DNA of 64,000 nucleotides, taken from positions 1-64,000 of the forward strand of contig NC_089319.1 in NCBI RefSeq assembly GCF_036669915.1, in the 5' to 3' direction. The notes below the pieces were generated by a model, which saw nothing but the letters and a program-made list of their open reading frames with translations, made no database searches and had not been told where the DNA came from. Positions 1 to 64,000 of the stretch are shown here, one piece after another (position 1 is the first letter of the stretch; each line of letters opens with the position of its first letter). This DNA is from Pocillopora verrucosa. Lineage: Eukaryota; Cnidaria; Anthozoa; Scleractinia; Pocilloporidae. A program made the position numbers and the translations under genes.

Positions 1-70
1 ACCTCGAACGGAATGGTTCCATTCCAATTGCATTTCTCGTAGTGTTTGTGTAGCAGTCTCTTTTTTCCAG

Positions 71-156
71 ATCAACGCAATGGACCGTCTGAGAAAGTTT
101 TTTCAAAGAGGTTTTCCTCAAGATGAAGTTATCGACATGTATTACAACGTGAAGGG
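71..156 (+). CDS. Orphan 5' coding exon left of the giant transposon
   Basis: A polypyrimidine tract and CAG (ttttttccag) precede a short leader, then ATG at 80 opens 25 full codons ending at a strong donor (GG|gtaagt at 157). The peptide begins MDRLRKFFQRGFPQDEVIDM. A motif of the form FFxxGF-x4-I-x-hydrophobic followed by a G resembles the N-terminal helical segment of a family of integrase-like transposase genes common in cnidarians; that likeness is from memory and weak. The partner exon is not identified. The next 25 kb is the inserted element, so the gene's intron was either enlarged by the insertion or the gene was broken. No matching continuation is recognised after 25467. Confidence 0.45.
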
Positions 157-216
157 GTAAGTCAAGCTTGGTCATCTTATTACGCGTAAAACATCGGAGC
201 GCACGCGCTAACTATT

Positions 217-224
217 GATTTAAC
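217..224. repeat. 8-bp target site duplication, left copy (GATTTAAC)
   Basis: GATTTAAC lies directly outside the left terminus GGATCAATATTTG. The same 8 bases lie directly outside the right terminus at 25460-25467. A perfect 8-bp direct duplication at the two ends of an inverted repeat is the signature of a single transposition event. Confidence 0.88.
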
Positions 225-1573
225 GGATCAATATTTGTTTCTGGGCAACCGAGCTCGATATCGATTTGTCGTACTCGATATACCATTCCTGCTCGATAAG
301 CAAACGACGTTTGATAATCGAGCTCGATAACTACAAGTCGAGCTCGATTGCTAATCGAGTACGATTACTAATCGAGCTCGATAACTAATCGAGCTCGATA
401 ACTAATCGAGCTCGATTAGTAATCGAGCTCGGTTACAAGTACTAACGAGAAAGACTGGGAAAGGAGTCAAACACTGATTGAGGAGGACGATGGCAGGTAG
501 GGTGTGTTGCAAGAACCTTGGTCATTAGGTGAGTATTTCGTAAGTTTTCGTTAAGTTTCAGAGATAGCATTCAAAGGAAGGTGTAAAAGGAAGTTGGAGC
601 AAATGTATTGGAAACAGAAATTTACCCAAAGCACGAAAACCCCAGGTCAGGTGTAGTCTTTCGGGTATAGAAGGGTAAACTTAAACTTAAACTTCGCTGG
701 AATGGGACTTAATACAGACAAGAACAAACTTTTGGTAATCCTTAGTTTATTGTAAAATGTAAAATTTTTATGGTTAACTACGCAGGGGAATATTGTGTCA
801 CTTTTAGATAACTTGTGTCACTTTTAGATGAACGTTCAGTGATATATGTATACTTTTTTAAAAACAAATAAAACAACTTCTGGTTTAGAGCAAGATTTTA
901 TAAACCATTTCAACCACTGTGCAACGCAATTCCTTTCCTTCTTACCGACCTAACCAAAAGTAGCAACCTTTTAAAGCAAACTTGTATCTCGAAAACCTCA
1001 AGCTGGACGGTAATACTTCTGAGCAAAGGAATATGGGTACTAAACTGTGTTTTTCAAACTCTCATTCCTAATGACAAAACACTCAGCTGAATATTTAGGC
1101 TTGCAGCTTGGGAAAAGTACTTAATTGCTTGTAAAAATGAGGATTTTTGTCTGTCACTGGATGTTCCTTTGGCCTTAGCGAGTTGCAAAATGTTGAGTTG
1201 TCTCACTATTAAAATGTAGCCTTGGTGACATCTAGCCCATCTACAATGACAACTAACAAGGAATTCTGAGGCATCCAGAATTAGATCTTTACGGCTTATT
1301 TCCACGCTGCCAATTTCACCTTAAACTCTGTCAACAGAAAGGACTATACTTAGGAAAGAACTAAGTTAGATTTGGTTTGATTTGAAATAATTTTCTGGCT
1401 GCATTAGGGGCCATAATTATTTCACTAGTTGGTAGGGACTATCACAACATCTCGGAAATTGAATAATAGGCATATTTTGTAACATTGTAAAATATTGATG
1501 TGCATAGTTAAGCCACGACATTTATATCAGATCCCTTAACAACCTTTCTAGTTTGCTAAGAAAGTTAGAATTT
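225..1573. repeat. Left terminal inverted repeat (composite)
   Basis: Bases 225-462 and 758-1573 match the reverse complement of 25239-25459 and 24206-25037. The intervening 463-757 has no counterpart on the right. The outer block holds the GAGCTC palindrome array. The inner block includes shared landmarks such as the ATTTTTATGGTTAACTACGC stretch and the doubled CTTTTAGAT-type words near 805-830. A minus-strand open frame at 1054-1305 lies wholly inside the inner repeat and has no recognisable product. Small indels separate the two copies, so they have begun to diverge. Confidence 0.85.
248..432. repeat. Subterminal array of the palindrome ATCGAGCTCGAT (left)
   Basis: Seven or more copies of a 10-12 bp perfect palindrome centred on GAGCTC, or its variant GAGTAC, are spaced about 17 bp apart with the linker AACTA or TTAGTA. 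The reverse-complement array sits at 25239-25440. Clustered subterminal palindromes are commonly transposase-binding or hairpin-forming sites; that role is inference here. Confidence 0.8.
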
Positions 1574-1774
1574 CCCTCTCAATATATTTGAAAAGGCAAA
1601 CTTTAACATATTCTGACCCCTATATATCAGGGAAAATTATTTTTGACATGAAATTGACTGGGTGGAAATAAGAGAGACAACCTCTTAAGTATTTCAAATT
1701 TTTTTTCTTTGTAAGAGATAGTGATGATCCTTTAGTCAAGATCTTAGCAGAACATCCTTACAGCCTTATTGATA

Positions 1775-1988
1775 ACTTTTTAACTCCCAGAAGTGATTGA
1801 CATGTAACTTCTCCCTATAATAACACTTATACATCATTTAGCAAACAGGTGATGAGAATACTCAAACTTATCAGGTAGAAGTTGTCATCTTGATCAAAAC
1901 ACCAAATTCTTGTAAACTAATCCACAAGGAAATATGCAGCAGCTAGAAAGGAGAATTAACAATCAGATCTTGGGAGTCAAAGGGTTAA
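1775..1988. repeat. TTAA-type MITE copy 1
   Basis: It begins TTTTAACTCCCAG and ends GGGAGTCAAAGGGTTAA, forming inverted ends, and shares internal words (ACTTCTCCCTATAATA; CACCAAATTCT; GGAGAATTAACAATCAGATC) with the copies at 8497-8710 and 28037-28248. It is non-coding, about 210 bp, and consistent with a non-autonomous TTAA-targeting element. Confidence 0.7.
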
Positions 1989-2246
1989 GATTCTGGACTC
2001 AGTCAACATACTTACTGCCTAAATATAACAGAGGCATTGTGTAATGGATCTTAACTGAACTGAATGAACACAACTTTATAGGGAATAATTTCTTAAAAAA
2101 CTTAAGGGCTATGATTAATCGTTTTGATTTGTTTGACCCTATGAGTGACTAGCATCACATTCTCCTTACAACATCACCCCTGAATTGCACTTTCTGAATG
2201 AATGTAGACATTGTTGTACTGTAGGCTGTGTTGTGTTCATTCAACA

Positions 2247-2456
2247 TTAACCCTCTACACTCTAACATCAGTATGCACACTCTCCATACTGTTCTTACAC
2301 ATTTACACAGGTGCTGACAAGGAGAGTTTGTTTAATAATTAAGAACTTCTCCAGTTGGTGATCATTTCCTAGACTCTCATGACCTTATGTGTGATTGAAG
2401 GATGATATTGTCAGGAGAAATTAGATTCTAGTCACTCTTAGGGATTAAAGGGTTAA
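2247..2456. repeat. TTAA-type MITE copy 2 (reverse), with fragment at 2136-2235
   Basis: The copy runs from TTAACCCTCTACACTCTAAC to GGGATTAAAGGGTTAA with TTAA at both edges. A partial copy of the same family in the other orientation lies just before it (CCCTATGAGTGACTAGCATC at about 2138), so the two were inserted next to or into each other. Confidence 0.65.
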
Positions 2457-3727
2457 GTAGGAAATAGTAAGTTAATGGTACAGTGGAACCTTGATTCAAC
2501 TAACCTCTATACAACGAAGTTCTTGATATGACAAACAATACTTCTGTTTCAGCCCAGCTAAAGTTACAGTAATATAAATGCCACAGAACCGTGATATACA
2601 AACCCTAAATATAGCCAATCAATGTCTCCAGCCCCTTGGCACTCTATTAAATCAAGTTTCCACTGTACATGTTATCTATTTCTATATACTACTTGAAATG
2701 AAAAGGTGAAGAATAAAGTTGTGTACCTTTACACATAGCCAGTATATCAAACAAAAAAAAAACCCCTTATTATAATAGAATATCATTTAATGGCTTACAC
2801 TTGTGAACTTATGGTCAAGTGAGGTACATATAAAATGATTTAGTAGTAATTTTGGAATCTGCCTTTGTCTCGGTATGATCAAGTTTACTGGTAGTACTGA
2901 TCACGAGTGATGGTACACAACTTATTTCTAGTGTTTGGCATCTTCCCTTTTTCTCTTTCCCTTTCGATTCCTGTGAGATCTTTGGTCCTTTCTCTTTTTT
3001 TTCTCCATCCTGGCTCCTTCATCTTCTTTCATGGTCATCATCTTTTGTTTCCATGTGAAAAAAGGTGAAAAAATGAGAGATTAGTTGAATGTTGTAATGT
3101 GCTCACTGGAATAAAGGCAAAAATGAGGGTTGGTCATGTGTAGATACTAACAAATGATGATTAAAAATAACAAACTAAGGGGCTTGTTGGAAATATTTTG
3201 GGATGTACCCTCAAATAAAATTAACAAACAATTTAAATGTTTTTGGTAATTCACTGGAAGAAACAGGTACCTCACTGTGCTTCATCATGGCACAAACATT
3301 GCACAAGGAAGTTTGATAAAGAAGAAGAGTTATTATGAGTAAGAGTTATTAAGACTAATTATGAAGTTGGTGGTGTTAACATTGGTCATCATAATCTATT
3401 TACTTTTGTGTTTACCTTTCATTGTCTCTGAGAGTTCCTCTTCATCTGAGGGGTAGTTTCCTTTGAATGACACCTGCAATGAAACATAGCAGAGGGTAGT
3501 ATGCCACTCATGGGATGAGTGGCATATCACCCTCGTGTAGGTGCCGCTGGGAAGTATTATCCAGAGCGTTTAAAGAATCTAATGGCCCATTTATGAACAC
3601 TTTCATCAAATTGGAATCCTAAGGTTGAGGAGGTGGGAGGGGGGGTCCGAGACGAGTCTACAGAAAAATAATGGCTTTGAGGGGGAACCATCCCCCTAAA
3701 TCAAATGTTGGAAGGAGGGAGGTCACA

Positions 3728-4410
3728 CTAAATATCTCAGTAATGTAGAGTTTTGTATCCTATTTATGTGAAACTACATGTTCAAAAATCAACAAAAAGT
3801 ATATACATGACAGTTTCCATCCCAACAATTTTCAAAGTATCTGAGTAACTGTAGAGTTTACATGATTTTACACTATTTAGATAACACTACATGTTCAAAA
3901 ATAAACAAAAGTATATGCATGACTGTTTCCATCCCAACAATTTTCAAAGTATCTGAGTAACTGTAGAGTTTACATGATTTTACACTATTTAGATAACACT
4001 ACATGTTCAAAAATAAAACAAAAGTATATGCATGACTGTTCCATCCCAACAATTTTCAAAGTATCTCAGTAATTGTAGAGTTTACATGATTTCATACTAT
4101 TTTGATATATCTACATGTTCAGAAAACAAACAAAAAGTATAGAAACATGCTTCTGCTCATATAATTATACATCCTCTGCATTTGCATGACTTTTCATCCC
4201 AACAATTTTAAAGTATCTTAGCCAAATTGTGGATTTTACATGGATTTTGTACTGTTTTCCCAACAATTTTTAAAGTATCTTAGCAATGGTGGATTTTACA
4301 TGGATTTTGTACTGTTTAGATAACACTACATGTACTATATGCTTTTGTCAGCTTAATAGTATGTGTTCTGCACTTATATGGCTGTTTCCATCACAACAAT
4401 TTTCAAAGCT
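3728..4410. repeat. 112-bp tandem repeat, about 5-6 decaying copies
   Basis: The phrase TTTTCAAAGTATCTGAGTAA recurs at about 3829, 3941 and 4053, a period of 112 bp. Each unit holds TAGAGTTTACATGATTTTAC and ACACTACATGTTCAAAAA. The outer copies (from about 3728, and 4190-4400) are more diverged. The short plus-strand frame at 4286-4471 lies in this array and is not a gene. Confidence 0.75.
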
Positions 4411-4419
4411 AGGTACTCT

Positions 4420-6160
4420 TATTAAAAGACATTTGATCGGGTTAGATGTGCGCAATATCCCTCATCTTTAGCATTGTCAAGCTCTTCCTCACTGTTGTGC
4501 ATCTGTGAGAGTTGCTTTGGTACTTCTCATCTATGCCATACTCTTCAGGATACATGAAGGAGTACTCTTAATCTCTGACTTGTGGAGGTTTGAGGTAGTT
4601 CGACCCTCTTGGCATTACTGAAATGGTATCTTCATAAGAGCTGTGCGAGGTATGTCACATCTTGACTTTATTGCTAAGTTCTTGCCTGATATTTGTGGTA
4701 GTTCTGCTTTCTTGGCATAACTGAAATGATATCTTCACAAGAGCTGTGCGAGGTATGTCACATCTTGACCAAACAGCAAGCAAAAAACTCTAAACATCGA
4801 ATCTCTTTCAGGGACAGCAAGGCAAGGAGGGTGCAGTAAACATATTGGAAGATTATTACCCAGGTTTCCGCCTCAATTACTTTGTTCTAGTAACATGTCG
4901 ATTTCGAACCTTTTCTTTTTCCTTTCGATTTTCGATAGTTTTCTTTATTACTTCTTCTCTTTCTGATGTGGTGTCTTCGCAGATTTCTTGAATATGCTTC
5001 AATAACTTTGGCTTCTCTCTCCAAGTGTCTGTATCCTGTGTTGCATGTAACATCCTGAACTCGACATACTTCATCTGCTCTGCAAGAAGTGAGGAAATTG
5101 TTATCCTTGCCTCAAAATTGAAAAGCAAGGGATCACGAAGGCACCATGTGTGGTTGATAACCTCCAGCATATCAAGGTGATGCAGTTCAACAAGAAGAAA
5201 AGAGCAGAGCAGCCAAAGGAGAACAAAAAAAGAAACCACCACAAAAACACAGGAAAAAGTCTCCCTGATTATGCTGGGAAAGATTGGTTTGAAGAATGTA
5301 CAAAGGAAACAATTTTGCAAGAGGGGGTAAAGTGCCTCAAGAAACATCGACTTGACTAACATATCTACAACAATAAGAACTACACAGTGGAGGTTTTTGC
5401 AAGGTATTGGCTTTTCCAAATGAATCCTGAAGGCCGTGGTTTGCAAACACAACTGAAGGAAAGAGATTTAACATGTAAACAATCCTTGCAAGACAGTGAA
5501 AACCCCAACATAGCTGAAGATAAGTAGAGCAAAGTGAAAGCCATACAAATAGTAACAATGACAATGACAATGATTCCATCAACTCTGGAGAGGAAGATAA
5601 CTCCACAAATGATGTCCTTCTTGCTTTTATCAATAACTAGAGAACAAGTTGAAAGGCCAGCTGCAACACACCCAGGAAGATTAAAAGGACCCATAAGAAA
5701 TTGAGTCATAAATCATTTGATTCTTAACTTTTTTAATCCTGGAACAGTGAAGAAATCTCACAGCTAACAAACCCAAATTACTTTTCAAATTAATGTCTGA
5801 AGAATGATCGAGTTATTACCATCATTATAATGAACAAAAAATAAAAATAATAAAGCACACTGCAGAATACATGAGTGGACTAAGGGGACAAGGAAGGCTG
5901 GGGGGTGGGGCAATTCATCAGGAAAAAAGCTTTACATTGTAGGGAATAACCATAGCAAAAAATGACATTTGTCATGAAGTATCCGATTAAGTATTAATAT
6001 TAACCACAAATAAAAACATCAGGGTAGAGTTAAGGTTAGGGGATACTTCATAACAGTTTTTTGGGATGAGGAGAAGGGTAAGGGGACAACGTATAGAGCT
6101 TACTGTCTAGCTGGATTTTGAAAAAAAAAATTAAGAATACATAAGAGAGCCTGGTCAAAG
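4420..6160. other. Inter-array stretch, no gene supported
   Basis: Overlapping open frames occur on both strands at 4877-5709, including a Lys/Glu-rich minus-strand tail ending at 4877 and a Lys-rich plus-strand frame at 5150-5359. No family is recognised and no consistent splice chain links them. A duplicated phrase (ATCTTCATAAGAGCTGTGCG and ATCTTCACAAGAGCTGTGCG, at about 4628 and 4731) marks a short local repeat with a spacing of about 103 bp. Confidence 0.4.
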
Positions 6161-6169
6161 TATACCAGG

Positions 6170-8450
6170 ATATCTAAGGATACCAGGTCGCACTGGACAC
6201 TTCTCACGAAGAGCTGGTCAACAGTGGCCCGGAGGGATTACAAAGGGGAATGATCTAAGGATACCAGGTCCAACTGGACACTTCTCACGAAGAGCTGGTC
6301 AACAGGGGCCCCGGAGGGATTACAAAGGGGAATGATCTAAGGATACCAGGTCCAACTGGACACTTCTCACGAAGAGATGGTCAACAGTGGCCCTGAGGGA
6401 TTAAGAAGGGGAATGATCTAAGGATACCAGGTCCAACTGGACCTTCTCACGAAGAGCTGGTCAAAACGTGGCCCGGAGGGATTACAAAGGGGAATGATCT
6501 AAGGATACCAGGTCCAACTGGACACTTCTCACGAAGAGCTGGTCAACAGTGGCCCGGAGGGATTATGAAGGGGAATGATCTAAGGATACCAGGTCCAACT
6601 GGACACTTCTCACGAAGAGCTGGTCAACAGTGGCCCCGGAGGGATTACAAAGGGAATGATCTAAGGATACCAGGTCCAACGGACACTTTCACGAAGAGCT
6701 GGTCAACAGTGCCCTGGAGGAATACAAAGGGGAATGATCTAAGGAGACAGGTCGCACTGGACACTTCTCACGAAGAGCTGGTCAACAGTGGCCCGGAGGA
6801 TTACAAAGGGAATGATCTAAGGATACCAGGTCCAACTGGACACTTCTCACGAAGAGCTGGCCAACAGTGGCCCCGGAGGGATTACAAGGGGAATGCTCTA
6901 AGGATACAGGCCAACTGGACACTTCTCACGAAGAGTGGTCAACAGTGGCCCGGGGATTACGAAGGGGAATGATCTAAGGATACCAGGTCCAACTGGACAC
7001 TTCTCACGAAGAGCTGGTCAACAGTGGCCCGGAGGGATTACAAAGGGAATGATCTAAGGATACAGGTCCAACTGGACACTTCTCACGAAGAGCTGGTCAA
7101 CAGTGGCCCGGAGGGATTACGAAGGGGAATGATCTAAGGATACCAGGTCCAACTGGACACTTCTCACGAAGAGCTGGGCAACAGTGGCCCCGGAGGGATT
7201 ACAAAGGGGAATGATCTAAGGATACCAGGTCCAACTGGACACTTCTCACGAAGAGCTGGTCAACAGTGGCCCTGGAGGGAATACAAAGGGGAATGATCTA
7301 AGGATACCAGGTCGCACTGGACACTTCTCACGAAGAGCTGGTCAACAGTGGCCCCGGAGGGATTACAAGGGGGAATGATCTAAGGATACCAGGTCCAACT
7401 GGACACTTCTCACGAAGAGCTGGTCAACAGTGGCCCCGGAGGGATTACAAAGGGGAATGATCTAAGGATCCACGTTCGCACGGGACCCTTCTCACGATGA
7501 GCTGGTCAACAGTGGCCAGCGGAGGGATTACAATGGGGAATGATCTAAGGATACCAGGTCCAACTGGACACTTCTCACGAAGAGCTGGTCAACAGTGGCC
7601 CGGAGGGATTACGAAGGGGAATGATGTAAGGATACCAGGTCCAACTGGACACTTCTCACAAAGAGCTGGTCAACAGTGGCCCTGGAGGGATTACAAAGGG
7701 GAATTATCTAAGGATACCAGGTCGCACTGGACACTTCTCACGAAGAGCTGGTCAACAGTGGCCCCGGAGGGATTACAAGGGGGGATGATCTAAGGATACC
7801 AGGTCCAACTGGACACTTCTCACGAAGAGCTGGTCAACAGTGGCCACGGAGGGATTACAAAGAGGAATGATCTAAGGATACCAGGTCGCACTGGACACTT
7901 CTCACGAAGAGCTGGTCAACAGTGGCCCCGGAGGGATTACAAAGGGGAGTGATCTAAGGATACCAGGTCCACTGGACACTTCTCACGAAGAGCTGGTCAA
8001 CAGTGGCCCGGAGGGATTACGAAGGGGGATGAGTAAGGATACCAGGTCCAACTGGACACTTCTCACGAAGAGCTGGTCAACAGTGGCCCCGGAGGGAGTA
8101 CAAAGGGAATGATCTAAGGATCCAGGTCCAACTGGACACTTCTCACGAAGAGCGGGCCAACAGTGGCCCGGAGGGATTAAGAAGGGGAATGATCTAAGGA
8201 TACCAGGTCCAACTGGACACTTCTCACGAAGAGCTGGTCAACAGTGGCCCGGAGGATTACGAAGGGGAATGATCTAAGGATACCAGGTCCAACTGGACAC
8301 GGCTCACGAAGAGCGGGTCAACAGTGGCCCCAGAGGGATTACGAAGGGGAAGGATCTAGGATACCAGGTCACACTGGACAGGCTTAGGAAGAGCTGGTCA
8401 ACAGTGGCCATGGAGGTATTAGGAAAGGGGAATATTGTAAGGATACCAGA
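6170..8450. repeat. Minisatellite, unit about 81 bp, about 28 copies
   Basis: A unit containing AATGATCTAAGGATACCAGG, TGGACACTTCTCACGAAG and AGCTGGTCAACAGTGGCCC repeats every 80-82 bp across nearly 2.3 kb. Copies differ by single-base indels in the CCCGG and GGGG runs. The common 81-bp form is 27 codons, so it stays open in several frames (for example 6565-6972), but indels break every frame and no splice sites flank it. It lies in a probable intron of the minus-strand cargo gene. It is neither a CRISPR array nor a gene. Confidence 0.92.
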
Positions 8451-8496
8451 TCAATGTTAAATAAGTACAGTTACAAATAAAAACAGAGGTCATCAT

Positions 8497-8710
8497 TTAA
8501 CCCTTTAACTCCCAGGAGAGTGATTAACCTCTAACTTCTCCCTATAATATTCCTTCATGATCTAGCTAACAAGTAATGAGAATACCTAAACTTATCAGGT
8601 AGATGTTGTTACGTTGATTTAAAAACACCAAATTCTCACAAGTGGTTACAAGGAAATGTGTAGCAACGAGAGGGGAGAATTCGTAATCAGATCTCTGGAG
8701 TTAAAGGGTT
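8497..8710. repeat. TTAA-type MITE copy 3
   Basis: It runs from TTAACCCTTTAACTCCCAGG to CTGGAGTTAAAGGGTT, with inverted ends of about 16 bp. The same internal words appear as in copy 1. It follows directly on the minisatellite. Confidence 0.75.
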
Positions 8711-8767
8711 CAGATCTGAAATAGAGAATTAAACCTCTATTTTTTAATTTATGACTTTTGCACATAC

Positions 8768-11700
8768 CAGTGACTGCTCCAAGTTAGTCATCTCTTCAGT
8801 GTTCTGAAAATTGTTCAAAAAAAAAAACAAATTAGACCATAGCAATGAAAGTGTCTGTCACGAAGACACATAAATAACTTATTATGCTACCCCAGCTCAC
8901 GCTGTTTTTAAGTGTTTAATAATTTTAGAGAATTTACATAAGTAAGAGTTAAATCATCTTTAGAACTAAATGTGTTTTGAATGGGAATGTGTTATATTAA
9001 GACATTGAAAAAATTAAAGTGGGTTCTGATTGAAACATACCCTCTCTAAAAGGTCCAGGACTTCGTCCCCTTGTAGATGATCAGAGTGCCTCACCACTTC
9101 CCTTCCTCGCTGTAGTGTGAAGTGGAGCGGTACTTCAACAAGCGAACCAATCCAGTCATAGACTTCCTGTTTATTGTTTTCATATAACCAAAAAAAAAAA
9201 ACATGCATCACTTACTATCACCACCATCATCATGTAGCAAATATTATATTATATTCTTACCTGGAAAAAGGCATTTTTCTCAAAAGCCCTGGAGAACTTT
9301 TTTCCATTGTTGATATGGACGCCAATGGTGTTCCACCACCATTAGTTGGTGGTGCTGTCACCCTCCCCCTGCGTTGAGCCCTTGTTTGCTGTAAAGACAA
9401 ATATTATTATGATGGATATTATTACGACAGATAAGGCACATCACAGTGCGCACAATTATAAAATAAACATATGTGGGATAAGTTATTTAAATAGAAAATC
9501 ACTGTATACAATTGACATAACTAGATTATGAATTAGTTGAGATAAATAACAAGGGTATATTTCATTCTTAATTTTTCAAACCTTACATGAACCTAAGCTT
9601 AAGAGTTGAGAGAAAGCTGGACACAGTGCACCCAATTATAAAACAAGCAGGCTTGCTTAGGTATATTTAAATGGAAAGTCACTGTATACTCTTGACATAA
9701 CATTAGATTATTAATTTTTGAGATAACTAATAGAGGACATGTCATTCTTAATTTTTCCAAACCTTATATGTATCTAAAAACTTAAGAGTAGAGAGAAAGC
9801 AGATGGTAACTTACAGAAGTTTCATCCTGATTGTTTACGGTATTGTTGGAGCTGGTTCCCAGGGAGCTGCTAGCAATGTTAGTGCTATTGCTGGACTGGA
9901 CTGTAATGCCTGTTATGAAAATTAAAGTGTTCTAATGGGTATATTAGGGAGTAAAATTAAAATAATGTGATTTTGTAAGTGTATCCTTTCAAATTGAATT
10001 CTAAATTAGGGGATATTGTGTACCTGGTACTGTAGCTCTTGACTTTGTCTTTGTTTCCGCCAGTCATCCAACTTTTTCCTGTTGAAAGAAGTACCTGTGT
10101 CAGTACCTTTCATTCCCATTTTTTAAGTTTTAATAATCATTTTAATTGTGAATACATAAATAGCTGAAAAGTTTCAATCCATACCGTTCATCCCTCATTG
10201 CGGAATATAGAGCCTGTGCTCTGCCAATGGACTCTTGAAGGCCCGCACAATCCAAGTTTGATTCTTGTAAGGTACAAGGTACAAAACATGTTGGTGTTAA
10301 AAAGACTAATAGATTGAAGCTATTCTTGTTGTAGGTATGATTATTGAAGACTTCGCAGAGATTCTTTCAGAGGAAATTTTGTATTTGTTGCACATGGAAG
10401 TTAGAAAAAAAGAAAATGTCTTTGAGACATCCACATTCCTTTTTTTGTTTGTTGTTTGTTTGTTTTTTTTGTGCATCATAAACAATCAATGGATAATCAG
10501 ACTACTAGTGAAGGAAACAGAAGAGCTGGCAAATTATTCTACCCCAGTCATGACCTTAATGACAAATGATACACTTTAAAAAATGAAAGGTGTCATTCAT
10601 ATAATCACAATATAGATTTCAAATTTCAAATTTTTCATGTTTACCCTCAAAGATTTCCACGCACTGTGGCATGTTTCTGCTATGACATGGGGCCAGAACA
10701 AATACGACAATGCCAGGGCTTTGTGAAACGCCATATTTTACTCTCACTGCAATTAAAGGTACAATTACTCTTGTGCTAATAATAACATCTGCAAAATCAT
10801 CTTGATATATCGACAATAACAACAGTGATAACTATGATAATTATAATTATTACAATAATACTCCAAAAAAATAAACTAATTAAAATTAACACTTGGGTGC
10901 ATTTGCTTTTGCATTCTGAGCTAAAGACTAGGTTTAGCTACCTTTCTGGGCTTCATGGCTGCTGTCTTTGGCAATCCAGAAGTAAATATGTGGGCTGTTT
11001 GCCACAGTGTTGAGCATGCTTGAAAAAGTAAATACAGAGAAGGTTAATAAACATCAAATACACCTGAGTTAAACAAATGTGGAGGCAGAGTAGGCAGAGA
11101 AAAATCAATGAGGAAACAAAAGCAAACACATTAGTGTACTAACCTAACCAATCTTCTCTTGCTAGCAAGAGGACAGCTGAAGGGCAAAAGGACAGCCACC
11201 ATTATACGACCATCCTCTGTTCCTTGCCATGTGAACTAAGATAACAAGAGAAACAGTTCAGTAAGATATGTGCATGAACATGAGTGTACTATTTGAATTG
11301 TTTACAGCTATTTTCCCACAGCAGGTAATCAAAGGGAGAAACGGGTTTTGTTTGACAGATTAGTTTGTAGCTCTTGGTTTTTTTTTTTTTTAACATGCAA
11401 ACTTTCTTTTTTTCTTGCCAATCAAAGGGTAGGGTATGAGCGTGATTGTGATCACATCTCATTCTATGTGGGTTTTTCCTACATACTGATAAACAAGCTA
11501 ATTACCTCTTCAAAAGAGTGGATCAGAAATGAAATGGCTGTGCTTTGCCCTCTGTCCTCTAAAATATTGATACATTGCAGCACCTCAGTGGTCCTGCTAT
11601 GAACACCTTCACCTATAAGAAATGGGTAACCATGAGGAAAGTGATTTAGTGATGTATGAATGTATTCAGTAGCATTATACACTACCTGTGCTTTCATTGC

Positions 11701-14700
11701 TCAGTTTGTCATGCACTATCTGAGGTAAACTCATCACAATCATACCTGTTATCACTCCTGATGTTGAAAAATCATCAGTGACATAGCCATCTAGAAAGAC
11801 AAAATAATAATTAAAACAGGTATACTAGTTCATTGATAAAGAATAATGTAAATGACAATTTCTAGTCTTATTAAGCTAAATGACTGGGGCATTGTGGTTG
11901 CTAGGATATGACCTCCCAAAGTACTGACACAGAGATGCATTGGCTTTGGTAAAAATGGTTCTTGTAATCTTTCTCACAACAGATGCATGGCAAAAAAGGA
12001 AGATAGCATGGTACAGGCATTAAGGAAATTGATATCCATTTAGTGAGACATCAAGGTGAGCTTACAGAGTCTAGCCTCTTCTGAGTAAACTATCACTTCT
12101 GCAAAAAAGAAAAAGAAAAGATAGGAATTACTTTGATGTAATAGGTGATAATGTCACAAATCATTATTTCCTTTACCTGCAGGATGATACAGATTCATCA
12201 CTAATTTTCATATGTAGTTGTGCCTTTATAAGTCCATTATTTATGAGTTTCTTGAGTGATGTGACTCAGATTAGTAGGTGTTTTTTTCATTAAATATACA
12301 TATGGCTAACTGGAACTGGAACAAATAGCTATGGGTTACTAAAAAAGTGCTTCCTTAATCTACAGTTTTGACTTACTTGAACATCCTTTTACTCACCATT
12401 AATGTCATCTTCTGAGTCAGATGATACAACAGATGGTCCTGCATTGTGGCCTAACCAAGGAAAAGGTGCAGACATCAAGATCAGGTCCATGTCAGAATTG
12501 TGAAAGTTCTTTAAATTAACTTAAGGTTACTTTCCACTTTCAGGGGTGTCGTTCATGAAAACACTTGTTTTTATGCTAGTTTCGTATAAATTCTTGCAAA
12601 CTTTACATCAGAAGAAAGCTTAATGACAGCAGTTTACAATAAAAATACAATTTAAACGAGTTTTCCTCTTGGGAGTGTTATAAGCCAGCTAGACGAGAAA
12701 CGATTAAGTGTTCTCTTATTGAATTTATTGAGTATCTTCATCAAGATCAATTGAAACTGTAATTGCACCAACTCACCGCCATGGTTTGAATCTGACTCAT
12801 CTGACAAGTCTGAGCTCTCATCTGTTGAGTAACATTTGATTTAAATTATAATCGCCTTATATACACCCATATACACATTTAGAACACCAATACAAAAAGT
12901 AAATTGAAAAAGTAAGACAAAACTGGGGTCATACCAGATGTTGATCCTCTTGCATTTGCAGTTGCCATTGCTGTCAGATATCTTCGTGTAGAAGCTATGA
13001 TGTCAAAAGCAATTCAGATTACACATAAAATTCAGAATTAAATTAGAACTTGTCATATTTCTTTGATTTTCATCGAGGCAGGATAAGATATACTCACTGA
13101 AAATAACTTCACTTGTCTAGTCAGTAAATTGAATTACAAATGGAAAGACAAAGTCTAAGCTGTTGGTAGTATAAACCAATACCTTTCAACTCAGACTTGT
13201 AATTAGCAATATTTTCAAATTTTTGTGAAAGATCTGAAAAGCTTAATTTCAAACAGTGACAAAATTTTTTTTTTCAGTTACCTCCATCAACTGGCAAAGG
13301 CATCAGATCCAGTGAAGTGGATGTGGAGGGTTGAGCAACTGGCAGTGTAGATATAAGGCTGCTTGAAGATGGGGACAGCAAAGTGGCCCGTGATGATGTA
13401 GATGTTAAGGTGTCAGTGGATAGAGATGTGGGTGGTAAAGTGACTGTGGATGATAGAGATGTTGAAGTGGTTGTAGATGTTGATGGTAAATTGACTGTGA
13501 ATGATAAAGATGTCGGTGGTAAAATGACTGTGGATAATGAAGATGTTGAAGTGGCTGTAGATGTTGCTGGTACAGGTGCTATGGACGACGAAGATGTTGA
13601 AGTAGCTGTTGATAATGAAAGTGCTGAAGAGGTTCCAGATGTTAGTGGCAAACTGACTGTGGACAATGAAGTGGATGTTGAAGTGGATGTAGATGATGAA
13701 GTGGAAGATGACAAAGCTGTGGTGAAAGAACAGTTTATGCATGTACATGTTGTGATCAAATGTCGTCATAAATTTGATACATTAGACTGGAAATGGGCCT
13801 ATAGAAGATTCTCACAAGTGTTTGTGGATACATTGTATATGACATATAAACCTTCAACCTTTCAATTGTTTAATGTCAAGGTATGCATTTTGATTTAGCC
13901 AGCCTCTGTTACTCGGTTAATATTTGGAAAAATGCAATAGTCATGCACATCACTATTTCTAGGGTGATGAGATAACAAATGACCAATTTCTTCTAAAAGT
14001 TCTACTTAGTATCTGGAGGTTTATTATTTTCCTATTAATTTGTGCTAGAAGTTGCAAGGCTGCAGGGAAAGTCACCTTACTAAGATAAGTAAGTAAAGTA
14101 TCAAGTAAAAAGATAAGTTTCATAGAAAACTGGTTATAAATTAGACTATGCTTATTCAAGACATGCTCCATTTGAAGAGAACAGTTTAAATAGTATGCAC
14201 TTGTAAGGTTTAGTTGATGTAAGTAACACTTTAAATGTAAACAGACCTTGACTTGGTAGAAATATAAAGATCTTTTTCCTTCTACTTCCACCAAAGTGGT
14301 CCATGAGCTGCACACCACTTTGAAGGCCAGTTGCCACTGTCCTCATTGCATGCCCTCTTGCATATGATGTAATTATTTCCAAGCTAGTGTAATAAAGTAA
14401 TGACAGAAAGGTGATTGTAGTTACCCACACTAACCTTTTTCTGTTAAATTGAATTTAACTGTGAATTTATTTCTGTAAGGTGCATGCAAATATACATTAA
14501 TTTTGAATGCACATTTGCTTTTAGTGGCATTTGCTCTAGATTGACATAGATTGTAGCAACGACAGAAATATTGCATAGTATGTCATGAAAAAAAGTATTG
14601 TAGGTTTAAATAATTCAATGTGTACTGGAACAAGGAAGGTTATTATCTTAGATGTCTAGACAGCTGTTGTTAATATAATTGGCCAACATTTCATTAAATT

Positions 14701-15539
14701 TTTTGTTGTTGTTGATTTTTTTTTGTTTTTTGTTTACTTCATCTGGATCGACCAACGATATTCGATGTTTCTTTAGATAATCAAAATTCACCTTGAAAGC
14801 GAGACTAAGAGGACAGCAACAAAGGAAATCAAGAAATATCCCTTTCCAGTTTCTCTAAACCTCGCTTTCATGGAGAATTTTGATCTATCGAAAAAAAGCT
14901 TAATCGGGTTAGCGTGAATCATGAATTTGAGCATGACCTTCACACGAACAGAAAACGACAAAAAGTAAATCCTACACAATTCCACACCTCTTTTGTAAAC
15001 TTTGCATTAAACTGATGGAACGTTAGGAAAATTTGTAACTAATTCCACACAATAATACAAATGACTGGATGAAGACAACAAAAAGACGGATATGTGCGCT
15101 GTTAGCCACTTGTCATTTATGTCCGATGCTTATCCTGTCTACTGGCGACAGCTTCTCAATGTTGCACGACATCTAAAGGAAGATTTTAGCAACCTTAGTT
15201 TTCTCTCATCCACGTTTACATCCAATCTTGCCCCTTTTCGGCATTTCGCTGCTTTTATTACGGTACTTTTCACTCTTTTCTCTGAAACCATTTTCTACCC
15301 TACGATACAGATTATGAAGGCAGCAGCACTTACCTGCTAAGGTCTTTTCCTGTAAGGGGAGGAAATGCTCTCACCAGTAAGTCTCCGATTTGGGAAGAGC
15401 TGTCGTTCTTTGTAAACGATATATCAGAAATCCGCTTGGCGGTAGCGAGCCTGCCCAGCTCAGTCTTGTTTGGCACGCTTCTGTGCCGTTTATCCAAAAA
15501 GACAACAGTTCTTTGGAAAGCGCGCTTGCTATGGTTCAT
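8768..15539 (-). CDS. Cargo gene: Ser/Thr-linker, UAS-like and UBX-like multi-exon protein
   Basis: From ATG at 15539, fifteen exons splice in phase with GT-AG sites: 15539-15334, 14383-14247, 13716-13282, 13233-13183, 12994-12935, 12821-12777, 12450-12397, 12098-12066, 11790-11746, 11612-11506, 11235-11144, 11018-10942, 10746-10645, 10263-10185 and 10078-10024, giving 526 codons. Most junctions are phase 1. In order: a basic N-terminus, a 145-residue Ser/Thr-rich linker (exon 3), acidic Ser/Asp patches, a region resembling a UAS/thioredoxin-like fold, and a Lys/Arg/Gln coiled coil (KKLDDWRKQRQSQELQYQ). Exons at about 9250-9390, 9166-9041 (VYDWIGSL...) and 8803-8768 look like a UBX beta-grasp, but the frame between 10024 and 9390 is unresolved. 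A further exon may lie at 3473-3416. The order UAS, coiled coil, UBX recalls FAF1-type p97/ubiquitin adaptors; this is inference. Confidence 0.55.
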
Positions 15540-16124
15540 CTCGTGGAGTTAAACACTTAATCTAAAATGCTTAACTCCTTGCTGCACTAATATTCCCAAG
15601 GATGACGCGAAACCACGCCGAAAATGAAACTGACCGACGTGTATACGTATTAATAAAAGGCTTTTGTTTCGTGGCACACCCATGTCACCTAGGCCTGTCG
15701 CTACGGGACATTTATATTGATAGTTAAACAATATTAGGATCGTTTGCCGCAAATGCGCTAAGCGCACCCTTTTATTCGTTTAATTGTTCTTTAATTCCAT
15801 GAAACGGGCAAGTTACCCTTTTCCAGGAAATGATGTCCACATACAAATACACACACACACTCGCACATGCAGAATGGAAACTTGATTGTTTGAACAGGGA
15901 ACTTGACCCTGGGTAACTGTCATTTCGCGGATCGATTGTTGCCAGATCAGTATCAATTGTTATTGATGAATACGTGTCAAATTGTCCAGGAAATACACAT
16001 TTCCCATTGAGGTTCACAAGGTTATAAACATCGTTTACTTATCAGTTAGTCTTGGTTCTTTCACTAAAAGCAAACTTTGCTTGGATTAGATCACTTCGCT
16101 GCTTTATTCATTGCCAGATTCGCT
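15540..16124. promoter_or_regulatory. Divergent promoter region between the two cargo genes
   Basis: The start codons of the minus-strand UBX-like gene (15539) and the plus-strand RING/TRAF gene (16125) are 585 bp apart, head to head. The interval has a CA-rich run (ACACACACAC at about 15850) and no supported ORF. A bidirectional promoter is inferred from the geometry only. Confidence 0.45.
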
Positions 16125-18700
16125 ATGTCTAATGAGCATTTTGAGTTTACTTCTCCTCCCGGAGCGCTATTCAACTGTTCTGTATGGTAAGTCTTTTTTG
16201 TTTTGTGATGATTTTTATCTTTCAGCAACTGATCGTTTTCGCTGTTACCCATCGAGAGAGAGATCTTCAGTGGAGTAGTTAAGAAATTTAAATGTCATAG
16301 GAGATAGGTTAAGGAAGAACTTTTTTAATTTTTAGGTCTCTTTGTTTTCCCAAACTTAAGATATTCGTCGAAATGTTTTGCGCAAATTTACAGAGCCTAG
16401 TATCGAGTCGCAATTGTCGTGGGTGTATCTTTGGTTCACCAACATTGCCGCTGAAAAATAGTGCAAAAAATCTGGAATTTACTTGGCTATCTAGCCCACT
16501 GATTATCTAAACTGAAACAACAAACATGTACGAAAGCACTCAAAAGGCTCAAAAGTCGACAGATAAGTCTATATTTTTCGACAACGCAGAGCTGTATGCC
16601 AAGCATCCACCATAACTCTGAACTTCAAATTGCGCTGGTTTCCAAACCCAGCTTGAAGATGCCAGGTTAAAATCTGCAATAAAGCAAGGCTTAACCTGAC
16701 ATTTAAGGAGAACGACCGACAGCATTCAGAGCATTCATAAGGCAGAAGTTCTTTTTAACTGTGGAACTATATTCGCATTTCCTGGGAAAAGAGATCATAA
16801 GCGAAATTGTAATTTTCTTTTGGCAAAAGGACGAGATGTTTAAATATTAACGCTAGGAAAATCATTAACGCACACTTGCTTACTTCTGTGATCGAGCTGT
16901 ACTAAATAGTTTATACTTCAGCAGTTGTCTTTCTGAGAGGAGAGAAATGTTGCTCATCCCTCAGGAATTTGACCAATTAGACGAAATAGTAATTTGTCAA
17001 ATAACAGATTTACGTTCTGCGTTTGTTTTGACTCTGAGTTATGAATCATTGTTCCATGGTTAAATTCCACTTTCCTTCGACAACTTTTACAATTGTAGCT
17101 GTTTGAACTGAATTCCTTGCTAGCAGGGGCCTCTTCGAAGGAATTACTTGACTTATCAATACTAGTTTTGTAAGGAAATGTACTAAACTCTCTTGATTAT
17201 CTTTTACTTTGAAGCCTATCGACAATGGTTAAGCCTGTCACTCTGGCATGTGGGCATTCGGGCTGTCGACACTGCCTCGCGACACTCATAGGCATTGAGA
17301 CTTTCCCCAAATGCCCACTCTGTAAAGCACCGATCGGAACAGATGTTACTCTCCACGTCAATGTCGCACTCGACGATATCATTGGAGACTTTAATATCAA
17401 GTGTAATAAGAGCGGCTGTCTATGGAAAGGAAAATTTCACGAGCACGAGCAGCACTTGAAAACGTGTGGCAAATTTCAAACGGCGTGTGCCAATGATGGC
17501 TGTGGAGAGATGGTGGCAAGGGAGAGGATGGCAGCACACACTGCGCAATGTGCAAAGCACAAACTCCCTTGCCAGCAATGCGGTAGAAAAATTACCAGGG
17601 AATCTTTCGAGGAGCATACTGCTTCCCTTTGCTCAAATAAGAGGGTACTGTGTCCACTAAGCTGCGGAACAAGCCTTCCACGGTAAGATATTGTCGGTTT
17701 AACTAAGAAATCAACAGTCAAATGGTTATTTAAGGCCAACAAAATATCCAAAAGTTTCACTAGCCAGCTCATCCCTGGTCCTTATTTTGATTATTTTGCA
17801 GGCTCCACTTAACACTGCACTTAAGGGAGTGCTCAGAAAGAGCGGTCCGCTGTGCGGTGACTGGCTGCACTGCCATAATAAAGCAGAAGAACATGCCACA
17901 GCACTCGACAAATGCAGCCGCCACCCACAGTGTTCTGCAGGAAGGGGAGGTCCAGCGTCTGCGGGGCCTAATGCATTTCAAGGTGAGACGCTAGAATTAT
18001 AAAAATAATGAGAAAAGATATCACATGAACATGAACTGAACATTCGGTTTCATTTCAGAGAGCCAAACCGAGATGGATTTTGGAAGAAAGAGGAGTGTTC
18101 TCCTTCCGCTGGAGGGGAGAGAAATGGAATAACGTGAAGGGGTCACACCTATTCAGCACTGAGTACAGGTGCCCGAATGGGAACAGCTGGAGGGCGCATA
18201 TACGATTTGCAGGACTTTCCTTGGAACTGGTGTCCGCAGTGACGGCAGTGGTAGTAGGAACGAGGTTAGGGACTCATCTTTGTAATTAAGGATAGATTCT
18301 CGCTCTGGAAAGCAGTACAGAGGATAAATGATCGCTGCTGATAAGCCAAAGTACTTGCATTTAGCTGGCGTATTTTACAACGACTATCAATATCGTAATT
18401 TTTCCATACAAGAGTTAGGAAATCTAAAACCATGTCTCCGAACCTAAAAACTGTTAAAAAGAAAATCAACTTTATCATGATTCACCACAAATCATTAATG
18501 ACTTTACGCTTTATGTCTACAGAATAGTATTGATGCCTGATTCCTGCGAGGAGAAGGTTTTCCCTTTCCCGGCGAAGGAGATAAAGGAGGGGGAAGTAGC
18601 AGCAAATATCCTGCGCTGTGAACTGGATCACATGGACCCAGAAGATATTATGATTGTCAAGTTTGTCTTGACATATTATCTTTTAAAAGAAGACAAGTAA
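16125..18700 (+). CDS. Cargo gene: RING, TRAF-type zinc finger, MATH-like protein
   Basis: Five exons join in frame: 16125-16186, 17215-17682, 17802-17982, 18059-18264 and 18523-18700, giving 364 aa. The first intron splits the RING. After joining, the C3HC4 ligands are C18, C21, C33, H35, C38, C41, C54 and C57. Cys/His-rich TRAF-type fingers follow (about residues 75-215). The C-terminal 130 residues contain FSFRW, LFSTEYRCPNGNSWRAHI and a hydrophobic LSLELV segment, matching the pattern of a divergent MATH/TRAF-C domain. No long coiled coil for trimerisation is visible, unlike canonical TRAFs. Known TRAFs are cytoplasmic E3 ligases in TNF/IL-1/Toll signalling; that function is inferred. All splice sites are GT-AG. 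It lies wholly inside the transposon, with an intact frame while the neighbouring transposase is broken. Confidence 0.8.
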
Positions 18701-19769
18701 TTTTCCATTTATTAGCTAGGAGAGGTATCGAGGTCGCAAATGATAACGCAAAAAATGGAAATCGTTTATGCACTAGAACAAAAGGCAATATGATAAGCAC
18801 AGAACAAACTAACCATGAAATTTAAGAAGTATTTTTGAATGGAAAACATTTTCAGTACTTTCTCATTGAGATCTTCCGCTTTTTTTGCTGTATGTAATAC
18901 CTCTCTTAGCACTTATCTGGAACATTACTTAACTAGAAAAGATCTCTTCACGCAGTTGTTAAGATAGAAGCGTGCCGGTGATGTCAAAGCGTTGTTGTAT
19001 TTTAGGGTTAGTAACGAGTGAGGAATTGAAAAAATAAAGAGTCTGGAAGCTAACTAACTTTTGAGTTTTCAGTCAACCTCCAGTTTAGTTTAGTTATTTA
19101 CATTTGAAAAATACCTCTAGGAAACAGAAGTACACTTACAGGAAAAATGTTTAAGATGAAAACGTTATGGAAGGAAAGATAGCTACGAGGACAAATATTG
19201 AAAGCGATACAAAAAATGTTTAGGTTTTTTAAGTCAAATATGTTTTTTTAAGAATTATGGGAAACACACTCGTCAATTTCCCCCTCTTCAGTATGAGTAA
19301 GCTCGATTTGTTCGTTTGCTGCGCTGTGTTTCACGTGATAATAAATGATTTGACAAATGCATTTTTCCCCGTTATCTGAACACCCTTGTCCCACTGTCGC
19401 AGACGGTCTAACCGGTTTGGTTACAGATCAAAGGCATCCCACACCAAATAAAAGCCGACACGCAGCCTCGCACCAACCCAGTCTGACACGAATTTGAATT
19501 TGTTAAAAAAAAAAAAAACATAAAAAAACAAAGTAAAACGAATAAAAACCCTGCCCTGCATAACATGAATTAAAAATAGTTTTTTCCTTAACGAAGACTA
19601 GTGGGCAGCACAAAGAAAGACGTATTGTTGTAGTTTCTCCTTTATTCCAACACGTGTCGCCTCTAGCATTGGAGAGAATATAACTACACATTCGTTAACC
19701 TCAGTTTACTTTCCTATGTAAGTGAATCATAACTGAAAAATCCTGTAAACGGAGGTTATAAAAAAAAAC

Positions 19770-20080
19770 CGCCTCAATCTATTGCGCGTTATTGTATTTT
19801 GGGGGCTATACGATAAGTGCTTATTGCGGTGAATCAATAAACAAAGACTTTGTTTCTTCATAACTCTTTTTTAATAAGGAAGGAAGGTTGGTGAGATCAA
19901 CCCATTTATCCTTATTCATACAGATGTTACATGAAATGCCTTAATTTACTGAGCGTTGTTGTATTTTTGCAGCCGTGCGGTTAGCGCCAATTGTTGTTAC
20001 TCAATAAACAAAGACTTTGTTTCCTCACATCTTGTTGTTAATTAAGAAAAAAATGATCGGTGAGTTCAACAGATTTGATC
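19770..20080 (+). repeat. Imperfect tandem duplication, about 165 bp apart
   Basis: Both copies contain GTTGTATTTT or TTATTGTATTTT followed by TCAATAAACAAAGACTTTGT and TTAATAAGGA or TTAATTAAGA. The copies have diverged by indels. Confidence 0.5.
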
Positions 20081-20263
20081 GGGTAAATTTTCTACCATTG
20101 GAAATACAAAAAGCTAGCCTAGCACACGCAGATAATATTTACACCAGATACAAATATATCTTCTATCCTACATGGGAGTATATAACAACCCAATGTTTTT
20201 ATGAATAAACCTAAATTGTTAGTAATCGTCGTTATAAATGTAATTACAAACTGTTCTGTTTCT

Positions 20264-20431
20264 GGTAATATCAACTAAGTTGAAATTATAAATTGGCCAC
20301 CGTAAAGAGTTCAAAAGCTGACGTTTCGAGCGTTAGCCCTTCATTAGTCTGATGAAGAGCTAAGGCTCGAAACGTCAGCTTTTGAACTTTTTAGGTGGCC
20401 AATTTACAATTTCAACTTAGTTGATATTATC
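20264..20431. repeat. 168-bp near-perfect inverted repeat carrying hammerhead motifs
   Basis: The arms 20264-20347 and 20349-20431 are reverse complements over about 83 bp with a few mismatches, separated by a single base. The outer edges carry ATATCAACTAAGTTGAAAT. The arms meet at the CTGATGA word, so the two ribozyme-like cores face each other. The structure matches a foldback repeat derived from a retroelement tail. Confidence 0.8.
20349..20380 (+). ncRNA. Hammerhead-type ribozyme core motif
   Basis: CTGATGA at 20349-20355 is followed by a short stem (GAGC/GCTC) and GAAAC at 20369-20373, the conserved uridine-turn and GAAA elements of a hammerhead. The facing arm has the same core with CTAATGA, a change at a normally invariant base. 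Hammerheads of this kind are known from Penelope-like retroelements. Whether helices I and III form a cleavable fold was not computed. Confidence 0.5.
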
Positions 20432-22054
20432 AAATCACCTTGTTACCCCCACTGACGCAGCACCAGAGTTTCTTTAGAAACTTACCCCCTTTGTTTCTGG
20501 TCTGTTATGACGACGGCAAACATACTTCTCCATTATAACAAAGGATGAAAAAAAAATCACACTTACCTTACAAAAGGCACTGATGAGGAAGTCGCAAGTT
20601 TAAACAATAGGCTGTTTTACCTTGCGCTTAGCAATGATTTAATTGCTTTTGTTAACGATGAGGTCACCCTAAGGGGTTTTATTCATTTGTTCTAAACAAC
20701 CGTGTGAAAAAAAGATACTTCGCATAAGTGTGATGTAGTCAATTACAAAATAAGAAACTCACAAAATCATCGAAATTTAGACCCGTTTCTCGCTATTGCT
20801 AGCTGACTAGACTCCAACAAGGAGAAGAAAATAATAAGTCCTTACGTCAGTATGCAGCTTTAGAGCAAGGCCTCACGATAAAGTTTTAAACGGTAGTGGT
20901 CAAAAACGTTAATAGTAAATATATTTTGGTAACCACCGTAAGGGAAAAAAACCTAACCGTTAGCCGTAAAGTGGCCACAATTTTATCCTTTAAACTTACC
21001 AGCCATCACCCCATTGGAACCCTCCACTATTTGGTACATCTTTTTATTACTGTTGTTCATTTATTATTTCTTTTTGCAAGTTCAACCTCAATCAACGCCG
21101 GTAGGCCGGTTGCCGAACACTGTTGCAACGGCACGAAGTTAACGCGTCATCGTTTAAACTCCATAAAAATCCAACCCACACTTAAAATGGGACTAATTCG
21201 GTAATCACCTTGGCCTATTGAAGAGATTAAAATGAAGGCGTTATCCAAAGATGGCAAGCTTTAAATTGTGAACGAAGGTATCGTTTTTTTACCGCACGAG
21301 ATAGTAAAGTAATTATTTTGTGCAATTCCTCTCCGCTTAAAGAACTGAGTATATGCCCAAAATTCGCATTTCCATTTCAATTATAATGAATTATTTTTAG
21401 TTTGTGCGCACAAATATTGCAACTTCTCCTTTTTAGTGGGCACGGTCAATTTTAAATAAACGTCATCTTTTTTTTTTTTTTTTAACGCGCGGGGCTGACA
21501 ACAATGTATTTCGTATTTAATTGAAGAACAACAACGGGGAAAAGGCGCTTTTCGGAGATAACCTATAAGGGAACTTGCTATCGATTACTAGCTTTAGTCC
21601 CTCTTTCATCGGGCGTGTGCATTGGCACAAACGTCCTTTAATCTATCTCCTTTTCAACTTATATAGTAACAACTTTTACATGCGTCTGCATGCCGCTACA
21701 TAAAACTGTCATATAAGTTGCAAGTGTTCATAGCACAATTTGGATTTTTACTTGACTGCTACGTGATAAATACACCGACTTAAGAAAAAAAAACCTCAAA
21801 ACAACACTAAAAGTACCGTGGGTTACAATAATAATTATCGACGTACTTAAGGTGTTTTAGAACGCACTTTTCCCATTCGATGTAGGAGACCTCTTTGATG
21901 TTAATTCAAAACTTCTAGAAGCAAGAGCATCCACCATAAAAGTCGCATCTATACGCGTCTATATATTCAGTGGAGAAGAATGCTTAAACCGGCCATTTTA
22001 ATTTGTTCAAAAACGATAAAGGGTCTTTCCTTAACAATACTGTACAGGCGCTGC

Positions 22055-23294
22055 TGAGGATGCATAAAAAGAAGAAGTGTGAGATCAAACAGTTTTTTCG
22101 AGGAGTTCCCCAGAGTGCCACTTGGTAAACTCCTGCAGAAGGTTTATTTCTTCTCTGCTGAGGACTCCCAGCGACGAATTTCCAGGTACCTGGATTTAAA
22201 TACAAGCTTGATAAGAAAAATTAGTAGGCGCTTACAGGATGGCTGCCCAAGAAACCTTCAGGACAGGCCAATCACGCCCTTTGGACTGGTGTAAGATGCG
22301 ACGAGAGTAAATTCAACAACTAATCAAAGCTAAAAATCACTATTTTTTCAAGTATATACTAACACGGGAAATAGCGTCGTAGATCGCCTGCACTCGGCCT
22401 GCACTCAAACTTTGAACATCCTTTGCTAATCGCCTCCGAGCAACTTGTCCACTATTGGCACACAAAAATTATGGCAACCATTTATAGCAGGAATAAATGA
22501 GTTTAAAAAAATCACCTTTTTGTGCCATATTATATTACTGATATAGTATATACTAGGCAAATGTTCACCTCCAATCATTTCAATATTTTTGAGATATAAA
22601 TATTTTCATAACCTTACTGTTCCTTAATTTTCTGGAACATGTGGTTCGCAAGCCGAAGTAGGTGGGAATGTGACAACAAAAAGCACTCAGGGCGCTTTAA
22701 TATCAAAATTATTTCATACAGGTGAATGATAATTACACATAGCTGGGATAAAGCCTAAAGCAAAATATTAATGGGACAAAAATCATCCATCTGAAATATA
22801 TATATTTTTTCATTATTTCAGAACAACTGGGGAAGACGTGCACAAAGGTACACATGGGTTTTTGGGATTGTTACGACGCAACATTTACCTGCAAAAAGCT
22901 ACTTCGATGAAGTGGAAAGACGAGATATGGCCACCCTCCATCCCATCATTTCAAGGTGTGTTCTCCCTGGAACCGAAGTGCACTCGGATGACTTGGCCTC
23001 CTACCGGCAGACGGACCAAAGAATTAACAACATAAGTGCACATCAAATGATTGTCCACCGACTCAACTTCGTTGACCCAGTCACTATGGGGTTGACACCC
23101 AAGAAATCGAATCCTGCTGGAACAGTTTAAAATTGGGCCAGAAAACACGCCGGAGGATAAGGAGGGAAGACTTGCAGTCCTACCTCGACGAGCAAATGTG
23201 GCGTCGGTGGAGAGCGGGAACCGCTAAGCAATCCATGCAGAACTTTTTGGCCGTTGTAGCCAATCCATATCTAGTTGATAATCCGGTTTTGTAA
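22055..23294 (+). pseudogene. Decayed Merlin (IS1016/ISXO2-like) DDE transposase
   Basis: Recognisable parts occur in order. SVRSNSFFEEF with a helical region (22076-22270) matches the Merlin N-terminal segment. CDESKF (Asp codon at 22300) is the first catalytic Asp region. WVFG is in the stretch beginning about 22822, SDD (22984-22992) is the second Asp, HRLNFVDP precedes a frame change, and QEIESCW (Glu codon at 23109) is the third acid, with a clean C-terminus ending TAA at 23292-23294. Damage: an in-frame TGA at 22055, a frame change between the helical region and CDESKF, a stop soon after it, about 500 bp of non-coding sequence with an acceptor-like TTTCAG at 22814-22820, and another frame change near 23085. 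Merlin enzymes cut and paste DNA and duplicate 8-9 bp, as seen at the element's ends. This copy cannot be functional as read. Confidence 0.8.
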
Positions 23295-24102
23295 ATACGC
23301 TACGGTTTTTACTTTCAGTTTTGGGAGAGACAGGTAAATAAACAATTAAGCTCTGTCCATGACTATGTTGAATAGGTTTTACATAGGTTAGGTCTACTGA
23401 CCACACTGGTCCAGAAAGATTTTCTAACGAAACGACGTATTTTTAAAATATGCGATTTCAACTTGAATTTTAACTCATTATGAAAACCGACCTTTTCGAA
23501 TTCCCCGATGTTGATTTTTCTTGTAACACTTTTTTTGACGGGATGATAAGGGCTTTACTATACACATCATCTAGCTGCATTTCTTTTTTTTTGCCGTAGA
23601 TGACAATTATGATAATGCAAAAAAAAAAAAAAGAAAAAAGAAAAAAACCAGTTTATTCATTTTCATAGATAGAGGCAAAGCTCTTTTTGGATTGTGAGAG
23701 AAAAATAACGTTTTTCAAAGCACCTGCGAAAGTGTGGTCGGGGCTTTGATCTTGGAAGTATTTAACGCACAACAATCACAGTGTTCAAAAATAAAACTTG
23801 ATTGAAAAGTTCAAAATATTGGTGATTCAGTCGTAATCCTTTCTTAGGGAGAAAAATAGTAACATTTTAAAACTAGAGTGCGATACGAATGTTGTTGTGT
23901 TGATAGATGACGCTGTTATTAGTCAGAAAAAAGGTGCGACGATATTCAGTTTTTTTTTACCGCTTCATATGCGTGTCTTTTCCTTTCTTTAATTACCCTC
24001 TAAAAAGTTACAGTAAAAGTTCAAAGTAATATCTAAATGCAAGTTGTCGTAGAGAAAGCCGGAACGCACACGAGCGAAAAAAAGGGTGTCCTGATCTTAG
24101 GG
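23295..24102. other. Non-coding stretch before the right inverted repeat
   Basis: No gene is seen. There is a purine run at about 23615-23650 and otherwise unremarkable AT-rich sequence. Confidence 0.5.
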
Positions 24103-24208
24103 AAGAGAATCGCTTAAACAAAAACGGCAGCGTGGGAAAATTTATTTTCAATATTCTCCCCACTTACTTCATATCCTCTCTATGAATCCTGTCTCTGAAT
24201 CTCCTAAA
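24103..24208 (+). repeat. 106-bp direct repeat, copy A
   Basis: Copy A (AAGAGAATCGCTTAAACAAA to CTGAATCTCCTAAA) is repeated almost exactly at 25038-25143. The two copies bracket the inner inverted-repeat block of the right end. The left end of the element has no copy. Confidence 0.9.
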
Positions 24209-25459
24209 TTCTAACTTTCTTAGCAAACTAGAAAGGTTGTTAAGGGATCTGATATAAATGTCGTGGCTTAACTATGCAAATCAAATATTTTACAATGTTA
24301 CAAAATATGCATATTATTCAATTTCCGAGAAGTTGTGATAGTCCCTACCAACTGGTGAAATAATTATGGCCCCTAAAGCAGCCAGAAAATTATTTCAAAT
24401 CAAACCAAATCTAACTTAGTTCTTTCCTAAGTATAGTCTTTCTGTTGACAGAGTTTAAGGTGAAATTGGCAGGGTGGAAATAAGAGAGATGGCCTCTTAA
24501 GCCGTAAAGATCTAATTCTGGATGCCTCAGAATTCCTTGTTAGTTGTCAGTGTAGATGGGCTAGATGTCACCAAGGCTACATTTTAATAGTGAGACAACT
24601 CAACATTTTGCAACTCGCTAAGGCCAAAGGAACATTCAGTGACAGACAAAAATCCTCATGTTTACAAGCAATTAAGTACTTTTCCCAAGCTGCAAGCCTA
24701 AATATTCAGCTGAGTGTTTTGTCATTAGGAATGAGAGTTTGAAAAACACAGTTTAGTACCCATATTACTTTGCTAAGAAGTATTACCTCCAGCTCGAGGT
24801 TTTCGAGATACAAGTTTGCTTTAAAAGGTTGCTACTTTTGGTTAGTTCGGTAAGAAGGAAAGGAATTGCGTTGCACAGTGGTTGAATGGTTTATAAAATC
24901 TTGCTCTAAACCAGAAGTTGTTTTATTTGTTTTTAAAAAAGTATACATATATCACTGAACGTTCATCTAAAAGTGACACAAGTTTATCTAAAAGTGACAC
25001 AAGTATTCCCCTGCGTAGTTAACCATAAAAATTTTACAAGAGAATCGCTTAAACAAAAACGGCAGCGTGGGAAAATTTATTTTCAATATTCTCCCCACTT
25101 ACTTCATATCCTCTCTATGAATCCTGTCTCTGAATCTCCTAAAAAACTTATGAAGCATTTCGCCGTCGGTATCGAGGTTTTTTTGCACACTCCATCGCAC
25201 TCCATAAGGTTGGACTCTCCACCAGTCTTTCTCGTCAGTACTGTAACCGAGCTCGATAAACGAATTTTGTCGAGCTCGATAACTAATCGAGCTCGATTAG
25301 TAATCGAGCTCGATTAGTAATCGTACTCGATTAGCGATCGAGCTCGACTTGTAGTTATCGAGCTCGATTATCAAACGTCGTTTGCTTATCGAGCAGGAAT
25401 GGTAATCGAGTACGACAAATCGATATCGAGCTCGGTTGCCCAGAAACAAATATTGATCC
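24206..25459. repeat. Right terminal inverted repeat (composite)
   Basis: The inner block 24206-25037 and outer block 25239-25459 are reverse complements of the left blocks 758-1573 and 225-462. Between them lie copy B of the 106-bp direct repeat (25038-25143) and about 95 unique bases. Relative to the left arm there is also a short insertion near 24472-24500 that resembles left-arm sequence near 1660-1690. Confidence 0.85.
25239..25440. repeat. Subterminal palindrome array (right)
   Basis: This is the mirror image of the left array: repeated ATCGAGCTCGAT with TTAGTA linkers, including the GAGTAC variant and the TCAAACGTCGTTTGC word also present at the left end. Confidence 0.8.
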
Positions 25460-25467
25460 GATTTAAC
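25460..25467. repeat. 8-bp target site duplication, right copy (GATTTAAC)
   Basis: It directly follows the right terminus ...ATTGATCC and is identical to 217-224. Confidence 0.88.
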
Positions 25468-25737
25468 TTGAAAATTTTTATTCTGTGATCATCTGGCGAA
25501 ACATCACAAGAGTTTGTATGGAAATACTTACGACCGTTCTTAGGAATAAAAAATACAGTCAAATTCTGAATACGAAATACCTCACCTCACTTCCACAGTG
25601 CGTCGCTTAGTATCTGACGGCTTCATGTTGAAAAGAACCTGTTTTGGCGAGTTATCCATTTCTAGGTTTACTACGTACATAAGAAAGGCTCTTAGATAAC
25701 TGATGATGTGCTCCCTTTATTTTGCAAACAGTGAAGA

Positions 25738-26040
25738 GTGTTGGTCTACAAAACTGATGAAAGGAAATGCAAACTTGCTAAAGCAGCCTATCTTGGTCCA
25801 AACGATGATGAAAATGCAAATAGTAATGATAACCGAAAGAAGGATGGCACATTCAGGTGGCCAAAACAGAGAGACACTGACATAGTCAGCCATAGATATA
25901 TCTTTACACATGCAAGAGTGCAGAAAGTTGGTAATTGTTTTGTTGTTAGTTACCTTGAGAGTATTGATCACAAGTGTAAAACATCAAGAAATTTACATGA
26001 ATGCTGTTACATAAATAGACATTATAATAACTGTCCATAA
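25738..26040 (+). CDS. Hypothetical exon or gene fragment, about 100 aa
   Basis: A 100-codon open stretch lies just after a possible acceptor (TTTTGCAAACAG at 25721-25732), with no ATG at its beginning. It contains a WP-x2-RD pattern and IFTHARVQKVGNCFVVSYLE. The pattern W-P-x3-D...dI...VG resembles the C-terminal part of an uncharacterised, transposon-associated cnidarian protein family, from memory only. It starts about 270 bp outside the giant element and could belong to the gene whose exon is at 71-156. No function is assigned. Confidence 0.25.
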   Translation: MLVYKTDERKCKLAKAAYLGPNDDENANSNDNRKKDGTFRWPKQRDTDIVSHRYIFTHARVQKVGNCFVVSYLESIDHKCKTSRNLHECCYINRHYNNCP

Positions 26041-26559
26041 CATTTTACACATGATATTAGATGAAGGAAATGATATTTGAAGTTTAGACAAAAATACATC
26101 AAGCCAGTGAGTATATTTTTAATAATTTTGTCCAAATATTTTTCACATCAAATTTATTATATATCTTCAGAAATATAGGAGCAGAATCTGTCTCCACAAG
26201 GAAAATCAGTGATATCAAAATAGAGCTAAAAATCATTAACATCTTAATTTTATGCAGAAAATTTCATACCAACTTTTTTATTTAAGAAAGTGTAAACTGA
26301 ATTATCACAATTTTCGAATCCTAAAGTAATATTTATGTACAGCTGGTGAAACAAAATAAACTATCAGAGAATCCAATATAATGGTCATGTCTTTCATGCG
26401 TGTGTGCTTGTACAGTAGGACCAAGAAGTTTCACAGATAGGTTAGTTCTTCAGTGTATAATTTAAGTGATAGTGTATGTATTACAGTTATGGTATACTGC
26501 AAGCTATACACTGTAGTACCATCTTTGGTACAAGAAAAGTTAAGAATTTTTAATTCCAA
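26041..26559. other. AT-rich non-coding stretch
   Basis: Nothing recognisable is seen: no ORF, no tandem repeat, no splice chain. Confidence 0.4.
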
Positions 26560-27063
26560 ATTCAGAGGGTTTTCAAAGAATTTTCATGGTGCTTGCATAT
26601 TCCTAACAACCCCATGAAAACTAACTGGCAATTAACTTTCATGTGCCATGAAAAAACCATGTAGAGGCCATGAAAATTCAAGGAAAATTTTCATGGTCAA
26701 TGAATTTTTAACATATTCACAGGATATTCATGGGTCATGATTTGCTGCAACCCATTAAAAACTAGTGAACTTTGACACCATGAAATTTTGGGCTTGAAAT
26801 TCATGGGTTTCTCAGTACCTTTGAAAAGGCCATGAAATGCCATTTTCATGGGTATTTCATGGCTTCTAGGTCACTTTACTTAATATTTCATGGGTCGTGA
26901 ATATGGAAATTTTCACAGGTTTTTCATGGGATTTTTCAGGTCTTTTTCATGGCACTGAGACCATGAAAATGTCATTGATTTAACCATGAAAATCCTGTGA
27001 AAAATCTGTGAATTTACAATGAATTATTTCACAAGATTTTCATGGGTTTTGAGTTCATAGTGC
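26560..27063. repeat. Degenerate CATGAAAAT / ATTTTCATG-rich stretch next to the gap
   Basis: The words CATGAAAA, TTTTCATGG and CATGGGTT recur more than twenty times in 500 bp on both strands with irregular spacing. It ends abruptly at the N run. The low complexity probably caused the assembly break. Confidence 0.7.
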
Positions 27064-27163
27064 NNNNNNNNNNNNNNNNNNNNNNNNNNNNNNNNNNNNN
27101 NNNNNNNNNNNNNNNNNNNNNNNNNNNNNNNNNNNNNNNNNNNNNNNNNNNNNNNNNNNNNNN
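27064..27163. other. Assembly gap (100 N)
   Basis: There are exactly 100 Ns, the conventional placeholder for a gap of unknown size. The true distance across it is unknown. Open frames crossing it are artefacts. Confidence 0.98.
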
Positions 27164-30100
27164 CCATCAGGTACCCGTGAGTGCACAGTTCCTTCAAACA
27201 GATCCCGTCGTAAAATTTGGGACGACTGCTTTCTGCTATTTCTCAAAAAAAAGGAAATAAGTGCCTGGTCCTCATTAAGTGCCCTGTTTCCGATAAGCGC
27301 TCTCCCTCAAAGATACCAAAAGAGCCTTATGGGGGGATTTGATAAACATTATCAGAACAAAACCAGAATGCTCGCCCCCCCCCCCACCCCCCTCTCGAGC
27401 GATAAAATTAAGACTGGTTCCCCGGGTACCTAAATACAGGACGTCATTCCGGCGAGCATGATTCCTTTATGAGTGGGTAGAGCCATCCGACATTTTACAT
27501 CAAAAACAAACGGGGCTTTTCATTGAAATTATTGTGAATCAACATGACAAGTTTCTTTACATTCCATAAAAATCAAAATGCATTACATGATGACTTGTTT
27601 TTTCCTGTCTGAGAACTAGATCTCACTACTGTGACGTGAACAGTTATGAAGAGAGAACCAATTTTTCCGAAACGGACGACCACCGCCTAAACTCGAGATA
27701 TCTCGTCTCAGCTGTTAGCGGTAGCTAATTAATAAAACATGCAAACTGCATTCGTGTACGAAGGGGCGCATTGATGCAAAAAAAGAAAAAAACAAAAACA
27801 AAAACAAAAACAAACCGGCCCGATTGAAATTCTAGCTTTACTGAGTCAGTTCACTTTAACAATTCTCCTCTGGCTGTCTTAAAGTTATTACAATTAGCAC
27901 TGGTTTTCATTTTGACCCCAACTTTCCGTGCTGAAGCTCCGACAGCCTGTTTGGATATGAGCTCTGGATACATTTGTGAAGAACCTTGTGAGGATCCGAT
28001 TTTAGGGAAGGCCAAGTTGAAAAAAATTCCTGCTGTTTAACCATATAAGTCCCATCAGCGACCAAGACAGAATTTCTCCTTACACTATCAGTACGATATC
28101 AAGCAGACAAGTAATGAGAATAAAGAAAAATATCAGTTAGAGGATTATTGGTTGATCCAATTCCGAATTCTCTAAACTAACATAACAACTGAATTGTATG
28201 GTAGAAAGTAAGGAGAATTACTAATGAAATCTTGGGAGTTAAAGGCTAAAGTCAAGTCCACCATCAAGACATCTCAATGATGATCAAATAAGTTCTCACC
28301 AAAATTTTCTACGAGCAAAGAAAATCAAAGCTCAAAAGCTCGGCTGAGACATTTTTGGTTAGCAGTTTTATTTCTCGGTGGGGTCGTTTTAGCTGAGCGC
28401 TTGCTTTACCTCCGTTCCGCTCCAGCCAGTTGCATATTAAAGGAACACAATTCCAGTTTACATATCTGAGACCTTAGTAGGATAGTAAGAGGAAAAAACT
28501 GCATTTACAGTGTGATAGTTTCTGGGTACGTCAGACTTTCGCACTTCACACAAAAGTCCATATTTTGATCAAATACAATTTGTGCCACAATGCAATATAA
28601 TCTCGAATCACTAAAACAAGTACCATATTGGAAGTATGATGACATCGTTAACTGAAAAATTTCATATTTTGATCGCCTTCTGCTCTAATCTTCTGTTAGG
28701 TTTACAAAGATGACAGTTTTTTTCTTAGATCTTTATTAGTTTATGTCCAAGGCGCGCACAGAGGTAACATCAAAGATAATTCAACACATCCATCAATCAA
28801 GCTTAATTGCATATAAAATTATGTCAAACTAATAAAACAAATTAAATAATTCCTTCATCAAAATGTCAAAATAATTCCAAACCACGAAAAGGACAAAAGT
28901 TTGACTTGTGATGCTTCAACTTTGTTGAGCTTGGGAATGCGTGTCACACCTAATTTTTCAAAGCGGACTTTTTCCACTTGTAAGCGCGGTAACAAAAGCA
29001 ATTAATGGTATATTCAATTTCCAGTGAGAATTCGTTAAGTATTTGTCAATTCGCAAACAAAGTTATCGACAGCTGAGGAAATGAATCTCCATTTCAAAGT
29101 TTCGCTAATGGTTTAGTCTACGCCTTCCGGCACAACTAATCTCGCTGTTGACAATACAGTTAAAACTCCTGTTTTATGCAAACAAGTTAATTTCCTCTTG
29201 GAAAATAAGAGACAGGAAAGATGGAACAATTTAGTTTGCTTTTTAAAGTGAAGCAGCTGCATCAATGGTTACTAGATAAGGAAAGCGTGGTGAAGCCTCA
29301 TTTTGCCTCGAATAAGATTTTGAAGACTGGGTAGCAAAATCGTAAGCCGGCACAGCTATAACCTAAGGTAAAAAACTAATTTGAGAACTAGTTTTGGTAA
29401 ACTCATTCCAGTTCTACAAGCAACTTATACGCTTTACTTGCTGGTTATTCTTAGAAGGAACTTGAACAACTTCGTGTAATGACTACTGTTAACTAAAGCC
29501 CCAGCTAAGAGCTTGAGAACTCACCATCAAAACTGAAGAATGCCAAATTTACAAGTTGGATGCTACCATCTTTCCTATATCCGTTATGACAAGCTTTAGT
29601 TTCTCTCTCTGAGCAGGTTCTCTAAACGATATGCCCGCTTTTTGGAGAACATTTCCTCTTGTCACTTTGCGGTTAAAAGAATTCCAGTTTCTTAATATCT
29701 CCGTACGCGCCTGAGTATCAAGCAGTCTGGAAAGTTCAAAAGGCGTTTAATCCAAAGAGTTAATCATCCTTCTTTCTTACAGTTAAAGTGCGGCCAAAAG
29801 GAAACCTTTCGTTTTGAAAGCACGCATGACGAAATACCCTTTTCTTGGTTGCTTTAATGACCATTGCTCTGCTCAACTGTTACGTAAACTTTTGTTTTGA
29901 CTACTTAAGTCGGAATTTATCAATTCTATGGATAAACTGTTAGGAAATATTTTATGGCTCGGGTCATGGTTATGGAAGTTTACTCAGATATTCGAATATC
30001 GGCCATAATCCTTAGCAAAAGCTTTTGTGCTTTCCCACCCCTCTGAGTGGTAAGAGGCAAAAAATGCCCTTTGATGCCCACACATGAGCATACAAGACTG

Positions 30101-30392
30101 AAAATGGACACAGCGATACAAATCAAATAGTCCCTTTCAATTACATCGGATTGAAAAGTATAAGAAAACTGTTTCAAAGATGTTAAATTTTTTTTTGGCG
30201 AATGTAAACGGTGTTTCCATTGCTTCACCAGTTGATTGATCTTTGTAATGGTGCATTCTCGTAGTCTGTAATATAAATATGTCAGTAGTGACTCGCTTTT
30301 GTCATTTTCCTGATTGAATTAAGGAAATCATGTTTATTACTTTCCAAGCAATTGAGCTTCTCTCCATCTTGTTTCAATTTGGCAGGAGTACC
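27164..30392. other. Intergenic stretch, no gene supported
   Basis: It holds a poly-C tract (about 27367-27390), an AAAAC repeat (about 27785-27815) and a diverged MITE (28037-28248). Short open frames here, for example 29980-30228 minus, show no motif. An acceptor-like TTTGGCAG at about 30379-30385 immediately precedes the start codon of the peptide gene, so a 5' UTR exon may lie upstream. Confidence 0.5.
28037..28248. repeat. TTAA-type MITE copy 4 (diverged)
   Basis: It begins TTAACCATATAAGTCCC and ends CTTGGGAGTTAAAGGCTAA. It shares the middle words AGACAAGTAATGAGAATA and GGAGAATTACTAATGAAATC with the copies inside the transposon, showing that the family is dispersed on both sides. Confidence 0.6.
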
Positions 30393-31332
30393 ATGAATCA
30401 CCGACTAATTGCATTTATCCTCTTGGTCACATTTGTCATCTCTACAAGAGCTTATTTCCTTCGTACAGGCGGAAAACGAGGGGCAGTTTTACACAAGAAA
30501 CGTTCTTCACTTTGGAAAGCTCGCTTAGCAAACACGCGTGGTCTCAAAGGTAAATAGTGTACGTACTCAAACATCCCATTAGTGAACCGTGTATTGATGC
30601 TTCTTAATTTGCCTTGTTTACAGAACAAGTTGCCGTAAAATTAAACTAGAAAATTAGATTAAATCTAACAGAAGCTAAACAAAATAAGACTTCCTTTTTA
30701 AAAATGACTGGGAGCAAACAAAGTGTTTTCTCAAATGCAACGTGATACATCAAGAGCCTGCCTTACCGCCGATTGGTACGGGAGGAGGAGGGGGGGGAAT
30801 GGGGCGGGCAGAATGGAATGTAGTAACTGTCTATACGTGGATCTAAAGGAGACTTTCCTAGGTTTGAAGCACCTAAAAAGGCAACGGGGAAGGAAGGGGG
30901 GGGGATTTCGTTTTGTCACGATAAAAATTAATCTGACCCCCCTTTTAGGTTCTGCAACACTCTGATGAATCCCCCTCAGCTCATTGGCAGTCAATTGGAA
31001 GTCGATTTTCTATTGTCCCCCCCTCCCTTACTTTATACTGTTGGCGATCACTAATTCGCCTCTGTTTTTTCTGAAAACTATGTGATTTCCCCCCCCCCCA
31101 ACCCAAAAAGAAAAATTCTCTCCCCCTGGGCTATGAATAAAGAAGAAGAGTTTAATGCCTCAATGATCATAGTCTTGATAAATTAGTAGCGAGTATCTGA
31201 ATCATAGAAAAAAAACATTAATTTACATATTCCCTTTGTGTTTTAGAAGGTTTGAATGATATGCTCTGGTCATGGATGGAAGACGACAACAAAGAAGAAG
31301 ACAAATTGAACGATAAGGAAATGTCGGAATAA
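30393..31332 (+). CDS. Small secreted peptide precursor candidate, 80 aa, two exons
   Basis: Exons 30393-30549 and 31247-31332 join in phase 1 (AAAG|gtaaat, ttttag|AAGG) and end at TAA 31330-31332. The first 20 residues (MNHRLIAFILLVTFVISTRA) are a clear signal peptide: basic n-region, hydrophobic core, small residues before a likely cut. Next comes YFLRTGGKRG, where GKR is a classical amidation plus dibasic processing site, then a Lys/Arg-rich middle (HKKRSSLWKARL) and an acidic tail rich in Asp, Glu and Lys. This layout fits a bioactive-peptide or antimicrobial-peptide precursor. No cysteines are present, so it is not a cystine-rich venom type. No named family is recognised. Confidence 0.6.
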
Positions 31333-32147
31333 ATTATCGTGAATGTGGCCTTGCTATTTATTTAACCAGAAGCCTAACAAGTACAAAAAGATATCTTGTG
31401 CAAAAACCGTTCTCTGGTTGTAAATCATTAAAAACGTAGGTTTTCATTTCGGATATCAGTTAAGAGCCTTCGTTTTTAATGATTTTTACCAAAGAACTCT
31501 TGTACGCGCGATAAATATACGTGATGTAATTATTGTGAATAAATATTCAAATGAGAAACAATGACTGCGGTTGTTGGCTGTTTGTAGTGTTGAAGAGAGG
31601 GCGAAATTAGTAAAGTAGCACTTATAGCCACTTGTACACTTTCATTCTGCCTGAGGAATCCTTTTCCTCCAACATAAAGCGTTTGTCCTAAAAAGGTGAG
31701 ACAAAGACTAGGTATAGCCGCGTTGCGTGATGCACTCAAAAGTAACAACAACTAATGCAACAGTTAGAATTTGACAGCCCCTGAACTCCTTCATTATTCT
31801 TTCGATAATTTTCTAAAATTATGTAGATAGTCGCATGTAACAAACACTCGAAAATTTAAAGGCCAAGCTCAATTAGTCCAGGTTGGCCTCTAAAAAATTC
31901 CAAAAACGTGACAGTTTGCGAAATGTCTTTGTACTTCTGCAGACCTTCCTTTTATTATCCTGCAAAAAAATAACAATCCAAATGGTTATGATATCTCCAA
32001 TTAGGCACAGCACACTCGACTAGAATAACGACTCTTGCTTATAGATGTTTGCATGTCCAATGTATTGCTCATAATATTTATATCTGTTTCAAACACCGTT
32101 CAGGGAAGATTGTGTTATGACTTTTTGCGTGACCATGATCCCGTCTA
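31333..32147. other. Intergenic stretch upstream of VPS35L
   Basis: AATAAA occurs at about 31537, about 200 bp after the peptide stop codon, and may serve as its poly-A signal. No other feature is recognised; the minus-strand frame 31530-31751 lacks motifs. Confidence 0.45.
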
Positions 32148-32175
32148 AGACACCGCCCGGGAAGGAGCGGTGTCT
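32148..32175 (+). promoter_or_regulatory. Perfect 9-bp stem-loop just upstream of the VPS35L start
   Basis: AGACACCGC (32148-32156) and GCGGTGTCT (32167-32175) pair perfectly around a 10-base loop, ending 13 bases before the ATG at 32189. If transcribed, the GC-rich hairpin would sit in the 5' leader close to the start codon and could limit initiation or mark a factor site. The transcription start is not known, so this may be promoter DNA instead. Confidence 0.5.
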
Positions 32176-32188
32176 AAGCGAAAACAAC

Positions 32189-35100
32189 ATGGCGGCCTGC
32201 GAATGGTAAGTGATATCACGGGGAAATAGTTCGCTTTTGGACAATTTTCAACCTTTTCAACTGTTTTCTTCCTTTAGACCTACTTTGTAACATTGATTTT
32301 TCACTATTGGGTGATAAAACTTTTTTTCTAAGAGACAATCATAATTTTTATAGTAAACTGTTGGAAAGATAGACATGATACTGGGAGACTGCTAATTTAC
32401 CCAGTTAACAATCTCGCTCTCCTTTCCACAGGGTTGCTCGTACCAGGAAATATGAAAGGGAGAAAAACGTGCTTCCGAGTGAGACAGCAATCGATCACCC
32501 ACTGAAACTGGGTTCTGTGATTGTAAGTAGGAGAAAATGAAGCTAAGACAAAACACTAATCTTGCCGGAGCTGATCTCCTCAGCTCCCCATACCCATGGT
32601 TAAATTTATATCCAGAGAAATCAACACTTTGTCATTCTTTACTCTTGTAATGGCAGAAATTAAGTAGTGAAATGTTTAGCTGCCTTCTTAGTAATTTTAT
32701 GAAATATTTAAACGAAAAACAGGAAAAAACTTTGTAGACTTCGCAGTCAACCAACCCAGTAACCTTTGTTTTCGATGTGATTTAAAGGTATACAATTCTT
32801 TCACACTTGAAAACGTTTCTTGCAGAACGTTGATAACAGTCGCAAAAAATCGAGCACTCCTTCTGATAGTTTATCTAAAGGCACTCCTGCAGCTGATCCT
32901 TCGAGTTTGATTCAAGCAAAACCTGACGCGTTTGATGGGCTGGATCCATTGTCAATGTTTGCTGCTCAGGAAGCTAGTACAAAGAAAACATCACCAGTTT
33001 CTGCACCAGCGTCAAAGAAAGAACAGGTTTGTACTCATTGTGTTTACTTTATGTTTTACTGCAATAAATTCGTACAGATCAAGTTTTTTTTGTATGTAGT
33101 TTTTACCATAAAATCAAATCAGAAGGGGATGACTTTAGACCGGCGAAATGACTTACTAACAGTTTTATTACTTTTTTGTTTCCTCAGTCATCCTCTGTAT
33201 CTAATAAAGAAAAAAGCCAAAGTGACTTTAAACCATGGCTCAAGAAGAGAGTAGGAATCCTTGCTAAATATACAACCTCACAAAAACTGTCCATTAGCAC
33301 GGTAAGCTAACTACATGTTGCAGTTCAGTGTTTAGGGATTCACTTATTTTCAGTGTTGCATAATTTTGCTAATCTTACTTTTGGTACCATCTACTAATAG
33401 TTATAAATTTATTTTTCTTGACAGAGTTTCTTGTCATCATCTGAAAAATCTGAAAAGAGTGAGTTGTTCAAATAACTATCCTTCTCTTGTACTATTTTAA
33501 TAATGCTAACATTGGGAACTGATGTTTAATGAAGGTTGTCAATGATATTTAACAATAATGTCAGATATGAGATGGTTGATAGCCAACAAGATGCATAGCA
33601 CCAAACTGGCTTCAACAAATCTTGCACCCAACAAGTGCAAAATGTAGTTAGTGTTTTATCATATTAAATTGTCCACAATGCTTAATAGAAGTGTTTTTTT
33701 CCAGCCTAGGTAAATCCAACTTAGCAACACTTGGGGAAATGTTTTTTCAAATGAGATGATTCTGTATATGGGCTGATAACCAAAGCTGAGTGAACCAATC
33801 AGAATGCTAGAAATGGAATGTCTGGAATTTGAAATGTAATAAATTCATAGAGTGCAAAATTAATTTGTAGAAATCAACAAATAATAAGTATCTTTTTTGT
33901 TCAATATTTTTCAGTGGTAATCAAGCAGCAAACAACAGTTGCAGATAAAGTCAAGCACAGACTAGAACAGTTAGATGACTTTGAAGAAGTAAGGAGGAAG
34001 ATTGAATCAAATATATTTAGTGAAACACAGTATTTGTTGCTAGGAATGGGTCGGGAAAGAAAAGTTTTGTATCATTTAATGTTTGAAAGGAAGAAACTTA
34101 TTTCAACTTATTTCAACGTAATATAATAATTTCTCAAATAAATTATGTTGTCACAGAGATATTGGATAGGAGAGGTTTCTATTTATAGGAGTGTGTGTAT
34201 CATCTTTCCTAGTTCTTCCAATATTTATTCTACTGATGTTATTCATTTGTGAATCTTAAGGATTCTGACTAGTTCGATTTCCATTTCTCTACAACATGTA
34301 TGCAACATGTGAAAGAAATCTCTGCTATATTTTGTAGGGCTCAGTCAAAGAAATGCTGAATCTGAGTCAGCAGGATTATGTCAAGAGAATCGAAGAGCTA
34401 AACCAGGTGAAAAGCTTATTTTTTTGTTCTTACAACTAATGGTTTTAATTGAGGGGTTAAACTCAGTCATGCAATGTATTTGCATGGAAGTATGTTGTCT
34501 TACATGTAGAAAGGATTGTTACAGATTGTAGAAAGTTATGTCCAGACACGCTAAACTCAAGTCTTGATCAGAGAACACAATGCCATATCTTGGCTTGGCT
34601 GATGCCTGCTACTCAGGATACTGAGGAACTGTTACTGACCTAGGTCTCTTTCATAACATCCCTCATTCAAGTCATCTCAATGCAGGATCAGTTGGAATGT
34701 TGATGAAAATCAGTTGATCTTTGTGGAGAGTAATGCTTCACAATGTGACAAACAATCAGGCACCCTCAGAGGATTTGCAGTATACTGTGAAAATGTCATG
34801 GTCTACATTAAGGAAACAGCATTGTGATACAAACGAGACTGCTAAATTAATCACTCATGAATTCATCTCAATGAGTAATCTCAATCTTTTAACACTTCAA
34901 GTTAAAAATAGAAAAATAGTTCTTTACTGAGCTCAAATATTTTGAGCTCAGTAAAGAAATGGAGCAAGATGTTTTTCCTCTTGTCACAAGCATGGGACAA
35001 ATAACAAATTTTGAGTCCTCATGAGGAATCAAACCTCCGATCTTTGGATTCTGGGCTCTGATGTTCTACCACTGAACCACAGAGACTTTATGCCGAACGA

Positions 35101-38100
35101 GGTCTATTACTGCAGGTGTGAGGTTTGATTCCTCATAGGAACTCTGAATTTTTTCTTTGTCCCACACTAGTGAAAAGACAAAACAGATCTTTTTCTATTT
35201 CTTTACCAAGCTCAAAACTTACCATTTCTCTTACTCCACTTACAAACATGATGCTATTGACAAAGCTGATCCTAGCAGTTAGCATATGTGTCATATGAAT
35301 TTTGTAGTAGACCTCACTCACTGTAGAGTCTCTGAGGCTCAGTGGTAGAGCATTGGAGTGCGGAATTCAAATATCTGAGGTTTGATTCCTCATAGGGACT
35401 CAGAATTGTTTCTTTGTCCCAGGCTTGTGACAAGACAAATATGTCTTTATCTACTTTAAGTTGTGTTGCTATTTTGTATCATTATTTAATCTTGAAGGAT
35501 GATTGATTAGGCTGCTCTCCGAAAACATTCCATTGCAATACTCATTTTTTGTGGATTATTTTTCTTAATAGGCCTTGATCACTGCTTGGGAATCAGATCA
35601 GAGGGTGAAGGCTCTCAAGATTGCCATTCAGGTCTGTACAACTCAGTTAACTGTATTAAACAGCAAGAAAGACACAAGATATTTAAGAACACATATTTGA
35701 AAAAAAGGTTAATGTGTTGCTACCATTATTGATCAAAAGTATTGAAAGGATCCTGTGTAGAGGTAGAGTGAGAACAATTCATGAGGGAAATTTTGAGCTG
35801 TGTCATTAAACACAGTTCTGAAATTCATGTGTAATGATCACAGGGAAAAGTTTTGCAATGGGTGCCTGAAAAGCAGAGTGTTTTGTTTTCCTGGTCACTT
35901 GAGTTCATGTCTAATTGATGTTTTTCTTTTAGTGTGCAAAGCTTCTCGCTGATGTGTCTGTAATTCAGTTTTACCCAAGCAAGTTTGTGCTTGTGACTGA
36001 CATACTGGACACATTTGGTAAGTTAGATTAAAGTTCTCAAGGAGTGAATTCAGTTTTGCAATTATAATCTTTTTCTGACATATTACATGTACATGTGCTC
36101 CTCTGGTATGTCTAAGGAGTCAAGGTCTGGGTTGTCTGGAGTAAGCATGAACTCTGGCTGGATTGTCCTAAAAAATGTGAATGTTCTTTCACAGGGAAGC
36201 TTGTGTATGAAAGAATTTTCCGCAAATCAAGTACTTTTACACCAGGCAGTAATATACCCACCATGCTTCCAGGTAAGGATTTTGAGACCAATAAAACCAT
36301 TTCTATTTAAGTGATACTTAAAATCTGTCATGAATATGATCTCTGTGCATGTTACTTTAAATGATCACTTTGACTCTATAACCATTCACTGATGGTTTTT
36401 GGGTACAATAAACAGCTAGCCAAGTGGAGCTTACAATTGTTTCAGAAGGGAAGTTCTACTCAGTCCACAACTTATGGTATATCATATCTGAGTTGTCTTT
36501 GTGGCCACTATTCACATTCTTTTGAACTTCTAAGTCCACTTGTCCTCATGACATCACTATTTTCAGTATTGATATAACACAAACATGTTTTGTTTGCAAA
36601 CAACATGTATCCCTATATTGAAAATATTTGCTCAGAAAATACTTTAACCCAGTAATCTCCTAAGGACCTTCAATTTCAAACCCTTCTAGAAAAAAGTGTT
36701 CCTTTCCCTCAGTTAAGCCACTTCCCAGCTTTTATTCAAAATTTGGCTCACTGCTTAAAGTTTCATGAACAGCTTTAGATTTAGTTAAATGCAGTCAAAA
36801 ACTCTTATTTGTAATTTTCATTTCTCTTTTTTCAGAAAACTTCACACCTGACCAGGTGCCAGACTCAGCCAAGGAAACTTGTAGGAACTGGTTTTACAAG
36901 ATTGCTTCAGTGCGAGAACTTATTCCTCGGTTGTATCCTTGAAATTTCCTTTATCATGATACATGAGATTGGAATCATGTCAGAAGTAGGAATTATAGTT
37001 TGCTTTGTTTTAATTACTGATTCTTGTCCTTTGCCTCATTATAAGCCTCAAGGTTAAAATAATGCTTTAAATACTGTGGAGATATATCTCACGGCTTTTG
37101 CCTCATCAGCACAAAGTTTATATTCCTTGACACACTGAAGCTATGTGGAGACAGCTATATTGAAATGCTATAATTTCTTTACAACTGGGTAAGTATGCAT
37201 GTGATCAGGAGTTAAAAGTTCTGTTGCATTGCATGGAGTTTCTTGATGTTTTTTTTTTATTTACTCTCTATGTACATAGCACTTGAAGGTAGAGATGTTT
37301 ATTGGTATTCAACTCTAAAAATTGCTCTTAAAAGTTAGTTGTATTCCTGTTTCAGGTCAACAAAATTTTATCTTAGTAAAAATAGATAGGTATATTAATT
37401 TCCAATGCTTGAATTTTGAATCCTGTTTACAAATTTGACCTTTAACATTTTTCCACGAATATTGATCTTGGAATTAAAATATTTTACTCATAATTGCCTA
37501 CGCATCGATTATTTACAAATTAATTTTACATTCCAGTGAGTTTTCACAAGCTCTTGTTCGCCTCACCAAGATGATACGAGGTATTGGTGACCCTCTGGTT
37601 GCTGTGTATGCAAGAACTTACATCTGTAGGGTAGGTGACTGAAGAGTAGCTGTGTAACCAGAGCTTATTCCAGTTTCCATTATACTAAGTGACCAGACTG
37701 CACTAGTAATTCTATTTCCCTTAGACAGGATACATTTCTCTTGTAGTTTACTGCTTCTCATTATGTTAGGTTTCTCTGAATGTTCACAGGAACCCATATC
37801 ATTTACCTCTGGGTGGAGACAGGCAATAAGGGAATGTCTCATCCAAGAACATGACATAGTGACCCCAGCTGGGACATGAAATTGGACCTCTATATCCAGA
37901 GTAAATCATTTTAATCATTAGGTCTCCCCAAAAAGATTTTATAGATACATGTAAAGTAACATTCAGTGGCTTAGTGGGTAAGTCTTTACTGTCACCACTG
38001 TGTTGCTCTCCTTGAGCAAGATAAGTTTTCTCATACAGTCTCTCTAGAATATTTATCAACAGCTTCTGTTTCTTTATTTGTTTTGAACTTCACACCAAAC

Positions 38101-41100
38101 TTGTCCAGGAAAAACTAAGCCAAACCCCTCACCAGATAGCATTTTTTTAGGGGCACAGTCAGACAACATGTAAACATAGTTTAAAGTTATAACTAAACAT
38201 ATGTATTCCTGCACTGATGCGGAAAGATCTGTTATTATAGACAATATTATTTTTCATTCTCTTCACTACTATTTTAGGTTGGTATCCTTGTGGCACCTGA
38301 TGTGTGTGATCATTTGATTGAAAACTTGTTCAGTTTCATAGTCAGCTATAAACAGGTGACTGCTGAATTAGAGTACTGGTAAAAGCTTTGGAAACTTATC
38401 TTATGGTCATCTCCATAAATTGGCTCATGGAAGTGATGATTATGACATGAAAGTGACTTTATCTCTCCCTTCATTATTTCAGCTTCAAGGTGATACAGTG
38501 CAGAATATTCTGGCAGAGCAGAGGCTTGGTAAGTAACACTTCCTTAGGAAACGTGTTAGTTTCTTTCAGTAGCTTTTTTAAAATCCAAGTACAGTTAACA
38601 TAGTGCTTGCTTCCAAGCTACATGTTGGCCATATATTAGGTTCCTATGAGATATATGTTTACCACCTTAATCCATTTGACCTCAAAGACATCACCGTCCC
38701 ATATCATCTGTTATCGCTCCTACTTTATCTCTTCTGAAAGAAATCAACCATCCATTTTAATTGTGAATTCTCCAGAAATGCACCAGTACCTTCAGTTGTA
38801 TCCGCCAGCTTTAGACTGGATCCTACAGTGTATTGCAGAGAAGAGCCCAGAGGTGAGATAAATATATAGACCTTGTGCTTTGGCTATCATACGTTTAGCT
38901 TGGTGGACTTAGTTTGTGATAAAGTCACCAGTGCCTTTTTTTCCCTAATAAATCTGTTTTCTTCCTTAGTCTACACTTACAGATATCTTAAATCGTTGCC
39001 AAAAGGAATGCAACAGGTGCGTGAAGTGGTGTATTTTATTGAGAGAGAACCAAGTATGAATTATTACTTTGCTGAGGTTTGTTTGTTTGTTTGTTTGTTT
39101 TTTTTTGCAGTGCATTACTTCTGAATTCAATCATCACAGAGTTTAAGCCAGAATACATTGCTGAGAGGTTGGTCTAAAGTGGAGTATAAAATAATAAATT
39201 ATTATTGTGAAAGTGATAAACATGGAATCGATTTGGTTTCTAGAAACAAGATTGCAAACATTTCTTAAGACATTTTCCTCAGTGTATTTTGACTTTTTCC
39301 CGTTTGTGTCACCTTAGGGCTCTGCAGTTCACTGAACTGATAAGAAATTGTGAGGAGGCAGGATTCCCAAAGGTAACTGTGGCTTGATCGTGAGAAAGAG
39401 CTCTTTTCAACTGAGTGTAGTTTAACTGAAACCCAAGAGTACACAACGACGAATCAAATTATGATAAGACATCTCATCTCATTGTCAGGAGACAGTCAAA
39501 ACTCAACTTATGCACACGTACATTAAGGCGACCTTCCGCGCGGGAAAGTGAGCAGGTTACTTAAATTCTGCATCCTGATTGGTTGCGAGAGTGGCGGGAG
39601 TTTTCTAGACCAATTAGAGAGCTTTGTAACACGAAAGTAACTCAAAACGAATGCAGTCCCGGAATTCATTTACTTTTAACGTCATTTGAATATTTGTCCC
39701 TATAAATACTACCAATCTCTTAATGGCGACCTGCTGAATTACGTGGAATTACGCTATAACAATGCATCTATTTTGTCATCTCCAGCATCACCTGTACAAA
39801 TCACTTGGGATGAACTTGAGCCAATGTGATCCGCCTGAAGCACAGAGACTACAAATTCTTAGCGAGGTTAGATGCTTCAACCCTCAATTACCGCTAACTC
39901 TGTAAATTCGTAATTTGTTACTCTGCATCCGAAATTAAAACTTTTCATGACAATTCTGAAAGACATAAGATTAAAGATAAATGTAGTAAATAGAATAAAG
40001 TAAAAAAGCAAGGGAAAGCGAATACAAAATGTGCGAAATCGAATTATTTAGAACTCTCAATGTTTAAACACTTCTTTGTTACTAATAGTGGTGATATTTT
40101 ATCTTTTGAAGGTTTGGAAGGTTGTAATGAAAATGAAACATCCCCCTGTGAGTAGCCTTACTTTAAACTTCTCTAGCGTCTGTAATTTATTGACTTTGTG
40201 TAATAAGAACATTTTAAAGTTCCATTGTTTAAAAGGGTTTCATAACAGATGTAAGGTAAGTGTAGTTAAATTCGAAAAAAAAAATCTGCTGTGTCACTCA
40301 ACTTGGTAAGAGCTAATCAATATACCCTTTTTGTTTACAAAAACTTTCTCTCGTTTCACCGATTTTCTCAGGACTACATAGGCTGTGCGGAGGCCTGGAT
40401 AGAGTACGTTTGTAAGAACTTCACGGTAAGTGTTACTGTCTTACTTAAAGTTATGTATCTCTGGGTCGGAAACCGATCAGAGTTGTACGATAACCAACCA
40501 GCACCAATCTTAAGTTAATTGCATTAAAAAAAGAATACGGTTGCTTGTCTTAAAAACTCGTGCGGCTCCGTTAGAACATCTCGGCGCAAAAGTCGAATCT
40601 CTATCTCCTAATGCCGACAATGAAATAAATCTAGGAGACAAATTTTCAATCCTTGAATCGTGCATTCAATAATTTTTGAAGGACTGTCAATGATCAAAGT
40701 ATATGTATATGACTGAAAACCCTCTTTAGAAACGCGAAGTCAACACCCTCATCGGAGACGTTATCAAGCACATGACACCGGAAAGGGCATTTGAACAACA
40801 CTACCCTCAGGTATTGCCGCAAAATATGATCCTTGGTAAGATAAACAACCCATGCACTAGCAAAAGAATTAAATCTCAATGAAAGTTTCATTACATAGGA
40901 ATAACCTTGCTTTGTCAAACCCTTTGCCATTGTAAAAACTTGATTAACCGAAAAGTTATTTTCAAGTTCCTCCGTACAAGATCAACTTAAAGTTTTTTTC
41001 ACTTCAGTATCAAGGTCCTCAGACATTCAGCATAGACATTCAAAATCTCTGGTTCAACAAGTGTAACAAGTCTTAATAAAAATTTCAAAATACGTTCTTT

Positions 41101-41373
41101 TATTAGGTTCTACTCTGCTTTGATTCATTTTTTTTCCTTTTATTGTTTTGCTTTACTCTGTTTTTGTTTGGTTAGCTATTTTCATCATATTATTTTACCT
41201 ATTTCTCCGCTGTCGCTCCTTTATTGTTAGTTATATATACCACTAGTTAAGGAAGCCCGTACTCAACGAGTCCCATGGTTTCTCTGGGCTTCCCGGTATT
41301 TTCTCCAAACTGAAAATATAGTATTAATAGTTTCAAGATGGCAAAATAAATATAAATGATGATCATGATGATG

Positions 41374-41412
<39 letters not shown>

Positions 41413-44400
41413 TAATAATAATAATAATGATAAAAGTTATCTCTGTTTTCAACAGCTTCAGTCGATTATTTCCAAAGTACTAGACCACATGCACGACTTC
41501 TCTGTTCTTGTATCAATGGTAAGTTCACTCCTGAACATTTGATTTAGTTTCCTTTCCAACCAAACAAACATATCTTTCGTGTAGAATTACTAAAATCGGT
41601 TTTCTATGTGTGTATCTTTTTTCTCCAGGATAAGTTTCTTCCTTTCTTGGACATGTTTCAAAAAGAATCAATCAGAGTGGATGTTTGCAAACTGATTGTG
41701 GAAGCTTTTGTGAAGTGAGTGGCTTTTTTTAAAGGCATGCTAATGTGAGTTTCTGCAGCAACAAATCTAATTTTGCTATTCGTTAAACCTCTGATCGTTG
41801 TTGTTTTTTCTGGAGTGACTCGCCCTTTGCGTTCGCCTCGGTTCTTCTCGCGTTTCCGTCGTGCCTATCACCGTTCGACTGAAAATCGCCAAAGAATTAC
41901 CCCTGTTCAACAAGGTAAACCAAATTGTTTGCATAACTTTAATTTAACATGTGAGCATTAAAAAAACTATGGTCACCTTGACAGATACCAAGAGGAACCT
42001 ACGAATGACCCGGTGGTTGTGAACTCTTTGCTGTATGTTTGTAAAACGATGCACGACTCTGTAAAGTAAGTGCCCAATGGTTTGTCATCACAGTAGTTAT
42101 TCTAAGTAAAAAAAAAAAGATTCTTCTATTGTAGAAGATGAAAAAAATTAAATTTTTTAATGAGATGCTTGTCTTTATTTTCATCAGTGCATTGACCTTG
42201 ATAGACGAGAGGAGAGTCATTGGTCATCTGATCACAGGATTCCTACGTAAGGTACGAATCTTGGATTATAGTTCGTTTCAATGATTTTCATATCAATTTG
42301 TTTTCATTTGTGTCTGGAAGCCGATATTGAAGTTCTGATACGACACGAAAGTCTTGTCTTTGATAAGAAAAATATCTGAAATTTTGCTATGAGAAGAGTA
42401 TCATAAGGATTTATCTTCAATTTCAAAGTCATTTGATCTTGAGTAGTTTACTTACCGTTTCAGATTGACTTTGGCCGTGATTTTGAGAGGCAACTGGATT
42501 CTTTTGTGGATGCACGTTCCTCTTTCTCCAGTCTAGAAGCTGTTCTTGTAATGCTCGTGCAGGTGATCAAATCTTACTTTGAGCGCGCGCCGACGATTGT
42601 CGACAAGCAAAAACTAAAATATCCACAACGGCTAATAGCAAAGGAAAATATCACGAGGTGTCGATGGAGCTCAAAATACAAAAAACGAACTGCTTGGTTT
42701 TAGATTCGGTTTAAGTTTTATATTTGATTGGAGACATTTTTAGGGTCACAGAAGTTCATGAAATCAGACCTGCCAGGACACACGTGCGTCATAGACACAC
42801 CCAATCGTTTACTGTAGTCATAACGGTGCTCTTGTGCCTTTTGCTTTTGTTAACAGAGTGTTAATCTTCTCGCCATGAAAACTCGAGAAGTAGTCAAAGG
42901 GAACCACACTCGAAAGACTGCGTCCTTCATCAGAGTAAGAGGAGAGGATTTGCTTGATTTTATCTCTCAGTGCTTACAATAATTTGACTAAACATTGTTG
43001 TGCCCTGTCTCCTACAGGCTTGTGTTGCCTACTGTTTCATTACCATCCCCTCCATAGATGACGTTTTCTCTCGCCTCAAGCTCTACCTCCTGTCAGGACA
43101 GGTTGCCATGGCAAATCAAGCCCTCAGTCAAGGTCAGTAGATCTCTATGGGATAGGCATGCGCATCTGGTTAGACAGCAACCGTTAAACTCAACTTGAAG
43201 TCAATGCTTCTTAGCGATGGTTTTATTCGTTTCATTGGTCACGGAAAATTGTTGTTGATTGGAATGAAACATTTAGAACCAAACGATGTAACGCCATTTG
43301 TATTTCACGTTTCAGCGGATGCATTTTTTAGAGCGGCGATCAGTCTTGTTGCTGAAGTGCCACGAACGATTGGTAAGATCACTGATTCAGAACAACAAAC
43401 TATCTACCTTGTAAGTGCTCGTAGTAGGAATGTTCTGAATGAGAAAGTAACAATGAATCAAACAAACAAAGAAAACTATAGATAGCATTATTTTTCTAAG
43501 GTGTTTTGTTTGATTGGGGTAACGTTCAGTTTATAGTTCCTGTAGATCCTTTCCCCCGAATACAACACCTGTATATTTATATTTAACGTAGAAAAGTCAG
43601 AGGGATGTAAGTCGAATTATTCCGAAATAAGAGATCAAACAAGCGAAAACTGTGATGTTTGTTTGTATGCTTTCTTCGTTGTTTTTCTAGAAATTGACCA
43701 CAAGGTGAAATCGTCGGAGCCATACCTTCTTGCCTACATGAACAGCTTTTTCTCCACCTTGTTGGTAGTACCGGTATGTTTGTACGATATAATGACTGCA
43801 GCTCTTGTTGGTAATGATAACTGTGAGTGAGTGCACCAAAGTGTAGTCATTACAATCGGTAGATGTAACTAGGAACCAATGAAAAATTAAGAGAAGCGCG
43901 GGAAACGCCAATCACCAAGTCGCCATTATTTTAGGCTTGCATCTGATTGAGTGAATAGATGACGTGACTTTTCTAGACCAATTACAGTTCGAAATGAGGC
44001 AAAACCAATACAGTCCCGTATTACCTTTGTCACCTTATCATTGTACTGTTACAGAGTGCACTTTTTTTATTTTATTATTTTTTTTCAGGACTCGCCAGAT
44101 CAAGGCGCGCTGCATCTTGTTCGAGGCCTGCTTAATGTTGTACAAGAGTACACTTGGGAAATAAACAGCGGCGCCAAAATGAGTATTTACCTAAATGCCG
44201 TTTGCCTTCTCTCCGCCATGAGTCAGGTGGGTTTGTGTGTTATTGTAACTGTATGATCGTTCGAGTGCACGTGGTATTCACGAGCATACCCGCGAGTCTC
44301 GCGCGAATGTTTGTAAAAGGCTTTGACTTTTTTTTCCTTGCAAACATTCATTCATAGAAAAGAAGTATGGCTGAAATTTTCATCTCTCTTTGCAGGAATA

Positions 44401-45998
44401 TTTCATTTATCATGTTGATAAAGGTAGGTTATTAAGTTCCTAAACTAAACGTCTCTATTTCCACCTGTTTTCTCTTTAAGTATGAAACAATATCGTGGTT
44501 TGATAACAAGGAATTTGAAAGTACAATGAAGAGTTGTTGCTTGTTGAAAAAAAATTTTCCACTTTACCGTAAAGAAAGCGAGTTGGGTTAATTTTATAAG
44601 ATAATTTGTTTGTTTCTTTTTTCATGTATTGATTCGTTTGTTTGTTTTCAGTGGATTCGAATGACAGATTGTACGGTTGTGATAAGAAATTTCTAGCAGA
44701 GATAAATCGACTAGTTTTTACGTTAATGGAGGCTGTGTTTGAACACTTAAAGTCCTTGACCTCCGAAGAGGTAAGTCTTCTTGACATTTTCCACGCTGAA
44801 AGGCCTCGCTAACTGAGCATTTTATAACCATCGCATGACTTTAAGGGATTCTTTATTACATACAGTTAGTCTTAATTTTTTATTGATTCTGTTAAAATCA
44901 AAAAATTATTTACTTCTTAAAACTTTTCTTTCTTCCCATGCTAATTTAGTGATGCAGGTGTAAAATTCTGTGCAACACTGAGAAAACCTTGTTTGTGCTG
45001 AGGCAGGAACAGTGTTTGTACAGATACTATAACAGTCTTGTTATGTCCTTTATTGTTAGGAGCTCAAAAAGCAGGCCGCTATAGCTATTGGGTTCTTCAA
45101 CAGGTCAGCAAAAGTGAACCTAGTTTATATGTTTGTCTTTGAATGATAATTAACTTCGTCGCAGTGGATCTTAAAGGTTTCTTTCATGGTGCACCTATTG
45201 AAAGGAGAAGCACAATTTTGAAACCAGAAAAAAAAAACTTTTATAAATACCGTATGTTTTTCGTCTATTCTGAGGTAGCGATGGAAAACGCTTTGAATTT
45301 GTCCATGTTTACTATCAAAAGAAATGCGATGCTTTCTTGTTGGGATGTCAGTGTTGTTCAACAGGATATAAATCTTTTTCATTAGAATACTTCACTGGAC
45401 AATTTTTTTGTATTGTTTTCAAGGTTGTTGTGTCATGCTGATCTCTCACAACCTCAGTTAGCTACACTAGCCCTTAACTTGTGGAATCTCGCTCAGAAAC
45501 ATGGCTATGGGAACACAAAATACACAGTAAGTACAAATACTATCAGAACTCTAACTACACATGATAACTAAAAGAGACTTCGAGCTCATAGACCAGCGGA
45601 CACAGTTGCTTACTATGACCGCTGACCGCAGCCGTTAGTGCAACGCGCTATAAAAGTGTTAGGGCAAAAATTAGATGATCGCTGCATCCACGCGTAGATT
45701 TAACTTGATGAATAACATGTTACGTCCAAGAAAAATTCATTTTCTAGTCTGTCATTTAGGTCGATGGACGAAAGTACAATTACTTTTCCGTTTAAAAACC
45801 TCGGTAATCCCTAGTAATCTTCGCAAACCCCCAAATGACCATCGGCAATGTGTGGAAATCTTCATGGCCTTGTTAATTTCTTTGTTTTTGTTACTTCAAC
45901 AGATGCGCACACTTGAGTACGTCAAACAGAAAGGTTCCTCGGGACACAAGGAATATGCGGCCATTGCACAGAAAATGAACCTACAAACAAAAATTTAA
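32189..45998 (+). CDS. VPS35L: VPS35L, Retriever complex subunit (38 exons)
   Basis: The product is the VPS35-like subunit of Retriever (with VPS26C and VPS29), which works with the CCC/Commander complex in endosome-to-surface recycling of integrins and other cargo. Thirty-eight exons join without a break into 975 aa (human about 963), from 32189-32205 to 45903-45998, with GT-AG sites throughout. Hallmarks match the family: DPLSMFAA (exon 3), [120 protein letters not shown] and [12 protein letters not shown]. These cover the acidic N-terminus and the alpha-solenoid. No stops or frameshifts were found. The intron after 36932 is U12-type. Introns carry SINE-like repeats and an (ATA)n tract. Confidence 0.96.
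34930..35455. repeat. Cluster of tRNA-derived SINE copies in a VPS35L intron
   Basis: Three copies share the tail word TTCTTTGTCCCA...GACAAGACAAA. The copy at about 35318-35455 (plus) has tRNA-like A and B boxes (GGCTCAGTGGTAGAGC and GGTTTGATTCC). The copy at about 34930-35110 is reversed with GGTTCAGTGGTAGAAC on the minus strand. The copy at about 35105-35230 is plus and truncated. The heads are tRNA-related, but the fold is imperfect and continues into the SINE body, so they are not tRNA genes. Confidence 0.75.
36933..37140 (+). other. U12-type (minor spliceosome) intron in VPS35L
   Basis: The donor GTATCCTT is the exact U12 consensus, and TTCCTTGAC at about 37122-37130 matches the U12 branch-point consensus about 10 bases before the AG at 37139-37140. 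Using these sites keeps the reading frame and restores the conserved residues at the junction (RF|YVE). A U2-type donor two or three bases earlier would lose one conserved residue. Confidence 0.8.
39530..39680 (+). repeat. Dispersed repeat copy 1 in a VPS35L intron
   Basis: It shares TTTTCTAGACCAATTA and a following CAGTCCCG word, about 60 bases on, with 43850-44040. It is non-coding. Confidence 0.55.
41358..41429 (+). repeat. (ATA)n / (GAT)n microsatellite
   Basis: GATGATCATGATGATG passes into more than fifteen ATA units with one interruption, in the intron before the exon at 41456. Confidence 0.95.
43850..44040 (+). repeat. Dispersed repeat copy 2 in a VPS35L intron
   Basis: Same family as 39530-39680 (TTTTCTAGACCAATTACAG ... 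ACAGTCCCG), directly upstream of the exon at 44089. Confidence 0.55.
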
Positions 45999-48267
45999 AT
46001 GTTCCTTCGTCCTATGCAACGGATTCATTCCATGACTAAAAGTATAATTACTGATAAGAAATTACGGCGTTATTTTAGAGAGTTGATTACAGCCTCATTA
46101 ACAGATTATTAAAAAAACAATCTTATCTCGTCCGCATAGAGGGGATCTGTAGATACAACAGGGATTTATGTAAAATCCTCGAGTATTCCATAGTGTAGGA
46201 CGCTTTTATTGACTTTGACTTACAAGAAAAAATACCGCGCTGTATTCCCGCGGAATCACTTTCTCCTAAAAGCGACTCTTTGAGCTTAAGTGTGTTCAAA
46301 CAATGGAGACTTAAACAATTTCTTTGAAGAGTGTATGACTTCAGAGAGAAGTTGTAGTCGGTAATCCTCAAAGGAATTACTTAGAAAAGATGTATACTCT
46401 GGAAGCTGCATGGTCCTGTTAATGACTGTAAAAATAGAGCACGATTGTATTTGGTAACAATAACCAGATAGGTACCTTTCTGATTGAAAAGTGATAAAAC
46501 TGTGGCTACTGTGGAGGTAACTTGTTTGTTCCTCCACCATACCCCATTCTTGCAGAATCTCGTATTGAAATGACGATGGCTATTGCGTTTTTTTACATCA
46601 CATTTCCGATTTGCCCATTGTTTCATTAATAGAAGGTCGCACTCATATTCTCAGGGAATCGTAATATCTCTAGTCGCTCTTCAACGCCCAGGGACAGCTC
46701 TGTGTTTTTCAAAGACACTCTTAGTTGTTTGTGTTTTTATAATCTCTTTACCGGTCTGGAAGTGAAAAACTCAAGCCCTGTCAAGTTTCTTTAAGTGCGC
46801 ATTTTTAGTGACTTCCTGTAGAGAAAACGATATTGATATAGTTAATCTTTTTATGGTTTTATGAAGTGCTGTCACTTGAAAGAGGTTGATTAATAATAAC
46901 TTGGTTCGGTTGATTAATTTCCGAAATTTGCGGGGGAAACAGCTACTCGAGCAAAATCAAATCAAATGCTCTGTTAGCTACGATAGGTGTCAAAGCTGTG
47001 AAGCCGATGGGGTGGTTTGAACTATGCATTGGAAGCGACGGTTATCAAAAGAAAGACCCGCCACGGGGTCCTAACATGTTCTGTTCATTAATAGTTTAAT
47101 TAGTCCCTAGATAACACCGTAACCGGCAATCATGCCAAGATACGCATTTGTACCAGTCCTAAAAGGGTAAGAATTGATAAAAAGAGCCTCTGCTTGATTT
47201 AGCTTAGCCTTGTTACTAGTGCACCAATGCCATGCTGTATAGAGACAATGGTTTATAGAAAACTTGTAACTTCATTTTTTAAATGCATTGATGGATCAAA
47301 CCGTTCGCTTTTATTCAAACGCGTTTAAAATATTGGTGGAGTAAGTGAACGATGAAATGCACTTGCGAATGATCTTCTATGATAATACACTCATGATACT
47401 TACATAGTATATTAGGCTTAAATCACACGCAACGTTTCTAGTCGTGAAAGTGTTAATTGGCAACTCGCGTTCTGTAATATGTCAGGTTGGTTTTTAATGA
47501 GTGTGATCAAAGACTCGCTCGTAGGGTAAGGGAGTCACAGGATGGTACACGACCGTCCAAACATTTATTTCACACCTCTCTCCTTTAACAGATGCAAGCG
47601 CTAAGTTTCTTTTTCCAATTTTTACTTTTCAAAAATTAAACAGAACAATATTTGTGAATAATTTGAGAAATGTAATATGATGATGTAATGAATAAAAAAA
47701 AAAAATTTGAAAATTTGATCCAAAACTGACGTAGCTTCATCGCTAATTTTAAAATGTCCACAAAATTTGCTTGCCATATCTTTATTTCATTACTCATTCC
47801 TTATCTAAAAAGATTTACTTTGCGTTTGATGAATTAAGACAGCCTTTTGTTTTAACACCTGTCCTGTACATTAGCTTTTTAGTAATTGAATAATATATTG
47901 GAGGCTTACGAGCTGATTGGGATTATTTCTCAAATTGTTTCATCTTTGACACGGCAGGAAAGAAATCAAAATTATCTTTCAACTGCAATCACTGATCGAG
48001 AAGGTAAGGTTTACCATCAAACTTTTTGTTTCGCCAGCGGAAGAGCGTGGACATATTAAGTGTCAAATGTCGTAAATCGTTCGCTTCAATTTGACAGACA
48101 CAACAGAAGTTTTTCGATGAAATCGTTTTCAGTTGATCCGAAAAAAAACTCAAGTCTAATTTTCCCCTTTAAACATGAGCGCTGCACAGATTTTCCAATC
48201 CTTTACCCAGAACTAATCATATATTTCTCTCTACAGAAAAACAAGACTTTCGTTTAACTGAGCCACG
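45999..48267. other. Intergenic region and GPCR 5' leader with intron
   Basis: No coding gene is seen in 46.0-47.9 kb; the minus-strand frames at 46123-46626 carry no motif or splice chain. A donor (GAGAAG|gtaagg, GT at 48004) and acceptor (ctctctacag ending at 48236) suggest an intron in the 5' UTR of the downstream GPCR, with the second leader exon starting at 48237. Confidence 0.5.
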
Positions 48268-49206
48268 ATGGTAAATGATAGGACGCAAAATATTTTGTCG
48301 GGGGTTTTCTTTCTTTTAATGATCTTAAATTTGATTCCAAACTTGCTAGTAGTACTTGCTTTGATTCGCTCGAAGTTCAAGACTTCAATCAACTACCTTT
48401 TCCTCAACTTAGCACTGGCCGACATTCTGGTGGCAACATCTCTGATCCCTCAATATGTGCTTCGTCCTGTATATACCCACCCTGATGGATGGGCTGGAAC
48501 CTTGCTTTGTAAGCTGTTTACCGGGGGGTTCACTATGTGGGTTGGAGGGTGTACTGCTACTGTCATGCATGTTGTGATCGCCATCGAACGCTTCTATGCC
48601 ACTCGAACTGGCAACATTGCACGAAAATTATCAAAGAGAAAACTAATAATGGTTATTGTATGTGGTTGGATTTTTGCCATTCTTTCCGAGATTCCTCCAA
48701 TGACCGTAATGATTTATGACAAAAATCATTCATCATGCTTTGAAAACTGGTCTAAACTTGTATATGGCAAGATTTACACTGTCTTTACCTTCGTTGTGGA
48801 CTTTTCAGTTCCTCTTGTCCTGATGGCTGTTCTATACGCCAAGACTGTGAAAACTCTTTGGGGCCCATCTATAATTTCGGGCACTTCATTAGTCGTAATC
48901 AAATCACGCAAGCGAATCACGAAAATTGCAGTAACAGTGACGGTGCTTCACGCATTGTGTTGGCTTCCTGATGTGACTTCATACTTGCTTGCCTATCACG
49001 TTCCTGGCTTGGTGGAATATGGGTCCATTATTTACCACGCCTGTGTGATACCTGTTGGTTTAAGCTCGTGTTTGAATCCGATCATTTACACTCTTCAAAG
49101 TCAAAGATTCAGGCAGGAGTTGCGAATGTATATTTGCTGCTGGTTACCGACGAGTAGTATAGCGCGTCTGACTAGCAATTCCCGCGCGGCCTGGGTCCGA
49201 GTTTGA
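48268..49206 (+). CDS. Class A (rhodopsin-like) GPCR, neuropeptide-receptor type
   Basis: This is a single-exon 312-aa CDS with seven hydrophobic segments and class A signatures: N25 in TM1 (IPNLLVV), D52 in TM2 (LNLALAD), C81 at the top of TM3 paired with C157 in loop 2, E-R-F at 107-109 in place of DRY, CWLP at 231-234 in TM6, NPIIY at 270-274 in TM7 and Cys-Cys at 290-291 for palmitoylation. The N-terminus is very short (about 8 residues) with no signal peptide. The pattern fits the cnidarian expansion of intronless peptide/amine-type receptors; the ligand cannot be told. The start is the first ATG after a leader acceptor. The Polinton begins within 490 bp downstream of the stop. Confidence 0.92.
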   Translation: MVNDRTQNILSGVFFLLMILNLIPNLLVVLALIRSKFKTSINYLFLNLALADILVATSLIPQYVLRPVYTHPDGWAGTLLCKLFTGGFTMWVGGCTATVMHVVIAIERFYATRTGNIARKLSKRKLIMVIVCGWIFAILSEIPPMTVMIYDKNHSSCFENWSKLVYGKIYTVFTFVVDFSVPLVLMAVLYAKTVKTLWGPSIISGTSLVVIKSRKRITKIAVTVTVLHALCWLPDVTSYLLAYHVPGLVEYGSIIYHACVIPVGLSSCLNPIIYTLQSQRFRQELRMYICCWLPTSSIARLTSNSRAAWVRV

Positions 49207-49694
49207 GTAATAATTTATTCATGCCATGTAGGTACACGTGCTAGGGTTATTAGATAATTATATTCATGACGTGTAGGTACACGAGGGTAAAAATTGATTA
49301 GTTAATGAGCGAGTGTCCATGTCGGCCATCTTTGTTGTTAGAGATAAAGGTCGGTGTGATTTATATATGGAACGGTAGCGTAAAATTCATCCATGTGGGA
49401 TACCTATTTGTGTGATGCGCATGTGCACTCTTCTGATTAAAAATGTACGCATGCGCAATGCGTTAGAGTCAGTCCCTATGTGGTACTTATGCGGTGTAAG
49501 ACGTCACAAAATGTTACGTGTGACGTCATCTGCCCAGACTTGCCCACCCAAGCTAAATCCCAAGAGAGATGTTGTCTAAACTTGTCTAGGACTTGCTCAA
49601 GAGTTGTCTAGTATTGCTTAAGGCTGTCCGAATCTCTAGGGGTTAGGATTTATTATTTAAAGTGACGTCGTTGTAAGTAGAAGGAGTCATAAAC
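49207..49694 (+). promoter_or_regulatory. Left end of the Polinton and early promoter
   Basis: There is no ORF. Two copies of ATTCATG-x2-GTAGGTACACG lie at about 49218 and 49262. A CG-rich stretch has two GTGACGTC / GACGTCA-type words (about 49500-49530), and CTTGTCTAGGACTTGCT-like phrases repeat at 49570-49620. TTATTTAAAGTGACGTCGTT at about 49650 is a TATA-like plus initiator-like unit about 45 bases before the first ATG. The interval probably contains the terminal inverted repeat, but this cannot be shown without the other end. Confidence 0.5.
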
Positions 49695-49946
49695 ATGCCT
49701 GTTTTTCAATATCCCAACGATTTTACGTGTACATGCAAAACATGTAAATCGTGTATCAAATATAAAGAAATTATGGAAGAAGCGGCATGGAATGTGAAGA
49801 TTAGGAACATAAGAAAAGCGTATGTAGAGAAACGTGTGGAAGAGATTACAAAAAGATTACGAAATTTAAGTCTAAAAGATTCAGCCCAAACTTGCCCAAT
49901 CTCCCAAGAGGGACCTGTCAATCAAGATCATATATTTTCCTTATAA
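49695..49946 (+). CDS. Small CxC-motif protein with helical tail (83 aa)
   Basis: The first Polinton ORF. It has an N-terminal Cys cluster (CTCKTCKSC, residues 12-20) able to bind zinc, followed by a Lys/Glu-rich, probably coiled-coil helix and a short tail. The start ATG follows the TATTTAAA...GTCGTTGTA promoter unit. A shorter relative with the same plan lies at the other end of the plus-strand block (59161-59340). No named family is recognised; position suggests an early regulatory protein. Confidence 0.6.
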   Translation: MPVFQYPNDFTCTCKTCKSCIKYKEIMEEAAWNVKIRNIRKAYVEKRVEEITKRLRNLSLKDSAQTCPISQEGPVNQDHIFSL

Positions 49947-49970
49947 AAGTGGAGTCGTTGTAGCAGTCAA
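49938..49970 (+). promoter_or_regulatory. TATA plus initiator promoter of the GRF-finger gene
   Basis: CCTTATAAAAGTGGAGTCGTTGTAG has the same layout as the unit before 49695 (TATTTAAAGTGACGTCGTTGTAAG): a TATA-like box followed at once by GTCGTTGTA. It lies about 75 bases before the ATG at 50019. Confidence 0.55.
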
Positions 49971-50018
49971 ATCACATTTCTTACTGGCAGAGTGTAAAGC
50001 AAGCATCAAGAAAGCAAG

Positions 50019-50765
50019 ATGGAAGATAACAAGACTAAGAAGACATCAAAGAGGGTTCACCCTTATGCCAAGAAAGAGACTTTGAAGAATAAGAAAGAAT
50101 GGGCTAAGAACAAGTTGAAAGGTAGTCTCGTTATAGATGCACTGCCTATGAAGAACCCAGACTTTGTTGCTAAAGATGTGAAACTACCCAAGTTCGAGGT
50201 GGATTATATGAAACCAGAAGTCAAGTCATCTAAGCAAACATCTCCTCTGAAAGAGTTGAACCAGCTGGTGGAAAGTGTTCATAATGACCCATCAACCCTG
50301 GAGAAGACTGAAGTATTGGAAGAAGGAGAAATCGTACCTGGCGTAGAAGGTACAGGTACGTTTCATTATTCTTCTCTGGAAGAATTGTTGGACAGTGTGG
50401 AAGTCAGTTATCCATGTCCCATCCACCAGACTATGATGGAGGAATTAAAATCTAAAAAAGAAGATTGTGACGATGTATTCCTCCGTTGCTCGTCCGCCCG
50501 TTGCCCAGTATTTTGTAATCTCAGTGATTACAAACGTTATTACTATGAATGTCAAAGACAGGGTCACCCCTGGTTCACCCTGGACAGAATTGACAAGATG
50601 GTGTGCGAATGTGGAATGACTCCCACATTGTCTTTGACTCAATCAGAAACAAATTATGGCAAAATGTATTTGCGATGCAGTCGACATAACTGTGATCTTT
50701 TTACCTGGTGGCGATTTAAACCCAACAAGAGGTCAGTGCAAATTCTTACGGATGGATGTGAATGA
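50019..50765 (+). CDS. GRF-type zinc-finger protein (248 aa), probable early gene
   Basis: A basic, Lys-rich N-terminus (residues 1-35, probable nuclear localisation) is followed by an acidic linker and two Cys/His zinc-binding units. The first is near residues 133-166. The second, at 196-231, is C-x-C-G...R-C-x4-C-x-LFTWW, the pattern of a GRF finger, which binds single-stranded nucleic acid in topoisomerase and repair proteins. A consensus donor (ACAG|gtacgt, GT at 50356) sits in phase inside this ORF and could splice to a separate death-domain-like exon at 50950, giving two products sharing residues 1-112. It lies directly after the TATA unit at 49938. The function in the element is inferred. 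Confidence 0.75.
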   Translation: MEDNKTKKTSKRVHPYAKKETLKNKKEWAKNKLKGSLVIDALPMKNPDFVAKDVKLPKFEVDYMKPEVKSSKQTSPLKELNQLVESVHNDPSTLEKTEVLEEGEIVPGVEGTGTFHYSSLEELLDSVEVSYPCPIHQTMMEELKSKKEDCDDVFLRCSSARCPVFCNLSDYKRYYYECQRQGHPWFTLDRIDKMVCECGMTPTLSLTQSETNYGKMYLRCSRHNCDLFTWWRFKPNKRSVQILTDGCE

Positions 50766-50949
50766 TTCATTTCAGGACTAGATGTCAAGATGACATTTGC
50801 TGATTTATTAGAAGCCCTTTTTCCTTTACTTCAAAGAAAGTAATGAGAGTCAAATGTATTAATTTTTAGGCATAGTGTTCATTCAAACTTTTCTTACACG
50901 TGTTTTTTAGTTGTAATTCCAAGTTTTGTTAATTTTTTTTTTTTTGTAG

Positions 50950-51161
50950 ATGGGATAAGTACAGACCATCTTGAAATCGCACGGTTGATGGGTAGAAACA
51001 CAAAGCTAGATACATTGTCTATGGACGATCATGTTGAAATCGCTTGGTTGATCGGTATGCCTAAGTTTAGAAAATTAGCTAGACGCTTAGGATTGTCGGA
51101 TAAAGACTTAGAATGTATTAGTCATCATGTACAGTTTTTAGAAGATAATATGGATAAATAA
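50950..51161 (+). CDS. Death-domain-like exon, probably spliced to the 50019 gene
   Basis: A long T-rich tract and TAG (50926-50949) form a strong acceptor; the open stretch behind it lacks its own ATG in the right frame and ends at TAA 51159-51161, overlapped by AATAAA. The donor at 50355/50356 is in the matching phase. The 69 residues contain two related helices (DHLEIARLMG, DHVEIAWLIG) and KFRKLARRLGLSDKDLECI, which matches helices 2-3 of death-fold domains (W/F-x2-LAR-x-LGLS-x2-DI). Death-fold proteins act in apoptosis and innate signalling; adintoviruses are reported to carry apoptosis-related genes. Both the splice and the fold are inference, supported by phase and motif. Confidence 0.6.
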
Positions 51162-51209
51162 ATAAAAGTTGTATCACCGAAAACAGTGTGTCATTTGTCT
51201 GTGTCTATC

Positions 51210-51455
51210 ATGAGGCGTGTAAGACGGTCACTGATTAAAAGAAGAAAACGCAATCAACGTGGGGGTGCTTCTGTGAGTAGGGTTAAGAAAATTCTTCGTA
51301 GAGGTCCCTCTCTTACCGATAAATTAGCTTACGCAGCAAGTATGTTGTTATCGGGTCCTGCACCAGGTTTTGGAACACTTGGTAAACTTCTGGGAAAACA
51401 GGCTTTAAAAGGCATTATGGATAATGTCAAGCATTACAAAAAGGGTCGGCGATGA
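51210..51455 (+). CDS. Basic core-like protein with RGG motif (81 aa)
   Basis: The ATG at 51210 (MRRVRRS) is chosen over the upstream non-ATG frame. The N-terminal 17 residues are almost all Arg/Lys, then QRGG-A at 16-20, then a hydrophobic/amphipathic segment (LAYAASMLLSGPAPGFGTLG) and a basic tail. This is the layout of adenovirus-type core or membrane-active peptides released by protease cleavage after GG. Its stop codon overlaps the next ATG (ATGA). Confidence 0.65.
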   Translation: MRRVRRSLIKRRKRNQRGGASVSRVKKILRRGPSLTDKLAYAASMLLSGPAPGFGTLGKLLGKQALKGIMDNVKHYKKGRR

Positions 51456-51937
51456 AAAAAAATCACCAGTTCATCATGCTTACCTCGTGGAGTCAATGGC
51501 TATGCTACTTGCATTATCGAGTGGTGTCGTGGCTTTGTGATCGCATCCCACATATCGTCTTCGAAGAGGATGAGCCGCATGAAATCCCTTACCAATGGGT
51601 TCCCGAAGACATGGAAGTTGAGGTGTTTAAATTTGTCGTGAAACCACACCTACATCCACTACACGACCGTATCTTTCATTTGATGACGTTTATGAGATAC
51701 TATGATGGGAAGTATACATATAAGACGTGGAATCAATTGTATACGCAGTACCTTCATAAGTATTGGGTCACCTACCATTGCTTCAAACTTTGGTGTCATT
51801 TATTATGGTTAAGAACATTAAGAAAGATGTCAAGGACGACTTGTATGACGAACCCGGTGTCGTCGGTAGTTTGGGTGGTGTGGCACCGTATGCCAAAGCT
51901 CAAAAGATCTCTATTGCTCAAGGTAAAAAAGAATTAG
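51452..51937 (+). CDS. Hypothetical Polinton protein (161 aa)
   Basis: The start overlaps the preceding stop as ATGA. It is rich in Trp, His and Tyr, with an acidic EEDEPHE patch. The first 110 residues are free of overlap; the last 45 overlap the integrase start at 51805 in another frame and may be carried passively. No family is recognised. Confidence 0.5.
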   Translation: MKKNHQFIMLTSWSQWLCYLHYRVVSWLCDRIPHIVFEEDEPHEIPYQWVPEDMEVEVFKFVVKPHLHPLHDRIFHLMTFMRYYDGKYTYKTWNQLYTQYLHKYWVTYHCFKLWCHLLWLRTLRKMSRTTCMTNPVSSVVWVVWHRMPKLKRSLLLKVKKN

Positions 51938-52866
51938 AGAAAAAATTGGCGTACACGCTTCACAAACCCAGACGTCGACGAGGAGAATTTTTACCTGTGG
52001 TGGTGTTCGACATTGATCAACAATGGGTAGCAGATTTGATCGAAGTACAGACCCTATCCAAACAGAACAAGGGATACCGATACGTATTGGTCGTGATCGA
52101 TGCCTTTTCCAAATACGCGTGGGCCCGGCCGATTAAAAAGAAAACTGGAAAAGATGTGACGGATGCGTTTGCAAAAATACTCAAGGAAGCCAAAGGAAGG
52201 AAACCTCAGACGTTACAGACAGATGCAGGCAAAGAATTTTATAATCAGACCTTTCAATCATTGATGAAAACACAGGAGATTCATCACTTTTCTACTCATG
52301 GAGATGCCAAAGCCAGTATCGTCGAACGATTTAATAGAACCCTTAAATCGAAATTGTATCGCTATTTCACGGCTGCCAACACACTCAAATATGTAGACAT
52401 ATTGCCCAAACTTGTCAATCAATACAATCGCACCTATCACAGGAGTATTAAAACCACACCAGCTAAAGTCACCACATCCAATGCCAAAGAAGTGTGGAAC
52501 AATTTGTATGGGAAATATCAGACTAAGAAAGAAAAAAAGCCTGCATTTAAAGTAGGCGATAAAGTCCGATTGAATAAAAAATTTAGACCGTTTAAGAAAG
52601 GGTATCTACCAGGATGGACGGAAGAAGTGTTTCAAGTTCGTAAAGTCGTACCCGGAATGGTGACGACCTATAAAGTGCAAGAATTGGATGACACGCCCTT
52701 ACAAGGCACATTTTATGTGTGGGATTTGCAAAAAGTACATGTAGATGAAGCGACTTATTTTCGAGTGGAAAAAGTATTAAAGAGACAAAAGGATAAATTG
52801 TTTGTCAAGTGGAAAGGGTACCCTAGCAAATATAACAGTTGGATTAATAAAAAAGATTCAAAGTGA
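51805..52866 (+). CDS. Retroviral-type integrase with C-terminal chromodomain
   Basis: ATG at 51805 (MVKNIKK); the open frame upstream lacks an ATG. It has an rve-type DDE core with the first Asp in WVADLIEVQ (D77), the second in LQTDAGKEF (D140) and Glu in IVERFNRTLKSK (E174), followed by an SH3-like FKVGDKVRLNKKF-type segment. A chromodomain follows (FRVEKVLKRQ...FVKWKGYPSKYNSWI) at about residues 325-353. Length 353 aa, normal for Polintons. It inserts the linear element into host DNA, and the chromodomain probably biases the target to marked histones. No reverse transcriptase is nearby, so it is not a retrotransposon. Confidence 0.95.
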   Translation: MVKNIKKDVKDDLYDEPGVVGSLGGVAPYAKAQKISIAQGKKELEKKLAYTLHKPRRRRGEFLPVVVFDIDQQWVADLIEVQTLSKQNKGYRYVLVVIDAFSKYAWARPIKKKTGKDVTDAFAKILKEAKGRKPQTLQTDAGKEFYNQTFQSLMKTQEIHHFSTHGDAKASIVERFNRTLKSKLYRYFTAANTLKYVDILPKLVNQYNRTYHRSIKTTPAKVTTSNAKEVWNNLYGKYQTKKEKKPAFKVGDKVRLNKKFRPFKKGYLPGWTEEVFQVRKVVPGMVTTYKVQELDDTPLQGTFYVWDLQKVHVDEATYFRVEKVLKRQKDKLFVKWKGYPSKYNSWINKKDSK

Positions 52867-52891
52867 ATTGTGTGTTTGTGGTGATCGCATC

Positions 52892-53212
52892 ATGAGAGGA
52901 GGAAGTTTGAGACGCTTTAAAGTGTATGTGCCAAATGAACAAGGAGGTGGTGGTCTCATGCGCTGGCAGACCCCCTCCCCTTATGCCCCACCACCTTTTA
53001 TCGGATCCTGGGGTGATCCTCAAATAGGTGCCGGGGTCAAAGACATGGCTAAAGATTTTTTGAAAGGTGTAACAGGAGGCCTTAAAAGCAGTGTCAAAAA
53101 GCGTTCGTTATCAGAAGTGCCGCGAGGTATAAAGAGAGGGGCTTCCCAAGCGCTCAAGAACGAATTGAAGAGAAAAGTTGCCAAGAGGTTGAACGATATT
53201 TTTGGAGAATAA
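52892..53212 (+). CDS. Virion-associated protein with GGGG motif (106 aa)
   Basis: Starts at ATG 52892 (MRGGSLRRF). It contains NEQGGGG at about 15-21, a Pro-rich APPPFIGSW segment, then amphipathic and basic helices (VKDMAKDFLKGV, KRGASQALKNELKRKVAKR). The plan of a GG site followed by amphipathic and basic segments resembles adenovirus pVI-like proteins; this is an analogy, not proven homology. It sits 3 bases before the next ORF. Confidence 0.6.
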   Translation: MRGGSLRRFKVYVPNEQGGGGLMRWQTPSPYAPPPFIGSWGDPQIGAGVKDMAKDFLKGVTGGLKSSVKKRSLSEVPRGIKRGASQALKNELKRKVAKRLNDIFGE

Positions 53213-53215
53213 AAC

Positions 53216-53413
53216 ATGGTCCGCATCAGCACCGTACGTCAAAGTGATCCTATCATTGGTGTAGGCACAACATTACCGACAGATCCTGTGTCTTCCATCT
53301 TAAAAAGGTATAAAGGGAGAAGAAGAAAACAACAGCAACGAGGAGGATTTCTCACAAGTCGTATAAAGAAAATAGGAACACGACAACGTGTGCATAAACG
53401 CAGAAGACGTTGA
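53216..53413 (+). CDS. Basic core-like protein with QRGG site (65 aa)
   Basis: A neutral N-terminus is followed by RYKGRRRKQQ, QRGG-F (G43-G44) and a very basic tail (RQRVHKRRRR). Probably a DNA-binding core protein. The GG site matches that in 51210-51455, 56023-56241 and 57332-57721. Confidence 0.6.
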   Translation: MVRISTVRQSDPIIGVGTTLPTDPVSSILKRYKGRRRKQQQRGGFLTSRIKKIGTRQRVHKRRRR

Positions 53414-53428
53414 AACAGACACATCACC

Positions 53429-54808
53429 ATGTCTATCAAAGGGGCAGAGCAGAATTCAAGTCTAGATCTCTTTAGAATACCACCTACAGATCTTTCTACG
53501 GTAAAGTACCGATATGTCAAAATACCACCTCAGACATCTAGTATTACTCCTATCCAAGTGTACGTGGAACGACAATCAGATCTCATCGATCTTTCGAGAA
53601 GTTTTGTCCAACTGGATTTGGGTTTCAAAACCACAGAAAATGCCAGTCTCACAGCACGCGCAAACAATGTAGGCGTGATGACTTCACCAGCCAACAATAT
53701 TGCACACACCCTCTTCAAGCAAATCAATTTCAGAGCCAATGGTACCTTACTCACCGAACAAGTAGACATGTACCATCTTAAAGCTTTCATACAGACGATC
53801 CTTAATTATGACAGGAATGATGGAGAGACGATACTCGAACCAGCTGGATGGCGGAACGAAATTGATTCTCCTGTAACCTACACCGCTGCAAATGTCAAGA
53901 TGGATGATGACGCGTATACAGCTCTTTCCATAAATCATCAAGAAAGCATCAAGAGACAGAGAGCAGATGCAACAGATTACTATGCAGGAGGAAAGAGGAG
54001 AATCTTGAGAATGAAACCGTTTATAGACGCGTTTCACCAAGGAAAATGGATCGTCCCCAAAACTCTTTTGGAATTGGAATTTTATCTGAATCCAGCAGCT
54101 TTATTTATGAATGGAGAAGCCAATCCACCCAGTGAGGAAGTCCGAGTCAACCCGGAGGATATTAAACTTACCTTCTTTCTATGTCTGGTGTCCCTAAACC
54201 CAGCCGTCTACATGAGCATGATGAGTATGATGACCAAAACCCCAACCAAGTATCCCATGATCCGTACCGAGATGAGACAGTTTCCCTTAGACAATGGGGC
54301 CACTTCTAAAGAAATCAACAACCCATTCAATGGAAAGGTGCCCCAAAGAGTCATCATTGGTCTTCTGAAAACTACTGCATTCAATGGTCAATACAACGAA
54401 GACCCCTTGGCCTTTGGAAAATTTGGGGTGGAATACATCAAACAAATTGTGAATGGAGAAGAATACCCATACGAGACTTTGGAACTCAACACGGCTAATG
54501 GTCAAAAAGACTTGGTGGGTTATCACCGATTTCTGGATGCTACTGGCTGTCTGTACAGAAATGCAGGAAACATGGTGCGATTCAAAGACTGGGGTCATGG
54601 AAAAAATTGCACGCTGTTTGCGTTTTCCAATGTGGCCAATGGAAGTCACGATGACCCGGTTCTTCTACCTAAAAATGAAGGCTTCATCAACATTCACATT
54701 AAATGTGCAGGGCAAGCAAGTCAGAAAACGGTGATCGTTTATGCTGAATATGAAGGCATTATGGAAATTGATGGCATTAAAGGAGCTACCACGATGGAAG
54801 TGCATTAG
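53429..54808 (+). CDS. Major capsid protein (double jelly-roll, hexon-like)
   Basis: 459 aa. The N-terminus contains LDLFRIPPTD, VKIPPQ and DLIDLSRSFVQLDLGF, the recognisable opening of the Polinton capsid family related to C. elegans F54H12.2-type proteins. Beta-rich segments follow, including the stretch around NNIAHTLFKQINFRANGTLL and the C-terminal FINIHIKCAGQ...VIVYAEYEGIMEIDG. It forms the capsomers of the predicted icosahedral virion. The protease ORF begins 2 bases after the TAG. The frame is intact. Assignment rests on family memory and synteny with protease and ATPase. Confidence 0.85.
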   Translation: MSIKGAEQNSSLDLFRIPPTDLSTVKYRYVKIPPQTSSITPIQVYVERQSDLIDLSRSFVQLDLGFKTTENASLTARANNVGVMTSPANNIAHTLFKQINFRANGTLLTEQVDMYHLKAFIQTILNYDRNDGETILEPAGWRNEIDSPVTYTAANVKMDDDAYTALSINHQESIKRQRADATDYYAGGKRRILRMKPFIDAFHQGKWIVPKTLLELEFYLNPAALFMNGEANPPSEEVRVNPEDIKLTFFLCLVSLNPAVYMSMMSMMTKTPTKYPMIRTEMRQFPLDNGATSKEINNPFNGKVPQRVIIGLLKTTAFNGQYNEDPLAFGKFGVEYIKQIVNGEEYPYETLELNTANGQKDLVGYHRFLDATGCLYRNAGNMVRFKDWGHGKNCTLFAFSNVANGSHDDPVLLPKNEGFINIHIKCAGQASQKTVIVYAEYEGIMEIDGIKGATTMEVH

Positions 54809-54810
54809 TG

Positions 54811-55302
54811 ATGGAGTTTGTGTGGCTTACTACGAATCAACTCAACGCTTTAGCGGATAGCGATCTAGAACTCCGCAAGTACTTTGTGAGTGCTTTAGCC
54901 TGTGACGAACTACCCGAGTCGCCTGAACGTGTGAAACCGAGAGCTTACATTGTCAATACCCACCCTGCAGACAAACCTGGGGAACACTGGATAGCTGTGT
55001 GGACCGAACACGATAGCTGTGAAATTTTAGATAGTTATGGTTTAGATTTAACCACCTATGAATTTCTGACACCATTCATTGTATGGTTAAACCGATGGCC
55101 TTACGTGCGTAAAAATACTCGAGCATTACAATCTGTAAAAACCGCAAGTTGTGGAAACTATGCCATCATTTATTTAATGTGTAAAGCAAGACGCAAGAGT
55201 ATGGATGAGTTTTTTTCCATGTTTTCTAAAAAGGATTATGTAGGCAACGATGATAAAGTAGGCGACATGTTAGAAGACATCATTCAATCGTTAATAAAAT
55301 AA
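54811..55302 (+). CDS. Adenain-like (C5/Ulp1-type) cysteine protease
   Basis: 163 aa from ATG 54811. Catalytic residues are visible: His in GEHWIAVW (H59), Asp in ILDSYG (D74), Gln in ALQSV (Q107) and Cys in SCGNYAIIY (C114). The order His-Asp-Gln-Cys and the size match adenovirus protease and Polinton PRO. It is predicted to mature virion proteins; the GG motifs in neighbouring proteins are likely substrates. It follows the capsid gene with a 2-base gap. Confidence 0.93.
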   Translation: MEFVWLTTNQLNALADSDLELRKYFVSALACDELPESPERVKPRAYIVNTHPADKPGEHWIAVWTEHDSCEILDSYGLDLTTYEFLTPFIVWLNRWPYVRKNTRALQSVKTASCGNYAIIYLMCKARRKSMDEFFSMFSKKDYVGNDDKVGDMLEDIIQSLIK

Positions 55303-55353
55303 AAGGAATGAAATAAAATCGTGTCACTTTTGTGTAACTCGCTTTTAGCAATC

Positions 55354-56013
55354 ATGTTCAAGTGTGTGGAACCAGGATTTTCGTTCAAAGTCCCTTCCAA
55401 TATTTTGATTGTGGGCCCTACAAGTTGTGGAAAAACCACCTTTCTCCATCGCCTACTTTTGGAAAATTTAGACCTCTTTGACCAAAGACCGACCCGCGTG
55501 CATTACTGTTATGGATCCTGGCAAAATAAGTTTGACGACATGCAACGCCATGGCATAGAATTTTTTAAAGGAGTGCCTACCCACGACGATTTAACAACAT
55601 GGTTTGGAGATAAACGAGGGGGTATTCTTGTCTTGGATGATCTCATGTCGGAGGGAGGAGATGACAGAGAAATACTTAATCTTTTCACACAATATTCTCA
55701 CCACATGAATGTCACCGTGTGTTATCTCTGCCAAGACATGTTCCCTCAAGGAAAATATGCCAAAACCATCTCTAGGAATGCGCAATACATTATTGCCTTT
55801 AAAAATCCTAGAGATAAAGTGGCGTTGCGCACCTTACTGCTACAGATATACCCGACCAAGTGGCTACCTGTTATGGATATATATAATGCATGTACGGACA
55901 GACCCTATGGTTATTTGTTATTTGACGTACACCCTGCAAGTAGAGATTCTACGAGACTTTTAAGTCACTTGTTACGACACGAAGGGTGTGTACGCTGTTA
56001 CAGAGAGAAATAA
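55354..56013 (+). CDS. FtsK/HerA-type genome-packaging ATPase
   Basis: 219 aa from ATG 55354 (MFKCVEPGF); the frame is open upstream without ATG. Walker A GPTSCGKT (21-28), Walker B GGILVLDDL (D95-D96), and a downstream motif around YLCQDMFPQGKYAKTISRNAQYII with a conserved Gln (sensor). This is the A32-like packaging ATPase of Polintons, which pumps the genome into the capsid. Adjacent to protease and capsid genes, as is usual. Confidence 0.93.
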   Translation: MFKCVEPGFSFKVPSNILIVGPTSCGKTTFLHRLLLENLDLFDQRPTRVHYCYGSWQNKFDDMQRHGIEFFKGVPTHDDLTTWFGDKRGGILVLDDLMSEGGDDREILNLFTQYSHHMNVTVCYLCQDMFPQGKYAKTISRNAQYIIAFKNPRDKVALRTLLLQIYPTKWLPVMDIYNACTDRPYGYLLFDVHPASRDSTRLLSHLLRHEGCVRCYREK

Positions 56014-56022
56014 ATAAGAAAG

Positions 56023-56241
56023 ATGCCTAGTTATAAGCGCAGTATGCCCACAACCCGAAGGAGAAGAAGAGTGAAAAGAAGACTAACCAAAAGAAGACAA
56101 AAAGGAGGTATCCTACCATTAGCGGCACTCATTCCAGCCCTCATTGCTGGAAGTAAAGCATTGGGTTTAAGTGCCCTTGGAGGAGCTGCATCGTTTGGGG
56201 CTAAAAAAGGCCTAGAAGCTCTTACAAAGAAAAAGCGATGA
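56023..56241 (+). CDS. Basic and hydrophobic minor virion protein with QKGG site (72 aa)
   Basis: The N-terminal 26 residues are Arg-rich (TTRRRRRVKRRLTKRRQ), then KGG-I (G28-G29), then a hydrophobic segment (ILPLAALIPALIAGSKALG) and a basic tail. It resembles adenovirus pX/mu-like or membrane-active peptides in layout. Its TGA overlaps the next ATG (ATGA). Confidence 0.65.
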   Translation: MPSYKRSMPTTRRRRRVKRRLTKRRQKGGILPLAALIPALIAGSKALGLSALGGAASFGAKKGLEALTKKKR

Positions 56242-56564
56242 TTAATAGTTTCAAGAGAAATGTGGATTTTTTAAAATCTATTTTACAAGAGAAAAATAGA
56301 AAGCGTCGTATGGAAAAATTACTTCACGCTAGTAAAGATCAAATCAATGCCGTCAGTGAATTCACGTTGAACATGTTGAAGAAAAAGATACCTTTATCAC
56401 CGCCCACCGTTGCCAAACTCAAGAAATATAGAGTGATGTTGAGAGAGTTGGGTAAACGGAGGAACTCTTTAAGAAAGCGGCGTCAATTACTTGTGAATCA
56501 AACAGGCGGTAGCTTTTGGAGTGGTATGAACGACGCGTTCTGTCAGTGTTTCAAGAGATCATGA
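56238..56564 (+). CDS. Conserved Polinton basic protein with QTGG site (108 aa)
   Basis: A helical, Lys/Arg-rich protein with LLHASKDQINAVSEFTLNML, PLSPPTVAKLKKYR and GKRRNSLRKRRQLL, ending near NQTGG (G90-G91) and a short aromatic tail. It belongs to a small family often seen in Polintons (pattern: core helices, LKK-x-R, then NQ-x-GG). Possibly histone-like or core. It starts at an ATGA overlap and ends at another. Confidence 0.65.
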   Translation: MINSFKRNVDFLKSILQEKNRKRRMEKLLHASKDQINAVSEFTLNMLKKKIPLSPPTVAKLKKYRVMLRELGKRRNSLRKRRQLLVNQTGGSFWSGMNDAFCQCFKRS

Positions 56565-56752
56565 CTGTCACCGTGCAAGAAGGTATAAACGAAGTGGACA
56601 CGGGTATAAAGTTTGATTTGCAATTCAACTACGACGACGACGACAGTGACTATAAGGATTCAACCGAGTGTAGACTCACAATAACTCAACTGTTTCGGTG
56701 GTTGCGTATGCGTGTGGTGGAACCCTTGTGGCGATTATGGAGACGTTCTTAA
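56561..56752 (+). CDS. Small acidic protein (63 aa)
   Basis: The start codon overlaps the previous stop (ATGA) and its own stop overlaps the next possible start (TAATG at 56750-56754). It has an acidic middle (YDDDDSDYKD) and a Trp/Arg-rich end. No family is recognised. The tight overlaps argue that it is a real gene in the block. Confidence 0.45.
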   Translation: MTVTVQEGINEVDTGIKFDLQFNYDDDDSDYKDSTECRLTITQLFRWLRMRVVEPLWRLWRRS

Positions 56753-57390
56753 TGGTGAAACCCGATGAGTTTCGAGCTTTGGTAGATTATTACAAGGGAA
56801 AAATTACTGAAAGTACTCTTCTGGACAAAGCCGCACGCGTGGCCGCCGAAGCAAAACTGTTATTAGAAGATACATCTACTCCTGCTGCTTTAAAAGAACC
56901 TGTGGTAAAAGAATTGTTAATGCAAGAACGCAAGCTTACTGACAAATTGAGACAGATTCCTATCGCCGGTGGTGTAGAACCTCCACCTCGAGACGATGAT
57001 GGTAATCTCATGGAGGGGTTGCAAGAGGGATTGTTAAAAGAACTCATTAAATCCATAAATATGAAAGGACAAGCCGCCGTACCTCAGATGACACTCAAGA
57101 GGGAACCTGTCACACCTGTGGGGATCAAGAACGAACACGTGACCCCTGCGAAACCGGGAACGTCCAAGATTCCTTTTCTCACAGCTCCATCCCAAAAGAT
57201 ACAAAAAACGAAACGAAAACTTCCTGTTCCCACACCGCAAAAGCATCGCACGGAGTTGGAACGACTCAAAGAATTTGGTAACTGGGAACCTTGGGAAAAG
57301 AGAGGTTACGACCCGTATCAAGTGTTTGAAGATGACGAAACGCCAAAGTCGAAGAAAGGCAAAGGGAGGGGCAAGAACCGTCCTAGTTAA
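56752..57390 (+). CDS. Hypothetical Polinton protein with basic C-terminus (about 212-217 aa)
   Basis: Starts at ATG 56752 (TAATG overlap) or 56737. The N-terminal third is helical (FRALVDYYKGKITESTLLDK), the middle is Pro-rich, and the C-terminus ends with KSKKGKGRGKNRPS. It has WEPWEKRGYDPYQVF near the end. Function unknown; position among virion genes suggests a structural or scaffold role. Its 3' end overlaps the PLA2-like ORF in another frame. Confidence 0.6.
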   Translation: MVKPDEFRALVDYYKGKITESTLLDKAARVAAEAKLLLEDTSTPAALKEPVVKELLMQERKLTDKLRQIPIAGGVEPPPRDDDGNLMEGLQEGLLKELIKSINMKGQAAVPQMTLKREPVTPVGIKNEHVTPAKPGTSKIPFLTAPSQKIQKTKRKLPVPTPQKHRTELERLKEFGNWEPWEKRGYDPYQVFEDDETPKSKKGKGRGKNRPS

Positions 57391-57721
57391 GGCTAAAAGG
57401 AAACGACAGAGAGGAGGAAAATTTGATATTCAGAAATGGATTTCAAAGTTAGGTGTCGAGTTTCATTGGCCCGGATACCAGTATATGGGTCCAGGTACAA
57501 AATTAGCCAAGCGATTAAAACGTGGTGATCCAGGAATTAATCGTCTTGATAGATTAGCCAAACAGCACGATATTGATTACAGTAAAGCTAAATCACTCGC
57601 TGACAAACATATTGCAGATCGTAAGATGGTAGCCGGAATCGATAAGTTTCCAGGCAAGAAGAGTTTAACCGAGCAAATTGTGAAGCGAATCATGCAAGCT
57701 AAACTTAAAACAAAATTGTAA
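57332..57721 (+). CDS. Phospholipase A2-like protein (parvovirus VP1u type)
   Basis: 129 aa from ATG 57332. An Arg/Lys-rich leader with two GG sites (KGG-A at 11-14, QRGG-K at 27-30) is followed by a PLA2-like core: the calcium-loop pattern YMGPGT (51-56), GDPGINRLDRLAKQHDIDYS with the catalytic His-Asp pair (79-80), and a following helix. Viral PLA2 domains open endosomal membranes during entry. The GG sites directly before the domain would release it after protease cleavage. Parvoviral VP1u enzymes share the motif order. Confidence 0.8.
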   Translation: MTKRQSRRKAKGGARTVLVKAKRKRQRGGKFDIQKWISKLGVEFHWPGYQYMGPGTKLAKRLKRGDPGINRLDRLAKQHDIDYSKAKSLADKHIADRKMVAGIDKFPGKKSLTEQIVKRIMQAKLKTKL

Positions 57722-57813
57722 CGCCTCTACAATGATGAAATAAAACTTGTGAAAATGCAACACAGTGTGTGTCTCCGGTTCATTTGTAGTTGTGTCGTTA
57801 TCGAGAGCACATC

Positions 57814-58905
57814 ATGTCAGGTGATACTTTTTACTTGACGTTACCCAGTAATGATGGGAGTCTGAAATATTTTCCAGACAACAAAAACAATTCTTGGAAA
57901 AATCGATTAGACAAACGCATCGATTTAGAAGGAGAGTGGGAAGTGGGATTGAGTAGTATTTCGCTTCCACACGATTCTAAGGTGTCTAGTTACCTCAAAG
58001 GATTAAAAGACGATGATGTCTTGCTAACCACAGGACGAGTTAAAGTAGCCACTGGGGATATACAACATAAAGTGACTTACAATGTCACGTATGGAGACAT
58101 CAAACAACATCGTATCGAGACAGTTCACGATTTACTCAAATCCTTGTTTGATGAAGAACATTTAAAATGTATTATGAATATGGGCTCGGCGTTTGGGAGT
58201 CATTTTTCTTCAGGACACAGTGCACAATTTGAAGTGATTGCGGATGAGGATAAAGAAACGATTACTGTAACAGCAGACAAGGTAAAATCGACTGATATAA
58301 CTCATCAAGAAGTTCGTGACGGTCTCTATTTTGAGTTACCTCGAGACATGTGTGAGTTGTTTGGTTGGACGAAAAAAACAACAGTTCCTTATCGTCGTAT
58401 TGTTAGTGGTCCTATTGAAGAGAATTGTAATGTATCACGACCGGCGCATAATCTCACAGTGACCAAACGTGGTACGGTGTGGAGTTATGATAGGAGGCTT
58501 ACTACATCCAGTTTGGCGTATTACAGATATGAGATCCCATGGAAAGACCGATTTGCGGAGAAATATCATAGATTTCTTCTTAGCGATCTGAACTGGACCT
58601 TTATCAATACTAAGAGAAGTACCTACTTAAATTTACCTTACCCACGAACCTTGTATATGTATTCCTCGCTTTGTGCTCCAGTACGCGTGGGAGATCAGAC
58701 GACTGATCTTATACGTCAAATACACTACCAACCAATCTTGGAAGGAAATTATTATTACGAACCCAAGCAGATTCATTACATCAAGTTACGTAAGAATCAC
58801 ATCGATGTGGTGGAAACACAGATGAGTGAGTCGGAAAATAATAATTTGGCTCAGTTTACAGACGGCGCTTCTATAGTCACATTGCATTTTAGACGAGTGA
58901 GATAA
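57814..58905 (+). CDS. Minor capsid protein candidate (penton-like)
   Basis: 363 aa from ATG 57814 (MSGDTFYLTLPS). The N-terminus carries the pattern FYLTLPSNDG...NNSWKNRLDKRIDLEGEWEVGLSSISLP, typical of the Polinton minor capsid/penton family: a TLPSN start, then L-x-G-x-WEVGL. The rest is beta-rich, as a jelly-roll requires. Expected at the capsid vertices. It ends 1 base before the next ORF. Assignment is from family memory. Confidence 0.75.
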   Translation: MSGDTFYLTLPSNDGSLKYFPDNKNNSWKNRLDKRIDLEGEWEVGLSSISLPHDSKVSSYLKGLKDDDVLLTTGRVKVATGDIQHKVTYNVTYGDIKQHRIETVHDLLKSLFDEEHLKCIMNMGSAFGSHFSSGHSAQFEVIADEDKETITVTADKVKSTDITHQEVRDGLYFELPRDMCELFGWTKKTTVPYRRIVSGPIEENCNVSRPAHNLTVTKRGTVWSYDRRLTTSSLAYYRYEIPWKDRFAEKYHRFLLSDLNWTFINTKRSTYLNLPYPRTLYMYSSLCAPVRVGDQTTDLIRQIHYQPILEGNYYYEPKQIHYIKLRKNHIDVVETQMSESENNNLAQFTDGASIVTLHFRRVR

Positions 58906-58906
58906 C

Positions 58907-59131
58907 ATGTTTAACCAAAAAGAGGCAGCCAGAGGCTGTCTGTCTGAAGCCGCCGCCGCCAAAAACCGAAGCCCAGGAAAAGAAGAAGAGAAAGAAACGC
59001 AAACGGATCATACATGCGAAGAAAAAAAAGAACTCCAATTAAAAGAAATGATACGTAACGTGGAGGAAAGAACTTATTTTTCAAAGAAATGGCTTGATAA
59101 TATTGAACAACATAGAAAACGTTCAGTGTAG
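58907..59131 (+). CDS. Small charged protein (74 aa)
   Basis: Lys/Glu-rich and helical throughout (KEEEKETQTD, LKEMIRNVEER), no cysteine cluster beyond two isolated Cys. Starts directly after the penton stop. Family unknown; likely element-specific. Confidence 0.45.
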   Translation: MFNQKEAARGCLSEAAAAKNRSPGKEEEKETQTDHTCEEKKELQLKEMIRNVEERTYFSKKWLDNIEQHRKRSV

Positions 59132-59160
59132 TGTTTTTTGTTAAGTTGTAGACACTAAAG

Positions 59161-59340
59161 ATGCCGCGAGTGTATTCATGTCGATGCCGCAAATATAAAT
59201 TATGCATGATTTCTCAAGAAAAACAAATCGAAGAAACATGAAGGGATTATTATGAAAAGTTACGAAAAGTAGTACGCCTCACCGAAATGGAAGTGGTCAC
59301 CCAAGGGATTCAAGAATTAACCGTTTACTTAAAGAATTAA
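59161..59340 (+). pseudogene. Second CxC small ORF, interrupted by an in-frame TGA
   Basis: ATG at 59161 starts a Cys-rich segment (CRCRKYKLC). TGA at 59239-59241 interrupts it, and the same frame then continues open with a Glu/Lys-rich helix to TAA at 59338-59340. The overall plan (short N-terminus, CxC cluster, charged helix) equals that of 49695-49946. It is either a decayed paralogue or two small ORFs. Confidence 0.5.
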
Positions 59341-59424
59341 CAAACACGTCATGAAAACTTTTTTAAAACTTTGTTTTATTTAAAAAATAATTTAAAAAAT
59401 GTTCGCTTTGAGTGTCAATGTTTT

Positions 59425-59455
<31 letters not shown>
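59341..59455. terminator. Convergent 3' ends: shared poly-A region
   Basis: The plus-strand block and the minus-strand polymerase gene meet here. TTTTATT at about 59377 is AATAAA-like on the minus strand, and (TTTTG)n at about 59428-59452 lies just beside the polymerase stop. Short, AT-rich and without ORFs. Confidence 0.5.
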
Positions 59456-59456
<1 letters not shown>

Positions 59457-62400
59457 TATAAAAGCAACAAGTCCATGTTCTCCAAATCTTGTGCATCCAG
59501 TCGCGAATATCCGTAAGGATAAGACTTAAAACCGTGCGAATGATCTAAAACTCGCTTGTCGAACACGAGTTGATACGACTTAGTCTGAGTCTCAGTCTTG
59601 ATTTTTTTCAAAGTGGGGTTTCTGACAAAGTGGGTCGGGTTGACTACCAGCGTTTTTCTTTGTTCATCTAACGGGTGAAGAACCTCATCCAAAATATTTT
59701 GGCGGATGATGTCGTAATTTAGCTGTTTGGCACCACGTACATTTAGCGAGAATCCCTTTACTTTGCACACCACTTTACCATTCTTTGTTTGATACCCATA
59801 GTTCTTCGCACCTGCGGAGATGAATTCTACAATAAAGTCGCCATTGTCAAGCTCGTTGGTCATGTCGCCGAGGTAGTCGCCAAGCTCGATTTCTGTCTGC
59901 CCCGGTTTCCATGTATATATGACCGAGTCTGTATCGTAATATAAGACTCGGTCACCCAACTTCTCCAACGATTCGTACAATTTAAGGCGGGCCAAACAGG
60001 TGGTAAATGCTGCGATGAAAATATTAGTATTGCTCCCTTTGTAAGGATCTTCTTCATAGCGTTTGTACGATACTTCTATTACTTCGGAATTAAGAATACG
60101 GATGTCTGTCACCGTGAAGAGAGGGTCGTCAAGCAGATCTAGGAGTTCGTAGGGTTGCGTGCATTGTTTGGTCTTCGATTTATTGTTTTGTTGGCCAAAT
60201 TTCCCCAGAAGGAGTTAAGCATGAGTTTAGCCGTGGCTTTTCTTCCGGGGTTCTTGACGATCTTGGTAGGGTCGAGTCGGATACCTTCTTTTTCTTCATA
60301 GCAATGAATGTATTTTTCTTTTTGCGTATCGGTCCGCACCCAGTTTGGGTAGCCACCGCTCTCTTGCTTAATTTTTAACCAGGTGTCCACGTACGGCTGG
60401 AACAGACCTTTTCGACGTTGCGGGAAGTCCCATACTTCATGAATTCGGACGAGTCGGTATCCTTTTTCGATCGCTTTATTTATCTCTGGGGTACACCAGG
60501 TGCCTCGTAACATTCGTTCTTCATCACTGTGTGGGCAGTGATAGTCGCGTTCCAGCATGTGTTCTTTCTGTGTCTCTATTTCTACACACTTACGGCATAA
60601 CGGGAAGGTCAGCTTGTAGGAGTTTCCAATTTTATGACGGTAAGGTAAGACTGGGTTATACAGGTCAGCGGGTGGGGTGATGTCCACAGTCATCAAGCCA
60701 AAGTAACTTCTAGGGTCTTGATTCTCTGGTTCCAAATAGATGTCCGGGTGGCCTACAGGGTACGTACCATACTTGTTTACGTAGGGGTACTCAGAGGTTA
60801 CGTCGATGTAGCGGATTTCTTCTCTTTCTTCTTCATTTACTTTATGGTACAGGCAGGCGGCGCCCGTTCTACCACCGTAAAAACCTTCTCTTGGGTTCAA
60901 AGGAGGGACGATATCCAAATCTTTTAGAAATTCGGTAATGGCTGGTGTTTCTTTCTTCTCTTTCTCCCATTCGCACCCCCAGATTTCCACCACTCGATAC
61001 CCTTTACCGCGGAGTTTTTGGATTTTCTGACTGGTCTGTTGGCGTAAGGCTTCTACGGTCAACCCATTGGAACAGAACGGAATTTGTTTGCGATTGGTGT
61101 AACAGGTACGACAACCATGATAGAGGCACCCGTGAAATTCGAAGACTGTGCGGGTCTGTGCATCGTAACCATCCACGAAGTACGAGGTAGGGCCAACAGG
61201 GATACGATACTCTCCTCCGTTACGTACGTGCTGAATTCGACTTCCGGTATTGTATTCTTGCCACATCAACCATTCCAACGATGCTTTGGAGTGATTCATA
61301 CGGGCACCTCGCCACCCCGATGAAGGTTCTACTGCTATGAGATCTAAGGGTAAATGTTTCCTCCTCCAATAACGGTTACACGCTGCGGCGATCGTAACGC
61401 ATTTTTCCATAGGATTGAAACCGGCGATGCTTTTAAATTCTTGGATGAATTTGTGACATCCAGCTTTCAGTAACGCAACATCTGAGTGACAGTATGCAAG
61501 CAGTTCTTCTTTGAGATCAAATGGGTGTTGTTTGGCTGCTTCTTCTCTATACCACACTTCGAATTCTTCTTTTTTCTTACTCGACATTCCCTCCGGATCA
61601 TAGTAAGAAACTTCAGGTAACGGACCCACATAACTTCGATTTTCTTGCGTATGAAACTTGTGTGGGAAGAAGCCTTTTTTCAACTCGGTGAGACCAAAGG
61701 TGTCGGTAAATGCAGACAGAGCCATGGGAAGAAAAGCCATGGAATCTTTAAATGTGATTTTACCAGCTTCCAGAGAAATCATCTTTGTGCCGTTAGGAAT
61801 CATCACATCGAATTTTCTTCCTTCTATCACAAGCTGATGCTGTATGAAAATGGAATCATACCCTTTTAAATTATGGAATATGCAGATGACTTCACGCGGT
61901 TCTTTGTACTGATCTTCGGTAAGGTTCGTCAAGAATTCCAGAAACTGTTTACTGCAATCGTCGCCATAAAACGTGTAGGAGGTGTTGTTGTCGGAAGTTT
62001 GAGCGCAGACGCAAATGGGTAGGTGTGTTCCGTCTTCGCTGATCATGGCTTCATAGTCCGCGTAGACGAAGATGGGTGGTTCTTCGTACACGGATGCCTC
62101 GGGGTTTATTTTTAAATGCTTCTTGATTTTGGCTTTCGTTTTCCGTTTGGGTGAATCTTCTTGTTCAGGGATGGGTTGAATGTAGCATTTGTGTTCTCTA
62201 AGGTCCACGTACTCCTTACAGTTAGAGCATTTTCCAAAGTAACAACGGTGTAGCTGTTGGGGGTCTGGCTGAAATTGTTTGCAACAGTTACCGCATCGTA
62301 CTAGGGTCATGCAGATGTTTTTTGCGCGGTGTAAGGCGAGGCAGTTCTGACTGTAAAAATGGCGGTTGCAGGCTGAGCAGTGGAGGGTGGGTTCGTGAGG

Positions 62401-63815
62401 TTTTGTACCACATTCGGTCTGCTTGCATGCTTTACAGCGACGGCCCTCGCATGGGTGGTTGCGGAAGTCGTCATGGTCAAAGCCTTTGTTGCACGTGTCA
62501 CAAAAATACGATCTTTCCAGGAATCCGAGGTAAGACGTACATCCATGGTAATGACCCATATCGCTTTCGTACTCTGGTTGATACAGGAGGCGGATGATGT
62601 ACTTTGGCGATTCCACGTTTCCTTGAAACGTAATGCAATATGGATAGCATGTGGTCATGACTTTCAACTGATGGTCGGGCGCCAGGTACTGTTGAAACGT
62701 TTCTAATTCGGCACGCCCACAAGGGCCTTCGGGCACACCAGCTTGCTTGTGAAGGAATTTGGCGCATCGGGTGAGCACATTCGGATTATTTCCAAGATTC
62801 TTATAGTAACGCTTTCCCTCTACACCATCGTCTTTATGCAAGTGGGCTTTTGTTAGACAAATGGCTCTTGCAAGGCAAAGGTTGTCTTCTGAATTTTTAA
62901 TCGGTAACACACATTGTTTGTTGTGGAGAACATCTTCAATATTATGTCTTCCCTTTGTTAATTTAGATTTACCACCTTCCTTTGGTTTTGGCACGATGGT
63001 GAGGTCGACGGCGAACTTATCCTCAGGGCTGAAAGATTCATTCGAGTTAAGTTGATTGGCCAGTTGGTTCATATATGCACCAAATCGCTCTTCGCCATTT
63101 CCATTCATGATTTCACCGACAGTAAAGCGTTGTGTTTGTACATGGTGGTCAAATTTCTCGGCTTTAAAGTTTAAAAACACTTCATCTGTATCTTTCAATG
63201 TTTTGTTTTGCCACTGGTCGGTAACTTTTTTGCGATGGAGTGTTTCTTTCATCGATCTAAGAAATAAAAAAGGTCCTTAAGGATCTAGCAGTTTTTTCTC
63301 TTTCATTTTTAATTTCTAAGACAAGTTTTGATATTGCTAGGTCAGCTTCTCCGTATATCGAAGACACATGATGATTTTTATCTATGTCTGTTTCATAGTG
63401 CTCGTAGCAATTACTTAACGACAGAAACTAAATCATGATCATCTTACCTGACTAAAGCCTCCGTGACTTCTTTTCCCACATTATCGTTCTTTGTTGGGTT
63501 ACGCCTCTGTTTTAATGTGGCGCGATATCTTTGTTGATTCGCCGATGATTTCTTCCACCGCTTGGGGAGACCAAATTTTTGAAAATCAAATTCAAACAAG
63601 GGCATACCACCACCAATTTGCTCAGGGTGTTCATCCAAACCAATGTCGAGGGCATCTAATTGTTGTTGATCCAATTCACGACCAAATTGAACCATTTGCG
63701 AGTCTGTCACATCGTTGCCATATTGATTTTCAAAGACTTCTCCAATTTCGTTTAATAAGTCATCCGAAATACCATCATCCCCATATTCCACTTCGTCAAA
63801 CTTTCGTTTCGCCAT
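59456..63815 (-). CDS. Protein-primed family B DNA polymerase, two exons, one frameshift
   Basis: Exon 1 runs 63815-63448 (MAKRKFDE...VTEALV) to a donor (CAG|gtaaga). Exon 2 begins at 63256 after ttatttcttag, in phase. In exon 2 (numbering from the Met codon at 63252): DNLCLARAI near 123, a Cys/His-rich zinc region at 251-356, ExoI DYE at 399-401, ExoII around NLKGYDS 461-467, ExoIII YCHSDVALL 587-595, an EFHGCLYHGC endonuclease-like insert near 705-714, polymerase motif A DVTSEYPY 817-824 and motif B KLMLNSFWG 1009-1017. The frame then breaks near 60175-60195; motif C YYDTDS lies in the other frame (residues 58-63 of the 59456-60112 segment). Total about 1,370 aa including exon 1. It replicates the linear element by protein priming. 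The break is either decay or an assembly error. Confidence 0.93.
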
Positions 63816-64000
63816 CGCTCGATCCCTCAATTCAATCTACAACTTTACACTTTACTACTTCTTCATCTACATCTGCAGCCTTGAGATGATGGCACAAGCT
63901 TTGTAGTAGTTTTTTTATGAAATTTGAATTTCAAAATTTTCAGGCTGTATACAACGACTCTGATTGGCGACGATTTCCTTAGGGGATTGGGCAGCCTCAG
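63816..64000 (-). promoter_or_regulatory. Upstream region of the polymerase gene, truncated by window end
   Basis: On the minus strand, TAAAGTGTAAAGTTGTAGATT lies about 30 bases before the ATG and shares AAAGTG...GTTGTA with the two early promoters at 49650 and 49938. No ORF. The element's right terminal repeat is not reached. Confidence 0.45.

What the first reader, a model, noticed from the sequence alone, without database searches (positions are those of the whole stretch)
225..25459. A 25-kb Merlin-like transposon carrying spliced host-type cargo genes
Seen: mirror-image termini (GGATCAATATTTG...), a perfect 8-bp duplication on both sides, and an embedded Merlin-type DDE transposase relic. 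Known: Merlin/IS1016-like elements duplicate 8-9 bp, start with GG and are usually a few kb. Inference: this is a giant, gene-carrying member of a superfamily not noted for cargo, comparable in concept to Starships or Teratorn but of different descent.
Basis: partly seen in the sequence, partly recalled or inferred. Interest (0 to 1): 0.92.

Follow-up and report, generated by a model that had tools for sequence, protein, structure and literature searches.

The report
Giant Merlin transposons carrying ubiquitin-system genes
A 25,000-letter jumping DNA element, one of several related families in this genome, carries two multi-exon genes that look like parts of the cell's ubiquitin machinery, although transposons of its type are usually described as small.

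Summary
Window 225-25459 has perfect 55-bp end repeats, interrupted inverted arms reaching about 1.35 kb, and a perfect 8-bp duplication, GATTTAAC. The own genome holds more copies. Six of six family-A insertions scored (three of them full 25-kb copies), one family-C and one short family-B insertion have perfect, different 8-bp duplications. One 25-kb copy sits in another copy's end repeat, and the window supplies the related empty site.

Families A (window), B (28.5 kb) and C (22.9 kb) share end sequence, a spliced UBX-domain gene, a spliced TRAF-like gene, a minisatellite and a Merlin transposase: open frame in B, shared relic in A, one exon found in C. So the cargo pair predates the split. 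Family A spread with a dead transposase, so something acted in trans (inferred).

Of 48 ends read, 15 abut a relative's end repeat; some may be copies of one event.

Merlin membership is well supported but no tree was made. Host origin and function of the cargo, and other species, were not tested. The papers listed showed no giant Merlin; Repbase and preprints were not searched.

The parts
217..224 (.). left 8-bp target duplication GATTTAAC
225..436 (+). left terminal inverted repeat, starts GGATCAATATTTG, with GAGCTCGAT subterminal repeats (17-bp tandem period)
758..1573 (+). left inner inverted arm, about 98% identical to 24206-25038
6172..8449 (.). 82-bp minisatellite array, 28 units, just 3' of the UBX gene; arrays also lie there in families B (53 bp) and C (60 bp)
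9037..15539 (-). UBX-domain gene, 17 exons: 15539-15334, 14383-14247, 13716-13282, 12994-12935, 12821-12777, 12450-12397, 12098-12066, 11790-11746, 11612-11506, 11235-11144, 11018-10942, 10746-10645, 10263-10185, 10078-10024, 9909-9815, 9388-9261, 9166-9037 (end of the last exon and the 3' end of the gene uncertain). 627-aa continuous frame in copies C4:6962934 and C14:15757848; the window copy has 1-nt deletions in exons 15 and 16
17225..18700 (+). TRAF-like gene, 4 exons read (17225-17682, 17802-17982, 18059-18264, 18523-18700), 340 aa, RING-like and zf-TRAF; a first exon upstream is likely missing from the model
21965..23291 (+). Merlin transposase relic (PF12762), shared in-frame stop and frame changes, with an insertion-like stretch of about 0.5 kb in it
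24103..24208 (+). 106-bp segment repeated exactly at 25038-25143, either side of the right inner arm
24206..25038 (-). right inner inverted arm; absent from the right end in copies C14:15757848 and C6:9285351
25243..25459 (-). right terminal inverted repeat
25460..25467 (.). right 8-bp target duplication GATTTAAC

Best explanation
This is a non-autonomous member of a lineage of giant (23-28 kb) Merlin-superfamily cut-and-paste transposons. A DDE transposase of the ISXO2/IS1595 type binds the GG...TCTGGGCAACCGAGCTCGA termini, excises the whole unit and inserts it with 8-bp staggered cuts. The lineage carries two spliced ubiquitin-system-like genes, UBX and TRAF-like, as standing cargo. Family A lost its own transposase before its present copies spread, so it was moved in trans by a relative with similar termini; family B still has an open transposase frame. 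Shown: units, duplications, related empty site, shared cargo, shared relic. Inferred: that the Merlin enzyme is the mover, which relative supplies it, and that the cargo serves the element.
For: Perfect, different 8-bp duplications in 6 of 6 scored family-A insertions and 1 of 1 family-C, and in one 8,156-bp family-B insertion, C12:11923131-11931286, GTGATTTT. A related empty site for the 25,009-bp copy at window 325-378. 5'-GG termini with 8-bp duplications match the published Merlin definition (PMC8101967, passages). PF12762 in A. Open 3-exon, 308-aa transposase frame in B, PF12762 E 5.1e-16, triad D143-D208-E248. Its zinc-ribbon exon in C. The cargo pair shared by A, B and C: UBX exons 44-65%, TRAF 36-46% in the better exon matches (30% in one), protein identity. 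TRAF-gene variation between five A copies 8 nonsynonymous, 9 synonymous, pN/pS 0.25. 16 of 60 non-A Merlin loci lie within 50 kb of a TRAF locus (0.77 expected) against 1 of 93 piggyBac loci. First 34 terminal bases: A and C 34 of 34, A and B 28 of 34.
Against: No single copy was found with intact A-type termini and an open transposase. The B copy with the open frame has no intact 8-bp duplication; the B copy with a perfect duplication is a short one whose interior I did not read. A second B copy, on C13, has an open DDE exon but a frame break in the exon before it. Transposase position and gene order differ between A and B. The Merlin/TRAF proximity partly reflects nesting: at C13:7620206 the two may belong to different elements, and 44 of 60 Merlin loci have no TRAF locus within 50 kb. 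pN/pS rests on 17 changes in one gene and 6 in the other. Only 19 open stretches of the window element, plus spliced models, were scanned against Pfam, and of B only the transposase model, so another transposase made of short exons is not excluded.
Confidence: 0.88

Rival explanations
1. The mobile unit belongs to another superfamily with 8-bp duplications (hAT, P, Zisupton-like; recalled), and the Merlin gene is a passenger inserted in it.
For: The transposase is dead in all 7 family-A copies examined, yet A spread. Its position differs between A and B.
Against: Merlin sequence is in all three families, with the N-terminal exon head-to-head beside the UBX gene in both B and C. Open frame in B. 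Termini start GG as in Merlin. No other transposase domain in the 19 stretches and models scanned for A.
Confidence: 0.08
2. A composite unit: two small Merlin elements flank a host segment, and the outer ends moved the whole once.
For: Long terminal arms; bacterial composite transposons work so (named in the passages of PMC6431247).
Against: No exact or 1-mismatch inner GGATCAATATTTG terminus inside the window element. The same genes recur between related ends in three diverged families. 25-kb copies recur at different sites.
Confidence: 0.03
3. Segmental duplication or an assembly artefact gives the copies.
For: Some copies lie at contig ends (C1, C7, C8, C32).
Against: Copies stop at the same base, flanks differ, and 8 of 8 scored insertions (6 A, 1 C, 1 B) have perfect duplications.
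Confidence: 0.01

Closest known systems
Merlin superfamily / IS1016-IS1595 transposons (PMC8101967, passages)
   Same: 5'-GG termini, 8-bp duplication, DDE_Tnp_IS1595 transposase, zinc-ribbon N-terminus in B
   Different: 22.9-28.5 kb units with two spliced cargo genes; terminal arms of about 1.3 kb in B (A: 217 bp plus an inner arm) against the published 24-462 bp; a three-exon transposase
Pack-MULEs and other gene-capturing DNA transposons (PMC6431247, passages)
   Same: TIR-bounded, transposase in trans, carries host-like genes
   Different: that review gives at most 7 kb and gene fragments for Pack-MULEs; here complete-looking multi-exon genes are kept across families
Starships and Teratorn (PMC6431247 passages; other papers from search listings)
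   Same: giant eukaryotic units that carry genes
   Different: Starships are classed by a tyrosine recombinase (listing); Teratorn is a fusion of a piggyBac-like transposon (listing) with a herpesvirus (recalled); neither is Merlin
Polintons/Mavericks (recalled)
   Same: size range; a gene set of that kind lies in this window at about 50-63 kb
   Different: carry polymerase B and a retroviral-type integrase; no such domain in the stretches of 225-25459 that were scanned

Membership tests
Merlin superfamily | 8-9 bp target duplication | tested here: met
   6 of 6 scored A insertions and 1 of 1 C, one B insertion on C12; not intact at the B insertion on C6
Merlin superfamily | terminal inverted repeats starting 5'-GG | tested here: met
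   A, B, C termini
Merlin superfamily | TIR length 24-462 bp as published | tested here: not met
   a descriptive range rather than a criterion: A 217 bp plus inner arm to about 1.35 kb; B about 1.3 kb
Merlin superfamily | DDE_Tnp_IS1595 transposase with D, D, E triad | tested here: met
   open frame in B; a relic in the window's family A; only the N-terminal exon found in C
Merlin superfamily | transposase clusters with Merlin in a tree | not tested
Merlin superfamily | transposase acts on these termini | not testable with these tools
   needs an assay
Polinton/Maverick | polymerase B and retroviral-type integrase inside the termini (recalled) | tested here: not met
   no such domain in the 19 stretches and models scanned
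Starship | tyrosine recombinase captain gene | tested here: not met
   none in the stretches scanned; TIR and 8-bp duplication present instead

The most novel reading that the evidence does not exclude
A lineage of cut-and-paste DNA transposons has made a UBX gene, a TRAF-like gene and a minisatellite part of its standing genome, perhaps to act on the host ubiquitin system in its own favour, and it targets its relatives' termini, so that elements nest like dolls and may grow or trade cargo that way.
Probability: 0.3. Interest if true: 0.9.

Novelty: new variant of a known kind. Interest (0 to 1): 0.8.

Why it matters
[quoted passage not shown] Here a DDE transposon lineage moves 23-25 kb units with multi-exon genes, repeatedly and recently: the window copy and C4:6962934 differ by 0.25% in non-coding sequence. 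The genes persist across families whose DNA aligns only in patches. That makes testable whether cut-and-paste elements keep genes for their own benefit, and it offers a possible mobile carrier for intact eukaryotic genes.

Tried and rejected
Family A as an autonomous element: rejected, since 7 of 7 copies share the same in-frame TGA. Six of 6 copies whose last exon was extracted share the later frame change; C4:6962934 was not covered there by that extraction.

Arrays as coding sequence: unit lengths of 82 and 53 bp are not multiples of three; C's 60 bp is.

Element D at C13:7612001-7632000: open DDE exon, but no spanning inverted repeat in the 20 kb taken, and the TRAF piece there is 78% identical to family A DNA; inconclusive.

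UBX-gene search of the whole genome: not completed, so UBX co-location is known only for A, B and C. B-transposase search of the whole genome: not completed (91, 93).

Viral contigs: no match to the peptide patterns of the B transposase; records of this or a very near genome may be left out there.

Paper searches: (7 papers, 6 listed; 47, 25 listed; 0; 10 listed; 4 listed) answered; others failed. No listed title or abstract start describes a giant Merlin. PMC8101967 has 0 occurrences of cargo, passenger or accessory; PMC6431247 has 0 of Merlin. Repbase and preprints were not searched.

Mended on re-check: the count of ends, the same-site caveat, the B duplication on C12 and the end of the TRAF gene. 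The novel-case odds went from 0.35 to 0.3, because several nested ends share one exact site and may be one event.

Full report
WHAT IS THERE. Window 225-25459 is bounded by inverted ends that begin GGATCAATATTTG; the outer 55 bp are identical, the next 134 bp 96%, and a second arm (758-1573 and 24206-25038) about 98%. GATTTAAC flanks both sides. In the 64 kb the pattern GGATCAATATTTG occurs exactly only at these two ends.

COPIES. The own genome (G000, 353 Mb, 52 contigs, unnamed; the window is C8:1-64000) gave 74 matches to the left block and 77 to the right block. I read whole the longer pairs on C14, C4 and C6. Family A insertions with both outer termini intact: window 25,235 bp GATTTAAC; C14:15757848 25,009 bp GAGTACGA; C4:6962934 24,625 bp CAATTTTC; C6:3801558 19,413 bp CAATTCTC; C4:5810184 11,285 bp AAACCTTT; C6:9285351 44,047 bp AAAAGTTG (15.4 kb of A, then a nested family-B element). 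Six of six match. Two further pairs were not scored: C14:19909866-19939625 (damaged right end, 6-kb insertion) and C3:9073923-9074275 (one terminus lacks its first 4 bases). Further A pieces lie on C1, C3, C4, C5, C7 and C32, some cut by contig ends. The shorter copies are internal deletions. Single-base differences to the window in non-coding sequence of 8600-24100, five copies: 0.25% (C4:6962934) to 1.19% (C14:19909866).

EMPTY SITE. The C14:15757848 copy sits in the end repeat of another A element. Its two flanks, joined with one GAGTACGA, occur exactly in the window's uninterrupted repeat at 325-378. This is a related empty site, not an allele.

OTHER FAMILIES. Nested in the C6 copy is family B, 28,549 bp, ends GGACCACATTTAG..., terminal arms 92% over about 1.3 kb. 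Its right junction lacks an intact 8-bp duplication; a small deletion between short repeats would explain that (inference), and the same target site read at a B end on C13 keeps the bases missing there. A shorter B insertion, C12:11923131-11931286, 8,156 bp, has GTGATTTT on both sides (read by eye from the printed flanks; interior not read). Family C, C5:17484153-17507017, 22,865 bp, has GTACTGGT on both sides. A, B and C share TCTGGGCAACCGAGCTCGA at bases 16-34; A and C share all of the first 34.

GENES. (1) UBX gene, minus strand in the window: 16 exons fit in frame at first reading, and the 16 introns of the 17-exon model read GT-AG. The join to the 17th exon was out of phase in the window, and the sister copies explain it: two 1-nt deletions are private to the window copy, and C4:6962934 and C14:15757848 read 627 aa without a stop. 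C14:19909866 has further damage. The C-terminal 88 aa match UBX, PF00789, 21.3 bits against a cut-off of 21; a longer piece scored 19.5, below it, and the window-copy model showed no UBX match. (2) TRAF-like gene, 340 aa, zf-TRAF E 1.2e-18, best match among solved structures by sequence TRAF5, E 7.4e-10. No stop in the window, C14:15757848, C4:6962934, C6:3801558 and C6:9285351 copies; interrupted by an insertion in C14:19909866; deleted in C4:5810184. The first RING cysteines are not in the model, so an upstream exon is likely. (3) Merlin transposase. In A it is broken alike in the copies read. In B on C6 three exons give 308 aa with PF12762 E 5.1e-16 and D143, D208, E248. Two further B pieces (C13, C4) have an open DDE exon, but the C13 copy has a frame break in the exon before it. 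In C only the zinc-ribbon exon was found, with a stop.

CONSERVED CARGO. Between A and B: TRAF 45% over 157 aa, UBX exons 44-65%, transposase 63-68%, while DNA aligns only in patches. Between A and C: UBX 61-65%, TRAF 36% and 30% in two pieces. The minisatellite lies just 3' of the UBX gene in all three (82, 53 and 60 bp units); shared cores noted by eye. The UBX and transposase genes stand head to head in B and C; TRAF changes place and direction. pN/pS between A copies: TRAF 8 nonsynonymous and 9 synonymous, 0.25 (five copies); UBX first 14 exons 3 and 3, 0.33 (three copies). These counts are small.

GENOME-WIDE. 69 PF12762 matches and 153 TRAF matches (list cut, the listed ones gave 60 loci). 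Of 60 Merlin loci outside family A, 16 lie within 50 kb of a TRAF locus against 0.77 expected; one more lies at 50.7 kb and the next at 285 kb. Of 93 piggyBac loci, 1 lies within 50 kb (the Fisher test printed there used 2 rather than 1, so it errs on the cautious side). The other 44 Merlin loci have no listed TRAF gene within 50 kb, so most Merlin here may be of the ordinary kind. Some of the proximity is nesting.

NESTING. Of 48 element ends in the loci I fetched (38, 10 more; not a random sample), 15 abut the end repeat of another element by script (11 and 4), and one more, C6:11701422, follows the first 13 bases of an A terminus by eye. They are 14 places by script, since one element gives two ends. 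Four of the ends use exactly the same 8-bp site of the A repeat (bases 80-87), three of them B in A, so these may descend from one nested insertion that was copied along with A. At C13 the two ends of one B piece have different flanks, so rearrangement also happens. The chance figure printed assumed independence and should not be used. Target preference by the transposase is the simplest reading; recombination between ends is another.

END EXCHANGE. Right ends come in three forms: without the inner arm (C14:15757848, C6:9285351), with it between two 106-bp repeats (window, C4:6962934), and left-type (C4:5810184, C6:3801558). Gap repair with template switching after excision would give this (inference).

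MECHANISM AND VERDICT. Best reading: Merlin-type cut-and-paste, in trans for family A, of giant units with stable cargo. What the cargo does is unknown; ubiquitin-pathway interference for the element's benefit is a guess. Whether it came from this host or long ago from another is not tested. Literature: PMC8101967 (12 of 23 passages found) defines Merlin; PMC6431247 (12 of 25 passages found) gives the size expectation; other papers were seen in listings only.

Noticed in passing
window 49998-63276: Polinton/Maverick-like gene set: integrase with chromodomain (51760-52863, PF00665 E 2.9e-15), weak A32/FtsK-like ATPase below the cut-offs (55312-56010), and a 1045-aa minus-strand ORF at 60142-63276 that may be the polymerase (not scanned). 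Observed only.
   Followed up: partly
window 48262-49203: Open frame of a rhodopsin-type GPCR (PF00001 E 2.2e-33) between the two mobile elements.
   Followed up: no
window 20263-20432: Small palindromic repeat with relatives scattered in family B (nest 8170-8426, 12572-12674, 14669-14771), perhaps a MITE living in these giant elements.
   Followed up: no
G000 C7:5267-128450, C1:36577738-36597280, C8:1-25467: Several family A and C pieces lie near contig ends; either subtelomeric preference or assembly breaks at repeats.
   Followed up: no
L050/L051, C13:7612001-7632000: Open DDE exon close to the Merlin profile (PF12762 82.8 bits) 7.8 kb from a decayed TRAF-like gene that is 78% identical to family A DNA.
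   Followed up: partly
L055, C6:11701422: A family-B end inserted 13 bases inside an A terminus, with a TRAF match 3.9 kb further in: likely another B copy, not read.
   Followed up: no
window about 27053-27430: A run of unknown bases lies in this ORF just right of the element; the window has 100 N in all.
   Followed up: no
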